This document shows, one piece after another, positions 1 to 64,000 of a DNA stretch of 64,000 bases. Origin of the DNA: Allomyces arbusculus (lineage: Eukaryota; Blastocladiomycota; Blastocladiomycetes; Blastocladiales; Blastocladiaceae). The first letter of the stretch is position 1; the number at the start of each line of letters is the position of its first letter. The notes under the pieces were generated by a model that saw only the letters and a list, made by a program, of their open reading frames with translations, searched no databases and had not been told where the DNA came from. A program made the translations under genes and the position numbers. The DNA is taken from assembly GCA_027604705.1 (NCBI GenBank), contig JADHYV010000059.1, forward strand, positions 1 through 64,000. The letters run 5' to 3'.

Positions 1-585
1 GTTGGTGTCCATTGGTCTGGTGCGCGCACAGTTGTCGCGCGCCGCACGCAATACAGCATTGTTTCGCTGTTTGATACTGAAATTTAGAATAGAAATTGTT
101 GCACCAATGCATCAGAAGCACGCTTCTCTTGACTTCCTTGCCTCTATTGCATACGGCATGCAATCGCAGCGGTGCGCAAACGATCAAGGCCGCAAATGAT
201 TGTTCCCTTGCCAACTCTAATAACCAAGTTATCGAATGGCGACCGCAGGCCGGCCACAACGGCCGCTTGGTCATGGCTCGGTGGCGATTTACAGCTCCCT
301 CGTGACGCTCTCCACTTCATCATCAAAGCACTCGACAAGGTTGATCCAGACCACGCAGGCATGGTGGTCCATTGGATCGGTTTCTTTCAGATGGACTAAT
401 ACTTGTATGGGAAACAGTTTTTCGGTGTGACCCGACCTGATGCGGTTGCACATAACTGCGCACCGCGCGAAAAGCGCATAACCTCTGCAGTCACAGCCAA
501 ACACGACCTCGTCATTTATTAGCCTTGGACGCGCAGGACCAGCCGCGTCATGAGTCAACGATATCGGACAATTCAGCCGCATGCA
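1..585. other. no gene recognised, downstream of FLR1
   Basis: No convincing gene is seen. Open frames on both strands are short and mutually overlapping. If FLR1 once had the longer C-terminus seen in FLR8, its remains could lie here, but no clear LRR pattern could be read in any minus-strand frame. Confidence 0.4.
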
Positions 586-2041
586 TCACGGCTTGTTGTC
601 AGCTGGCTCTTTCAATGGGTTCCCAATCATTTCCAGAGAACGAAGCCCCGCTGGTAGATGAGCCGGCTTGCGTGTGCACTCGTTGAAGGGCAAAGGGAGT
701 CTGTGCAGAGTCGACGGCCAGGCGTTGGCCAAAAGCTCGAGATCCACATCGACAAGTGAACAGCTCTTGAGGCATAACGAGTGCAGACGTGGCGGCATGT
801 GCTGCACGAGAGCCTGCACGGCATCCGATTGGCCCATACCAGGCCATCGTTCAATGTGGAGGTCCTCGAGCGATACTGGTAAGCGCTTCAAGACTCGCGC
901 AAGGTTACTGCCGTTCGCCGTCGCGGCCTCCAGGGAAAGTCGGCGCAGAGTTGGTGTGATGGGGAGGCCGCGGCACATGGTCTCAGTCCAAGCTTTGAAC
1001 CGCACGATCAGCGCGTCGGTCGCTCGAGACAGAAACGCAACAATCGCTTCCAAGTCGTTGTCGCCACGATTATCGTAAAAATAAGCGCAGTCGAGATCAA
1101 GGAGTGCGACCGACACGGGGAAACTGGCAGCCAGTCGCGCTGCTATCTTAGAGTACTGGGAAAGGCATTCAACGTCAATGCGAGCGATACAAGGCCAGAC
1201 TGTGGTAATGCGTTCATAATGGTGTCAAGTTCCAGAAAGCCGAAGCAGTCAAGGCTCAAGTCCTTGAGGTTGGGGAGTCTCTGAATCACGCGAGCGAGCG
1301 TTTCACGAGCATTGACGGGAATTCCAGTTGTTTCCTCGGCATGCAGCTCCAACTTGGTCACGGAAGGGGGCAAATGTTCCAAGAGCACGCGAAGCGTAGT
1401 ACCGTCATCATCGGGGGAAAAACAACATCCATTGTGGTTATGCGACGCAAACTTGGCGGTATCAGTGCCGCGAAGCGGTGTGCCTCGAAAATTGAAGGCG
1501 CTGGAGTCAGATTTTGGAGTTCCAGTTCGACAAGTGTTGGCGGAAGCGTGGCAGTGCTCCAGAGACACTTGAGAATCATTGTCAAGCGTCGGCACTGCGG
1601 TGGAAGTGGAATTGCAGTATCGTTCATGTAAAAGTCGCGAATCTGGATCAGCGGCACGCGTAGAAGGGTCCAGGTGACTGAAGCGGTGACACGCTGGTCA
1701 TACAGTTGATTCGACACTGATGAGAGATTCAGGAAATGGCGGTCACTTGAGCGGAAGGGCAGCACTAGGCACACGTCCAGCCGATCTGATGCAGTGTCCA
1801 GCTGAGCAACGACAAATTGGCCCGGTTTGCGCCTTGGGAGGTCGACGATGTCCGGTAAGACAGGTCGGATCCGTTCCCAGCCCAAATGGACGTAGGATAG
1901 TCGGATCGCAGTTCGCAGGCATGGCGAGTAGAACGATGGTGCAGCAAGGGCAAGGTGCATCAACTCGTCCTGGGCGTAGACGCCCTTGAGGCTTTCGGCG
2001 ATGCGGAACAAAACAGTTTGCGGCAAGTTGTCGAGGGTCAT
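586..2041 (-). pseudogene. FLR1: broken F-box-like/LRR protein gene
   Basis: The start at 2041 reads MTLDNLPQTVLFRIAESL, the F-box-like opening shared with intact FLR8 and FLR10. It is followed by the family motifs LALAAPSFYSPCL and WTLLRVPLIQIR and then irregular LRRs such as LPPTLVELELQNL and MPPRLHSLCLKSCSL. Protein similarity passes through three reading frames. One shift lies near 1400-1410 (after VVFPPMM, resuming at LRVLLEHLPPSVTKLEL). The other lies near 1150-1165 (LTLNAF resuming at AARLAASFPVSVALLDLD). No donor/acceptor pair explains either change, so I read them as frameshifts. The frame stops at 586, earlier than in FLR8, so the C-terminus is also shortened. Sequencing error is the alternative explanation for the shifts. 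If ever active, the product would be an F-box/LRR type adaptor; that role is inferred from architecture. Confidence 0.8.
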
Positions 2042-2580
2042 TGCTGCTGCGTCGTGTTGGGGCAACAGGCATGCATGTCGTCCAAGGATGCAAAGACACA
2101 CAGCGCCAACTCAACAGCAGAGCCGAGGCGAATACTGTCATCCAATTTCGACTTGAGCTTGGACCACGACCTGCGCCTGAGTTTCCATATTCAATGCCTC
2201 TACGGCCAGCTTGACGTAAGAAATTTAGTCGGATCAATCATTAATAAGGACAGGGCGCCTTGTTTAAGCAGCCGCAATTGGCCCGTTTTCGTGGTGAGAG
2301 GAGAAAGGACGCTAAGACAAAGGCCCACGACATGGAGGTCGAGGACGAGCTTTATCTTTCATCTGAAGCACGACCAAGATGGGAGCCAGGAAGCGCAAGT
2401 TGCCAAAACCAGCACCCATTGTCGTGGTGGCCAATAGCCGTGGAAAGCATGGGCAAGATCCACTTGTTTGGAGCAGGGGCAGGAATGACAAAAAACCATT
2501 ATCAATTCTGTCGGAAAAGCTGAATTGTTTGCACTGAGCATGACAAAAGCCTCACATTTAATCACTCAAGACGCCATTCA
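2042..2580. other. no gene recognised between FLR1 and FLR2
   Basis: About 540 nt upstream of FLR1 and downstream of FLR2. No LRR-like or other recognisable translation was found on either strand. Confidence 0.4.
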
Positions 2581-3924
2581 TCACTTGAAAACCACATCAA
2601 ATTGCTCCTGCAGTTTCTCAACCACCGGAACGAGTCCCGTATTCCTGGAGTAGGGTGACCGTCACTTCAAGTACGCCTGTAGGGAGACCGAGTTCGGCAC
2701 ATGCTCCACCAGGATGGCTGCCATCCGCGCCTTTGGAGATCCTGGCGAAAGATCCAGCACCATCAGCGACAAAGGGAGTGCTTGCGTCATGCAACCAGAA
2801 CCTCGTCCGCAACGAATTTCCCAATATCAATAGCCATGACGCGGATGCCAGTTGGCACGTGCGGAAGGATTGTATCGAATCCGTTGCGCGATAGGTCCAG
2901 TCGACGAAGTGTGTCCGGGAGCACAAGGCTGCGAAAAGGTTGGGCGCTCACGTCGCATTTGATCAGCGCGAGATCGGTCAGTCGCGGCGGCATGTGCGCT
3001 TGGAGCACTGCCAGCGCCTGTTCAGGGATAGAGTGCCCGACCAGATCAAGCGTCGCAAGTGAGGCCGGGAGGCGAGAAAAGAAGTAGACAAGATGGTCGG
3101 CGATTTGCGGCGAGCAGCCCGGATCTGACCACACAGAGCGCACGCAGGATCGGAGCAAGAGACGCCGTCCTGGCCGTCTCTTCACTCCACTGCGGAATCG
3201 CAAGAACAAGGCTCTGGGTCGCGATGGGAAAGCGTGTTGGAACAAAGTTGGCTCGCAATTTCATATTGCCAACGGTCGTGGGCTATCCAACAGCAAAACG
3301 CACCAGGTCCTGGTCAGCCTCGTTATCTCGTGCCAGTTTTCGTCGTAACAAACCAGCTGCAGCAATTCCAAGTTCAGCGTGGCGAGCGTGGCGAGAGTGT
3401 CCCGTGGCAGCGCTCAAATGACCTCTTCCACGCCCGTGATGCCGTACACTACCAGCTCAAACGACACGAGCCCTGGAAGTCGACAGATAAGCGAAGCGAG
3501 CTGCGGCAGCGCAGTAAACGGCTTTTTATTGTCCATGGCGCAAACTGCAAGCGTCGTGAGTGTCGAGAGGACAATCGAAGAGTGTCTCATCCATCCGCTC
3601 CGAGTCTCCGTCAGGGAACGTGCTCTTCAGAGAAAAGCTGTGTAGTCGTGGGAGATCAGCAATGACATGGCGCACAACGTCAACCGGTGGTGCAAAACAA
3701 TTCCCCAGGTCGAGCTTGACCAAGGACCGCGGCAAGGCGAGCTCATCCCATCGATTGAATACCTCCCGGTCGAGACGAAATGAGCGGCAGTTTGGCGGTA
3801 CGACAAAACGCGGCTTGATCTCGTTCACCCTGGCATGCCAAACTTGGGACCAGGGAACCCGTACCAGCGACCAATGGCGCGACGCGACTTGTCCATACAG
3901 ATAATCACTCAGAGGCTGCTTCAA
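2581..3924 (-). pseudogene. FLR2: 5'-truncated, frameshifted LRR gene
   Basis: Homology to the FLR family starts inside the linker region (HWSLVRVPWSQV near 3850), so the F-box-like N-terminus is missing. The LRR part continues through several frames: LPRSLVKLDLGNCF, then SLAPILRALCVV near 3150, then LPASLATLDLVGHSIPEQ and MPPRLTDLALIKCDV, then LPDTLRRLDLSRNGF. The C-terminal helix block reads VLDLSPGSPKARMAAILVEH near 2740 and ends with KLQEQFDVVFK and a stop at 2581. At least three frame changes and internal stops separate these pieces. The 5' boundary near 3930 meets unrelated sequence. Its 3' blocks are closest to those of FLR4 and FLR3 within this window. Confidence 0.75.
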
Positions 3925-4189
3925 TGCACTCTTGGGTGAGTGTGGCGAGGGACTCCACGAGCGGTCCGCTCAGCGCGGCGGTAGATCCATGACTTCCGAG
4001 ACCGACCCCTCGAGAGCAGTCGTTCGAGCCGCGAGAATACTTTCATTTTTCAACATCAAAGGCATGTTCTGTTCGACCACATCCCGAACCTCAGCCAGCT
4101 GCTGAAGAGGTGTTTCAGGCTGGTCGGCCATGATGCCAAACGTGATGCAAAATCCGCGAACAACACCAACCATGGACAGGTACAACGCC

Positions 4190-4385
4190 GAAGCAACGCT
4201 AACCAGCGCAAACGAGAAACCGCGCCAACAAGAATTAGGTACGACGAGATACCGCGCCACAGGACAACGAGAACCGGCGTAAACGAGAAACAACGCCAAC
4301 GAGAACAGGCGCAACGGGAACCAACGCCAACGAGAACAGGCGTCACGAGATCCAGCGCCAACGAGAACCGGCGCATTACAACCGT
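4190..4385. repeat. degenerate minisatellite, CGCCAACGAGAACC-like unit
   Basis: On the plus strand, variants of a 16-22 nt unit built on CGCCAACGAGAACNGG recur about eight to ten times with indels, for example at 4290, 4330 and 4360. Units are too diverged for recent expansion. Confidence 0.6.
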
Positions 4386-4476
4386 GGAAGCCCAGCGCCC
4401 GAACGCACACTTCCAACACCAGTCCGCTACTTGAAGGAACAAACCGAGAAGACGCTACCAGTTGAACGACCGGGAC

Positions 4477-4530
4477 GAGCCTGGCTGATACTTCGGGAGG
4501 ATTGAGCCTGGCTGATACTTCGGGAGGATT
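4477..4530. repeat. perfect 27-bp tandem duplication
   Basis: Two identical adjacent 27-bp units (4477-4503 and 4504-4530), each beginning GAGCCTGGCTGATACTTCGG. Identity suggests a recent duplication. On the minus strand it is in frame and repeats NPPEVSARL. Confidence 0.9.
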
Positions 4531-4760
4531 GCGTGAAGATATACTGAACATAGCAGCATCCTTCTTATGTAGGAAGGACGCCTCACACGATGCGCCTAAT
4601 GAGAGCCACGTGTTGGCAGGGCGCAAGCGGGGGGCGCTTGCATATGCTCAATGCTGCAACAGCACCAGTGGGTGAACAAGTTCACACCGCGCGGTTAACA
4701 ATCGTCAGCCCCATTCCAGTCAATGAGCATGATCCTGCATGGCCGGGGGCCAAACAATGG

Positions 4761-4990
4761 TCAAGTCACCTTTACTTCTTGCGATACTCGGCAGCTCAGG
4801 GTAATAATCCTGTTCGAAATGTCCCGCTTGCGAAGCGTTTGTTGGAGAGCAGAGACATGGAAATTCGGAGCAGTGTCAAGCACAAATGTCGCCAGTTGCT
4901 GCGGCATATGCGCCTGGAGCACTGTCAGTGCTGGACGATGGGGCGGAGAGAAAAGGTTCCTTTGTTGTTTACATGACTGAAGATACAGCA
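4761..4990 (-). pseudogene. FLR3: LRR C-terminal fragment
   Basis: The minus strand reads ALTVLQAHMPQQLATFVL and then HVSALQQTLRKRDISNRI. These align with the FLR2 blocks ALAVLQAHMPPRLTDLAL and LVLPDTLRRLDLSRNGF. Only this part of a copy is present. It lies just 3' of FLR4 in the same orientation, so it may be a tandem-duplication remnant of an FLR4-like gene. Confidence 0.65.
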
Positions 4991-5075
4991 GCTGGCGAGA
5001 GAAGGGGTCGAGAGCCGCCCGTCTTGCTTGAATGGACTGGTTGTCAGCCATTTAGCTCATTGCTCCTCAACACAT

Positions 5076-5907
5076 TCAATTCCACGCCACATCAAACCGC
5101 TCCTGCAGCTTCTCCACGACCGGAAATAGCTCGTCATAGTTGTCATATGTTGCTTCACGTGCACTTGCAGAGCCAGTGCAGCCGGGATGTGTTCCACCAG
5201 AACAGCGGCCAATTGAACTGTTGGTACATCCGGCGATAGATCCAACACGCGAAGCGTTTCCGGTAGCGCTTGCGCCCAGGCAGCCACGGCCTCGTCTGCA
5301 ATGCCATCCTCAAACTCAAAGATCAGAAGGTGGACGCCGTACGGAATGCGCGGCAGATCCGTGATGAATGCGTTGCCCAACAGGTCGAGTGTGCAAAGCG
5401 TCAGTGGTAGGACCAGGTCGCGGACCCATGCCGTCGGCAAGTCATAGTTAGTTAAACAGCGCGAGCGTCAAGAGTTTCGGCGGCATGTGGGCCTCGAGCA
5501 CCGCCAAAACTGCCGCCGACATGGAAAAGCGTAATCGACGAGCTCAAGCGTCACGAGCGAGGCAGGAAGACGTGATAACAAGTGGGCGAAGTCGTCATTT
5601 TGCCACAGAAAACTCTCTGGGAAGGACTCAAGCCGCCGCAGAGCGCGTAGTGTAGGTGCCAGCGGGGCTGACTTGGCCAACCTGGGCCGCTGTCATGCAT
5701 ACCCCCCAAGGAGCGCAGCAACGCTGTACGAATGGCGACGCGAAGACTAGGTGCATACAGCTCCGGAGCCGGAGCCGCCAGTGCAAGATGCACCGGCGCG
5801 GCGCGGTCATCTGGCCCTCCAAGTGACAATTCGGCGACCCGGATCAGGACATCGTACGGGAGCTCGTCGAGGGGCTTTGGGTTGGATGGCTGCCGTAGGC
5901 CAGTCAT
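5076..5907 (-). pseudogene. FLR4: internally deleted F-box-like/LRR gene
   Basis: The start at 5907 gives an F-box-like N-terminus (LDELPYDVLIRVAEL, then APVHLALAAPAPELYAPSL). The linker and most LRRs are absent. After about 75 residues homology jumps to late repeats (LAPTLRALRRLE near 5650; LPASLVTLELVDYAFP near 5550) in a different frame. It then runs to LTLCTLDLLGNAF, LPETLRVLDLSPDV and the C-terminal helix LQERFDVAWN, with a stop at 5076. Total length is about 830 bp, against about 1500-1900 bp for intact copies. So there is a large internal deletion plus at least three frame changes. The C-terminal block AAVLVEHIPAALALQVHVK is very close to that of FLR2, which marks the two as a subgroup. 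Confidence 0.8.
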
Positions 5908-6324
5908 GGCGCAGGCTGCGACATATAAGAGTTGATGGATCGGTCGTCCTTGGGTCAGAAGGTCGTGAACGCAAGTGGAAGCAAGTGAATGCGTTCAGGA
6001 CGATCGCGCGAGCAACGCGGTCACGTCTCGCAGATCTGCTGTCACGTCCGCCGACACCAATCGACGCTCAACAACAAGAACACTCCTTCGCATCGTCTGC
6101 TGCACTAACAATCGGCCTTGCAAACTTGCCTGCAACAACTTGGCTGTCCTCGAAAGGCAGAACGGGAGTGAAACAGGCGCGTTTGTTGCAAATAATACCT
6201 ATCAATATTACCTGATATCCTCCTCCCTCGCCATACGCGTTGACGCCAGTCCCCTCCACTCCTCTCCGCTGCAGTCCCATCCCACTCCTCCCGCCAGTCC
6301 ACCCTCTCCAGTCGTCCCACGCAC
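5908..6324. other. intergenic, FLR4 upstream and phosphodiesterase 3' flank
   Basis: No gene is recognised. It would hold the FLR4 promoter and the 3' flank of the phosphodiesterase gene. A short AT-rich patch (CCTATCAATATTACC) lies at about 6200. Confidence 0.4.
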
Positions 6325-9300
6325 TCACGGCGCCGCGCCCGCAGCGCGGACGTTGCGCGCATCCTGGTCCGCGTTCTCGCGCGTCTCGGCAGGCATCCCC
6401 GGCAACCGCGGCAGCGCAAACTTGCACACGGTCGGCACGTTGGTGAAGATGGGCGGGAACGAGCTCACATCGAGCGGGCGCGTCGCCGAGTCGATCAGGT
6501 AGTCGGGTGTCGGGATGCTCGAAATTTCGAGCGCGGTGCCGGCGGGAGGGTCTTGGAAACTAAGCGAGAACGGCGCGTGTACAATCAGTACGTGGTTGAG
6601 GGAGGAGGGGAAATGGAGGGAGGAAACATACGCCTTCCAGAACTCGCGGTTCGCCGTAATATTCTCGACGGCCTTGAACGTGCCGTCCTCGTTCATATAC
6701 TGGTCCCAGACCTCGTAGAGCGGGAGGACAATGAAATCAATGAACGCGACCTGGCATTTCGCGATCCCCGGGTTGTAACGGTCCATAAACCCAGAAATCG
6801 GCAACCCACGCGCCCGCTCGGCGTCACCCTGCAGGTAAAACTCCTGGATGACGAGCTCGGTCCACTTTTGCGCGAGCGGCGCGATCTTGGTTGGGTTCGA
6901 CACGTCGGCGCACTTGATGGCAATCTCCATAAGCAGTGTCCGGTCCTTGCCGTCCTGCACGTTGATCCCTTGCCCGGCCACCTTGTTCTTAAACTTGGTC
7001 ACAAACTCGAAGTGCATCGACATGTCCGTGGCCAGTACCATGCGCACAATGCACTGCCGAATATGCTTGACGGTGGCCGGCGGCAGCGCGGCCAGGAAAT
7101 TGCACTCGTCGTTGGTGAGCAGCCACTCGAACGCGCGCGCGCAGTGGTGCGACTCGAGCACGGCCTGGTCATTGTATCGCACGGACAGCACGTTGCGCGC
7201 CTCGATCAAGAACGCATTATTCACGCCCGGATGGTCAACGTCGTGGACGCACGCCGCCAAAATGCACGCGAGCCGTTCCTCGACGGAAATCAAGTCAGCC
7301 ATGCCGAGCACGCTCAAAAAATAGTGGATCGTTTGCGTCACGTCGGTTGCGTGAATCGAGTTGTGGTACGGGTTGATCCGGTACCCGGCCTCGATCTGGC
7401 GCAAGAACGCATTGACTTTGCCCGCATCGAACCGGAACGCCGACCAGAAATCGTACCGCCCAAACAGGTGGTGCGCGAGCGCCGCGAGCGGGTGGCCGTT
7501 GGTCAATTGCGCGAGCTCGAAGCAGTTGAAGTCCCACGACTCGGATTGCTGCAGGACGGCCTGGATCTGCGCGTCGTTCGGCAAGACGGGCTTGTAGATG
7601 ATTTCCGGGATCGCCGCGGGCATCCCACCGATCCCGCCCGCGCCGCTGCCGCCGCCGCCGCTGGTGCCGCCGCCGGTCGCGCCGGGCACGGCCGTCGTCG
7701 ACGCCGTCACGGACCCGGCCGTGGCCGCCGGTAAATCCTGGGTGCTGGCGGCGGCGACTGGGTTCAAGTCGGGCGACGGCTGCGTCTCCTTGGTCTGGAA
7801 CATGTTATCGAGCCAGGTGCGCACGTCCGTGTCGATATGTTCCTTGAACGCGTTGAGGTCGACGTGGAACAGCTTGTTCGACGAGAGAATGCCAATCACA
7901 TAGTCGAGCGACTCGATGACTTCCGGGTCCATGGCGGCCTTGGCCTGGATCCCCTTGATGATCTGAATCACCTTGGTGATGGGCGAGTCGAGGTCCAGGT
8001 CGACCTCGGTCTTGAGCGCCTTGAGCTTGTCCTGCAACTCGGCATTCGCGGCCTGCAGCTTTTGCATGCGCCGCTGCCGGTCGATCAAAAAGTAGGCGTA
8101 GCGCTTGATGAACCGCTGCAGCATGAACAGCGCCGACTGCAATAGCAGCATGAAGAGCAGGAACGTGCCCTCGGCCGCGACGTTGATCGTAATCGGCGCG
8201 AGCTCCGACATGATCGCGCCCGAGGTCGCGTTGAACACGTTGATGGGCGACGCCGACCACATGAGCCCCATGGCCGCAAGCACGTAGACGGCCAGCATGC
8301 ACAGCGACGACCCGAGAATATGCAGCCGCAAGCTCGACGCGCCGCACTGCATGTTGATGACCATGAGCGAAATGAACCAGAGTACCGAAAAAAGAATGTG
8401 GCCCTCGCGCGCGAGCAGGCAAAACTCGAAAAACGGCACAAACGACAGGTAGAGGGGCACGAGCGAGTATTGGTTGACGGCGTAGATGATGCGCGACAGC
8501 TGCGTGATCGTGAAAACGGTCGCGAAATCTATGGGTTGCGCGAGTCAGAAAGAGGAACCTTGCGAGCGATGAAATGATTTGGAAAAACATACAGAACGAT
8601 ATGGTCACAGGCCGCGTCGACCCAACCCAGCCCACGGCGTAGCCAATGAAGAGCAGGCAGCCGTACCACAGGTAGTGGAAGGGCATTTGGAGCGTGATGC
8701 TGCCGACAAGCGGCTCAAACGTGTCCTCGGCCGTGCCCACCTTGGAGACGGGACGTGACGGGTTCCTAGCGTGCCGTGGTGAGGTCAGCATCCCACGAAC
8801 TGTTCCTCATTACTCTGACAATTAAAGAACTTACGACGTGTTACTCGCACTCGTCAATACCGTGCTCAGCCGCGCGCGCGGGCCGCTGTTCCCGCCTGGC
8901 CCGACGGGCACTGACGCGGCCTTACCGTGCTGCGTGCGTGACAGGCTCTGCATGGGCGCCGGTGCACCTGCGAGCCCGCGGTTGCGCTTCGAGTGCGTGC
9001 TCGAGTAACTCATGACACTCGCGCGGCGTCGGACCGTCATTGTCGCGAGGGGGTGCACTGGGCGACCGCCCGCGGCGGGAGCCGGTTGACCGGGCGTGTA
9101 GAACGGTGCCGTGAGCGACATGGTGGATCCGGCGCGGCCCGGAGCGTTAGCCACGGGGAAGGCGTTCTCGCCAGACTGCTGGATGACGGACGAGTTGGAC
9201 TGCATGACAGATCGCGACCCAGCGACGGTCGGGCGCGATCCGGTGCCCGCAGGCGCGGGGGCGGCGGCCGTGCGCGAAAAAGTGCTGTTCCCGCCGGTCG

Positions 9301-9757
9301 CTGCCGCAGCCGCGTTATTGCCTGCGTTACTGGTGGGTGCCCGTTCGCCGCCCGCGTGCCCCGCTGCCGCAATCCGCGACGACGGTGTCGGTGATGGAGC
9401 CGCGTCGAGCAACGTCGAGTCGCCGTGCGCTTGCGAGGGCGGTGGGGTCGGGTTTCCGCGCGCGGGCGCGTTCGGGCCGACCGAATGCAACAGCGTGCGC
9501 TGGTACATGTCGCGCTCCTTGCGCAGTTCCTTGACGTACTCGGAAGGGTACTGGTACCGCTCCATCGACCCGGACCCGGATCTCGGGCCTAGATGGCTGG
9601 CGCCGTTGACGGTGGGGTCGCTTGCGTCCGGGAGGGCCGGATTTCTTGATGCACTCTCGCCATTGACCGCGTGCGGACCGCCGGCAGCACCGGGACCAGG
9701 GCCGGGACCGTTGGCGCTGGGGCCTGCGGCGAACGAGGCGCGGCCCTGTGGGCTCAT
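6325..9757 (-). CDS. membrane-anchored class I cyclic nucleotide phosphodiesterase
   Basis: Four exons are inferred: 9757-8835, 8765-8593, 8528-6632 and 6559-6325. The introns are 69, 64 and 72 nt with GTAAGT/GTATGT donors and TAG acceptors, giving about 1075 aa. Residues 1-310 are a Ser/Ala/Gly-rich, presumably disordered tail. About 330-510 holds five or so hydrophobic segments (e.g. YLWYGCLLFIGYAVGWV, LHILGSSLCMLAVYVLAA). Next comes a coiled coil (RRMQKLQAANAELQDKLKAL), a Gly-rich linker, and the catalytic domain from about 690. The domain has the class I metal-site signatures: HNSIHATDVTQ (about 754), CVHDVDHPGVNN (about 796) and KCADVSNPTK (about 925). Known role of the family: hydrolysis of 3',5'-cAMP and/or cGMP to 5'-nucleotides, here expected at a membrane. 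Substrate preference cannot be read from the sequence. The last intron is in frame without a stop, so retention would add 24 residues. The first ATG in frame is at 9757. Confidence 0.93.
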
Positions 9758-9984
9758 TACGGAGAGCGATCGGGTGCGAGAACGCGGGCTGGAAGCAGCG
9801 CGGCACGGTCGCTGTCGGAAAAAGCGGGGTCCCGGCACGTTCGTACGGCGCCCGCAGGTCCCGCGCGATCAAGAATTGCAGTCGAGCGGCGGTAGGCGAG
9901 CTCGCAAAAGAGATTGCAGCAAGTCGTGGCACTTGAGGGTGCGGACGAAGCAGAGGTAGCGCGTCGGCGCCGCACAAGTTAGCG

Positions 9985-10035
9985 CGTCTTGGACCGTCTT
10001 GGACCGTCTTGGACCCGTCTTGGTCTGTCTTGACG
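9985..10035. repeat. 10-bp tandem repeat CGTCTTGGAC upstream of the phosphodiesterase
   Basis: Three exact head-to-tail copies of CGTCTTGGAC (9985-10014) are followed by two degenerate ones to 10035. It lies about 230 bp upstream of the phosphodiesterase start, on the promoter side. A regulatory role is possible but unsupported. Confidence 0.8.
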
Positions 10036-10159
10036 TTTGGGAGAGTCGGTCTGTGCCTTGGAGTCCCTGCCCAAGCAAGGTCAAGTCAGTCAAAGAGTCA
10101 GGTGGGCTTACGTAAATCTTGCATTTTCAATTTAACTCATCAACGAGGATATTGGCCAC

Positions 10160-10231
10160 GCGCCGGTAGTGTAGTGGTTAACATTCTTCCCTTCCAAGGA
10201 AGCGGCCCGGGTTCGAACCCCGGCCGGCGCA
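10160..10231 (+). tRNA. tRNA-Gly (anticodon TCC)
   Basis: A complete cloverleaf without intron. The 7-bp acceptor GCGCCGG pairs with CCGGCGC and the discriminator base is A. The anticodon stem CTTCC/GGAAG closes loop CTTCCAA with anticodon TCC, reading GGA glycine codons. The T arm contains GGTTCGAACCC. The internal A box (TAGTGTAGTGG, 10167-10177) and B box fit RNA polymerase III consensus. CCA is not encoded, as expected for a eukaryote. Confidence 0.96.
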
Positions 10232-10281
10232 TTGCAATTTCCCCATTAAATGCCTCGAGCTGGAGGAGTTGCTCCAACTTC

Positions 10282-10288
10282 TTTTTTT
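10282..10288 (+). terminator. T7 tract, probable Pol III terminator for tRNA-Gly
   Basis: The first run of four or more T on the sense strand after the tRNA is TTTTTTT, about 50 nt downstream. Pol III normally stops at such a tract; the 3' trailer would be longer than usual. Confidence 0.55.
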
Positions 10289-10988
10289 GTCACGATGAGG
10301 TTGCGTGGTCCGAAGTCAAGAAGTCTGCAACTTCGCACTGCCTCCTCATGTTGCCCTTGCGTTCTCCTTTTTGGTGCACCTGCCTTTTCAATTGAGCTGC
10401 CACCAGTCCCACCTCGTGGTCGCCACAAATGTATGGTGTCGCGCCAAGTAAGCTGCCTGCGATGATGCAACATGCAGGAAGGAGACCATGCGCAAGTGTG
10501 CGTATGAACTTTTAGTTTATGTTGTTGGTCGTTGCTTTAATTCTAGTGATTTGGCGTTTAATCACCTTGTTCTGTGGCCCCGCCGCTCTTTTTGCCCAAG
10601 TCTGCCAAACCTGCCGTACCTGTTGCTCATGCAGCACATTTTTTGAGGATATGGGTTTGCTTTCGGTGTGTCATCCTTTCCCACTTTCTCTCCTCACGCT
10701 CACCCTTGCGGAAGTGCATTGGTGAGTCGCTCCGATCTTGGCTCCATTCTGGGTGAGCATCTACAGTGGAGACCCTCATGCCTTTCTCCTGTAATTTGTT
10801 TCCTTCTCTCGCGGTCCAAAGACTCCTAAAAGCTACAACGATTCATTATGGCCCCCCGACAGCCGATTTCGAAACAGTAAACACGCCCACGACACACACA
10901 TCCCACCCCTCCACCTCCCGCACCCGCACGCCGCGCTCGCCGAACCACGGCCGCCACCACGACCGCGACCGCGATCACGGACCCCAGC
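10289..10988. other. no gene recognised between tRNA-Gly and RPC6
   Basis: About 700 nt, partly pyrimidine-rich, with only short open frames on the plus strand. It includes the 3' flank of RPC6 (minus strand). Confidence 0.4.
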
Positions 10989-12518
10989 TCAGAACTTGAG
11001 CCAGTCGTTGATATACTTGCAGTCCCTCGGGTTGACGGCGCCGTCGGGCGTGCAGTCGCGGCGCACCGGACAGACGCCGCACGGGAACCTGGCCCACTCG
11101 GTCTCGGTCCAGTTTTCCTTGAGCGCGCGGTACATCCAAACGTCAGCCGACCCGTCGTCGTGGTCGTCGTCGAGACTCACGCTCATGCCGCCCATTGGGT
11201 TTGTGTTATCATCGTCGTCCTCAGCCATGAGCAACGGTTCCGCGGGCACTGGCAGCTTCTCAATCTTGTTGTCGAAGATGAGCATGTCGAGCACAGCCTC
11301 AATGTCGGCCTGCGTCAGCTCCACGTTCGTGATCTTGATCTTGTTGATCTCGCGCGTGATCTTGGTGATCGTCAGGTACCGGTTGTAGTTGGACGGGAAC
11401 ACGGCCTGCGTGTCCAGCGGGAACGACTAAGTGGATGGGGGGGGGGGGGGGGGAGGGGCGGCGACGGCAGGGGGCATGGGTGCATGGGGACGAGGGGGGA
11501 GAGAGCGCGAGGGGGGGAGGGGCCGGGGGAAGTCCGCACCTTTCGCGCGAGNNNNNNNNNNGTCGGCTGCTGGGGTTGTGGCGCGTGCGGGGGGGGTGGC
11601 GGGGCTTGCGGGGGGGGGGGGGGGGCGGGCGGGCCCCCCCCCCCCCCGCGGGGGGGGGGGGGGGGGCCCCCCCATCGGAGCGGCGACGGCAGTGAGCATG
11701 TGTGCATGGGGACGAGGGGAGAGAGAGCGAGAGAGAGAGAGTGGACGGAGGAAGTCCGCACCTTTCGCGCGATCGCGCGCAAGCACGCGTGCGCGACCGT
11801 GTTGACAAAGTTGAGGTCGAGTTCCTGGTCGGTGAACCAAATGCCACCCGTGACCTCGTTCGACGGCTGCAGCTCGGCAAGCATGTAGAACTTTTTGCTG
11901 CCATACTACACAAAAAAAGCAGAGCCATTTCGTCGACTGAGTCAACGCGGACGGCACTGGTCGACGTTCGGTTTCATTTGGTACAAATCGAATCGAGGGG
12001 CCCGCACGGACCTTGACCGACTTGACCTGCTTGATGAGCCCGCGCTGCTCGAGCTTCTTGAGCGCCTTGCTGAGCGAGTTCTGGTGCAGGCTCGTCTTGA
12101 TTGCGAGCGTGCGGACCCAAATACCCTCAGTCCCGACGGCCTTGATGTAGTTGAAGACGAGCTTCTCCTCGTATTCGAGCTCGTCGACTCTGGGAACCGT
12201 TGCATGCAGGGAGATCGCTTGCGTCAGTCGGGGTCACATTCCACGGTGCCAAGAGTCGAATCGCGTGGCCACGCACTTTTCCTTTTCCTCCTCCTTGATC
12301 AGCCTGTAGTAGAGCATCGGGCTGGTGCGCGTAATTTCAAGATAGTTTTTCTTCGCGAGCACATTGACGACCTTCATGTAGTGGGCGGTCTCGACATTCA
12401 TCTTAGTCTGCAGGTCGGCGTTGCTCACTTCCGCGTCCTCGGGATACGACGCGAGAATGTCGAGCATCCGTTTCTCGAGCGTCGAGAGCTTCTTCTTGCC
12501 CGCCGTAACAGTCGCCAT
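10989..12518 (-). CDS. DNA-directed RNA polymerase III subunit RPC6 (RPC34/RPC39 family)
   Basis: Four exons are inferred: 12518-12277, 12189-12012, 11905-11762 and 11426-10989, giving about 333 aa (human RPC39 is 316). The first three exons encode tandem winged-helix domains (e.g. EKRMLDILASYPEDAEVS; WVRTLAIKTSLHQNSLSKAL). The motif PSNEVTGGIWFTDQELD is characteristic of the family. The last exon has the cysteine-rich end PCGVCPVRRDC plus PRDCKYINDWLKF, matching the human iron-sulfur-binding C-terminus. Known role: part of the Pol III initiation subcomplex with RPC3 and RPC7, bridging to TFIIIB and helping open promoters of tRNA and 5S genes. An Asp-rich insertion (AEDDDDN and LDDDHDDGS) sits just before the Cys cluster. 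Intron 3 (11427-11761) contains an assembly gap. The start at 12518 begins MATVTAGKKKLSTLEKRM, in line with the family. Confidence 0.94.
11440..11765. other. sequence gap with homopolymer and duplicated flanks in RPC6 intron 3
   Basis: Ten N at 11552-11561 are flanked by long G and C runs (11440-11460, 11608-11675). The sequence GGACGAGGGG...GAAGTCCGCACCTTTCGCGCGA occurs on both sides of the gap (about 11471-11551 and 11692-11773), with extra G in the left copy. I read this as a misassembled or error-rich read end, not a biological duplication. Confidence 0.75.
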
Positions 12519-13044
12519 GGTGGGGATTTGGATCGAGCGGCAGGGTTGAGCAGAGGCGGTTGGCGACCAGTGGTGCAGCCGCAAGGGTGTGCGGTCGGTG
12601 CTGCTGGTGGATGCACGACCGGACACGAGATCGCTGCGTTCGTGAAGAACGGAATGCACTAGGTCACGGTGTGGTGCAGGTGTGTGCGTTGCAGGGATTC
12701 GTTTGTGGCTGCAGGCCAAAGAGAAAGGGCTGCGTGATCGTGATCATTGGCCAAAAGAACGTCCACGTCACATCCACCACATGCACGTCGGAAGCCGCAT
12801 GGCAAGTGAGAGTGCTTGCCTCTGGTCCATCACCATCAACAGATTTCTTGCCGGCCGACCGAAGGCACCGGGTCACATTCACTTCACGAGCTGGGTGGCA
12901 GAAACAATGTCCCACTCTACCTCGCAGACGCAATGAGCGTCCGGAGAACCCATGCCATGACTGTTGCTGCAAAACTCCGGTCAGGCATGCTGCTTCGTTT
13001 ATGGTGCCTCCCACAATAGCTGGGGCGAAAAACACGTCTTCATA
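12519..13044. other. no gene recognised upstream of RPC6
   Basis: About 525 nt. It presumably includes the RPC6 promoter on the minus strand. Open frames are short and no homology was recognised. Confidence 0.4.
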
Positions 13045-14215
13045 TTCCCAGTCAGAAAGTTGGTCATTGACGACCTTCCGCTCGACCGAATCGTGTTCCA
13101 GTGGTCAGTTGCCACGCTTGCGCTAAAAGATGTCGACTGCGCGACGTTGCCGTTTCTTCAAATTTTGCGACCGCTTGCGATAGTGCCCAATGCTGGTCGC
13201 AGTTGCTTTACCTCCGGAACCTGAAAGTGTCGTTCAAGCCCGATAACGACAAGCATTCAGTCCGCGTGGCCGCGACCAGACTCTTTCGCCTGGTTCCTCC
13301 CACACTCTCGTCGTTGGTTCTTCACCAGATCGCCAAAGATGCTCCCTTGGCTGCAGCTGGTCGCTCGCTGTGCTTTCCCTCGACAAATATCGAAGCGTTC
13401 GTGGTGTGACCGAGATTTTGGCCGCGTTGCCGCGAACTGGGTTTCCGCACTTGCATCTGACACTCAACGACAAGTTCACCTTTCAGTTGATCTACGACAG
13501 GCATAATGGCCTTCCTGAGCATGCCAAGCTTGCCGCCAGTTTCCCAGAATCGGTCAAGAGGCTCGAACTTTACTCGACGCTCTGACTGCCGCGCATCCCG
13601 CTGGTCACCGACGAGCTCATGATCGACTATGACGCCATGTGGGCCACTCTTGACCCGCTCCCGCTTTCTCCGACCCTGCGCCACGTTGTGCTGTTTGACG
13701 GATACATTCGCGTTGACGTGCACGTCCTCATCCACATCCTGCAGCACTTGCCCTCGTCGGTCACGCACCTCCACCTGCAAGGAATGGCTCTCACGAAGCC
13801 CGGGCTTGCGCACTCATGGCTTCAGCAGTACATGCCACCGCGCCTCGAGTCGGTGAGCCTGGTCAGGACGTCGCTCAGGTTCCCCAGTCTCGATTTCCAA
13901 CTTCCAGGGTGAGTGCCTTCCACCTTGCACGAACTGATTCTCATGGCAACGAGTTCCATACAAGCCTGTCCGATATCCCGCCTCGCTTCGCGTGCTCGAT
14001 TTGTATTGGTGCAACATGGAGGGCAATGGCGACATGCTGGCGCCCATCTTGCTCAACCAATTCCCTGTGCGGCTGCTGGGCCGCAAAGCGCTGATGCGTG
14101 TCGACAAGACGGTCTTGTCTCCTGAAATGCTGGCGCGGCTATGCGCGCAAAATGTGTGTTCGATTCCAAGCTGGTTCATGCCTCGTGTACTCGGCCGCAA
14201 CCATCCAGGCTGTAA
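13045..14215 (+). pseudogene. FLR5: 5'-truncated, frameshifted LRR gene
   Basis: Similarity to intact FLR10 begins mid-protein: KLVIDDLPLDRIVFQWSVAT resembles the FLR10 stretch around LPLDQLVFPQSTEKL. It continues through VPPTLSSLVLHQI, LPRTGFPHLHLTLND, AKLAASFPESVKRLELYSTL, LPSSVTHLHLQGMAL and MPPRLESVSLVRTSL to the terminal block (MLARLCAQ, then TRPQPSRL and a TAA at 14213-14215). At least four frame changes interrupt it, and an in-frame stop follows the LYSTL block at 13583. The F-box-like N-terminus and linker are absent. It converges end to end with FLR6. Confidence 0.8.
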
Positions 14216-14224
14216 ATTGGGGGC

Positions 14225-14920
14225 TGGCCGTTTCGTAGTTCAGACACTATCAAAGTCGGTCACATCGTCCATGACCAGTTTGCGGAAGTCATGTGGAGCC
14301 CACAACGAGAATACCTTTGCGTGTGAGGGGTCCACCCCCAGCTCCTCCAAATACATGTAAACCAGCGTCGGTATCAGCACGAAATGGCGCCACTTTCAGT
14401 GCCGACAATTGACGAGAGCTGGCAGCGCGATGGCACAAGCACCGACGGGGCGTGTTTCGGTCAGTTTGAAGCAACGAAGCTGTCGAAACGGCACGCGTAA
14501 GAGAGAACAGGTCGCAGACGCTGCAACAAAAGGAAAGGTGATCATCCAAGGTTGATTGGGCATGGGAAGGAGGGGAGCCAAGGTGCAGTCGTGCGTGCGC
14601 ATGGGTAGCACCAGAAAGAACCCAACTTAATCCAACCCGCCCATCGAGTTCACAATATGAACGATGCGCCTAACATTGTCAAGACGCAGGAAAACCGTGC
14701 CGGTTGGAGAGGCTGAATCAAATTCCACGCCGTCCATGCCGTTTCCGAGCGAGACGCGCGCGGCGGACCGCAACATGCAGGCATGGCGCATAAAGAGATG
14801 GCGCGACGAGAGCGAGGTTCACCAGCGACCAGGTACAGCTGTTGTGGGAGACCTATAGGGCAGGACAGTCGATAACGACGTGCGGCAATCCGTCGAGCGT
14901 GGGGGTCAAGGGCGTGTTTG
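14225..14920 (-). pseudogene. FLR6: N-terminal half of a broken F-box-like/LRR gene
   Basis: Minus-strand pieces match the first half of FLR8 in order. LDGLPHVVIDC lies near 14910. VNLALVAPSLYAPCLHVAVR lies near 14815. MRTHDCTLAPLLP and the linker SLLRVPFRQLR lie near 14600-14480. LWAPHDFRKLVMDDV lies near 14260, and homology stops just after that. Several frame changes and a deletion of the region between the F-box-like motif and the linker are evident. Its truncated end abuts the 3' end of FLR5, which is in the opposite orientation. Confidence 0.75.
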
Positions 14921-15049
14921 TCATGATATCTATCGTGCCTTTGTGGGCATGTGTGCCCTGTGCAATGCATTGAGAACCGATGAGGAGAACGTCAGAAATG
15001 TGCGAGTTGTCTCCGCCAGAAAGGTGCGAACCCAAATCACGACACGGAT

Positions 15050-15962
15050 TGTGACCCCAAGTGCGACCTTGTTCATCTTGCGCGTGTCGCGCCCAACTGT
15101 TACATGCCAGCGCTGATCGCCGCTGTGCGGCATGCCGACCGGTTCAGTTTGATCGAACCCGATACACACGCTGGCAAGGCATGGACAATACAACGAGCAT
15201 ATAGTATGACTATTGCCGGTCGATTTGCTGGATGCATTGCACTTGATGTTCAGGGCCCGCGTATCCCTGGCCCAGACGGCTCGAGCGACCTCCAATGTAC
15301 TTGGTACTTGCTGTTGAGCGCAAATGAAAACACGAACGTCTCGTCTCGCTGGATTGTGCCACCGGACATGATCGTGCTATTTCCGTCAACAGCAATTCGC
15401 ACCATTGCGGTGATGCGTCTCAATGCATGGGAAATTGACTATCCCGTCCCCCCACACCTCGTCCAGATTGCAGTCAATAATCGCTTACTGAATGATCGGC
15501 CACAAGTTGGGCAGCTCGTTGCCCAACGTTCTTGGATCGCGGCGCCAACGCTTGGGTGTCCATGGCCATGTTCACATTACTCTTCTTCCCATAGCAACAA
15601 TTGCCTGCAGCTTTCCGCCGTCCATGCGTAACGTGTTGATTACCTCGCCAAAAAGGATCAATGACATTGACGCTGAGTTGCTTGCAAGCGCGCTCCCCAC
15701 ACGGATGCGACACGTGCGTCTTGTTGGCCTCGCTACTATGTTGCTCTCTTCGGGTGGGGTTATCTCCATACTGTCGCGCCTCCCTGCTGACCAGCTCGTG
15801 TCGCTGGACCCCAGTCACAACGGCCAAAGCGCCGAGTCGTTGCGTTTACTTGCGCACTGGCTGCGTCATCCCACACGGCTAAATATTCTGGCGGTGGACG
15901 GTTCATGTCATCAGGAACATTATGTCGCCCGAATTGTTTGCGCAGTTGCAGGCTTGCTTTGA
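15050..15962 (+). pseudogene. FLR7: truncated relative of FLR9
   Basis: From 15050 the plus strand reads LVHLARVAPNCYMPALIAAV and RHADRFSLIEPD, matching the FLR9 stretch LARVAPNCYMPAIAVAVRHV. Later blocks (ALDVQGPRI, WEIDYPVPPHL, INDIDAELLASALPTRMRHV, ILSRLPADQLVSLDPSHNGQ, LLAHWLRHPTRLNIL) also follow the order in FLR9. The F-box-like start was not found, at least two frame changes occur, and the frame ends at 15962, well before the length of FLR9. FLR7 and FLR9 form a subfamily distinct from the others. Confidence 0.75.
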
Positions 15963-16198
15963 TGTCGTGGAATGAATGAATGTGAACGCCCGTTTTTCAT
16001 GTTGTGGAATGAATGGACGTGACTGCGTTCACGAGCGCCGTCCAAAGCACGGTGCAGGGGCAAAAAAGCAACCCCAAAAGTTTGGCACATTTGTAATCCT
16101 ACACATCCAGCCTGATAGATGTGACATTTCTGGAGCGTTCCCGATAGACGTCCTCACTCACCACTCCATCCATCTACCACGTAGAAACTCGACCATGT

Positions 16199-17881
16199 TC
16201 ATGCTGTCTGCCTAAATAGCATTCCACACACATCAAACCGAGCTGCCAGTTGCTCACGGAACGGGTGATTGCGCCGCAAATTTGGGATCGCCATGCGACG
16301 CCAGGACGACTCCCACACGGGCATTCGCTCCAGCAGGGCAGACACTAAATTCTCACGTAACACCGCTCCGTCTAACTCAAGCTTGCTCAACCGTTTCGGT
16401 AGCGTCATAACCCACGTACGCGCGAGATTGTCTCGCAAAGGGTTTGCATTCAGGTTCAGGTGTTTCAGACCGCTGGGTAAGCCAATTGGACCTCGCTCAC
16501 AACGATTGTCCGACAAATCGAGTGAGATCAGCGTCGTCGGCCAAACGGGGTCAAGTACATCGAGGTCAGAAGCAACAAGACCGCAGTTAACGAGTGCGAG
16601 CGACTTGAGCCGCAGCGGCATGTTGCGTGCAAGAGCGTGCATGCGAATGTCCGCGTCTTCACGAAGCCAACAGCCGACCAACAGTTTCTCCAATGAGCCC
16701 GGGAGACGAGAGAAGAGTTGCGCAAGACTGTTGCTGTGCGCCGTGCGAAAATCGACAATGAGCTCACGCAGCGTTGGAGCCATGGGCAGTTTGCGGCACA
16801 TCGACGCTGTCCAATCAGAGAAGAACACGCGCAGCTTGTACGTCGCCAGCGGCAGAGACGCGGCAAGAAATTGAGCGTGCTCAGCCTTCAGGCTCAGACC
16901 GTCAAGAGCAAATGAACCGACCGAAGTCGGGAGGCTAGCCACGAGCTGTCCGACTGCTTTGCGATCCTTTTGGGCGTCCGTGGACGACCCCAGGGTCAAT
17001 GACAGTGAAGAAAATCCGCTGCGTGGCAACGCGTGCATGACCTCATCAAGTCCCGGCAGCCCAGAACCAACGCCGAGTCCGAGGTGCTTCAAGGAGGGGA
17101 GACGACGAATCAAATTGGCTAGGGCGACATGTTCCCATTCTGGGAGCCCATCCATATCTGGTCCCGCACAAGAAATATCAAGCGACGTAATGGTCGGTGG
17201 TATGCTCTTGATGAAAGCGGTCAGCAGCTCTCCGTCACCCGGGTCAACCACCTCCGACAAGGCCAGTTTGCGCAAGGAATGTGGGGTCCAGGCAAAGAAC
17301 GCGTTCATGAATGACGGCCCCACTTCCATATCACACAAATGCAACTCGGTGAGCGTCGACGGAAGGGCGATTTGGTTCCACGTGTCCGTGTAGGTCACCG
17401 ACAATCGCGCGCAAAATGGTGGCACCAGCAGCGACAGAGACTTGGGCAGAAACGCGCAAATATCCATGGCGCGAATCTGGGCAAGCGGCACCCGCAAGAG
17501 AGACCACGTGAAAGATGCTGCAACAGCTGGGACTTCCCACGAGCGGTCGGATTTGGGTGGCAAGGCGGCCATGGTGCGTTCGTGCGTGCGGAGAGGCAGG
17601 ACCAGAAAGCGGCCGATGCGATCCGATTCAGGGTCGGAGCTCAGAGCAACAAGCCGCCCCACGTCGTCTGGCTTCAGGTGAACCGTGTCGGGAGCAGTCG
17701 GCTTGATGAAACCCGCGACGCCAGTCACGAAGGAAGAGGAAGTAATGACGGCGTGCAGGCATGGCGCGAAGAATGACGGTGCAACGAGGGCCAGTTGGAC
17801 CGCCGAACCATGGCTGCTCATTGAAATCCGTTCGGCGAGACAGTTGAGAACGACTTGCGGTAAGTTGTCAAGGGTCAACAT
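16199..17881 (-). CDS. FLR8: intact F-box-like/LRR protein
   Basis: A single uninterrupted frame of 560 codons with no intron needed. Residues 1-20 (MLTLDNLPQVVLNCLAERIS) form an F-box-like helix. It is followed by LALVAPSFFAPCLHAVI and the family linker (LVLPLRTHERTM; FTWSLLRVPLAQIRAMDI, about 105-165). Residues about 170-500 contain around a dozen irregular LRRs of the type LPxxLxxLxLxxN, e.g. LPSTLTELHLCDM, WPTTLISLDLSDNRCERG and LPSGLKHLNLNANPL. The tail FREQLAARFDVCGML is a shared C-terminal helix. No signal peptide or membrane segment is seen, so it is probably cytosolic or nuclear. F-box/LRR proteins commonly bring substrates to SCF ubiquitin ligases, but the F-box match is weak and Skp1 binding is inference. 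FLR11 is the closest relative in the window. Confidence 0.88.
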   Translation of the reverse strand: MLTLDNLPQVVLNCLAERISMSSHGSAVQLALVAPSFFAPCLHAVITSSSFVTGVAGFIKPTAPDTVHLKPDDVGRLVALSSDPESDRIGRFLVLPLRTHERTMAALPPKSDRSWEVPAVAASFTWSLLRVPLAQIRAMDICAFLPKSLSLLVPPFCARLSVTYTDTWNQIALPSTLTELHLCDMEVGPSFMNAFFAWTPHSLRKLALSEVVDPGDGELLTAFIKSIPPTITSLDISCAGPDMDGLPEWEHVALANLIRRLPSLKHLGLGVGSGLPGLDEVMHALPRSGFSSLSLTLGSSTDAQKDRKAVGQLVASLPTSVGSFALDGLSLKAEHAQFLAASLPLATYKLRVFFSDWTASMCRKLPMAPTLRELIVDFRTAHSNSLAQLFSRLPGSLEKLLVGCWLREDADIRMHALARNMPLRLKSLALVNCGLVASDLDVLDPVWPTTLISLDLSDNRCERGPIGLPSGLKHLNLNANPLRDNLARTWVMTLPKRLSKLELDGAVLRENLVSALLERMPVWESSWRRMAIPNLRRNHPFREQLAARFDVCGMLFRQTA

Positions 17882-18654
17882 GGTAAGTATTGGGATGCGT
17901 GTTCACTATGGGGCGTGGTATGGGCAACTTCGCGGATGCAACCAGGACAAAGGCATCAACACTACAAACAGAATGTGAAAGGTGTTGCGTTGCGACAACA
18001 GGCCAAGTTGATGCTCACACCAGCGTCCGATGGATTCGCGCCCACCAGACCATCCTGCACATCAACTTCAAGACGCCCAATATTGATACATGACGCTGTT
18101 CCGTCCATTGCGCTCCAGTGCTTCGCATATCGAAGCGCAGCAACATGTTTGTCAAGATCCCGCCGCTCTGTCGTCACAACATTAGGAATCGATCAGGCAT
18201 GCGCGCTGCAGACACTGAACTCCTCCACGTCGCGGTCATTGGGCGAATTAGGATATGAGAAGCGTTTCTTTCGGCGCTGCGATCATGAAGACAAGAGTCG
18301 TTTTGGTGCCACCATTGTTGGCAGGGTGCCTGTTGAACGCTCTTGCTGTTCCGTTGTTGCAGTTGCAATAATTGTCTTGGGTACAAACTCCAAATCGGGG
18401 GTTCTGCTTAAATGCAAAGATCTGCTGCCAAGCAGCACGGTCAAAACGAGACAACAGAAGGTGATGCCACAAGAATCCGATGCAAAAGAGTGGCCGGGAA
18501 CAGCGCGAACCGAACAAGACTGCAAAAAATGATGCAAAGATGGCACTTCATTTCCAACAAGCCGATACTGGCCCTCCTTGGTATCTCAGATGACAAGTCC
18601 ACCGCGAGCCTGCGAGCCAATGCCCGCTGCCAACACAACTGCCCTTCTCCAGTA
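17882..18654. other. no gene recognised between FLR8 and FLR9
   Basis: About 770 nt upstream of FLR8 and downstream of FLR9 (both minus). No LRR-like translation or RNA gene was seen. Confidence 0.4.
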
Positions 18655-20142
18655 TCACGTCTTCACATCCCATCCATCCGCGACCCACCGCTCCTGAGCA
18701 TCTGCAAATGCCTGTGAGGAGATCGACAAATCGTTCCCCGTCACCAGCACGCGTGTCTGGGGCCGGTGTCTGCGGGGCGGAACAATATCTTTGAGCTTGG
18801 CCAAAATTGCATCGACTTGTTCCAAAACCAGGGACCCAAACCGCACGTCCAGTTCAGTCAGTGCCGGCCATCGCACGCCGCGCTGGTGCACGAGGGTAAG
18901 CGCGCCTGGCACGTCTACGCGTTTGAGCTTGGTGAAGCCAAGGCGCAGGACGCGAAGGGTCTCAGGTAAGACTGGAAGAAGCGCCTTCAACCACATTGCG
19001 TCACCACCCAGACGCGATACGTCCAGGGTTTCCAAGTACGGTGTCCGACCTGCCAACGTGGCAAGGGCAGAGGCACACTGGGTGCAGGAAAGCGAAAGGG
19101 ACCGCAAGGTCGCTGGGAGTGCGCCAAGAACCGCATTGATCGCATGAGGCTCGTCAGGAAAGACCATAAAATCGAGCTCCAGGTGCGTGAGTCGTTTCGA
19201 ACAGGCGAGCCACGATGCAAGCGCCGCTAGGTCCTGTGGCCAGAGATGGCTGCAACTAAGGTCGAGGGACTTGGTCTGGTCGGTAGGCAATGCGGAAAGA
19301 ATAGTGATGAACCCGAGAGGAGGCATTTTCATCTTTGCGAGCCGCAGCGAACACAACGCTGAAGGGAATGACTGCACGAGGGCCCGGGTCACGATTTCAT
19401 CCAAGTCCATGCTGTAAATTGTCAATTCCCACACGCCAGGAGGGATCCGGTGCAAGAACGTGCACAAATCACTCGGTGCGATTGAGACAGCTTTAATACA
19501 CAAGCGGCGCAGGGTGGCGGGCAGGTGGGTTGCAAGCAAGTTGGCTCGTGCCGTGTCGAGAGTAATGCCGTGAAGCTCAAGCGTCACGAGCAGCGGCGGA
19601 GCTGCATAGTCAAACTGCCACGAGACGGCAGCTTTCATGTGCCGGATGGAAGCGACCGGAAACGGGAGAGCCATACGGGGCGGAATCCCGTCCTTGAACG
19701 AGCCAGCGAGCACAAAATACATTGGCGGACGAGCAGTCTTGTGCTTGTCCATGACAAGTGGAGCGTGCGCGTCGAGGGCGAGATGCCCGGTCAGATCGTT
19801 GGTGCCCTGTAGCGCGCATATCTTGGTGACAATCCACGCACCGGGAACGTCGGGGTTGGATTTGATGAGGCAGAATCGGTTGACATGGCGCACGGCCACG
19901 GCAATGGCGGGCATATAGCAATTGGGCGCAACTCGCGCGAGCTGGGCGAGGTCATGGCTGGGATCGTGGGAGGGTCGGTTCGGTGGCCACTCGTTTGCAC
20001 GGGCAAGCAAGTAATCGCAGATGGCCAGGACTAGTTCCGAGGGCAGCGCGTCGAGCCTGGGGATGCGTTGGGTGGGCCGCCTGGCCGGTGCTACTGCGTC
20101 GCACGCGGCGATGCTGCGCCGATGGCGGTCGGCAGGCAGCAT
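18655..20142 (-). CDS. FLR9: intact F-box-like/LRR protein, divergent subfamily
   Basis: A single uninterrupted frame of 495 codons. The F-box-like motif RIPRLDALPSELVLAICDYL is at about residues 24-43, followed by LARVAPNCYMPAIAVAVRHV. The linker differs from FLR8 and FLR10 (ARPPMYFVLAGSFKDGI; SWQFDYAAPPLLVTLELHGI). LRRs run from about 190 to 460: LPATLRRLCIKAV, FPSALCSLRLAKM, LPATLRSLSLSCTQC, LPETLRVLRLGFTKL and WPALTELDVRFGSL. The protein ends DAQERWVADGWDVKT without the helix of the FLR8 type. No membrane segment is seen. Its start is 167 nt from the divergently transcribed FLR10. A SCF-adaptor-like role is inferred only from architecture. Confidence 0.85.
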   Translation of the reverse strand: MLPADRHRRSIAACDAVAPARRPTQRIPRLDALPSELVLAICDYLLARANEWPPNRPSHDPSHDLAQLARVAPNCYMPAIAVAVRHVNRFCLIKSNPDVPGAWIVTKICALQGTNDLTGHLALDAHAPLVMDKHKTARPPMYFVLAGSFKDGIPPRMALPFPVASIRHMKAAVSWQFDYAAPPLLVTLELHGITLDTARANLLATHLPATLRRLCIKAVSIAPSDLCTFLHRIPPGVWELTIYSMDLDEIVTRALVQSFPSALCSLRLAKMKMPPLGFITILSALPTDQTKSLDLSCSHLWPQDLAALASWLACSKRLTHLELDFMVFPDEPHAINAVLGALPATLRSLSLSCTQCASALATLAGRTPYLETLDVSRLGGDAMWLKALLPVLPETLRVLRLGFTKLKRVDVPGALTLVHQRGVRWPALTELDVRFGSLVLEQVDAILAKLKDIVPPRRHRPQTRVLVTGNDLSISSQAFADAQERWVADGWDVKT

Positions 20143-20309
20143 GATTGTCGGATCGATGCGACCGCTTCGGTAAATGTTGGATGATGCGGTGCGTGCGTGC
20201 AGTAAGTGTGAGGTTCAGGTCGTCCTGGTCGTCGAGGAATCGGGAGAAGGGCTCGTTGGAGCGAACGCGCGTGTCCGTATCACGCGTCAGTGACTCACCG
20301 CAGTGAAGG
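20143..20309. promoter_or_regulatory. short divergent promoter region between FLR9 and FLR10
   Basis: The 167 nt between two divergent intact genes must hold both start regions, or part of them if transcripts start inside neighbouring sequence. No obvious TATA box was seen. If FLR10 starts at the second ATG (20391), the interval is 248 nt. Confidence 0.5.
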
Positions 20310-22220
20310 ATGAAAGTGACCCTCAAGCGCCTGCTCTCCTGCTATTCGATGCGACGACCGCGCGCAAGATTGGTCGTCGCAAAACAGAGCATGGAACCGT
20401 TCGACCTTGACAACCTGCCGCACGATGTCCTCTACAATATTGCCGTGCACTTGTGCCAACGCGACCGCATCGCCGTGCTGCAGCTCGCCCTGGCCGCACC
20501 AAATTGCTATGCGCCGAGTCTGCACGCTGCCATCCGCACCGACACTTCCTGCGGTCTGTCGACAAATCCCGCTGATCCCAACCGACCTCTCTGCGATGAA
20601 GCTGCTGGTTCCGTCAAGTATCGCATGGATATGATTGGTCGAGTTGTTGGCGCTCGTTTGAACAATACTTGCTCAACAGTCTCTTGGTGCCTGATCCTCT
20701 TGCCGCGCGACGCCGACCGCAATGTCATTCCCGCTCCTCGCAAGGCGCCCAACACCTACATTGCTCCTGCCGTTTCGGCCTCCTTACCATGGTCTCTGTT
20801 GCCCGTTGCAGCGTCACAGATTCGCCCGTGCATTGCACACCTGCGGGAAGGATGGTCAACTCGGGACTTGCCGCCATCCTGCAAGCAATTGCGACTCTCT
20901 GGTTACTTGCCGCTTGACCAGCTCGTATTTCCCCAATCGACTGAGAAGTTGTCGTTGTATCATGCACTCTTTGAGCCGACGACGTCGCTCACAGGGGTCT
21001 CTGACGTTTCTGGTCTGGATGGTAAAGAGGTCCAGGTGCCAATTCACTCTGTTTTGCCGCATCTTCGTCACTTGCACTTGCGTTTGGATGGCCGCGAGAG
21101 TCGTGCCGCAATCAGCTTCATTTTGAGCTTGGTCCCCTGCACACTAGTATCGCTCTCTCTGCAAATATTTGGCGGAAAGGACGGCTTGCAACTGGCGACT
21201 GAGCTCGTTCAACGGCTGCCCTCCTTGTCGATGCTCAAGCTCCATGCTCTTTTCAGCAACAAGAGTCTGAATCCTTTTTTGGCCGCGCTACCGCGCACTG
21301 AATTTGAGCGCCTCGAAGTCATGATTGCCGACCATGGCGGGGAAGACGGATCTGATGATGATGATGACGACAACTGGGATATCGACTGGGATCTGGCCAA
21401 CGAGGAGCAACAGGAAAGGAAAAGGCGTGCACTTGCTGAACTTGCCGCCAGTTTTCCAGCGTCCGTCAAGACTCTCTCGTACGTCTCGCCGATTAGCCTG
21501 CCTCGCCTGCCACTTGCCACGCACGAACTTCAAATTAACGTCGAGGCCCTGGGTGCTTTGCAAACGCTGCCGTTCTCGGCAACACTTCGGCGCCTCGAGC
21601 TCTTTCCACAACACCAGGACTCGACGTCGCAAGACCTTCTTGTGCGCATCTTCTCGAACCTGCCCGTCTCACTCACGCATCTGAAAATCAAGCAGCATAA
21701 GCTCCCCGGTGCTGTCCTCGCCGTTCTTGCCCGCCACTTGCCCCCGCAACTCGAATGGTTTTGCCTGGCCGTATTAAAAGTCGCAGTGACCGACATTGAT
21801 GACCATTTCACCGGTCGCTGGCCGAGCATGCTTCGTCGACTGGACCTTGACGCGAATTGGGCCCAACCTGGTTTGCCGGCGATCCCAGACGGGATTCGCG
21901 CGCTATCCATCAATCCGAACGCGACGCTGCGCCAGGAGGGTGGTAACAAAACTGTTGCCCAGTGGCTTGCTGCTCTACCGTCGTCGTTGCGCGTGCTGGA
22001 CCTGTCGTGGTCGTTTGACTTGCCGGAGGCCGATCTGCTTGCGTCGATTCTGCTCGACCACTTGCGGGTCCAAATGCCCGGCCAGCGGCGCATGCGGGTG
22101 CGCGTCAACATGCATGTCGTGTCTGTGGAGATGCTTGCTCGATTGCGGGAACGGTTTGACGTCGTGGATGAAAGGACGTGCACGCTGTCGTACACACAGC
22201 CGGCTTTGTTTACCATGTAA
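20310..22220 (+). CDS. FLR10: intact F-box-like/LRR protein with acidic insert
   Basis: An uninterrupted frame of 636 codons from the ATG at 20310. A second ATG at 20391 opens directly on the conserved MEPFDLDNLPHDVLYNIAVH and may be the true start (609 aa). Conserved blocks follow: LALAAPNCYAPSLHAAIRTD, the linker (WCLILLPRDADRN; LPWSLLPVAASQIR), then LRRs (FPQSTEKLSLYHALF, LPSLSMLKLHALF, FPASVKTLSYVSPIS, LPVSLTHLKIKQHKL, LPSSLRVLDLSWSFD). The C-terminal helix is LARLRERFDVVDERT. An Asp-rich insert (DDDDDDNWDIDWDL, about 350-363) interrupts two repeats, and a related one occurs in FLR14. No introns or membrane segments. It converges with FLR11. Function is inferred only as a protein-binding LRR scaffold. 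Confidence 0.88.
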   Translation: MKVTLKRLLSCYSMRRPRARLVVAKQSMEPFDLDNLPHDVLYNIAVHLCQRDRIAVLQLALAAPNCYAPSLHAAIRTDTSCGLSTNPADPNRPLCDEAAGSVKYRMDMIGRVVGARLNNTCSTVSWCLILLPRDADRNVIPAPRKAPNTYIAPAVSASLPWSLLPVAASQIRPCIAHLREGWSTRDLPPSCKQLRLSGYLPLDQLVFPQSTEKLSLYHALFEPTTSLTGVSDVSGLDGKEVQVPIHSVLPHLRHLHLRLDGRESRAAISFILSLVPCTLVSLSLQIFGGKDGLQLATELVQRLPSLSMLKLHALFSNKSLNPFLAALPRTEFERLEVMIADHGGEDGSDDDDDDNWDIDWDLANEEQQERKRRALAELAASFPASVKTLSYVSPISLPRLPLATHELQINVEALGALQTLPFSATLRRLELFPQHQDSTSQDLLVRIFSNLPVSLTHLKIKQHKLPGAVLAVLARHLPPQLEWFCLAVLKVAVTDIDDHFTGRWPSMLRRLDLDANWAQPGLPAIPDGIRALSINPNATLRQEGGNKTVAQWLAALPSSLRVLDLSWSFDLPEADLLASILLDHLRVQMPGQRRMRVRVNMHVVSVEMLARLRERFDVVDERTCTLSYTQPALFTM

Positions 22221-22486
22221 TCATGTCTGATCTGTTCAAATTGAACGTTCTTTCATCATGCCACGGTTTGCAATGCCCCAAGTCATGTTCTGATCAGCGA
22301 GCTGTGCTAGTTTTGTGCCACACCTGAGAGCAGGGGGAAAATGGTCAGATTGACAGAAGCACAGAAGCAAACCATGACCCCATGACCATCCACAACCTGG
22401 AGACATTCAGAAAAGCAAGATCGAGAAACAAAACATCCAACCCCCCTCCCTCCCTCCCCCTCTACCCTTCATATACTCAAACTACA

Positions 22487-24156
22487 TCAAACAATATCAA
22501 ACTGTGTCGCCAACTGCTTGTGAAACGGGAACTTGGTGCCAAAATGGCTGATACGCACTCGGCGAAACAATGATGTCCGGCTCTTCATCCGCTCAAGCAG
22601 TGCTTCTGCCATTTCGGCTCCCATGCATGCGCCGTCGAGCTCGAGCTCGAGCTCATGTAGGCCAATAGGAAGAGTCATAACCCACTTGCGCGCATTCTTA
22701 TCCTCCAAAGGATTCCCACCCTTGCAGAGCCGTTGGAGGCTGTTGGGCAGGCCAATCGGGCCGCGCTCACAATTGTTGTCCCACAAATCGAGAACAAGCA
22801 GCGTGGCGGGCCACACACGATCAAGAATGTCCAGATCTGCATCAGCGAGGCTGCATTTCCGGAGCCGGAACGTCGTCAGCCGTGGTGGCAAGTTGCGAGC
22901 AAGAGTGCTCACATCAATGTTGGTCGATCGGCTTCGAGAGCAACAGAAGACAGTGAGGTTCTCAAGCGTGCTAGGGAGACGGGAAAAGATCGGGGCAGGG
23001 CCTTCGTCACTTGTGGTAAGAAACGACACCCCAAGCACACGGATCGTGGAGGCCAAAGGAAGTACTTGGCACATCAAAGGATTCCAGTGAAAAAAGGACA
23101 CGACCAAGTTATTCGTCGCGCACGAAATTGATGAGACGAGCATACTCGCGTGCACATTTTTCAATATCGAAACGGTCCTCGGCAGACTGTCTGCAAGCCT
23201 TGTCACAGCTTGGGTCACCCGCTGCTCATCACGGGATGCGGGCGCTTTTATGGTGAGCTCAATCGACGAAAACCCGTTGAGTGGCAACATTAGCATCACC
23301 GCGTCCCCCTTTGACACCAGAGCCCACATCAAGTCCAAGATTGGTCAGGGCTGGCAGGCGATAAATCAAGCGCGCCTGAGCCGCGAGCTGCTTACGCGAT
23401 AGCTTTTCAACATTCGCACAACGCAAATAAAGCCAAGTGATCGTTGATGCCAACGCCAACGAGACGAACAAGTCGAGCTTCTCCCCGTCACTGGCTAAAT
23501 GAAGATCAATGAACACCAAAGCGCGCAAAGATTGTGGGGACCAGGTTGAGAACGCGCGAATTAGCGAGAGATCTACCACCTGATCGATTATCCACAACGA
23601 AGTGAGGGTCGGCGAGAGCACAATGCGGCCCCACGCCTCATTGTTGGCAACCGCCAATTCCTGGCAGCGCGGCGGCACAGGCAGCGCCTTGGGCGTGGAA
23701 TCGTCAATATCAAAGCGGACAATCTGCTCGAGCGGCACGGGAAGCAGTGACCACTTCATTGACACTGCAGTGGGTGCGGCGCGAGCGAGCCATGGCCGGT
23801 CTGCTTTGGGCGGAATTGGTACCCCAGTACGATCATGTGCACGCAAAGGCAGCACGAGAGACGCGGTGTTACGACTCAAATCATGCCTGAGTGCATGGGG
23901 ACAAAGTCACCCACGTCTCCTGGTTGCAACAGAATGGCACCCCGAGCAATTAACTTGCAGCTCCAGCGGTGGGACTTCCGGGTAGAGACGTCACTCCGAA
24001 GGCACGCAGAGAAGACGCGAAGAACGATGGTGCGGCCAAGGCAAGCTGCAGAAGCGACCAAATATGAATACGATCAGATTCTGAAAGTTTTTGGGCATCG
24101 TTTTCAAGAACGACTTCCGGTAAGCTGTCAAGCGTCAAGGTCGAGCTGGCGTTCAT
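22487..24156 (-). pseudogene. FLR11: nearly full-length F-box-like/LRR gene with two frame changes
   Basis: The start at 24156 gives MNASSTLTLDSLPEVVLEND and LLQLALAAPSFFASSLRAFG. The frame changes near 23880-23990 and continues with SLVLPLRAHDRTGVPIPPKA and MKWSLLPVPLEQIVRFDI. It changes again near 23260-23340 and continues with LPLNGFSSIELTIKA, LPSTLENLTVFCCS, LPPRLTTFRLRKCSL and WPATLLVLDLWDNNCERGPI, ending KQLATQFDIV. Block order and length match FLR8 (also WPTTLISLDLSDNRCERGPI), so little DNA is missing. I found no donor/acceptor pairs with the right phase at the breaks. A young pseudogene or two sequencing indels are equally possible. Confidence 0.75.
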
Positions 24157-24980
24157 GGTGTTGGTCGTTCGAGACCGCTGAATGAGGTAAGAAAGCGAGC
24201 TTGAGTGAGATGAGGGCATGGGAGAGAGAGTGGATGGGAGAGAAAAGGCGGGGGTGCGACGGAGAGCCAGTCTTTAACTTAACGCGTGGCGTCCTTCGCC
24301 ACTTCAAGGGCCACGTCGAACAGAGGGAACGGGACTAGCCTGCTGCGGAAGGTCTCATTATATACAAGTGACTTCACGCAGTCCACGTCTTTTACTGTCC
24401 GATCTTTACTTTTCCGTCGTAGCTGTGAAGCTCTTATTCAGGGAGTGTTGGCAGGCCGATGAGAAGGGGTGGACAAGTGATGGATGGCTGCACGAGCGAT
24501 CGCTGGGGAAAACATGTCTCTGGAACCGTCATCGCAAAAGCAAAGTGCCAGAGCGAAACGGCACATCATAATGCAGAAATCGTGACCAAAAGCACAGCAA
24601 ATGATGGCACCCCAAGCTTCAAAATTGAGCTCCAATGCCGATGAAGTGATAAATCGGACTTGCGAAGGACAGCCTTAGTGCCTTGAGAACTGGGGGTACA
24701 GCTTGAGATGAAATTGGGGACTGCGACACAGGCGGCCGCGTCGGCTTGATGGTTCAACGATGGTCGGCGCAAACGGTCATGGTCGGATTGCAAGGCTGAT
24801 CACTTCAGCAACTGCTCATGAACCCCAACTTGTCGCATCTGCGCAATCTTTCCATGACCACGACGGCGCCGGAACAATCATAACCCCGCTGCAACGGCCG
24901 CTGCACACCAGCTCCACACGTACAAAACGCCAGCTGATCCCACCCTGTACGGCTGGCCACCACACAATCCTATCTCCACG
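24157..24980. other. divergent intergenic region, FLR11 / MFS transporter
   Basis: About 820 nt between divergent genes. A TATA-like TTATATAC occurs near 24358. No gene is recognised. Confidence 0.4.
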
Positions 24981-26711
24981 ATGGACGAACGCCAACCGAC
25001 CACTTCTCTCCCAGCACCGCCGCCCAGCACTTTGACAATCAAGAGTGCAAGTATGACCTTGGAAACAGAACCAGCGCTGCGATCCCGTGTGGCTGCAGCC
25101 AGTGAAGGCAACAGCACATCACCACGACCTGTTCCAGCGGCATCCGTGCAAGAAGGCGGCCAGCTTGCAGCGCCATCAACTTCTGCCTCCGATCCGGAGG
25201 CGCTCGATGCCGCAACACGCAGTCGCGTCACGCGCACCGTGTTCCTCGCTCTTCTCGTCGACATTCTCAGCTTCACGATTATCTTGCCGCTATTCCCGCG
25301 GTTGCTCGAGTACTATCGCCAAAATGAGTCGGCCGATCCAGTACGACTATGTTTGTCACTGTGGAATGTGCTCCAATCGAATTCTCACCGCTGCTTTGGT
25401 GGTAGAATTCGCTCTTTTCCGTGACACTGCGCCAGATCCACGCCTTCAAATACGCCATTGGCGGGACCGGATCGAACCTGGACGTGGTCCTGTTTGGCGG
25501 TGCCCTTGGGTCGCTCTTCTCGTTTCTGCAGTTCATCGTCTCCCCGTGGATTGGTCGGCTCTCGGACCGGCTCGGTCGCAAGCGCGTGCTGATGCTGTGC
25601 ATGGTACGCGGTCCCTGCTGGTCAAAATGCGGCAACAGCCACAGACTGACGGCGATCGTAGGCAGGCAATTTGGCGTCGTGCTTCCTGTGGATTGTCGCG
25701 CGGCCGTTTTGGGTCTTTGTTCTCTCGCGCGTCGTCGGTGGGTTGAGCGAGGGCAACGTGCAGCTGTCCGTGTCGATCATTACGGACATTACGACGGCCG
25801 AGACGAGGTCCAAGGGATTGGTCCGTGTATTTGCTTTGCTTGCGCCCCACTTCAGCTCGTCGGCGCTCAACTGACCGCACATTGGATAGGCCCTTGTGGG
25901 ACTCGCGTTCGCCCTCGGTTTTACGGTGGGCCCTGCGATGGGCGCCTACTTTGCGTCGCACGATCTCGCCGCGTACAACCCGACGTTCGAGTCGCTCGGC
26001 CTCAACCCGTACTCGGCATCGGCCCTGTTTGCTTTTGCGCTGATCCTTGCCGAAATCTGGTACCTGCAACGCAGCCTGCCCGAGACGCTGCCGACGCGCC
26101 GCAAGTCGGCCACGTCCGCCGCTAAACCCGCACCCAAACCGGCCGCTCTGTCGCGACTCGCCCTCATCCACGCGTCGTACCTGTTCCTGTTCAGCGGTCT
26201 CGAATTCACGCTGCCGTTCTTGACCCACGACCAGTACCAGTTCACGCACGCGCAGCAAGGCGCGCTGCTCGGCCTGATCGGGTTCGTTGCTGCGGGCGTG
26301 CAGGGCGGGTACACGCGCCGTGCCGCGCGCCGTGTCGGCGAGCGCGCCGTCGTCATGCGTGGTCTGATCGGGTGCGCGGCCGGGTTTGCGCTGCTCGCTG
26401 CGTGGCCTGACCAGCGTGCCGCGCTGTACGCTTCGGCCGTGTGCATTGCCGTTGCGTCGGCGACGGTTGGGACGGGGCTCACGAGCTTGGCGTCGATGCA
26501 TGCCGGTGGAGAACGTGCGGGCGAGGCGCTCGGCGCATTCCGCGCGTGGGGGCAGCTTGGGCGTGCGGCGGGACCGGTCGTTGCGTGCGCGAGTTACTGG
26601 CTGGTCGGCGCGACGTGGGTGTATGGGGTTGGGACGCTTGGCGTGGTCGCGATTGCCGCGTACCTCGTGCGCGCGCAGGTGGGCGGCGCGCCAGCCAAAA
26701 AGCAAGAGTGA
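24981..26711 (+). CDS. major facilitator transporter, MFSD10/TETRAN-like
   Basis: Four exons are inferred: 24981-25340, 25436-25603, 25662-25820 and 25890-26711. The introns are 95, 58 and 69 nt, all in phase 0, giving about 502 aa. An N-terminal tail of about 80 residues is polar. TM1 is [20 protein letters not shown]. The conserved motif A loop after TM2 reads [15 protein letters not shown]. Further helices include [38 protein letters not shown] and [40 protein letters not shown] between TM4 and TM5 is typical of the MFSD10 group. Human MFSD10 is described as an organic anion transporter; the substrate here is unknown. It ends 237 nt from the convergent Ser/Pro-rich membrane gene. The intron 2 acceptor was chosen at 25661 because only that keeps the frame ([10 protein letters not shown]). 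Confidence 0.88.
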
Positions 26712-26948
26712 CGTTTGAAGCTTTGAATAGGAATAACTCGCTGCGCAAACCGACCCTTTCGCGGGCGCACATCTCCCAAGCAGCGTCAGGGCTGAATGCA
26801 AATGAGCGCCCGCTACGTTGTGTCGGCTTCACAAACACGACCGTTGACAAGCCGAAAATCACAAATTCATTTGGTTGACCACAACGCACGGTCTGTCTAC
26901 AGATGCCAGCATCCAAAAAATAGGCTCGACAAACAGAAACAACCTGAG

Positions 26949-29673
26949 TTACTCGATCGGGCGCATCGCCGCCGACGCGCGCTTGCTCGTGCGGCGCTTG
27001 CCATTACCCGAACCCGACGACTTGCCCTTGCCGCTGCCCGGCTCGTTCGACACGGAACCGCGATGCTGCTGCCTGCTGCGCTTGTTCCCGGCCGCACCGA
27101 CCGTCTTGGGTTTCTTGGGCACCGCGACCGTGGTGGTCGTCGGACTGCTACTGCCGCCGTTCACGAGCAAATCGACGATATCCTCGGCGAGTTCGGCGAT
27201 CCAGCGCCAGATCCCGCGGAACCCCATGAACAGCGAGACGAGCAAGAACGCCGACCACATGAATGCGCCCGAGTCTAGGAAGAGGTAGGCCGCGACGATC
27301 AGTACCGCCCACGCGCGCTTGCCGAGGCCGAGGAACCGCGGACCGTTCGAGGCTGTGTCATTGTCAAGCTTTGGGGGAGACCGCGGATCCATCACGCGGT
27401 CGTTCCGGTCGCGGTCGCGCGTCGAGTGCGTCGTTGACGTGCCCGTCGACGTGCCCGCGCGAGAACCGTGCGAAGTCGGGACTATGTGTTGCGGAACGCG
27501 CAACGCTGCTACAGCGGCCGCACGGTCAGCGTTGATCTCGTCGTCGTCATTGTTGTTGCCGCCTGTGTACTGCTGCTGCTGCTGCTGCTGCCCGCGCGGG
27601 CCAAGGTTCGACCGCCGCCCAATAAACGACCCGACGTCGCTCCCCGGCCGCGGCGACGCGTACCGCGCCGTCGGCGCGACCATGACCGGCGGCCGTGCGG
27701 CGACCCACGACGGCGTGTCCGAGTACCGCGCAATTGACCGCGGCGTCGGCGGCGCCCCTCCCGTGCCCGCCGGGTTAAACGGCACGCCGACCGCCGAGAA
27801 CCCGTCCTGAAAAATGGGCGACGGCTGCGGCGCCACGGGCGGGTACATGGGCATCGCCTGCGGCGTCGGCGCCACGCGGAAGTATCCCGACGGCGACTCG
27901 GACGGCGTGATCGAGAAATCCGAGCGCGCGTCGAAATCGTCGGGGAACGCCCCGTACCCGGAAAGCATGGACCGCGCGCCGCCGCCGCGGGTGCGTTGCA
28001 GTGGGGACAGTGGGCGCTGGACACGACGCGCGTAGGACACCGGGGAGGGCGGGCCCGCGTACGGGTCGAACGGCGTGGGCGCGCGCCGGTACCCGACCCC
28101 GGACCCCGCCGACGGCGGGATCGACCGCCGAATTCGCAGACCCGTTTCGGGGTCATACAGCGGCGCCCGCGCCGACGCGCTCGATCCGGATCCAGAACCG
28201 GACCCAGACGTCTGCGCGGCGCGCGGCATCGATAGCATCCCTTCGTCGTCGTTGATGCCGCGGTCGTCGGCCATGGGTTCGGGCACGTACGAGGACGTGA
28301 ATGACGTGTAGGTCATGGGCCGCATCGGAGGCATAGCGGGCATGGGCACGGGGGCCGGGTTCAAACCGCTCAGGACGGACCGGGTCGTGGGCCGCGGGGC
28401 CGTGCGCAGCGGACCCGATTGGCGCGATAGGATCGAAGGGCCGGAGAGCACGGTGAACTGCTCGTCGGTGGTGAGAACGTCGATATTGTTGTTAATGGTG
28501 GTGGTGGGTGCAGCAGCAGCGTTGATATCGTCGTCGTCGTCAGTGGTGGTATTGGGGATGGTAACGTTGGCGAGCGGCGAGGTCGGGAAGCGCGACGAGA
28601 GCGGGCCGGGTATCGGGCGTGTTGGGGAAGCCGAGGTCGGGGGCGTCGGGAGCACGGCAGGGTCAGCATCCATGTCGGCGGGCGTAGGGGACGACAGCAC
28701 CGATTTAGCGTCCATGATCAACGACTCTAGCGCGCGTGAAATGCGAGTAAACCGCACATCCACATCGTCTTCGGGCATCTGTAACTCTTGGGCGGCGATC
28801 GGCGTCGAAGGCGCATGGCTCGTGATGATCCCGGACAGGAACGCCTCGACGGCAGGCGACGGCGGCGGCGGGAGCTCGTTCAAGTCGGTGGGCGGCGGCA
28901 ACGGCGGGCCACCACTGCGCATGGCCACGTCGGACGAGGCGAGCCCAGAGTCGTCCGGGTCAAACGCCGAGTGCCGTGGCGACGGCGTGCCAAGCGACAA
29001 GTGGTCCGACCGCAGTCGCGCCAGACGTGAGCTCGATCGCCGCAGCGACGTACTGCTCAGGTCGGCCGGCCGGTGGCCGCGGTCAATGGTGCGCGAGCTG
29101 CGGAATGGGTCCGCGCGCACCGCCGTGCCGGGGCTGGCAGGTGAGCTGCGGAACGGGTCCGCGCGCACCGCCGTGCCGGGGCTCACAGGTGCGGACCGAC
29201 GCCACGGCATGGGCGCGTCCTCGCGCACACCGCCGCCGCCCCCGTCGTTGTCGTCGTGCGTGCGTGCGTCGGTGGGGCCATGGCCCTCGTTTCTACGCGC
29301 GTCCAAAAATGGCGTATTTCAATGTCACACGGCCAATAAAACACCACCATTGACCCGCTTGGCCCAACACCACACCACTACGTTGGCCGCGCACGTCAGC
29401 GTACTTGAGCAGCGCTTCCTTGACCGATTTCATGGCCAACTCGAGAGCGTTGACCTTGCTCAGCAGCGTGGCCGGGTCCTCGTCGGCAGGCAGGTCCGAG
29501 AGCACTCGCTCGACGGCGTCCTGGAGACTGTTGCGGTTGCCCGCGCCCGCCGTGGCTGCCGCATGGATCATGCGCGTGAGGGCCTCGGCGTCGTCGAGGA
29601 CATTGTTTTCGCGCTCGTCAACGTGGAGCGGGCCGTGGTCGGCCAGGTTGCCGCGGTCGTCGTCGAGGTACAT
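26949..29673 (-). CDS. large Ser/Pro-rich protein with C-terminal membrane segments, unknown function
   Basis: Two exons are inferred: 29673-29405 and 29292-26949. The intron (112 nt) has donor GTACGC and acceptor CGCGTAG, in matching phase, giving about 870 aa. The large exon has no ATG at its upstream edge, which supports the join. The N-terminal about 90 residues are helical (DDAEALTRMIHAAATA; TLLSKVNALELAMKSVKEAL). Then about 650 residues are disordered Ser/Pro/Arg-rich sequence with a Q7 run and a 16-aa tandem repeat. Near the end lie one or two membrane segments (AWAVLIVAAYLFLDSGAFMW and AFLLVSLFMGF), then a basic tail (GNKRSRQQHRG). It may be a tail-anchored or hairpin membrane protein with a large cytosolic part. 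The family is not recognised. The open frame continues upstream to an ATG at 29952, which would add 93 residues. Transcription is convergent with the MFS gene. Confidence 0.7.
29095..29190. repeat. 48-bp tandem duplication, coding
   Basis: Two 48-bp units (29095-29142 and 29143-29190) differ at only a few positions and duplicate 16 residues (VSPGTAVRADPFRSS-like) in frame near the N-terminus of the Ser/Pro-rich protein. Confidence 0.9.
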
Positions 29674-30169
29674 GGTGCTGGCAGTTGGGGTCGGTGGTTG
29701 ATGCCGAAGTCCTCGAAAGATGCTGGCCGATCGAATGTGTGCGCGTGCCGTCTGAGAGAATGCGGGGGGTGCCGCGGCCGTCTCGCTTCTTGTCGTGCTG
29801 GTGCCGTCTATCGCGCGTGCGATGGCGTCGTTCAAGTCGGCCGCGCGTCGTTTTGGCGACTTGCGCGGCGTCGGTCCCTGGGGCCTGCCTGATGCTGTTG
29901 GGTCTGCGATGGGCAATAGGGTGGCGACTTGCGCGATCAATGATGATGCCATGGCCCTGAACATGGGCAAAATCGAGAATCCAGCACAAACGATTCTTGC
30001 CCATTTGTACAAAAATACACGACCCCAGCACGGAGAGTTGGAACCTGGCCTGACGCTGCCATGCACGCTTGAAGAGCAAATACTGCAGCGCTGGTGCGAA
30101 AGGGAAAATGCAGGACCGCGGCGGGATAGAGAACGGCAAGCACGACAGAGTGCACAGCTAACGTCGCCA

Positions 30170-30741
30170 TCATTCAAAAATGAACTTGTAGTGGATGGGT
30201 GCGACCGGTCATGGGAAACTTGGAACCAGAACGCGTCCACCAGATCTAACTTGTCATGCAACAGTGCCAGCGTCTCGGCGCTCGCCGTCTCCTTGCAGGA
30301 GATCCGCAACTGGACGCGCCAAGCCCGACACGGCGACCGAATATTCAGGTGCTCGAGAAAAATGGCGGCGAGCAGGTCGCCAATGTCCGAGGAGCGGTCC
30401 CAATGCAGGTCCAGGACGCGCAGAGTCGGCGGAAGCGACGCGACCCACGCTGTCATGACCTCCACGCCGCCAGTATGGCGAAGGGCCTCGGCCACCGGAA
30501 CGGACAGAAAGCGGAACCTAAACAGGACGTCTGGGAGACCCGACTTTAAGTCGTTGCCGTACAGTTTCAGCTTGGGCAGCTTCGACGGCCACCGGCTTGC
30601 CAGGTGCTGGTCCATATCGGCCGCTGCCAGGTCGCAGAGAGTCAGACATATCGACTCGAGTCGGGGCGGCAAATTTTGCGCGAGCGCCGCGGTGTGCAAG
30701 CTGATGAGGGCAAACAAGTCGGCAAACGAAACCAAAAGCAT
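30170..30741 (-). pseudogene. FLR12: C-terminal LRR fragment beside FLR13
   Basis: The frame opens in the C-terminal third of the family (LAQNLPPRLESICLTLCDL, LPPTLRVLDLHWDRS, LALLHDKLDLVDAFWFQVSH) and matches FLR13 block by block (LPPQLESLALVYCDL, LPSSLRLLDLHWNRL, LRDKFDLVDANMVRVSYDR). The first two-thirds of the gene are missing. Near the end, one base of shift relative to FLR13 hides the ancestral stop at 30170-30172, so the frame stays open into the promoter of the next gene. It begins only a few nt beyond the FLR13 stop. A 5'-truncated tandem duplicate is the simplest reading. Confidence 0.8.
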
Positions 30742-30744
30742 CCA

Positions 30745-32547
30745 TTATTCAAAAATGCACTCTGTGAAGGACGGGTGTGGCCGGTCATACGAAACTCGGA
30801 CCATGTTCGCGTCCACCAAATCAAACTTGTCTCTCAACCGCCCCAGCATTTCGGCGCTCACCATGGACATGACGATCCGCAACTGGACACGTCGGGTCCG
30901 TCCAGGCACCTGCACGTTCAAATGCTTGAGCAAAATGGCCGCGAGCTGGTCGCCACCCGACAGCAAACGATTCCAATGCAAATCCAACAAGCGCAGCGAC
31001 GAAGGAAGCGACATAACCCACGCCGTCACCAGCCCTTCGCCACTGGTCTCCTGTAGCGTCTCGACTACGGACACGGACAGGGCGCGGATGCCAAACGGCA
31101 CGGCTGGAAGTCTCTCTTTGAAATAGTTGCCAAAGATGTTGAGCTTGCGCAGCGTGGCTGGCAACCGGCCCGTGAAATAGTCGTCCATGTTGGTCGCGGT
31201 CAAGTCGCAATAAACCAGAGCCAACGACTCGAGCTGGGGCGGCAGATGGTCACCAAGGACGATCAAGAGCCAGCCTGGGAGAGCGTTCTCGCGCACCTTG
31301 AGGTGCGTGAGCGACGTGGGCAAATGCATAAAGACATGCAAAAGCAGCTCCGTTTCGGTATTGTAGTCGTGGTTCGAGTACAGCTCGAGGCGACGGAGCG
31401 TGGGTGCAAATGGAAGCGGATCAGGCATCATCAACGTCTCCACATCGACCATGAGTGCGTGCGTGGCTAGGGGTAAGCGCGGCAAATTGAGCGTCGAATA
31501 AAACGAGAACTGGTTCACCGATTCAGGAAAACTTGCGGCAAGTTTGGCGTGAACGCTTTCCTGGCTCTCGCCTTCGTACTCGAGCTCAAAATTGTCGCGG
31601 TCGTAGAGCGTCACGTACAAGTGCCCAAACCCAGTTCGCGGCAGGGCGGACAAGACGGCAATCACGCCCTTGACGCTGCGCAGCGAGTCGAGCGTGAGCA
31701 TGGCTAGCGATGGCAGTTGCTGGACAAGATTAGCTGCTGCGCACAACCCCAATGTGCCAATTCCTTGCAGCGTGAGCGACGTGAGCGTCAATGGGATCAG
31801 GTCAAAGACAAGCTTGAGGGCGGCGGCTCCCTCCTTGGTAGTGGAAAAAACTGGACCAAACGTCACTCGTAGGTCGCGAAGACAAGGCAAAGCATGGGCA
31901 TCTGCGGCAGACCGATCATCACGTTCACCATGGCTTCTCAACGCAGACTCTGTCGATGACAACGCCATTTCGTCCATATGGAGAGCCAATTTCATGGTTG
32001 ACCGAGGGATATTCGGGAATCGGTCGCGCGACGCAGAAAAAAATAGCTGCAGGTTGGTGCATTGCGGCGGCACATAGCAGCTCTGCGCATCCAGGCCGAG
32101 GACGACTGCAGAGTATGAGCGGACCTGGGTTTCAGGCATCTTCAAGAGCGACCATTTTGATGACGCTGCGACAATGCAGAACTCGCTGTGGCCGTCCAGT
32201 CGAACAAGGGGTGCACGGTCTGGACCTCGAGGCACCAGCATAAAGCACCATTCATGCTCACTCGCTGCGGATCCTGTTTGCACGTTCACAACTTGACCGA
32301 CGCCAGTAATGTTGATTTTCACATCATCAGGTGCACTGGGCGAGAGTTGGGCCAGATCGGTGCGCGACGATAGCTCGGCAGTACGAATGGCGACGTGAAG
32401 GCTTGGAGCGTAACAGCTGGGGGCAGCAAGCGCGAGGTGCAGCACAGCGAGTCGATCGAACTGACAGAGGAACAAGGCGACGCGATGCAGAATTTCATGC
32501 GGCAAGTCGTTCAACTGCATTGGAATCATTGGGTGAGGATTGATCAT
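30745..32547 (-). CDS. FLR13: intact F-box-like/LRR protein
   Basis: An uninterrupted frame of 600 codons without introns. MQLNDLPHEILHRVALFLCQ is at about residues 10-30 and LALAAPSCYAPSLHVAIRT follows. Next is the linker (WCFMLVPRGPDRAPLV; SSKWSLLKMPETQVRSY) and about a dozen irregular LRRs (LPSLAMLTLDSLRSV, LPRTGFGHLYVTLYD, FPESVNQFSFYSTL, LPTSLTHLKVRENAL, LPATLRKLNIFGNYF, LPSSLRLLDLHWNRL). The C-terminal helix is LGRLRDKFDLVDANMVRVSY and the end is CIFE. FLR10 is its closest intact relative here, and FLR5 also shares KLAASFPESV and FYSTL/LYSTL. No signal peptide or membrane segment is seen. A substrate-adaptor role is inferred from architecture only. Confidence 0.88.
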   Translation of the reverse strand: MINPHPMIPMQLNDLPHEILHRVALFLCQFDRLAVLHLALAAPSCYAPSLHVAIRTAELSSRTDLAQLSPSAPDDVKINITGVGQVVNVQTGSAASEHEWCFMLVPRGPDRAPLVRLDGHSEFCIVAASSKWSLLKMPETQVRSYSAVVLGLDAQSCYVPPQCTNLQLFFSASRDRFPNIPRSTMKLALHMDEMALSSTESALRSHGERDDRSAADAHALPCLRDLRVTFGPVFSTTKEGAAALKLVFDLIPLTLTSLTLQGIGTLGLCAAANLVQQLPSLAMLTLDSLRSVKGVIAVLSALPRTGFGHLYVTLYDRDNFELEYEGESQESVHAKLAASFPESVNQFSFYSTLNLPRLPLATHALMVDVETLMMPDPLPFAPTLRRLELYSNHDYNTETELLLHVFMHLPTSLTHLKVRENALPGWLLIVLGDHLPPQLESLALVYCDLTATNMDDYFTGRLPATLRKLNIFGNYFKERLPAVPFGIRALSVSVVETLQETSGEGLVTAWVMSLPSSLRLLDLHWNRLLSGGDQLAAILLKHLNVQVPGRTRRVQLRIVMSMVSAEMLGRLRDKFDLVDANMVRVSYDRPHPSFTECIFE

Positions 32548-32679
32548 TTCGACACCTGATTACACTCTGGCTGTCGCGGGTAGGGACGTGACGGAGGTTG
32601 CGTGTCATCCATGTCGATTATGAGCGGCAACAGGAGATCGACGTTATGTACAAAGAACGACTCAAAGAATAGGAGCAGG

Positions 32680-32880
32680 ATTGACTTGATGTGGGAGAGC
32701 GCAAACGTCGAAAAGAGCGTCAACGTTTTGGCTGATCTCGGGAAACTGACTGAAAGGCGAACAAGGGCCGCTTGCTCCTCGTCCTCATCGTAGTAGTCCA
32801 TCAAATCGCCCTCGTCGTCGAGCACCACGGGGAAGTTCGGCCAGGACGAGGTCAAATCTCTCGATTTCAACAGATCCGTG
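32680..32880 (-). pseudogene. FLR14: internal LRR fragment with acidic tract
   Basis: The minus strand reads DDEGDLMDYYDEDEEQAALV followed by RLSVSFPRSAKTLTLFSTF. These align with the acidic insert and next repeat of FLR10 (AELAASFPASVKTLSYVS). Nothing else of the gene is present. It lies just upstream of FLR13. Confidence 0.65.
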
Positions 32881-33196
32881 GGTCGCACAGCAAATCAAAC
32901 TGACGCTTGCGAAGGGCAAAGATGTATGTCACTTGTCTGTCAAACCTACCCACATCCTCTTCAACAATCTTCATCAAGCGTCAAGCACTCTCTCCACCCA
33001 CACTCAAAACAACGAAGCGAAAACAAGCGACGACAAGACACGGTGAACAAAAACGGATTCCAATTCCAGGACGAACGGCGAGACAAAACCAATTCTAAAC
33101 TTGATGAGTATGTGTACCTACACGCGCGCTCTCACTCCTCTCACCCTTCCTCCAAAAATGCCAAAATGCCAAAATGCCAAAAAGAATGATAGCCCC
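32881..33196. other. no gene recognised, 3' flank of RasGEF gene
   Basis: About 315 nt, A-rich on the plus strand, with a short CAAAATGC triplication at 33157-33183. It is the presumed 3' untranslated flank of the RasGEF gene. Confidence 0.4.
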
Positions 33197-36100
33197 TCAT
33201 TCGTCCCCAGCGCTCAAAGCCGTCGCCGCGGGCGTCGGTGGCACAACACTGCGCCGCATCGACGGCTCAAACTGGTACGACCGTGCCTCGAGCTCATGCA
33301 CGTCGAGCACCTGGTTCGGCACGTCCAAAATGCGCCAAAACACGTCCTCCTTGAGCGGCCACGCGCCCGTGACCGCATAACTTGGCGCCTCGAGCGCCGT
33401 GCGGAACTGCTTGATCACTTTCGTCATGGTCTTGAACTTTTGCCAGTTGACGAGCGTTGTCAGCGCCGGCTCGAGATCCACGAGCACCGTCGCGTCGGGT
33501 AGCGTCGACCGCGGCGCGAGCTTGACTGCCGTCAGCGCTGCGGCAACCGCACGGTAGTGTCGCGCGCGCGCGCCCTCTTCGCCATCAGCGTCTGTGGACC
33601 CGGGCGCCAAGTCGCTGACGGCAACGGTCCCAGGCACTTCGGTATTGATGAGCAGGTCCGACAAAAAAATACCGATAAACGGCACGCCCGACGTGGCCTC
33701 GGCCATGGCGGCCCGCAATTTCCGGAAATTGTGGAATGGCGAGGTCAAATCGACCAAGTCGGCAAGCGTCGCCTGCTTGTCGGCCGCAACCCGCGCCCAG
33801 GTGCGCTTGAGCCGGTCGACCGACGGGGACTGCAGCGCGAGCGTGATGGCCATGAGCGTCGAGTAGTTGCAGTACTGCGCACACTTGGCGGCCACCTTGA
33901 TCAGCTTCTCAATGACTTTCGCGCGCAACGCGGCCTCGGGGACCGACAACACCTGCGTCGACACCCACTGGCAGACGAGATTGAACCACTCAATTACGTG
34001 CCGCACATTGTCGACGTCGTCCGGCGGCCCGACGACCGTCCCGGCCACACCGCCAAACAAGTTGCCTGTCGCCCGCGCGAGCGGATGGTTCCCGACGGCC
34101 ACATCCAACAGTTCGGTCCAATCAATCCGGCGCACGCGCACCTGTTCGACAATCGACAAGTGCTGTGCGAGTTCCGCTGACCGGACACGCATCACCCACG
34201 GCACCGCGAGCGTGCCCGCCGTCAGCGCCGCCGACGACCGCGCGAGCGCCGAGTACGCCCCGGCCCGTGCCGCGGCCACCGCCGACGCGACGCCGCCGGG
34301 CGTCGGCGCCGAGCTCGGCCGCGGGGATCCCGATCCCAGGGAGGACGCCGGCGCGGTCCCCCCGCCCGCGGCCATATCGTCGTCGGAGTCGGCGCTCATC
34401 GCCGACACTCGCGGGGTCGCGCGCAGGGTCCCGCGCCGGCGTGCGGTACCGCGATCGTCCTTGTCGGTCGCCGCGCCGCCGCCGGCCATGTACTCGCTCG
34501 CGATTTCCGCGAGGGCCGGATACCGCGCTTCCATGGCCGGGTCGAGCGCAAGCGTGGAAATGGTCGAGAGTGTTGGGCTGCCCTTGACCGTCGGGCTCGT
34601 CGTGCTGCTGCGGCCGCTGGGACTGCCACGGACAGAGCGCACGGACGGGCTGCCGCGGACAGACGGAGTAGAACCCGACGCGGCGGAGATCGGGACGGGG
34701 GCCGGTTGCGGCGTGAGCGCGGGCGAGAGGGCGGGCGAGGTCGGGGACTTGCTCCCGGACTTGTCCTTGCGGAACATCGACTTGAGTTTGCCCACGGCCG
34801 ACTTGACTTCTTTCGACAGCGACGTGCCGCCGCCCGACCCAGACGAACTGGACGGCGACCCAGTCGCCGGCGCTACTGATGACGTCGCCGCCGACGCGTG
34901 CGACGCCGTGCGGTGCCGCCGCATGAACACTGTACTCGGCGACAGCGACCGTGCTGAATCCGGCGACGTCGACCGCATTGGCGCCGTAAGCGCGCGCGCC
35001 GTCGGGCGCGGGGTCAATACGGGCGACGCGGAACGGGACGAAGCGGGGGTGCCCACGGGTGTCGAGGAGACGCGCCGCGGTGGCGCGCGAATGAACATCT
35101 GGTCGGTCGACGCTAATGGCGGCGGTGGGAGCGGTTTCCCGTCGTCCTTGGGCACGAGCGCAATGACCGACTTGACCCTCCCTGCCCCCGCCATCGGCGG
35201 CGACGGCGCGGCGACCGCCATGAGCGGCGACACGAGCGGCGCTGGAATCGACGCGTGCGTCGGCAGTGGGGGCGCAAGGACCCGGCCGTCCGCGACCGCG
35301 TCGAGCCCCAACGACCGGTGCTCAGCGTCGTCGTCCTCGTCCTCGACGTGCACCCACCGCGCCGCCAGCGCACTGGTCACCATCGTCGACGTGACGCTCG
35401 AGTCCATCGACACCGGCACGACTGCGCCGAGCGGCGCTGGCGCGGGCGTTGGGTCCTCGTCCTCCTCGTCGGTCGCAGCGAGCAAGGTGTCGCGCGCACC
35501 CCGCGCGCGGCGACCGGGACCGCTGTTACCAACACCGGACACGAGCGACGTGCGGCTCGACAAGTTCACGCCCGAGTCGACTGATTCGCGCACGCCCCGC
35601 GCAGCACCCTGGAGCCGTGCACCGGCTGCTGCAGCGACGGCCGCGGCCGTCGGATCGAGTATCGGCGGTCCACGGAGCGCTGCGTACGCGGCGACCAAGG
35701 CCGGGTCGTCGCCCGCGATGGGCGTCACGCAGCACGAGGTCGCAGCGGACGACGGGCCCGACGTCGACCCAGGGGTCGGGATCTGGAGCCGGGACGGCGG
35801 GTGGATCGGGCCGTCGTCAGAGGTGCTGGTCGTCGAGGACCAGATGCTGGAGCGAGGAGCGGCAGCGAGCGGGCGCGGTTTAGGTGGGGCTGGCGGTGGA
35901 ACGGGCGGGAATTCGACGTGCGCGATTGCGGGCGTCGGGGCGGCGGAGGGTGGGGACGGGGTCGTGCCGCCGTTGACGGTGGTCGTGGGTGACCGCGCCG
36001 ACCCGTACTGGTCGGCGTTCTGGATCCACAGGTGCTTGAGCGCGCGGATCATGCGGCGGTCCATGCCGGTGCTCATGAGCACGGGCATGTAAGTCATGGT

Positions 36101-38821
36101 CTAGCGCGCGAGGAAGTGAGAGGGGATAAGATGGCGGTTTCGGTGCGGAGATGAGGAAGCCGGGAACGTACTTTGAGCGCCTTGGACATGTACCGCCGCA
36201 ACTTCTTGTTATCGGCAAAATCGTACTCGTAGTACTGGTTGATCCAATGCCTGGAAAATACCGCATTTCCGGTCAGTCTCCAGCACCCGCAACCGCGATT
36301 CGATGCACCAAACGTACCGCAACACCACAAACGTGCGCAACCGCACCACGCGCCGCTCGTCATCGTCGTCCGGGTACGGCACCGCCGCGCGCAGCCGCAA
36401 CACCAACAGTTTCGCGAGCACCAGCGGGTCGAGGAACTGGCGGTAGACCAAGAAAAAATCCGACAGAAACTCGTAATCCACGTCCCGCGTCAGCCGACGC
36501 ACAAGTTCGACCGCCGACGCGGCCTCGCCCCCACCTGGCGCAATTCCTGCCCACGCAAACACGTCGACAGTCGTCTCGAATTCGGCTACGGTGAACCCGA
36601 GGTGCGTTGGCATATCTGGTAACGACGCGACGCGGCAGGACGCCGGGATCGGGTCGGCAATGAGCGATGGTAAGTGCCGCGGACTCGGCGTCGTGCGCGA
36701 GCGAGGGGACGGCGTGGGCGCGGCTGCAGCCGGCGGGGAGGGCAGAGCCGCAGTCGCGACCACGTCAAACGACCGAGTGCGGGCCCGCGTGCGCGCCGCG
36801 CGTGGGGTCGGTTGGTCTGGCACGGGGGCGGGTGTGGAAGGGTCGCTGCCCGGCGCAGTGGGCTCGTCAGCGTCGGTATCGTCGTCAGCGGTGGTTGTCG
36901 TCTCGTCGGTCGCCGACGCGGTCGCAGCGCTGCTGTGTACGACCGACAACTCGCTCACGCCCGTATCCGAATCGGTCGGGTCCAAATGGTGCGCTGGCGG
37001 AGACGAGGACCGTGCACGCCGACGCATAGCAGCATGGTGGTGGTGATGCCGGTGCTGCCCGAGCACGCGCGTCGATGTCGTGCGCGTGAGCGAAATGACG
37101 GGCGCGACGAGCAGCTGCGATTTACGCTTGGCGGCCGCAGCAGCAACCCGTTCTTGACGCCGCCGTTCGTGCGTGAGTAGGGCCACGTCGTCGTCGAGCG
37201 CCGCTGCTGCGTCAGTCGGAGTGCATTGCGGGGGGACCGGGTCGCTGGAGGCCGACACGGGCGACATGTCGATGGTTGACGAATGCGCGGCGGGCACCGT
37301 TGGATCGATCGTCAGAGCGGGCTTCGTCAGCGACTCGCCAGGTGGAGTGACCTCTTCGGGAGCTGTCGCGCCCATAGGAGTCTGCATCTCCGGCGCATTC
37401 GCTGCGAGCGGCGACCCAATCGTGCCTGCGACGTTCCCCGCAGTACTGACTCTCCCACTCGGCCACGCGCGCGACGACCGCACTGAATTGCGTCCCGCGC
37501 TCGTCGGCATCGCGGGCACGACCCCTGGCGTCGCACTGGCCGAGCCATTCGAAGCCGCCGACGCGCGCTTTTTGTAAGACGCCTCGATCGATTTCCACCA
37601 ATTCACGTCGTTCTGGTGGCGGCGCTGGAAGACGGACCCCGCAGCGGACGACGGTGTCGGCATCGGTGATGACGGAATCGCCGTCGCGGGCGGGGAATCG
37701 GACCCAGGGCGGGGCGACCGCACGTCGGGTCGGCCCGACGCCAGATCCCACCCAAAAATCCCGGCCAGGTGCTGGAACTCGGGCGAGGAAACGTCGTGAA
37801 CCATGGATGCCGGGCGACGGAGCGGTGGGGCGTGGCTGCCGCTGGCCTTGCGGCGCGGAATCACGCCGGAGGATGTGGCCGCGTTGGTAGACGTCGTGCA
37901 GGCCAACGAGGTCGACGGGACTCCGTGGAACGTGGCGGCGCGCGTCGCGAGCATGGCCATCGGCACATTATCGGACGGCGAAGTCGTTGCGGTGCCGGTC
38001 GAGGATGCGGGTGCGGGCGCGGGTGCGGGCAAAGGAACCTCTGCGGGCGGTGTAGCGGGTGCGGCAGCGGGCGCGAACGCGGCAGCGACGGCAGCCGCGA
38101 GACGCGAGCCCGAGGGTCGGCGCGGGACCGTGTGAATGACAGGCACGGCCACTGGTGCCGCCGGTGGTGCCGCGGGCGGGGCGAGTGCGGTAGTCGTGGT
38201 CGCGGCAAGTGGTGCCAATGGCAGTCGCGCAGCAGCAGCACCAGCAGCAGAAGCGGCACTGCTACCACCAGTGCCTGCCTCCATTTCCGGCTGATCACCA
38301 CTATGGCGACCCGCCGGCAAACACACGTTTGCTGCCGCCGCGCCGCTTCCAGAAGTTGACTTGGACGTAACGGCCTTGGAGACGGCGCGCGCCGCGCTCG
38401 CCGACGTTTTCGCGAGCCGTGAACGCAGAGCCGCGAGCGGTGATGCTGCACTGCGACCCTCGTCGTCGGCATCGTCGGAATCAAAGCTCGACCCGCTCGT
38501 CCCGAGCCAGAGCGACCGGCGGCGCTGTTGGTGCGCCGGGTTGGGTGCCGAGCCACGGCGCCGTGACGAGGATGTCGATGCGGGCGGTTGCTCGTGATCG
38601 CTGCTGTTGCTGCTGCTGCCCATGGCGGTCACGGCGCTCAAGACCGAGTCGGTGCGTGCGCGCGCAGGTTCCGAAGCGTTTCCGTGCGGTTTGGCGGGCA
38701 TCGCTGCGGTTGCGGGCGCGGGAATCGTGGTTGAAGCATGGAATGGTGCTGATCGCGAATGCTTGGAGGCTGCGAGCTCGGGCGCCTTGGCCGACGGGCC
38801 CGCGGGCGGCGCAGACGCCAT
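33197..38821 (-). CDS. Ras-family guanine nucleotide exchange factor (REM + CDC25 domains)
   Basis: Three exons are inferred: 38821-36318, 36250-36172 and 36100-33197. The introns are 67 and 70 nt with donors GTACGT and GTACGT and acceptors CAG and TAG, giving about 1828 aa. The small middle exon restores the REM helix as FVVLRHWINQYYEYDF, which strongly supports the splicing. The REM (RasGEF-N) domain lies at about 700-865 (DYEFLSDFFLVYRQFLDPLV). After about 650 disordered Ser/Pro-rich residues, the CDC25 catalytic domain lies at about 1515-1760: LAQHLSIVEQVRVRRIDWTE, NLVCQWVSTQVL, KVIEKLIKVAAKC, YCNYSTLMAITLALQSPSV, and GVPFIGIFLSDLLI at the catalytic hairpin. Known role: exchange of GDP for GTP on Ras/Rap-type GTPases. 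The target is not readable, and no SH3 or PH domain was noticed. The reading frame is open upstream to a GTG at 39022, so the first in-frame ATG at 38821 is used. Confidence 0.93.
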
Positions 38822-40693
38822 GGCGCAGCGCGGATCGGGTTCGAGCGGGCCAGGGCCGAGTGCGGGCAGTGTTGCCGGCCAGCAAGGAGGGACGGATGAA
38901 GGTAATGCAAGTGCCGCACGAGGTCGGGCGGGGGATGTCGTTGGACAAGTTGGCCCGGAATGGAGCGACAAGGAAGAGCGCGAAAGTGGCGGCACGCGAT
39001 CGCTCTCGAGTGCGCCAGGCACTTGCCGCTATGACACGTGCGTGCTGCACGTCAAGCGCTTCTTTTGGCAGGCGCCATGCGAACGTGCATGGACATGGGA
39101 ACGATGCTGGCTGCCAGGCTGGTGCGCGCTGACCGCTTGCCTTGGAAAAGTTGCTGCTCAACCACGCTTCATGCTGACATCTCAACATCTCAGCACAGGA
39201 TCACGTCGATGATGCGCGCTTCACAACCTCGGCAGCCGCGGGCTTCTGCTCGTCAGCGCGGGGAACGGCTTCGTCGAGACCGTTTTGCCAGTGCCACTGG
39301 CGGATAAATGATGGCTATATCTCAATGTCAATTTTAGCGAGCGTTACGCACTTACCAGCGAGTGAGAGAAGGCCAAAATGTGCAGACTGTGGGCTCGTGA
39401 AGGAATAAATGCCATTTTCATTGATTCTCCACCCACGTGCTGTGACCGAACCAAATTCGAAGGCAATACGAAGCAGCTTGCCAGCGACTGCGGCCCCAAG
39501 CAGCATGGCGTGCCTGATTCACTGTCGGTGAGCTGTAATGAACGCCCATTATTCATTAAATGACTTGGAAGCATGAAAGCTGTCCAGTTCGTTACCAGGA
39601 TATGGAGAGACAGGGTAGATTCGCGTGCCTTCTACCGCCAGAGAGCGTGGATGCATATGTAGGCCACAACATGGAAGTCAGATTCGATCGAATGATGACG
39701 TGACACGCGCGTTTTGTGCTTTTCCTCATGCAAACAGCCACTGCCGCCCACAGGTACGCTTTGATGACACTGCTGAGCATTTTCCACTATCGGCGCTGCT
39801 TTGCTCGGCCGTGATTTGTGGGATTATGTACGTTGTGTTGCACGTCACTTGGTCAGGTCAAAACCAGCGACATCCAACAGAGCGGGCGCAAACGCTGGCG
39901 ACGTGCAACCTTGACAGAATGAAGAGCCCGACCCGATTCCGGCCGAGGGTTCTTGTGTCTTCGTGTCCATGATCTCAAACAGATGTGTAAATCTTGGTGC
40001 TTCGTTCATTGCGCCGGGTGAAGTGATCCATGATGCTGTTGTCAGAGATCTCATGTGCCAGACTTGTCGAAAAACCGACGACTCAATGATTTAGATGCTG
40101 TGGCGGAGTATTGCAAACTTGAGTTTTTGTTCGCTCACCAGTCCTCGATGCAATATCGTCACCACACGCAACACATGCAGGAACAATGTGTGCAAAAGAA
40201 GACGACAATCCGCAGGGCCTTCTTATTGAAAACTGTATCTCAATCGTTCAACTACTAACTTGGCCCTGCCACTGACTGTCCACGGCAAGCTGAAAAACCG
40301 CCATGTTGTCTTGATTGACCAAATGCGCCACCATACAAGAGCGCGAAGGCTATGTTTTTGTGATCATTTTTCTGCCAAACACACCGGTAACAAAGGCCAA
40401 TGCGGAGAGGGATCAATTGAAGGCATTTTCATCAACATGATTGTCGCAACGCAGAATATGAACAGCAACCAAAACATAACATTACTAGAAAATGATAAAC
40501 CAGCGACTATTTGCACGGCGACGATGCTCCTCGGCACGAACCAACTTAACATCAATCGCGTTTGCGAGGAACTCGAGCGCCACCTGGGATACGAACCGCT
40601 CCCCGACGATCACTCAAATTTTTCTCTGTGCAGTGTGCGTTCGCATTTGCTCAGCGAGCCAAACCACATTGTCGTTTGCCGTCAGCAGGCCGT
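38822..40693. other. 1.9 kb without recognised gene
   Basis: Upstream of the RasGEF gene and downstream of FLR15. It is noticeably less GC-rich than the coding regions from about 39300 on, and open frames are short. No LRR-like translation, tRNA or transposon motif was found. It probably includes the RasGEF promoter. Confidence 0.45.
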
Positions 40694-42301
40694 TCATCGT
40701 GAGCGTCTCCATTTCCCGTAGTCCATGAACTTCAGGCCCAGCATGCTCTCCACGTCCAGCTTCCACACCGCCAAGAGCGACTCGGCCGGTGCCGGCGCCA
40801 CAAGATTCGTGTTGCTCACATCCAAATGAAGCAAGGTCTCAGGCCACGTCGTCGAAATCGCGTCCAGTTCGCCGTTTGAGATTTCGCACGAAAGCAGCTG
40901 CAAAACGACGAGACGCGGCGGCATATTCTGTGCAAGTGTGGGAATGGCTAGTGTCCCACCAAGCCGCACGTTCCGCAACTTGAGGTGCGTGAGCGACGCT
41001 GGAAGCCGCGCCAACAAAGACGCAATGTTGTTGCCGTCAATAGTAGGTCCTCGCTCACGCGAAATATCGACCGACGTGAGCGTCGGCGCAATTGGAATCG
41101 AGCGAAAGTGGCCTGCATCCATCACCGCATCAAAATGCAGAGTCAGGGAACGGCTTGCAACTGGCAGACCATTGATGAACGACGCCACGTCCAGCGTGGA
41201 CATGTTGGTCAACTTGAACACAAGTGAATCAACAGCAGCCGGCAGTGCCGACGCAATCTGGGCACAAGTAGACGGGTCCTGGCCGTTGCGATGGTGGATC
41301 GACAAAGTGAGCCGTTGCAAACCAGTCCGCGGCAGCGCGTACAGGACCCGGGCGAGTTCCGGGTCGTCATGGCAGGTCATGTTAAATAATTTCAGCCGCG
41401 GGAGACGAGCGACGAGCCATGCAAGCGTGGGCAGTGCAGATAAAGGAAGTGGATTTGAGCCGCTCGTGGTCACTAGCTCGAGCTCCTCCAGGGTGTTGGG
41501 CACGCATGCCAAGACTGCGGACCATGGGCACAGCTGCCTAACTTTGTTCCCGTCGCGGTCACGGTCTGATTGACTGCTCGGCCCGTGCCGATCATAGTAG
41601 CCCGTGTTGGACAAGTTCAGCTGCCGAAGCTTTGGCGGCAGCGACGAGAGGACCAGAAGCGGGTCGATGATGGCCGACGTTTCCACTTTCGAGAAGACCT
41701 CCAAGTTACGGATCGACAGCTCCTTCAGCGAACGCGGGAGGCCACTGAGTCGGCGCCAAGGAAACCAATCTTTGGAACGGCCGTCAAATTGCAGTGAACG
41801 ACACCCTGGCGGGAACGTAAAGATGGGCGACTCGTCGGTCACGACGAACCGACCACGAATCTTGCCAAAGTGCACGGGTAAAACTGTCCACTTCCGTGAT
41901 ACTTGAATCGTGTCGCGATTCCCGTTCTGAACTGGCGCCCGGTTGTCGTCGCGAGGTGGCAGAATCAGAAACAGCTCAGGTTCACGATTGCCAACGACTT
42001 CATCGAACACGGCAAACCGTCCAGTCATTTTGTTTTGGACGCTGACCAAGCCATCATCACAGAGCTGTACCCGGACGACTGGGTGCTTCGTTCCGCCGTG
42101 AATCGCAACCTCCAAACAAGTTGCATACAAGTGTGGAGAAGCGAGCGCCAGATGCACGGCAGTCGAGGGCACTTGCTGGTTGGGGTCGTCGTGAAACCGC
42201 TGGAGCGCCTTGGCAATGCATCGAATAACGTCGTCCGGCAACTTCTCAAGCGTTGATGCTTCACGCGCCCACCGCTGCCGCAAGCAAAGATCAGTAGTCA
42301 T
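40694..42301 (-). CDS. FLR15: intact F-box-like/LRR protein
   Basis: An uninterrupted frame of 535 codons without introns. STLEKLPDDVIRCIAKALQR is at about residues 16-35, then AVHLALASPHLYATCLEVAI. The linker (LFLILPPRDDNRAPVQ; SRKWTVLPVHFGKIRGRFVV) and LRRs follow: LPRSLKELSIRNLEV, LPPKLRQLNLSNTGY, VPNTLEELELVTTSG, LPRTGLQRLTLSIHH, LPASLTHLKLRNVRL, MPPRLVVLQLLSCEI and WPETLLHLDVSNTNL. The C-terminal helix of other copies is replaced by a short basic end (DYGKWRRSR), so the last repeats may have been lost without harming the frame. It is the most isolated full copy, about 8 kb from the nearest other. No membrane segments. Function as for FLR8 is inference. Confidence 0.87.
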   Translation of the reverse strand: MTTDLCLRQRWAREASTLEKLPDDVIRCIAKALQRFHDDPNQQVPSTAVHLALASPHLYATCLEVAIHGGTKHPVVRVQLCDDGLVSVQNKMTGRFAVFDEVVGNREPELFLILPPRDDNRAPVQNGNRDTIQVSRKWTVLPVHFGKIRGRFVVTDESPIFTFPPGCRSLQFDGRSKDWFPWRRLSGLPRSLKELSIRNLEVFSKVETSAIIDPLLVLSSLPPKLRQLNLSNTGYYDRHGPSSQSDRDRDGNKVRQLCPWSAVLACVPNTLEELELVTTSGSNPLPLSALPTLAWLVARLPRLKLFNMTCHDDPELARVLYALPRTGLQRLTLSIHHRNGQDPSTCAQIASALPAAVDSLVFKLTNMSTLDVASFINGLPVASRSLTLHFDAVMDAGHFRSIPIAPTLTSVDISRERGPTIDGNNIASLLARLPASLTHLKLRNVRLGGTLAIPTLAQNMPPRLVVLQLLSCEISNGELDAISTTWPETLLHLDVSNTNLVAPAPAESLLAVWKLDVESMLGLKFMDYGKWRRSR

Positions 42302-42854
42302 ACAGCTGTTGGATCAGGCTTGGCGGTCGGAAAACTCGCAGAGGAATGTGTCAGGGGACGGAAGATCGCAGAACACGACGGTCTTGCTGCAGATCGTGCG
42401 ATGTAGCCAGGTATTTATATCGACTTTTTAATGAGTTGGTGGAGTTGTTATGGAGCGACCACGCCCTCCGCGCCACTGACGTGGTGATGACTGGCTAACA
42501 TGACTTGGAGATCATGTTGCCATGAACCTGCCAAGATATGTATTGTTGACATGGCAATCCTCGCCACCCAGTCATTTTGGAGACTCGAGAGATGGCTGTC
42601 AGGTTGAGCGTGCTGTGTTTAGCAGGTGAACGCTCGACGATTGCCCGCGCACGCACAACGCGCGCCAATTAGTTAAAAGTCTCTGACCGGCACTTTGGGA
42701 GAATGCACTTTATTGATCTTTGGGCAGAGCTCCAGCCTCGTGTCCATCGCATTGATGGAACTCAGTGCAGCAAGCGACACCTGGGGCCAAGAGCTTGAAA
42801 CAAAAAACTAACCACACCCACGAGCGCGTGGCAAGGGAATGAGGGCGTGCGGTT
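42302..42854. other. intergenic, upstream of FLR15
   Basis: About 550 nt. A TATA-like TATTTATATCG occurs near 42411, about 110 nt upstream of the FLR15 start. No gene is recognised. Confidence 0.4.
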
Positions 42855-44198
42855 TCATATCAATGAGCAAACTTCATGTACTTCCCTTTTCTGATGATGC
42901 TCAATCGACAATGATAAACGCTCCAAATACCGTGGCTCCTGGAAGCCGTCCAATTCAAACAATGATGTCAAAACGCGCCGCGGTTTTGCGACATTCTTTA
43001 GCGTCGTTGGTGATGACCTTCGCGTCAGCCAAAAGTCGCTCAGCTTCGTCTCGTCATCAGGCGGTACCAACTTTGTGGTGACGAAGTGCTGAATCACGCC
43101 GTCAATTGTGCGAACCATCAGTTCAAACGTCACGTATCCTTCGCGATGATTCTTGATGACTTGCTTGGCGCCTTGGTCGAGGTCGGTGTTACTCAGAATA
43201 GGGTCCAGATGCATCGTGAGCCACGCGTGTTCCCCTTCGAGAATCTTCATTTCGGCCAGGACCCCGCGAATGTGGACTTCAGGATAGGTCCCACAATGTG
43301 CTCGCTCCGCTTTGAGAGCGTTCAGTTCCGCTTAGTTGCGACGAAGCGTGATGATGTGCTCCATGCAAGCTCACGCAGCCAGTCAACATTGTAGTAATAT
43401 TGCTCCTGCACATGATCAATGAGTGAGCGCGTCTTGCTTTTAGCCGTGGTAAGGAATTGCGCCGCGACAGGGAGCAGCGTGTCGAGCACTTTGGTCATCT
43501 TCGGCGCCGTCTTGCACTTAAGAAATTCAGTCTGCAGCCGTTGCATGGACTCCGTCGCGCGCACGAAGAAAGGGATGACGGTCGTCTCGATTTTGACCTG
43601 GTACCCAGGGTGTTCGCCGGCAAAATCGATGCAATTGGGCCGAATCGACCAGAAGGTGGTTTTGAATTCAGCTATGGAACAGGCGAGAGGCGTGGGGGTC
43701 AGCTCTCCAATGCCACAAAAGTATAGAGAAAACCGACACACCATCGGTCAGCCTGACTTGGCCATCACTGGGCGCCGAAAGTCGCGCAGCGCACGTGCCG
43801 CCCGTGCCTGTGAACCATGTTGGCGCGCTGCTGCGTTCGTGTTGAGCCAGATTTTGCCGTTGTCGTGCATTACTAGCTTGCAGGGCACCTCGTAACCGCG
43901 GTACGTCTGGCTCGCCCACAGGCAGTGGGCGAAATCCACATCCATCCTTCGTACTAGGAATGTAACAAAAACATCAATTGGTCAGATCGTGTTGTCAAGC
44001 ATGGCGGGTGCGGCAATGCGTTGAAAAGGCAGAGTTACGAACCAAACAACAGTTGCCATCCCCTTGCCCTTGCACGATGAGATGCCATTTGTTGTTGGGC
44101 GACGAAATGAACTCGTTCGTGTCATGACGTTCCCCGATCTTGGACCGACCCGGCACGCTCGAGATGAAGTCGGTTTGCTGCCACGCGAGCGTCGTCAT
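42855..44198 (-). CDS. unrecognised four-exon gene
   Basis: Four exons are inferred from phase-compatible splice sites: 44198-44039, 43953-43795, 43671-43375 and 43309-42855. The introns are 85, 123 and 65 nt with donors GTAACT, GTGCGC and GTGAGC, giving about 356 aa. The protein is mixed alpha/beta, with no signal peptide, membrane segment or known motif that I can name. Landmarks: KWHLIVQGQGDGNCCLV, DFAHCLWASQTYRGYEVPCK, FKTTFWSIRPNCIDFAGEHP, YQVKIETTVIPFF, a helical stretch (ESMQRLQTEFLKCKTAPKMT), and GYVTFELMVRTIDGVIQHFV. Two parts resemble each other loosely in pattern (W or H-x-L-x-V strands), so a duplicated beta-sandwich is possible. The exon 2 donor is the least certain. I do not assign a function. 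Confidence 0.6.
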
Positions 44199-44722
44199 GT
44201 TCGTTCGTTGAGCAAGCGTACTGAGAACGCGCTGAATCGCTGAGCGGGCGGGCAGCGCATCAGCGCATCGGGAGAGGGATGTGGTGGCGGTATATTGGCA
44301 ATGCTGGCGTTGGTGTGAAGTGCATGCGTCGGTTCGGACGTGGAAAACAACCACGCCATTGAAAAGCGTAACCACGTCAGCGGATGTTGGCCTGGATAAG
44401 GAGGCTCAAGTCAATAATGAGCCCGAAAAGACGATGCTGCCTTGTCCAACGTTCTATGCGGTGTCTGGAAGTGGGACTGTGCCAATGATATCCGAGAATG
44501 ATGATGTGCGCAGGCCGGAGTGGCCGACAATGCTGAGGAATGCTCACGCGAACGGATGTTTCAGCTGATGGTGGACGTTCATGCTCATGGATCATGGTGG
44601 AGAGCGTGCGTGACCAGCACATCCAGATTTGCAGCGTGCCTGAATGAGGGAAAAAAACACGGGTTATGCAGAATGTATCCATTGACAGCTGGACAGAAAA
44701 CCATCAACAACACGAGGCTCGC
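44199..44722. other. no gene recognised between the four-exon gene and the SR gene
   Basis: About 520 nt. It includes the upstream region of the four-exon gene and the 3' flank of the SR-protein gene. Nothing else is recognised. Confidence 0.4.
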
Positions 44723-46802
44723 TCACGGCGACGGAGAGCGCGAAACCGACCGCGAAACCGACCGCGACAGCGACCGGGACGCCGATCGACCTCGCGCCAT
44801 GGTGCGGCCACGAGGCGGCGACCGCGACCGCGACCGCGACGGCGAGCTGGACACAGACCGCCGGCGGTCCACACGGGGCGGCGAACGCGTACGACTGCGC
44901 GACTTGGACCTGGACCGACCGCGTGCCATACGGGGCGGCGACTGCGAGCGGGAACGGGACCGCGACACGGACCGACGACGCGCCATGCGCGGCGGGGACC
45001 GCGACCGGCTGCGCGACCGTGACGACCTCGACCGATCACGAGCACGAGCCGCTTGTGCCGACCGTCCGGGCGGCGACGGGCTCGCACGCCGCGCACGCTT
45101 GGCTGAGCGACTGCGCAACCGTCGAGGTGCACCTGTAGACGACGAGGACACGGACCGTGGGCGGCGACGCGCCACGGCCGCGGGGGATGGCGAACGGCGC
45201 CGCGGAGGAGGACTCATGCTAACGTCGCGGTCGGGCGAGGGACGACGGAGTGGTGGGCTCATGCAGCGGCCAGACGCGGCGCGACGCGGCGGACTGCGGC
45301 TACGACTCATACTGCGACTATGTGCAGGACGACGCGGCGGACTGCGGCTCATGCTCTTGCTACGGCCGCGCATACCCGGGCGCGGCACCGGGCTCGGGCT
45401 GCGACTGAGACTGCGGCTCAGGCTGCGACTCAGGCTGCGACTGCTGGTCGACATTGGGCTGCGATCGCGAGCACGGCCGCGCAGACTCGGTGAACGACCA
45501 CGAGTGGGGCCACGCGGGCTTGGCGAGCGCCTGCGCACACTGGTCGAGCGGCCACGCGAGACGCTACGGCTGCGACTGCGGGACATGGGCTTGCGCGCCC
45601 GGGTACGATCGCGCGGTGGGGACCGCGACGGCGAACGGGACATGGACGAGCGGGACCGCGACCACCCATGGCGCATCGGCGGGCTCCGCGAGCGCGAGCG
45701 GGAGAAGCTGCGGGCACGACGACGTGGCGGCGACTGGGAACGGGAATACGAGCCGGAGCGGGAGCGCGACCGCGAGCGCGAATACGACACGGAACGGCCA
45801 CGACCATGCGGGCTCGGGCTGCGGCGCGCACGACGACGCGGGGGAGTTCGGCTGCGGCTGCGGCTTGGGCTGCGACATGGGGACCGCGAGCGGGACCGCG
45901 ACGACGAGAGCGAACGTGCACGCCGGCGCGGCCGCGAGTCGCGCGGACTCCGGCTCCGACTGCGGCTGCCGCTCCGGCGATCGCCCGGCCGGTACGAGTT
46001 GGCGTCGTCCCTGCGCCTCGGTGCGGCCGCGCGTTGGGGCGGACCCCTTGGCGGCCCCATGACGCTGGAAAGCGCCGCCTTGGCCTCGTCCTTGACCTTG
46101 TCCCAGCGCATCCCAAGCTCGCGTTCGGTCGCCTTGAGATCATCCTTGGTGCGGCGACCCGCGGCCACGTCCTCGGCCACGACAGCAAGAACAGCGAGTG
46201 CACGGCGCCGTTCCTCGCGCGCCTCCTTTTCGGCAAACTCGGCAGCCCGTTTCTCGCGCTCGGCAACCTTTTCCTGCCGCTTCTGCTCCTGCAGCTCGCG
46301 GTTAAACGCATCGCCCGGCTTGTGCACGTCGTCGCGGATCCCGAGCGCAGAAGCAAACCGTCGCGCTTCCTCGGCCTTGCGCGCAGCCTGTTGGTGCGTC
46401 GACGTGCTCGGTGCGTCGGCAGCGGTCGGGCCGGCAAGTTCGGCGAGCAGTTTCTTGCGAAGTGCGTCGACCTGGTCGTCAATCGAATCTTCGTCCACCC
46501 TACAACGTAATGATAGATCAGTTTGGCTGATCCGTCACCATATCCGCCAAATCGAGGGCGACTTACCCCTCGTCCTCGAGCTTCAACCGCAACTCGAGGC
46601 ACTTGACCTCCACCTGGCGCTTTTGCTCGTGCAGCAGGATCTCCTTGTTGGGCTGGCGCGGCTTGAGGAACTCGTCGTTGTTGAAGTCGGCGCCGCGGTC
46701 GCCCATGCGCGGATCGCGCGCGCGCAGACTTGACAGGTTGCGCGTCACATAGCCGTTGGTCCCGGAACCGCGCGGTGTCGTGAGCCCAATGCCGTTGTAC
46801 AT
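44723..46802 (-). CDS. Cwc21/SRRM2-like SR-rich spliceosome protein
   Basis: Two exons are inferred: 46802-46567 and 46499-44723. The intron (67 nt) has donor GTAAGT, giving about 670 aa. The N-terminus MYNGIGLTTPRGSGTNGYVT is the diagnostic start of the Cwc21/SRm300 family. The cwf21 helix follows (KEILLHEQKRQVEVKCLELR, EDEGVDEDSIDDQVDALRKK). About residues 130-280 are a charged helical region (EKVAEREKRAAEFAEKEARE). From about 285 to the end is an RS domain made of SRSRSRSP, SPPRR and RRSVS-type repeats. Known role: Cwc21 sits in the catalytic spliceosome next to Prp8 and Snu114, and human SRRM2 also scaffolds nuclear speckles. At about 670 aa this is far longer than the small yeast Cwc21 and shorter than human SRRM2. 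Base composition is skewed by the RS codons. Confidence 0.92.
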
Positions 46803-46989
46803 GATTGCAGCTAGTTGCTGGGCGTGACGACGGCGGTAGCGGCCGTCGTGACAGAGTCGACGACAGCGAAACTGGCACCTCCCAAACGAACGCGACGATT
46901 TGGGTGCAAGCCTGTCACGCCGAGCCCCGTGCATGTCACGCCCCACGTTGCCCATGTCTCACGCCGGCGTCTCGCAGCAACCATCAGAC

Positions 46990-47460
46990 GGAGCACCTCA
47001 TGCAGAAATTCACTGTGATCACCGCGCCCTCGGTGATGGGCCCCGCAGAACACGATGGCGCGGCCAAACTTGAGCACTGAACTCCACGCGCGGAGCCACA
47101 TGCCCCGCTGCGCGCGAACCCGCAATCGGCTGTCTGACCAGATTACCAACAACACGGGCCACGCTCACGAAGCAGAGCATCGACAGCAGTCGTTTCGCAC
47201 TAAGCAAGTACGCAACCACTGACGGTATTGCCCTGCACGGACCAGCCATGAGGCCGTGCATGGCCGGCGAAGCAGCGTGTGCGAATCGCCTGCAGCGGGT
47301 AGCCAAAGCACGAAAATGGTGATCCTCGTCAACGGAATTGATAGCGTGCACATGTTGATTTTACCGGGACTATGAGCCAACCAACCCGTCACGACGACGC
47401 GCCCAACCAAAAATGAACGCCTGGTCTGAATCGATCGATCGATCAGGTCAAAGAGCACAA
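46990..47460 (-). pseudogene. decayed C-terminal copy of the adjacent SLC16-like transporter
   Basis: Minus-strand pieces follow the last five helices of the intact gene at 47497 in order. GRVVVTGWLAHSPGKINMCT corresponds to GRIITGWLADRAGNVNMYAL. AYLLSAKRLLSMLCFVSVAR with VVGNLVRQPIAG corresponds to HRLPSMLGSVAIANAVGNLA and GPPIAG. LKFGRAIVFCGA corresponds to LDYGGAIVFSGV. The pieces lie in three frames and the first two-thirds of the gene are missing. It sits directly 3' of the intact copy in the same orientation, between that gene and the SR gene. Confidence 0.8.
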
Positions 47461-47496
47461 CGTGCAAATTCAAGCAAATTCAAATTTAATTCTCGC

Positions 47497-49102
47497 TCAA
47501 TGCTTGGCCCACACGTGGCCATCCAGCATCGCAAACCGCATATACACCATGATCAGCGCGCCGACCGCCATGACCACGCCCGAAAACACAATCGCACCGC
47601 CATAATCCAGTGCGGGGCTCCACAGCGCGCCCTTGCCTGCTGTGATCAGCGCGCCCGCAATCGGCGGCCCGGCCAAATTCCCGACCGCATTCGCAATCGC
47701 CACCGACCCGAGCATTGACGGCAACCGGTGCGCGCCAAATAATTGCGCGAGTACCGACGGAAGAAGCGCAATGTACGCGCCCGCCGTAAGCCCAAACACG
47801 GAAGCGTACGCGATGAGCATCCCGTGCACGTTGCCCGCGGGTAACCACAGCGCGAGCGTTCCGGACCCTGTGAGCAGAATTGACAGCGCGTACATGTTGA
47901 CATTGCCCGCGCGGTCTGCGAGCCAGCCAGTAATGATGCGGCCGGCAAACGACAGTGCGTTGATGAGCGTGAGAAGCAGCGCCGCAAACGAAGGTGGTGC
48001 CCCGACCACAGCGACGACGTAATTCGGGAGGAAAACGAACGGCAAAAGATAGCCGATCGAAATGCACAGGCGCGACGCAAGAATCAGTTGCAGACGCCGG
48101 TCGCGCAGCGGTGTCCAAATCGACGAGTCGGCGTTGGTGGTGGACCGGCGGCGGGCAGGGAACCGGGTCCGGATCAGCGCGGTCGCGACGAGCAGGATCG
48201 CGACGGTGCCCGCGCCCATGACACGGAGCGTCACCTTGGACCCGAGCCGTGGGAGGAGCTCGGAAATGACGAGCGAGTAGACGAGCGGGCCGGCTCCGGA
48301 GCCGGCCATGCCAATGCCAGTTGCCAGAGAACGATTCTTGACCCACCATTGCGACGGGAGCGACGTGACGGGGTAGTAGACGAGACTGCACCCGACGCCA
48401 AACAGGACGCCTTGCGTGAGGCACAGGTGCCAGACTTGCGTCGCGAATGATGCGAGCGCAATGGCGATACCAATGACAATCGTGCCCGCAAAAACGACAG
48501 TGCGAAATGGAACGCGTTCGGATAAGTCACCGACGACGATGCCACACAGAAACATGCCTTTGATCACGCATCGAATCAATGTCAGTCCGTGTTGTTCTGG
48601 ATGCGGATTCGAGTGATCGCGCCAAAACAAAAAAAACAAAACAAAAAAACGCACTTGCAGGCTGCAGCGCGCCGGCCAGCGCGAGCGACGACGGCGACGC
48701 GTCAGGAAAATCGTATCGCTGGTACCAGTCTTGGAACAGACCGTACGCGTAATGCAGGCCAAACGCGCTGAAATATGTTGCAAACGTGACAATCACCGAC
48801 AGCCACGCGTACAGCCCGCCGTCGACTTGCCCCGGGAGAACATCGAACGGCTCGTCGTGATCGGTTTTGCCAATACTCAACTCGTTGCTAACGCGCAAGT
48901 CCAGGTCGACCTCGTCCGAGCCGGGTTTGCCCTTGGCCAGGAACGGGTCAATCTCGAGGTCGATGCGAGCCGCGTCCTTGGTCATGGCATCGCGATCAAG
49001 CAAAATGCTCGCGTTGTCGTGATCGACAACGGTCATCGACATCGTCGCGTTGCTCGCCGGTGCGGCCGGGGTCGTGGACACGTTCATGGTCGTTTCGAGC
49101 AT
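47497..49102 (-). CDS. SLC16-like (monocarboxylate transporter type) major facilitator
   Basis: Two exons are inferred: 49102-48655 and 48557-47497. The intron (97 nt) has donor GTGCGT and acceptor AAG, giving about 502 aa. The first about 100 residues are a polar cytosolic tail. The signature DGGLYAWLSVIVTFATYFSA opens TM1, as in the monocarboxylate porter family ([D/E]G[G/S][W/Y]-W). The protein has 12 hydrophobic segments, e.g. SLATGIGMAGSGAGPLVYSL, ILASRLCISIGYLLPFVFLP and GVVMAVGALIMVYMRFAMLD. The TM8-9 loop reads GRIITGWLADR. Family members usually co-transport protons with pyruvate, lactate or other monocarboxylates at the plasma membrane. Fungal members are diverse, so the substrate is not assigned. 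The open frame extends upstream of the first ATG only through a GTG. A decayed partial duplicate follows downstream. Confidence 0.88.
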
Positions 49103-50424
49103 CGTACGAGGACGGATATCATGCGGCAGCCGAGGATGCGCAACGGGAAGTGGTGGAGAAGGCCGGTAGGCAGGGAACGCGCCGTCGTGGATAAGATCAG
49201 CATTTGCAAACGGCGCAACGATCACAGTTTCTCGAGGGATCCAGGCTCCTTTATACTTGTCCGAGATTTGAGCGATCCTTTTGCCCCAGCCCCCTCGTCC
49301 CTTCCGCGCCCTCCATTCGCGACCTCGATGACCAGCGCGACTCGTAGGGCCACGCGCGCCATCCCGCAGCAGCCAGCGTGGCGGTCGGAAGGGACGGACC
49401 CGCGCGTGCAGTCACTAATGCCTCTCACTCGCGCGGACGGCTCCCACCGCCGACAAATTCCCGCTCGCCGCGCGTGGGCAACCGTTCCCTGGCATGGTCA
49501 ACAATGTACCGGGCATGGTGCCACAATGGTGCGAGTGTGTTCCTGTTGCTTGGCGGTCGTCGCGATGGCGAGGGTTCGGAAGCAAACGGAGGGGGCTGAC
49601 GCTGTGCCCATCGGTGCTGTCGACCAACATGCACATGACTTGACCCGATTCGCGCAGTCACGTCTCGCGGATGTCTCATGGAGGGGAATGCGGCATTGAC
49701 GCGCCGACCGCCACTGACCGACTCCTCCCGTTCGCACGTTCTCACCGATTCCCCCACGCAGCCACTACTGCGGCGGTCCCGGCAACCGCAGCGCAGGCAC
49801 TCACTCCCTCGCCAAGCCGACCTGCATGCGACGCGCGTGGACCCGCTCTGACCTTCACCAAGCCGGCCTCACGAGGCGGGGTCGCGGGACACCACAACCA
49901 GACCTGCAACTGGGCCATGACCACGACTGTGCCCCCGTCTCGACGATCGAGCGCCATAGGTGTGGAGTTGAGCGACGCCGATTGCTCACAAAACGGTTCG
50001 AACAGACCGCGGACCAGCTTGAGGTCATGACAGTGCCGTACCCATCGTGGCCAGGCCGTTAGAGTTAGAGGAGCGCCAACTGGTGGAGAAGCCGGCAAAA
50101 ACAAGCAGCTCAACGGCCGTCACTCTGCATGCCAATGGTGGAAGAGCAAACGAGCGCGGGTGTGGTTCGCCGACTGTGGGCTGCTGTTGTCGCATCAACT
50201 AAAGAGGAACGCGACGCAGCCAGGTCCGTGCTGCCCGCGAACAAGCTGCCAGCAGGATGCGATAAAAGCACAAATTCGACGTTGACTGTATTTGAAGATC
50301 TCATGGCTGCGCAAACCTCTCTCTCCGCAACGACAAAAAAGGAACGCTACATCAAAGCACCAACCAACCAAAAAAAAGAGTCGTACAGATTCAAACACCC
50401 GCTCACCTTGGCTCGCCGGACACC
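49103..50424. other. 1.3 kb without recognised gene
   Basis: Upstream of the SLC16-like gene and downstream of the aminopeptidase gene. Open frames are short or begin without ATG. Nothing was recognised on either strand. Confidence 0.45.
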
Positions 50425-53338
50425 TTAGTACCCGTACTTGGCCTCGAGCGCCCAATCATCGAGCCACTTGGCCACCTCGGCGGCATCGCGCTCGTGCCAG
50501 GTGATGTTCGACTCGCACCGGTCGTACGCCTGCGCCAAGTTGCGCGTGCACGCCTTGGTATCCTTATCCTCAAAGAAGGCCTTGGCCTTGTTGATCCCGT
50601 CGCGCGTCGAGAACCGCACCGCCATATCCACGCAAGTGCCGAGCATGCCGAGGTTGCCCTCGTACCGCTTGAACAGCGTGTCCCAGTTACTCGTGAAGAA
50701 CGCCCACACGTGGTGCCGCGCCGCCGGCGACGACGCCAGCGGGCCCCACACGTAGTAGAGGTCCTGCGGGCGCACGTGGTCCGCGTCCATCGAAAAGTCG
50801 AGCGCGGCCTGGATCAGTTCGGGCTTGCGGGCCGCACCGAGCGCGCGGAGCGATGCGTAGCGCAGGTCAATGTCCTGCGTCGTCTTGAACGTGGTGCGCA
50901 CGGCGTCCCACTCGGGTTGGCCGCCATGGGCCACGACCAGCTGCAGGACCACGCCGTACAGGTCCGACGAGACCGCCGACGAGTCCTGCTCGTAAATGAA
51001 CCGGTCGAACCGCTTACGCGCCTCCTCAATCACCCACTTGTCCCCGGCACGACCCGCGACGTTGAGCATGATCGGGCGCAGCATCTTGTTGAGCGCCGAC
51101 TCGCCCGGCTGCGCGTCGAACCCGAGCCGCTTGGCGTGCGGCGCAAAGACGGTCCGGCGCAGCTCGTCCAGGTGCGCGCGCACCTCGGCGGGCGCGTCCG
51201 AGAAGGCAAAGTCGAGCGCCTCGACCGCCGCCGCGACCGTCGAGAGAACCACGTACTCGGTCTCGGCCGGGATGACCGAGGCCAAAAGCGACAGGAACTG
51301 CGCGGTCGGCGCATACCCGGCGCGCGCGAGCGCGAATGCGTCGTCGACGATCGCAAGGCGGTCGCGCACGCCAATGTGGCCGTGGCGGATCGCGCGCTCG
51401 ATGCGCGTGAGCGCCGCCGACGAGTAGGCCACGCGGTAAAGGCCGGCCGCATCCTGGTTCAGCAGGTACGTCAGTTCGTGGCCCGAGGTGAGCCCCAGGC
51501 GCGCAGCGACGGCCGGGTCCACGGCGAGGTCGAGGTCGAGCGTCTTAGTGGTCATGACTTCGTGCGAGACGATGCGCGGCGTCGGCGCGGCGACGGCCAC
51601 GTTCAGCGGCAGCGGCCAGACGGTCGTGTCCTCTTCGGGCTTGAGGTCGCCCGTGCGCAGGTAACGCTTCTGCGAGAGGTGCAGGCGCAGGCCATGCTCG
51701 CCCGCCGGCAGTGGGGACTCGTCGACGCGCAGAACGGGGAACCCGGTCTTGGACGTCCACACGGACATGAACGAGCGCACGTCCTGGCCCGAGGCTTCGG
51801 CAAGGGCGTCCCAGAGGTTGTCGGTGGTCGCGTTCGCGTAGGCGTACTTCTTGAGGTAGGCGCGAATACCCTTGAAGAAGACGTCGAGACCAAGCCACTG
51901 CGTGAGCATGTGGATCACCGAGCAGCCCTTGCTGTACGAGACGCCGTCAAAGATTTGGATGATTTCCTTGGCGTCGAGCACTTCGACGTGGATCGGGTGC
52001 GACGAGCGCAGGCCGTCAACGACGAGCGCCGTGTTCTTGTCATCCGCCAAAAACTGCGTCCAGACATCGTGTTCCGGGAACAGGTGGTCCGACCCGACGA
52101 GCGAGACCCACGACGCGAAACCTTCGTTGAGCCACAGCGCGTCCCACTGGTCCATGGTCACCAAGTTGCCGAACCACTGGTGCGCGAGCTCGTGCGTGAC
52201 CGTCGTGTTGACCCACTTCTTGGTGGCCTCGGAGCCCGTCTCGTCGTCGACGAGCAGCGCAACGGTACGGAACGTGACGAGACCCCAGTTCTCCATGGCG
52301 CCGGCGGCGAAATCCGGCACCGCGACCTGGTCGTACTTGGTGAGCGGGTAGGGGATCCCAAACACCTTCGAGAAATGCTCGAGCGTCTTGACAGCGACGG
52401 CGAGCGCAAACCGGCCCTGCTGCACGAGCCCTTCGGTCGTGTAGACGCGCACGCGCACGGGGTTCGGCAGGTGCTTGGACGGGCGCGTCCAGGCCTCGAT
52501 CCACTCGAGTTCGCCAATGACCCACGCGAGCAAGTAAGTCGCCATCAGCGGCGTGCGTGCAAACTTGACGACGCGCTTGCCGTCCTTGCGCGGCGTGTCC
52601 GAGACGACATCGCCGTTCGAGAGCGCCGTCAAGTGCGAATCAACGACCAAGGTCACATCAAACGTGGCCTTGAGCGCCGGCTCGTCCCAGCAGGGCACGG
52701 CGCGGCGCGCGTCGGTCGCCTCAAACTGCGTGACCCCCATGTACTTGGTCGCGCCGCGCACCTCGTACTGCGACCGGTAGAACCCGGCCATTTGGTCGTT
52801 CATGATGCCCGAGTAACTGATCTTGAGCGTCGCGTCCAAGCCGGCGCCAATGGTCGCGCCGATGGGCAGCGTCGCGGTCTGCTCGTCCGAGTCGTAGACG
52901 GCCGACTCGCACGTGAACGTGTAGTCGCGCGCGGTGACGGTCGCCGAATGGATGGTGATCTCGAATGCGTTCAGGACAATGGCGTCGACTTCGGCGAGCG
53001 TGCGCAGGCTATCGAGGTGGGGGTGCGAGTTTCATGTTCGGCAAGGTGGTGGAAAGTGCAGACCCGTCAGTTCATCCCCTTCGCTTGTACAACGCAACCC
53101 TTGGCCCCAGGAACCACCACTTCATCGTCTCCGCGCGCGCTCATGGGACCATGGCAGGCTCAATGCCAAGACGAAGAGGGACAACGCACTTGACCGTGAC
53201 CTCGCCGTCAAACGTAAACTTGGCAAAGTCGGGCACAATCGTCACGTCGTAGTGCGACGGCTTGACCGTCTGCGGCAGCTGCACGCGGCGCGGCGCGCCG
53301 GCGTCGCCGTGCGTGGCGGCGGCAACGTTGCGGCACAT
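50425..53338 (-). CDS. M1-family zinc aminopeptidase
   Basis: Two exons are inferred: 53338-53190 and 53008-50425. The intron (181 nt) has donor GTGCGT and acceptor TAG, giving about 910 aa. The N-terminal beta domain begins RVQLPQTVKPSHYDVTIVPD, close to yeast Ape2/Aap1 and animal puromycin-sensitive aminopeptidase. The substrate-anchoring exopeptidase motif GAMENWGLVTF is at about 286. The zinc site HELAHQW (about 322-328) is followed after 18 residues by the third ligand in NEGFASW. The ERAP1-type helical C-terminal domain fills about 560-900 (e.g. LYRVAYSSAALTRIERAI, DLYYVWGPLASSPAARHHVW). All catalytic residues are present. Known reaction: removal of N-terminal residues from peptides, mostly in the cytosol. 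No signal peptide or membrane anchor is seen. The start MCRNVAAATHG is the first in-frame ATG. Confidence 0.96.
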
Positions 53339-54718
53339 GATGATTGAAGTAGTCGGGGTGGGGAGCAGAGGACCCGTCTCTATCGAACGGTCCAAGGCCG
53401 GCGTCAGCGTCGGGGGTCGAGCAACCGCGAGCTGGCTGGTGCGCTGGTTGGCGAGGGTGCTGCAGCGTACGGGGTGCCTCGGTCTAGTAAACTGTTGCTG
53501 GAGAAAGCCGGCCCAGCAAGTTGGTCGTTGCAGAGCACGGGCCGGTACAAAACGTCGTCGTCGTCGTCGTCAAGGAACTTGAGGAGAAGCTGTCTGGCGT
53601 CGGCGCGAGGAGGATGAAGTTCTTCTCCTAGCACCGCCGCCACTTGAGATGCTTGTGCGCGTGCGTGCTTTGGCTGTGGTTGGATCATGCCACGTGCGAA
53701 TGAAACGCAACGTTGAAGCCAGGCACCAAGGCGAATCTGGCGGAAGCACCAGTCCGCCAATCGCCTGCACGCCGCAGAATCGCGCGCCTCAGAGATTGCG
53801 GCATCGACACGGTACGCCCTGCCAACTCCCTGAGGCTCAGAAATCCGAGAGGGACGATCACGTCCTCGATCAAACGTCGCCATGCCGTGCGTGCTCGACT
53901 AGCGTCGGTGCTCTGGCGCGCCGCGGCGGCAACCCACCGTGTAGCGCGCGCCATGGGTTCTACGTATCGTGGCAGCGCGGACTCGTCTCCGTGCCTGCGC
54001 AGAGTTGGCGCGACAATGCGCGCGGGCGCGCGCCACGAGTGAATGCGACTGCCAATCGAGCGGCTGTGAGGGGTGGAGAGGGAAGACTGGGCTTTGGCGG
54101 AACCGGAGGTGGGTACCGTTGCGCCCGCGGGATCGCGCAAAGGGCTCGCCGACCTCGCGGCGCGTCCCCCACACACCGCGCGTGTCCAACCTTCGGCGCG
54201 CGATGAACGCTCATGTTCGCCACACAACATCCGGTGCGCCGCGTTCTTTTCATGTTCTCCTGGCAGTTCAACTCGATTCAACACGACCGCGCGTGATCCA
54301 GCAAGTCGTGTCGTGTTGGATCGTGGGTGACACGAGCGCACTCGCGTAGGCGCTGAAAGCGAAGCGAGACCAACGCTCGACCTGAGATGGACCCAAGCGT
54401 TGTGAACGGATGATGAGAAAATATAATGTACACGGTGCACATGCAGCGAATCGAATCGAAACCAACAGCCAAGCCGAGAGAGAGAAATGAAGCGGGAAAG
54501 GAACATGACGAGCGAGTTGGGCAACACCGCAGCGTGCGCGACGTCAGCAGCAGCACGCGTGTGAAAGGGACCAAGAGGAAATAAAGCGGGGCAAAGAGAG
54601 AGGAGTGCCAAACGGTTTGCAACCAAACGAAACAAAACAGAACGAAACGACCGACACGGCGACGCTGGTCCAACCGATGACCACGGGGATGCACATACGG
54701 CGGCCCGGGACACGAGAT
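53339..54718. other. 1.4 kb without recognised gene
   Basis: Upstream of the aminopeptidase start and downstream of the cyclin stop. It holds a long minus-strand open frame (53685-54713) that starts with GTG and shows no recognisable protein pattern. I treat it as non-coding. Confidence 0.45.
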
Positions 54719-56975
54719 TCAGAACGCCAGTTCGCTCGCGACGACGCGCGCGGCCTCGACCGCCATCCGCGCCTCCTGCTCCTCCAGGTCCTGGACCTCC
54801 CCCTCCTCCAACCCCTCCACCTCCTCGTCCTCAATCCCCAACGCCCGCAGCGCGCGACACAGCATCGCATCAATCCTTGCGTGCGGCGTGCTTGCGGCGC
54901 GATGCACGACGCGCGCCACCGCCTTCACGTTCTCCACCTCGTACCCCATCGCCTCGGCCACCACGTCCCACGGCACCGCGTCGGACCCGACCGCTAACTC
55001 CATCGCAACCAGAACCACCGCGGCCGCCACAAGGGACGGCGCGAATCCCGTCGCGAGCCGCACGTCGGCGAGCGCCACGAGAGCCAAGTGACGGACAAGG
55101 ACGGCGACACGCGACGCGGTATCGGCGTCGTGTGGGTCCATGGTGGTGGCGGCCGACGCGGCTGCGTGAGGCAGGAAGGTCGCGAGGGTCGGCACGTGTA
55201 ACTGGAAGTTGAGAGTCGGGACGAGCGCGCATTCCATGGCGAGGATTTCTTCGGGCGGGTAGAGGTGTTGTGCGGCGGCCGCAATGTCGTGCAGTTCCGG
55301 TGGAGCGACCTCCTCGTATTTGCTATTAGTTGAAGCGTGGTGAGCCTTCCGACCGCGCGCGTGGCGGGGGGGGGGGGGGGGGGGCGGGGGGAAGTGAAAA
55401 AAAAAACCACGTCCCAACCACCACCCCCCCCCCCCCCCACAAAACCAACCCCCCCACGGCCCGCACCACACAGCNNNNNNNNNNCGCGCCCCCCCCCCGC
55501 GGGCGGCGCCGCCGCCGCCGCCGCGCCCCCCCCCCCGCCCGCCGCGCCCCCCCCGCCCCCCCCCCCCCCCCCGTGGAGAAGTGAAAAAATGACGCACGTC
55601 GCAACGAGCAGCGCCGCGAGCCCCAACAACTCGAGCGCCGGCTCGTCCGGCACGACTCTGCGCGCGAGGTACCGATCAATGCACGAGATGGTGAGCGCGA
55701 GCGCGTCGAGCGACACGTCGAGCGCGTGGCCCGTGCCGACCATCAAGTCGACGAGCAAAGCGCGATGCATCGGGGTCAGCGACGGCTGCACCCACAGGTC
55801 TTCGTCGGCGGGCAGCGGGTCGTAGTGCCGCGCCTAGCCGGTGGAGACATCACGTCAGTCATCGCTCATGGACGAGCTCAGAACATTGACGAGCGTACCT
55901 CGAGACTCCGCATCGTCTCCAGCATCTCTGCCGCATACGGCACGACATGCGCGTCCCAGTCCGGCACGACCGCGGCGACGGCCTTTGCCAACCCCCTCTT
56001 CCCCACCTCCTTTGGCGGCGGGGTCAAACATCCCACCCGCACCTCCTCGCTCGCCCAACTCGACGCGGTCGCCGTCCCGACCGCCTCGACCCACATGGGC
56101 GTCGCATGCATCGTCTGCCGCGCGTGCAATTCCGCCAACGCGTCGGCGGCGCTCCCGTGCGGCAGGAGCGCGAGCCGCGTCGCCGAATCCAACGATCCGA
56201 CGTCATCGTCGAGATCGTCGTCGCGCCCGATCCCTTCATCGTCGCTGTCATCCTCAAAGAACTCGCCCTGCGCGCCCGCGACTTCCGCCAAGTAACTGCG
56301 AATCAGCACGTCCAGATCGGCGCCGGATTCGGGCAACTCCCACGGGACCGTCGGCGGACTCGATCCGTCTTCGACGACGGTGGGAGACGACGCGCGCGTC
56401 TCGGCATCGTCCGACGACGTGACCGGCGACAGTGGCACGTTCCGCACCGCGTGCGCGTGGTGGTGGTGGTGGTGGTGGTGGTGCGCGTGCAAGCTGCCGA
56501 CGCCCGAATCGATCCGGTGCAGTTCTGGGCGCTTGTCGGTGGCGACCGGCGGGGCATTGGCGAGTGCGGCGATCCCCGAATGTAACGACCGGGAACTGGT
56601 CAGGTACTTGAGCGGGCCAGTGCGCGCGGTCGTCGACGCGTCCGCGTCCGCGGAGGTGGCCGCGCGACGGTGAGGTGCGCCGGCGTGCGGCGAGGTGCGG
56701 CGCGAAATGGTGGTGGTGGTGGTGGTGGTGGTGGTGGTGGTGGTGGCGGCCGCGAGCACGCCGGTGCTGGCGGCATCGTCGTGGTGCAGAGCGGGTGCAG
56801 GGGACGGCGCGCGCTTGGCCGTCGCGATCCCGCCCGACGTCGCCGTCGAGGCGCGGTGCCGCGTGGGCGGCGAGATGGTGGGAGTGGACTTGGTACTCGA
56901 CGCGGCAGCGTTGCCGGTGACGAGCCGCAGCGAGTGCGTGAACCGGTCGACGAGGGCCTGCAGCGTGTCGGCCAT
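54719..56975 (-). CDS. mitotic (A/B)-type cyclin with long N-terminal extension
   Basis: Three exons are inferred: 56975-55899, 55833-55598 and 55322-54719, in phases that join exactly, giving about 638 aa. Intron 1 is 65 nt. Intron 2 (55323-55597) contains an assembly gap. The cyclin core starts around residue 345 (VVPYAAEMLETMRSLEARHY, then LTPMHRALLVDLMVGTGHAL; SISC-like TISCIDRYLARRVV). The hallmark LLGLAALLVATKYEEVAPPE is rebuilt across the intron 2 splice, confirming it. The second cyclin fold follows (ILAMECALVPTLNFQLHVPT). Known role: activation of a CDK at G2/M. The first 340 residues are disordered, with a T-run (13 Thr), a nine-His run and acidic patches (EDDSDDEGIGRDDDLDDD). I saw no clear RxxL destruction box. 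The C-terminus is Glu-rich (EDEEVEGLEEGEVQDLEEQE). Confidence 0.9.
55365..55590. other. sequence gap with poly-G/poly-C flanks in cyclin intron 2
   Basis: Ten N at 55475-55484 lie between a G19-like run (55367-55385), C-runs, and a GC-only block. GAAGTGAAAAAA occurs on both sides (55390 and 55578), as if the same intron segment had been represented twice. The pattern is like that in RPC6 intron 3. Confidence 0.75.
56456..56484. repeat. trinucleotide repeat encoding poly-His in the cyclin
   Basis: An uninterrupted (TGG)n run, read as CAC/CAT-type codons on the minus strand, encodes the nine-His stretch. Such repeats are length-variable. Confidence 0.75.
56706..56743. repeat. (TGG)n / (ACC)n microsatellite encoding poly-Thr in the cyclin
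   Basis: About 13 units of a GGT repeat on the plus strand, read as ACC threonine codons in the cyclin N-terminal extension. Confidence 0.85.
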
Positions 56976-57703
56976 GGTGGTCACGGGTGGTTGATCAGGC
57001 CCGGCAGGGGAACGGGCGGGCGGATCCGGTGCAAGGAAACGAAGGGAAGGGTGTGGAGGAAATGGGCGGCTCGCGAGTCGGAAGCGGCTGCCGCTGGGGG
57101 GGGGGGGGGGGGGGGAAGCGGGCGCGGCGTGTGTGGCAGTGGCAGTCGCGGGCGCGGAAGCGTCTTCGTAGCGGGGAAACCAGAGTCGGAAGGGGCGCAA
57201 AAAGTGGAATGGCGGGCGGGGGGACAGAATGGGGGCGGATGGAGGCCGGTGAATGGATGGGTGATGGTGAGCCGAGCGACAGCGCTCAGCGGGGCAGACG
57301 GGCGGCCGAGAGCGAGGGCGCTGTCGGGCCCACGAATGCGCATCCCGGGCCAGCACCAACACCACACCAGCACCAGCACCATCGCCGCGCGCGCCGCGCG
57401 TGCAGCCGCGTTACCATGCAAGGCCCCGGGCCCGGGCCCCCGGTTGCAGGAGCGCGCGGTCGGCATGGCGAATGAGCACGCGCGGGGTGGGAGACGTGCG
57501 GTCTGCCGCTGAGTGAGAAAGGCGCCCCTACGCGCTCACGTGTTGCCTCCCACCGCAGAGGTCGCCCGCATCCACCGCACCTGCATCCAAGACGAAGGGA
57601 ATCGGTCTCTGTTCCGCCCCAACAACCAACACACATCACAACCTCACCATCTCCTCGCGCGCGATCCAGCCGAGCACGATCCAGCCAGCCGCGGCGCGAC
57701 GAC
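56976..57703. other. cyclin upstream region with G20 homopolymer
   Basis: No gene is recognised. A run of 20 G lies at 57096-57115, about 120 nt upstream of the cyclin start. It could be a G-quadruplex-forming promoter element or a sequencing-inflated homopolymer. The region also includes the 3' flank of the bZIP gene. Confidence 0.5.
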
Positions 57704-59902
57704 CTACAACCCGCCCGCCGCTGCCGCGCCACCCGCGGCCTGCTTGGCCTTGGCCGCCTCGAGCGCTGCCAAGTAGCTGCTCCCCGGCCCGCCGGCCTCC
57801 CTGACTGCCCCCGCACTCGCCAGTACCGCGCCCGTCCCCGGCGCCGACGGCGGCGGGACCGCCGCCTGCGCTGCCATCGTCGCGAACCTCGCCGCGGCGG
57901 CCGCGCGTTCGTGCCCGTCGCGGTCGACCAACAGGCCGCGCAACCACGCGACTTCCATGGTCAGTTCCTTGACGCGCCCCTCGAGTTGGTCGGCGCGCTT
58001 GGCCAGGGCCTCGGCGGTTTGCTGGATCGCCTGCTCGCGCGCCTTTTTGCGCTGCCGGAACCGCGCCGAGGCTTCGGTGTTGCGGCGGCGCTTTTCGTCT
58101 TCGTCGGTGATTGGGCGAGGGCGTTTTTTGGCACTTGATGAAGAGGAGGAGGAGCGGCTGCGGGAGTCCGGGTCGGCGTCGTGCATGTCGTCGTCGTCCT
58201 GGTCAAACTCGTCATGGTCGTCGTCGGCGGGCAAACTCGGCGGCGCGGGGGGTGCGACCGTACCAACCGGCGCAGGTGACGGCGCACGGGTCGCGACGGG
58301 CTGGTCGACCGGCCGGTCCAATTCCGACTCGGCCGCGGCGGTCGACGATGGCGGCGGCGGGGACGACCTGCTCGTACTCGCTGCAGAGGCCACTGTCGCC
58401 GTCGACGAGGGACGCGACGCCGACGTGGCGGTCCGCGCGCGTGACCGCGCCGGTGCCGCCACGTTAGTCGACGCACGCGCGCGCCGCGTGCGTCCCGTCG
58501 CCGACGCCGGTGCGGGCGCTGGCGCTGGAGCTGGCTCCACCACGGCCGCGACCGGCGCGGGCTTCGGCTCCGCCGCCGTCACTACGGGCGCAGGCGCGCC
58601 CGCCGCGACGACCGCGGGCGCTGCGATCACCGGCACCACCCCCGCGGGTGGAATCCCCGGCGCTCCCACGCTCGCGAGTCCCGTGGGGAACAACGCCGGC
58701 GCCGGGACCGCCGCGGGGGGTGCGGGTGTCGGCGTCGGAACTTGTGCAGCTGCGGCGGCAGCGACCGGCGCATGCGCGATCTGCACGGGCACCATGACCG
58801 TGTGCCCGGCGGGCGTCTGCTGCAGCATGTAGGTCGCGCCGTTTGGGCCGACGATCAGGGGGGTCATGGGCGCGGCCGCGGCCGGTGCAGGGGTGGGGGC
58901 AGGGGCGGGGGCGGGAGCGGCAGGAATCGCGCCGCCGGGCAACACATATGCGTGGTGCGGTGCGGGAGTGGACGCGGCGGTTGTGGGCCAGGCCATGGTC
59001 GCAGGCGCCTGCGGTTGCGGTTGCGTTGCTTGCGGCTGCTCGGCCGGAGCGCCCGGGAGCGGCGGTTGGACAAAGGGTGTGTGCGTGCCTGTTGCGGGAT
59101 CGTACATGAACGGCTGCTGCATTGCCGCTGGTTGCGCCGGCGACGCGCCCGGTGTGGCGCCCGCAGCGGGAGGGTAGAGCATGGGCGGCATGCCTGGGAT
59201 CGATGGGACGGCCATCGGGTTCGGGAAATATGGGAAGAGCGATGGCAGGCCAGCGGAGGCCGCCTGCGCTGCGGGAGCCGCAGGTGGAGCCACAGACCCG
59301 GCGTTGGTAGCGGTCGGGAACGGGAACAGGCCCGAATGGTACGCAGCATTGCTGGGCGCGGTGGTCGGCGGCTGCAGCGACTTGTCGGTCGGGTTGAAGT
59401 CAATCAGGCTCGACACGAGGCTTGCGTTAGTGGTGCTCGGCGCGCCATGCTGGTGCTGGTGCTGGTGATGTTGGTGCGTGGGCGCGGGCGGAGGTGGCGG
59501 CGCCGGGTCGAACGAGAAGGACGTGTTGGCGAGTGATTCGAGGAAACTCGCGGCCGAATTGCTTGTTGCCGTTGCTGCTGCCGACGTTGTGGGCGCTTGC
59601 GAGGTGTTCGTTGCCGTCGACGAACTTGGCCCAGTCGCAGCGGTCGTCGCGGGCGGTGGGGGCGGCGGCGCGTCGGGCGCAAACGTGAACTGCGTCTCTG
59701 AAAAGATGGCGAGCTGCTCGGCGAGCTGCTCGGCCGAGAGCGCGTGGCCTGCGCGCTGGTCGTCGTCGTCGTCCGGGAAGTCGAGCAGCGACGCGAACAT
59801 GTAAGGGTCGGCAGCGGCGCCTGCGGGCGTCGAGGTCGAGGCGGCTTCCGGTGCGGGTTGCGAGCGCGGCGGGGCCGCGGCCGGGCGCGCGCGATTGACC
59901 AT
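57704..59902 (-). CDS. bZIP transcription factor
   Basis: A single uninterrupted frame of 732 codons from the ATG at 59902. The bZIP domain is at about 615-680: basic region KRRRNTEASARFRQRKKARE with the invariant N-x7-R (NTEASARFR), then a leucine zipper (AEALAKRADQLEGRVKELTM; EVAWLRGLLVDRDG). The basic region RRRNTxASARFRxxKK is typical of the fungal Cys-3/Met4/Zip1-like group, whose members regulate sulfur, amino-acid or metal responses. Which applies here is unknown. The first 600 residues are Ala/Pro/Gln-rich low-complexity sequence, probably activating, with two repeated short acidic-hydrophobic motifs: MFASLLDFPDDDDD near residue 35 and LVSSLIDFNPTDKSL near 165. Just before the bZIP is an acidic stretch (DDDHDEFDQDDDDMHDADPD). 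A nuclear location is expected. Confidence 0.9.
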   Translation of the reverse strand: MVNRARPAAAPPRSQPAPEAASTSTPAGAAADPYMFASLLDFPDDDDDQRAGHALSAEQLAEQLAIFSETQFTFAPDAPPPPPPATTAATGPSSSTATNTSQAPTTSAAATATSNSAASFLESLANTSFSFDPAPPPPPAPTHQHHQHQHQHGAPSTTNASLVSSLIDFNPTDKSLQPPTTAPSNAAYHSGLFPFPTATNAGSVAPPAAPAAQAASAGLPSLFPYFPNPMAVPSIPGMPPMLYPPAAGATPGASPAQPAAMQQPFMYDPATGTHTPFVQPPLPGAPAEQPQATQPQPQAPATMAWPTTAASTPAPHHAYVLPGGAIPAAPAPAPAPTPAPAAAAPMTPLIVGPNGATYMLQQTPAGHTVMVPVQIAHAPVAAAAAAQVPTPTPAPPAAVPAPALFPTGLASVGAPGIPPAGVVPVIAAPAVVAAGAPAPVVTAAEPKPAPVAAVVEPAPAPAPAPASATGRTRRARASTNVAAPARSRARTATSASRPSSTATVASAASTSRSSPPPPSSTAAAESELDRPVDQPVATRAPSPAPVGTVAPPAPPSLPADDDHDEFDQDDDDMHDADPDSRSRSSSSSSSAKKRPRPITDEDEKRRRNTEASARFRQRKKAREQAIQQTAEALAKRADQLEGRVKELTMEVAWLRGLLVDRDGHERAAAAARFATMAAQAAVPPPSAPGTGAVLASAGAVREAGGPGSSYLAALEAAKAKQAAGGAAAAGGL

Positions 59903-61488
59903 GGTCGTCTAGTTGAGCTGGAAGCGTGGAGGGCGAATTGACGTCGTGGAGGAGGGGGACTTGACGTTGGACGCGGGCGTTGTTCGCAGGCAGTGGGTCG
60001 AGGGATGCGGGGGTCGAGCACGCGGGCGTCTGTGATGGGCGCAATCGATGGTGGCGGCGGTGCGGGAGCGCGTGCCCGGTGTGACTGCGGCAAGTGGCGG
60101 CGCTTGGCGGCGGGTGGATCGCACGTCGTCGAGGAACAGCTGCACAGGCCGGATGCACGGCCGCGGGTCGTCGTGGCCGTTTGCCGCGGGGCCGATCGTC
60201 GACGGCGGCGGCCGCCTTGGGCGATTTGCGGGCGGCTAAGGACGGAAGGACGACCAGGCAGGACGGCCACAATAGCCGACTCATGCGCACGTGCAGATGC
60301 GCCTCGGGAGCCTCCCGGAGCCCACCCCGACCCGCCCCACGTGGCCTACCCCCGCAGCGCTGATCGGTTGTGATCGTCGTCAACGGCGGCGACCACGACG
60401 CGCGCGTCCTTCTGCGGCCCGACACTTGCCCAAAGCACCCGCAAGATGCTCTCTGCGCCGTCACGGTCGGCGCGGGCTGCGTGGCAAGCGGTGGTCGGGG
60501 GTGGTCGGTGTGCTCGTCTAGTTGTGCAAGCAACCTGGCACGAGCGATCGTTGTGACCAGTCGCTCGCCAGGCCGGCCAATACCGCACCGCAAAGGACGA
60601 CGTTGGGCGCCGGCCATGCCCCCCTCTGCGACGCGGCCGGGAGGCGCGCAAACGCTCGCTCATCCTCTGACGCGCGACAGACGGTTGCAAGCGCCCTCTC
60701 TCCACACACGCCGCGCACTTTCAAGCCTGGTCGTCCCGGTGAATGACTGCATCCCGCATCCGCCCCACGCCCCGCTTGCCCCTGTCCACGGCGTTGCCCC
60801 CATCGACGGCGCTGCCCGCGTCGTCGCGTTCCTGATCGGTGTCGCTACTCTCTCACGCTCCCTGCCTGTCTGCCTTGCCTACCCAACGTGGTAACTGGCG
60901 CGATTGTTGATCGGTACGCTCGGAAGTCATTATCGCACGCCAGTTCGCCATCGTCGCCCAGCCGGAGCCTTGCGCAAGAATCAAACGCAGTGTCAGCGAC
61001 TTCGACATGTCCACCCAACGCTGGCCGTCGTAGTCCTCGTCCTGGTCTAGGTTGGCCACTCCATGTCCCGCGCGTCGTTGTTCTCCCATATCGCATGACG
61101 ACCACCTCCCCCGCTCGGTGCTGCCCGCGCCGGCGCGTCGTCGTCGTGTCGTGCCGGCCTTGTTGTTGCCGTTTGTTCATGGTCGTGGTCATTTGTTCGT
61201 GCGCGCGCGGCCAGTAACAACGGAGAGCGAGGAGGAAACGGACGCGAGGCGCACACGAGCGTGGCGGCGGCGCTCCGTTGCGCGCTGTTCTTTTCGTGCT
61301 CAACGAGAGCGCGCTGGTCGACAACGCGTCTCTCGCGCTGCGGCGGCGGCGGTGGCGGCCGGCTTCAGCAGAGGCGTGCCAGGCTGTTGTTGCTTGCGTT
61401 GAAGCGCCACACCTCACGATCACAACACTCACGTCGCGTCCCAATCCCTTGCTTCCCACTCGCTGCAGCAGCCTCACCGACCACCACC
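59903..61488. other. 1.6 kb divergent intergenic region
   Basis: Between the divergent bZIP and DPPK-repeat genes. It is GC-rich and has overlapping open frames on both strands that look like chance frames. No gene, RNA or mobile element is recognised. It probably contains both promoters and 5' leaders. Confidence 0.45.
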
Positions 61489-63204
61489 ATGGCCTCGTCG
61501 TCCGACGCACCTGCTCCTTCCTCCCCAACCGGCCGTCCGCGCGACCCAGCATCCACACGGCCCGACAACGGCGGCGGCGACAACGCGCCCGCGACTAGCA
61601 GCAACCAACCCTCCGCATCCAGCACCACCATGGCCTCGCCCTCGGTCGGCACGCCCGCGACGTCGGGCGGCAACAGCGAGCCGACGCGCACGCCGGACCC
61701 ACCCAAGACGACGGACCCACCCAAGACGACAGATCCGCCCAAGACGACAGACCCGCCGAAGACTACGGACCCTCCTAAGACGACCGACCCGCCAAAGACG
61801 ACCGACCCGCCCAAGACGACGGATCCTCCGAAAACTACGGACCCGCCCAAGACGACGGACCCGCCCAAAACAACGGACCCTCCGAAGACTTCGGACCCGC
61901 CCAAGTCAACCGACCCTCCGAAAACGTCGGATCCGCCCAAGTCGACGGACGCGCCGGTCGTCACGTCGACGACAACCATCAAGACGGCCTCCCCGACGCC
62001 CATCACGACCATGACGACGATCCCGCTTACGCTGACGCAATCGACGACCATCAACGGCACCCCGACCGTGATCCTTGTCCCAACCTACACGCAAACGCAG
62101 CGCGTCATCTACCCGACCGACACGACCTCGTCCGATTCGGCGCCGGCCGGCGGCGTGATCGCGCTCGCCGTCCTGATCCCGCTGGCCGCGATCGCCGCCG
62201 TCGCCGCCATCTTCGTGCGCCGGCGCGCGCGACAGCGCCGGTTCCAGGGGGCTGCCGCACTCACGTTCGAGGCGATGCGGTCGAATCCGCCTCCCGCGGC
62301 ACCGACGCCCAGTTTCCGCACGTTCGCGAACGACGCGCCGCGCAACGGGTATGGGCGGTTGGTGAATACCGCGCCCGCGCAGCCGGCGCCCGTGATCATG
62401 ATGAAGCCGTCCCCGACGGTCGCGCCGAAACAGGTTGAGTACTACGACGACGGGTACCGCGCACAGCAGCAGCCGGCGGGGCCGTTTACGGCCGTGTTGA
62501 TGGCGCCGCCCCCCGTGGCGGCCGCCGGGCCGAGTAGTGGCGGCGGTGGGCAGGGCGGGATGATGTACGACCAGGGCCCGCCGATGCCGATGCAGATGCA
62601 GGGGCCGCCGCAGGGCGGAATGTACGATGGCGCGCAGGGCGGAATGTACGATGGCGCGCAGGGCGGCGTGCAGTACATGGACCAAGGCGGGCCGCAGTAC
62701 GTCGACGACGGCCCGCACCCATACGACCAGCAGTACGACGACGTGTCCCCGTACCCGGACGGCGGCCCGCAGCCGCAGTACATGGACGGCCCGCAACAGC
62801 CTCAGTATGTTGATGGTCCCGGCGGGGATATGGGCCACCCGCAGACGGCGTACCCGACGCTCGGCGACGTGCACGACGACGGGATCGACTTTGCCGACCC
62901 GAATGGGGCGGACCCGCAGCAGCGGCCGCTGATCAACGATGGCGGGGCCGCCGATTCGCGCGTGGTCTATGCCGGCGGACCGGATGCGGCGCGCGCGGTC
63001 CCGATGCCCGTGCTCCCGCCGTTGCCGCCGCACGTGACGCCGCCACCGCCGACGACCGAGTACGGGCAGCCGGCGCCGAACCCGATGCTGCACCCAGAAC
63101 TGTACGCGAATTCGATTGATCACGAGGAGCAGGCGCGGCAAATGGAGGGGCGGCCGTCTCGCGAGGGGCCGAGTGCGGGGATGTATGGGTTTGGCCGGGG
63201 GTGA
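61489..63204 (+). CDS. single-pass membrane protein with DPPK repeats
   Basis: An uninterrupted frame of 571 codons from the ATG at 61489, in context CACCATGG. An in-frame ATG at 61261 would add 76 residues of unlikely sequence. Residues 1-66 are Ser/Pro/Thr-rich. Residues 68-151 are 14 repeats of TTDPPK (variants TSDPPK and STDPPK). Then comes a Thr-rich stalk (TTIKTASPTPITTMTTIPLT). One membrane helix at about 222-243 (GVIALAVLIPLAAIAAVAAI) is followed by a stop-transfer VRRRARQRRF, so the repeats should face out. The cytosolic tail is Pro/Gln/Tyr/Asp-rich with repeated GGMYDGAQ and PQYMDGP-like motifs and ends GMYGFGRG. The plan resembles fungal surface sensors or mucin-like proteins (Wsc/Msb2-type organisation), but no Cys-rich domain is present and no cleavable signal peptide is obvious. 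Function unknown. Confidence 0.78.
   Translation: MASSSDAPAPSSPTGRPRDPASTRPDNGGGDNAPATSSNQPSASSTTMASPSVGTPATSGGNSEPTRTPDPPKTTDPPKTTDPPKTTDPPKTTDPPKTTDPPKTTDPPKTTDPPKTTDPPKTTDPPKTTDPPKTSDPPKSTDPPKTSDPPKSTDAPVVTSTTTIKTASPTPITTMTTIPLTLTQSTTINGTPTVILVPTYTQTQRVIYPTDTTSSDSAPAGGVIALAVLIPLAAIAAVAAIFVRRRARQRRFQGAAALTFEAMRSNPPPAAPTPSFRTFANDAPRNGYGRLVNTAPAQPAPVIMMKPSPTVAPKQVEYYDDGYRAQQQPAGPFTAVLMAPPPVAAAGPSSGGGGQGGMMYDQGPPMPMQMQGPPQGGMYDGAQGGMYDGAQGGVQYMDQGGPQYVDDGPHPYDQQYDDVSPYPDGGPQPQYMDGPQQPQYVDGPGGDMGHPQTAYPTLGDVHDDGIDFADPNGADPQQRPLINDGGAADSRVVYAGGPDAARAVPMPVLPPLPPHVTPPPPTTEYGQPAPNPMLHPELYANSIDHEEQARQMEGRPSREGPSAGMYGFGRG
61690..61941 (+). repeat. 14 x 18-bp tandem repeat encoding TTDPPK
   Basis: Fourteen 18-bp units exactly fill 252 bp. 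Codons vary synonymously between units (GAC/GAT, CCA/CCC/CCG/CCT, AAG/AAA), while DPPK is invariant in all 14. This indicates selection on protein sequence rather than very recent DNA amplification. Confidence 0.95.
62620..62665 (+). repeat. 24-bp tandem duplication (GGMYDGAQ)
   Basis: Two near-identical 24-bp units and a partial third encode GGMYDGAQ-GGMYDGAQ-GGVQYMDQ in the cytosolic tail of the DPPK protein. Confidence 0.85.
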
Positions 63205-64000
63205 GAGGAATGGGAGAAGGAGAGCGAGTGGCGCCGTTTTGCGTCTGACTCGTCGGATGAGCTTTTTGGTTTGGTTTTGGTTTGGTGCCAGCCGTTGGTT
63301 GGCCGCGTTTGATCTCGCTTGCTCGCTCGCTCGCTCGATGGATTTTTGCACCCGTTTGCGATCGCCTAACTTGGATTTGCTCGATTCGGATCTTGCATTT
63401 TGGTGGCGGTGCGGCCCGTCTTGGTCCACCGGCTGTTTGTTTCTGTATTTTCGTGCCCCTTTGCGTTTTTTGTGCCCACATGCCATGATAGCCGTAGATC
63501 CGTATTACATGCGTGCCCATGCTCTTTTGTCTTTTGTGGTGGGTGTTGACTAGTAATCGAGCCTTGCTTGCGCGCATTGTTCACTTGCTCTGCTCGTCCC
63601 TGGGATTTCCATGACCTTCAACGAAGACCGACTCGGTTGTTGAAAATTAAGACTAGGAATACAGTCACGTCCAAGACAAGAAGCATGTGAAATATCCCGC
63701 GCATTTCATCCAGTCAACAAAGATGGATGAGAGAGGACCGCACCGATTGCATCGACATGATTTCTTTACACGCCCCATCCCTCCATTGTCAGCAATTTTG
63801 TTACCACCACCGAATATTCGTATGATTGCGCACAAAGCATCAGCGCGGCGATCCGGGACGCGGGGGGCAGAGAATGGATCATGCTGACAGGCGTGAGCGC
63901 AAAAATCATGAGCATCATCGACACCTCCACGTCACACCGCCCATCGTGGGCATCCGCTTGGCCTCAAAAACTGTCGACTGCGACAAGCGTGGGCAGCAAA
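63205..64000. other. no gene recognised at right edge
   Basis: The 3' flank of the DPPK-repeat gene followed by less GC-rich DNA. Only short frames are present. A gene could begin beyond the window edge. Confidence 0.45.

Follow-up and report, generated by a model that had tools for sequence, protein, structure and literature searches.

F-boxes are three-helix domains of 40–50 residues that start with LP, and an LP at the first helix is their hallmark. In the FBXL receptors TIR1, rice D3 and Skp2 the F-box is followed by LRRs, and bacteria have F-box/LRR proteins in GALA, which we take to be a Ralstonia family. Roles in conflict have been suggested for F-box families of nematodes and plants. 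In Dictyostelium, according to the available text of PMC9485057, 38 Skp1 interactors are predicted to be F-box-like when the helices may be separated by insertions, and their receptor domains are mostly LRRs, FNIP included. Proteins that combine an F-box with FNIP/IP22 repeats occur in Dictyostelium and in giant viruses (Crov588, mimivirus relatives). FNIP repeats, as described in an excerpt of PMC9525666, are 22 residues long and carry an FN motif. For the plant F-box superfamily, the accessible portion of PMC3030570 describes genomic drift and relaxed purifying selection, with numerous pseudogenes and a tandem origin.

Here we analyse the FLR family in Allomyces arbusculus. FLR proteins resemble FBXL receptors in the order of an F-box-like domain and LRRs and in the LP at the first helix. 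They differ from them in an F-box that scores below the Pfam cut-offs and in a block of about 90 residues, predicted as beta structure and conserved in the family, between this domain and the LRRs. No paper on an FLR-like family was found in the literature on Blastocladiomycota, chytrids, Allomyces and early-diverging fungi, among which subscription journals were thinly covered.

FLR copies in the window and in the genome

The window is the whole stretch analysed, positions 1–64,000 of contig C59 (112,726 bases), in a genome of 25,903,786 bases in 197 contigs. Clustering with the family profile placed the following copies and fragments in it.

604–2053, minus strand: FLR1, broken copy in three frames, 2 frameshifts, profile positions 36–522
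2820–3891, minus strand: broken FLR copy, 3 frameshifts and 2 stops
5144–5680, minus strand: C-terminal FLR fragment, 3 frameshifts
5716–5889, minus strand: N-terminal (F-box-like) FLR fragment
13191–14150, plus strand: broken FLR copy, 3 frameshifts and 2 stops
14258–14840, minus strand: broken N-terminal half of an FLR copy, 3 frameshifts and 2 stops
15032–15914, plus strand (15059–15914 by profile clustering): FLR9-subfamily fragments, with 35% identity to FLR9 53–194 and 32% to FLR9 219–329
16199–17881, minus strand: FLR8, intact, 560 aa
18655–20142, minus strand: FLR9, intact, 495 aa
20310–22220, plus strand: FLR10, intact, 636 aa
22496–24225, minus strand: FLR11, nearly full-length, 3 frameshifts, 47% to FLR8
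30235–30693, minus strand: FLR12, C-terminal fragment, no frameshift or stop, 53% to FLR13
30745–32547, minus strand: FLR13, intact, 600 aa, 44% to FLR10
40694–42301, minus strand: FLR15, intact, 535 aa

An earlier note, made from the letters of the window alone, had counted 15 copies or fragments, five of them intact and ten broken or partial. Its intact set stood, since FLR8, FLR9, FLR10, FLR13 and FLR15 are each one open frame of 495–636 aa covering the family profile (at C59 16220, 18676, 20325, 30805 and 40790, respectively), as did the breakage and the occupation of both strands; profile clustering gave 14 in total and nine broken or partial. The fragments at 5144–5680 and 5716–5889 may belong to one locus, and FLR12 lies directly downstream of FLR13. 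FLR9 is the most divergent of the intact window copies (nearest intact copy 27%) and stands for a subfamily; its three best relatives elsewhere in the genome all carry stops.

The earlier note had seen single-copy housekeeping genes between the FLR copies. PDE, RasGEF and M1 peptidase domains do lie in the window, but its MFS gene at 47.5–48.8 kb has relatives at 69–73 kb of the same contig. The window's G+C per 2 kb ranges from 0.54 to 0.73, closer to the values published for two Blastocladiomycota (56 and 61.6%) than to those for two chytrids (44.9 and 47.6%; PMC8371127, in the part available). At third positions, G+C is 0.64 in FLR codons versus 0.71–0.90 in six neighbouring frames. Elsewhere in the genome, two rhodopsin genes (on C7 and C15) are each followed by guanylate-cyclase pieces on the same strand, consistent with the CyclOp light receptor known, from the accessible text of PMC9616733, in Blastocladiomycota, Sanchytriomycota and Chytridiomycota. 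Receptor genes and base composition point to a flagellated fungus, probably one of the Blastocladiomycota.

FLR sequences are far more abundant in the genome than expected by chance. At E ≤ 0.001, window copies used as queries matched at least 72 (FLR10), at least 80 (FLR8), at least 82 (FLR15) and at least 15 (FLR9) places, all four counts being lower bounds, and a fifth query, from contig C6, led to a second large FLR branch. An iterated family profile run over the joined fetched loci yielded 117 clusters; with the three scoring below 15 left out, these comprise 39 single open frames of full length and another 75 clusters, of which the 52 scoring at least 60 entered the analysis of breaks described below. 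The expansion that the earlier note had read from one window is thus, by this profile, a large genome-wide family and not a handful of copies. N-terminus and profile sets contained 38 of the 39 intact copies, as the copy straddling two loci is missing, and some of their frames are cut at a locus edge. Another 12 candidates outside the fetched loci, each with an open frame of 589–703 aa and one stop-free match of more than 380 residues, appear intact.

C5:280375 and C15:8743: likely intact, FLR8 query
C10:221529, C24:72087 and C31:193344: likely intact, C6 query
C6:141120, C6:230640, C6:289374, C6:294478 and C6:319559: likely intact, C6 query
C9:146767 and C9:225984: likely intact, C6 query

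Together with the 39, the genome likely contains about 51 intact FLR copies. A PF12937 search of the same genome located 51 F-box-like places in other proteins (E ≤ 0.01; 40 exceed the cut-off), and inspection of these 51 against the places found with the five FLR queries revealed no FLR place among them.

An LRR solenoid behind a conserved beta block

The structure of FLR8 was predicted from an alignment of 14 window sequences (pLDDT 84.2, pTM 0.80). In the model, three helices behind the LP (residues 9–22, 24–33 and 35–48) are followed by a beta block (51–142) and an LRR solenoid (159–531) whose long repeats have convex helices. The family consensus begins with LP/DVL and proceeds through HLALAAPxLYAPCLxxAIR, YLxLPPRxxxR and WSLLPVPxxQxR to the LRRs; the two middle consensus motifs fall within the beta block. 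FLR repeats have the LxxLxL strands of LRR proteins, predicted to form a solenoid. When a profile of 38 copies was compared with the PDB, it matched 3wpe_A (E 1e-19), the GALA protein 9j7j (E 3.8e-16), Crov588 (E 2e-14) and TIR1 (E 3e-6). GALA, the fourth match, has its best stretch at profile positions 403–552 only, that is, in the LRRs, and the comparison gave no sign of a common origin with FLR. Foldseek matched the FLR8 model to TLR7/8, TIR1 (E 4.7e-7, TM 0.42), rice D3 and ribonuclease inhibitor, with TM-scores of 0.19–0.53 for the best matches. Profiles and model agree that the C-terminal two thirds of FLR proteins are an LRR solenoid, with at least a dozen repeats. The F-box-like/LRR architecture proposed in the earlier note is supported by this solenoid together with the predicted three-helix N-terminus.

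For the beta block, a 160-residue N-terminal model that includes it had no Foldseek match at E ≤ 0.001. No named Pfam domain corresponds to it either: of the 12 Pfam families matched by FLR copies, nine describe LRRs, FNIP repeats or F-boxes, and each of the remaining three matches a single copy. By these searches the predicted block is without known relative.

FLR proteins share an F-box-like N-terminus and LPxxLxxLxL repeats with the F-box/FNIP proteins of Dictyostelium and giant viruses, and giant-virus FNIP and F-box proteins rank first among the BFVD structure matches. In contrast to FNIP repeats, those of FLR8 are mostly 21–33 residues apart; FLR8 lacks FN, which occurs 22 times in all across 39 FLR copies. 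FNIP Pfam matches at E ≤ 0.1 were obtained for seven of 38 copies and none for the remaining 31; FLR10 is the sole one of the five intact copies in the window to exceed the cut-off, with a single repeat at 186–216, which places the family outside FNIP/IP22. A search of phages with FLR10 found no relative (matches to four phage records, the best with E 0.5 across 72 residues), and viral contigs and prokaryote genomes, in a search that reaches close relatives only, gave pattern matches and no confirmed FLR10 relative.

A probable divergent F-box at the N-terminus

Among 38 FLR N-termini the P of the LP is invariant and the L is present in at least 90%, and the predicted structure has the three-helix domain starting with LP that defines an F-box. 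The three commonest Pfam matches of these N-termini are F-box families (five, four and three of 38, in ten different copies), all at the start of the profile. The best match (E 8.5e-4) scores 19.6 bits against PF00646, whose cut-off is 20.5; for PF12937 the best score is 14.8 bits versus a cut-off of 24.3. None of the 38 reaches a Pfam F-box or F-box-like cut-off, and for 28 of them no F-box model matches at E ≤ 1. Aligned by hhalign with 16 accepted F-boxes encoded in this genome, the N-termini gave a probability of 68% (E 4.8e-5, 18 columns secure) and a local score of 23.0, above all of 200 column shuffles (maximum 16.4). End to end, the score of 19.3 also beat 200 of 200 shuffles (maximum 12.5), yet the probability was 8%. 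The N-terminal profile matched no F-box chain in the PDB, and the first F-box protein found by Foldseek with the N-terminal model was Skp2, which ranked 37th as an insignificant match (E 2.7; 56 columns with an rmsd of 3.5). Because of the invariant proline followed by three predicted helices, the Pfam matches headed by F-box families and the similarity that exceeds shuffles, we infer that the FLR N-terminus is a divergent F-box.

Most broken copies are pseudogenes

Broken copies were aligned to their nearest intact relative by a frameshift- and intron-aware procedure. Across 52 broken copies (17,780 codons) this identified 122 frameshifts and 56 stops, together with a single intron-like event of 40 bases. 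At least one frameshift or stop was present in 48 of the 52, two or more breaks in 38 and a single break in ten. As the ‘fragment’ C6:295525–296223 is a locus-edge artefact of the intact copy C6:294478–296142, the broken set is properly 51, with a frameshift or stop in 48. The 39 intact copies (21,176 codons), used as a control, showed six frameshifts, one stop and two intron-like events, confined to five copies. Taken together the breaks are genuine; because breaks also arise in this control, a lone one in a diverged copy may come from the alignment itself.

Could the broken copies instead be intron-containing genes or assembly errors, the family being larger and healthier than apparent? Other genes in this genome do seem to bear introns, with RasGEF parts in separate frames and cyclase and cullin domains divided between adjacent pieces, and three of the ten single-break copies are near full length and lie on C42. 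Against this stand 178 frameshifts and stops versus the one intron-like event in the broken copies, which rules out introns behind the broken frames, only seven frameshifts and stops in the control, and the multiple breaks in most broken copies. This reading is already largely refuted and we regard it as highly improbable. The broken FLR copies are mostly pseudogenes, not intron-split genes.

Old duplication, probable late inactivation and relaxed purifying selection

The nearest intact relative of each of the 39 intact copies (495–729 aa) has 24–77% amino acid identity, with a median of 37%. Within the fetched loci no FLR match of at least 200 bases exceeds 87.0% DNA identity; the assembly is a draft in which still younger copies could have been collapsed. 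DNA matches above 80% that hold FLRs are those of C11:126–4410 with C147:8650–14476 (85–87%, broken) and of C30 with C120 (83%, intact). For 18 of the 39 intact copies the nearest relative lies on the same contig, versus 4.9 in shuffles, and such same-contig relatives at low identity suggest duplication that was local but old. The earlier note had claimed fast birth and death; death is evident from the frameshifts and stops, whereas fast or recent birth is not borne out by the low identity of nearest relatives. A subtelomeric location was considered and set aside: nine of 39 copies lie within 10 kb of a contig end versus 5.8 expected under uniformity in those contigs, a weak excess, and contig ends are not telomeres.

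Among pieces of at least 60 codons and pairs of at least 35% identity, pN/pS of broken and intact copies was 0.63 and 0.61 at 35–45% identity, 0.54 and 0.55 at 45–55%, and 0.42 and 0.44 above. Because the broken pieces are nearly equal to intact copies at equal identity, the broken copies were probably inactivated late, after a long constrained divergence.

The eight closest pairs have dN/dS of 0.26–0.41 (NG86) or 0.24–0.61 (YN00). Pooled over these pairs, dN/dS was 0.15 for LRR core leucines, 0.24 for the F-box, 0.29 for other LRR positions, 0.35 for convex helices, 0.45 for the beta block and 0.48 for concave positions, above 1 in no class; the concave positions reached 1.01 in one of the eight pairs. 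Diversification of the concave face appeared significant against all convex helix columns (p = 0.026) and vanished once mostly hydrophobic helix columns were excluded (p = 0.83). The diversifying selection on the LRR surface for which the earlier note had proposed a test was thus not detected, pair dN/dS being below 1, in comparisons made between paralogues only and by a crude counting method. Because synonymous sites approach saturation in all but the closest pairs, weak episodic selection may act on FLR copies. The family is under relaxed purifying selection with a constrained frame, and function is kept in the intact copies, as seen in 39 open frames despite such divergent nearest relatives and in the dN/dS pattern.

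Candidate roles of the FLR family

We consider it probable that FLR proteins are a lineage-specific F-box/LRR set of substrate receptors for SCF ubiquitin ligases, drifting under relaxed purifying selection. The genome has one Skp1 place and several cullin genes. In the proposed mechanism, the F-box-like domain would dock on the single Skp1 and through it on the cullin-RING core, and the LRR solenoid would hold a substrate for ubiquitylation, presumably a different one for each paralogue. Skp1 binding, ubiquitylation and substrates are putative. Family size and dead copies would reflect old local and dispersed duplication, divergence and ongoing loss, that is, genomic drift. FLR resembles the plant F-box superfamily in its tandem origin, its many pseudogenes and its relaxed purifying selection, and differs from it in having no near-identical recent duplicates among the copies examined.

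How far the N-terminus supports this assignment depends on its F-box scores. If its helices merely resemble an F-box and bind no Skp1, FLR proteins would be LRR scaffolds, in line with the sub-threshold scores and an N-terminus lacking a significant structural match; the shuffle control, the invariant proline with three helices and a domain order that is that of F-box/LRR proteins argue otherwise. Since few copies match any F-box model, yet one comes within a bit of the cut-off, we hold the F-box/LRR reading with moderate confidence and the scaffold to be quite unlikely. A role in conflict, in which LRR faces would bind foreign, selfish or non-self proteins and the F-box would mark them for destruction, concerns the substrates and we judge it unlikely. 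In its favour, the copies are numerous, clustered and variable, and some of them are dead; among the LRR classes, pooled dN/dS is highest at concave positions; and giant viruses possess structurally similar F-box/FNIP proteins. Yet no position class is pooled above 1, variability at concave positions does not exceed that at convex helix positions once the mostly hydrophobic ones are excluded, and near-identical young copies are absent among those fetched. By analogy with plants, the size and decay of the family would match genomic drift, and conflict would not be needed. A further speculation, to which we give little credence, is that FLR proteins with their own beta-rich linker, perhaps half of the host F-box repertoire, form a standing defence against selfish elements, viruses or non-self proteins; to our knowledge, no such standing recognition system is known in a zoosporic fungal lineage.

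Returning to the reading we favour, the FLR family is a sizeable lineage-specific expansion of the known F-box/LRR kind with readable decay. It would represent, in an early-diverging flagellated fungus, an expansion of degradation adaptors like those of plants or nematodes. As dead copies are still readable, receptor turnover and loss can be followed in a compact genome; if copies differ between strains, this would point to an unexplored recognition system.

Duplicated sequences and other F-box-like places

Broken copies (frameshifted, stop-bearing or partial) of FLR, the F-box-like/LRR multigene family, lie inside a segmental duplication shared by two other contigs of the same genome, C11:126-4410 and C147:8650-14476, at 85-87% DNA identity. 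A genome search with PF12937 placed seven F-box-like places on a single further contig (C64:46-104 kb), all distinct from the FLR family and six of them above the Pfam curated score threshold. Tandem copies related to the MFS transporter gene at window 47517-48456 lie roughly 20 kb beyond it on its own contig (C59:68929-72970), and two of these related copies share 82% DNA identity.

Other genes and probable gaps in the window

33197-39022, minus strand: two consecutive frames, one with a RasGEF N-terminal motif and the other with a RasGEF catalytic domain
61690-61955: tandem repeat, 18-base unit, 14.8 copies

The two RasGEF frames probably form a single gene, interrupted by an intron at around 36.1-36.2 kb. 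The 18-base repeat encodes the threonine/proline-rich (DPPKTT) part of a 647-aa frame, which, judged by eye, likely also contains a membrane segment. Two runs of ten Ns (11552-11561 and 55475-55484) lie close to extreme poly-G/poly-C stretches and are probably assembly gaps at hard-to-read sequence; gene models around them are therefore unsafe.

Probable photoreceptor genes

Two rhodopsin genes were found, at C7:515350-516887 and C15:369892-371433 on two additional contigs; in both cases guanylate-cyclase pieces follow the rhodopsin gene immediately downstream, in the same orientation. These pairs likely represent two genes for CyclOp, the rhodopsin plus guanylate-cyclase light receptor.
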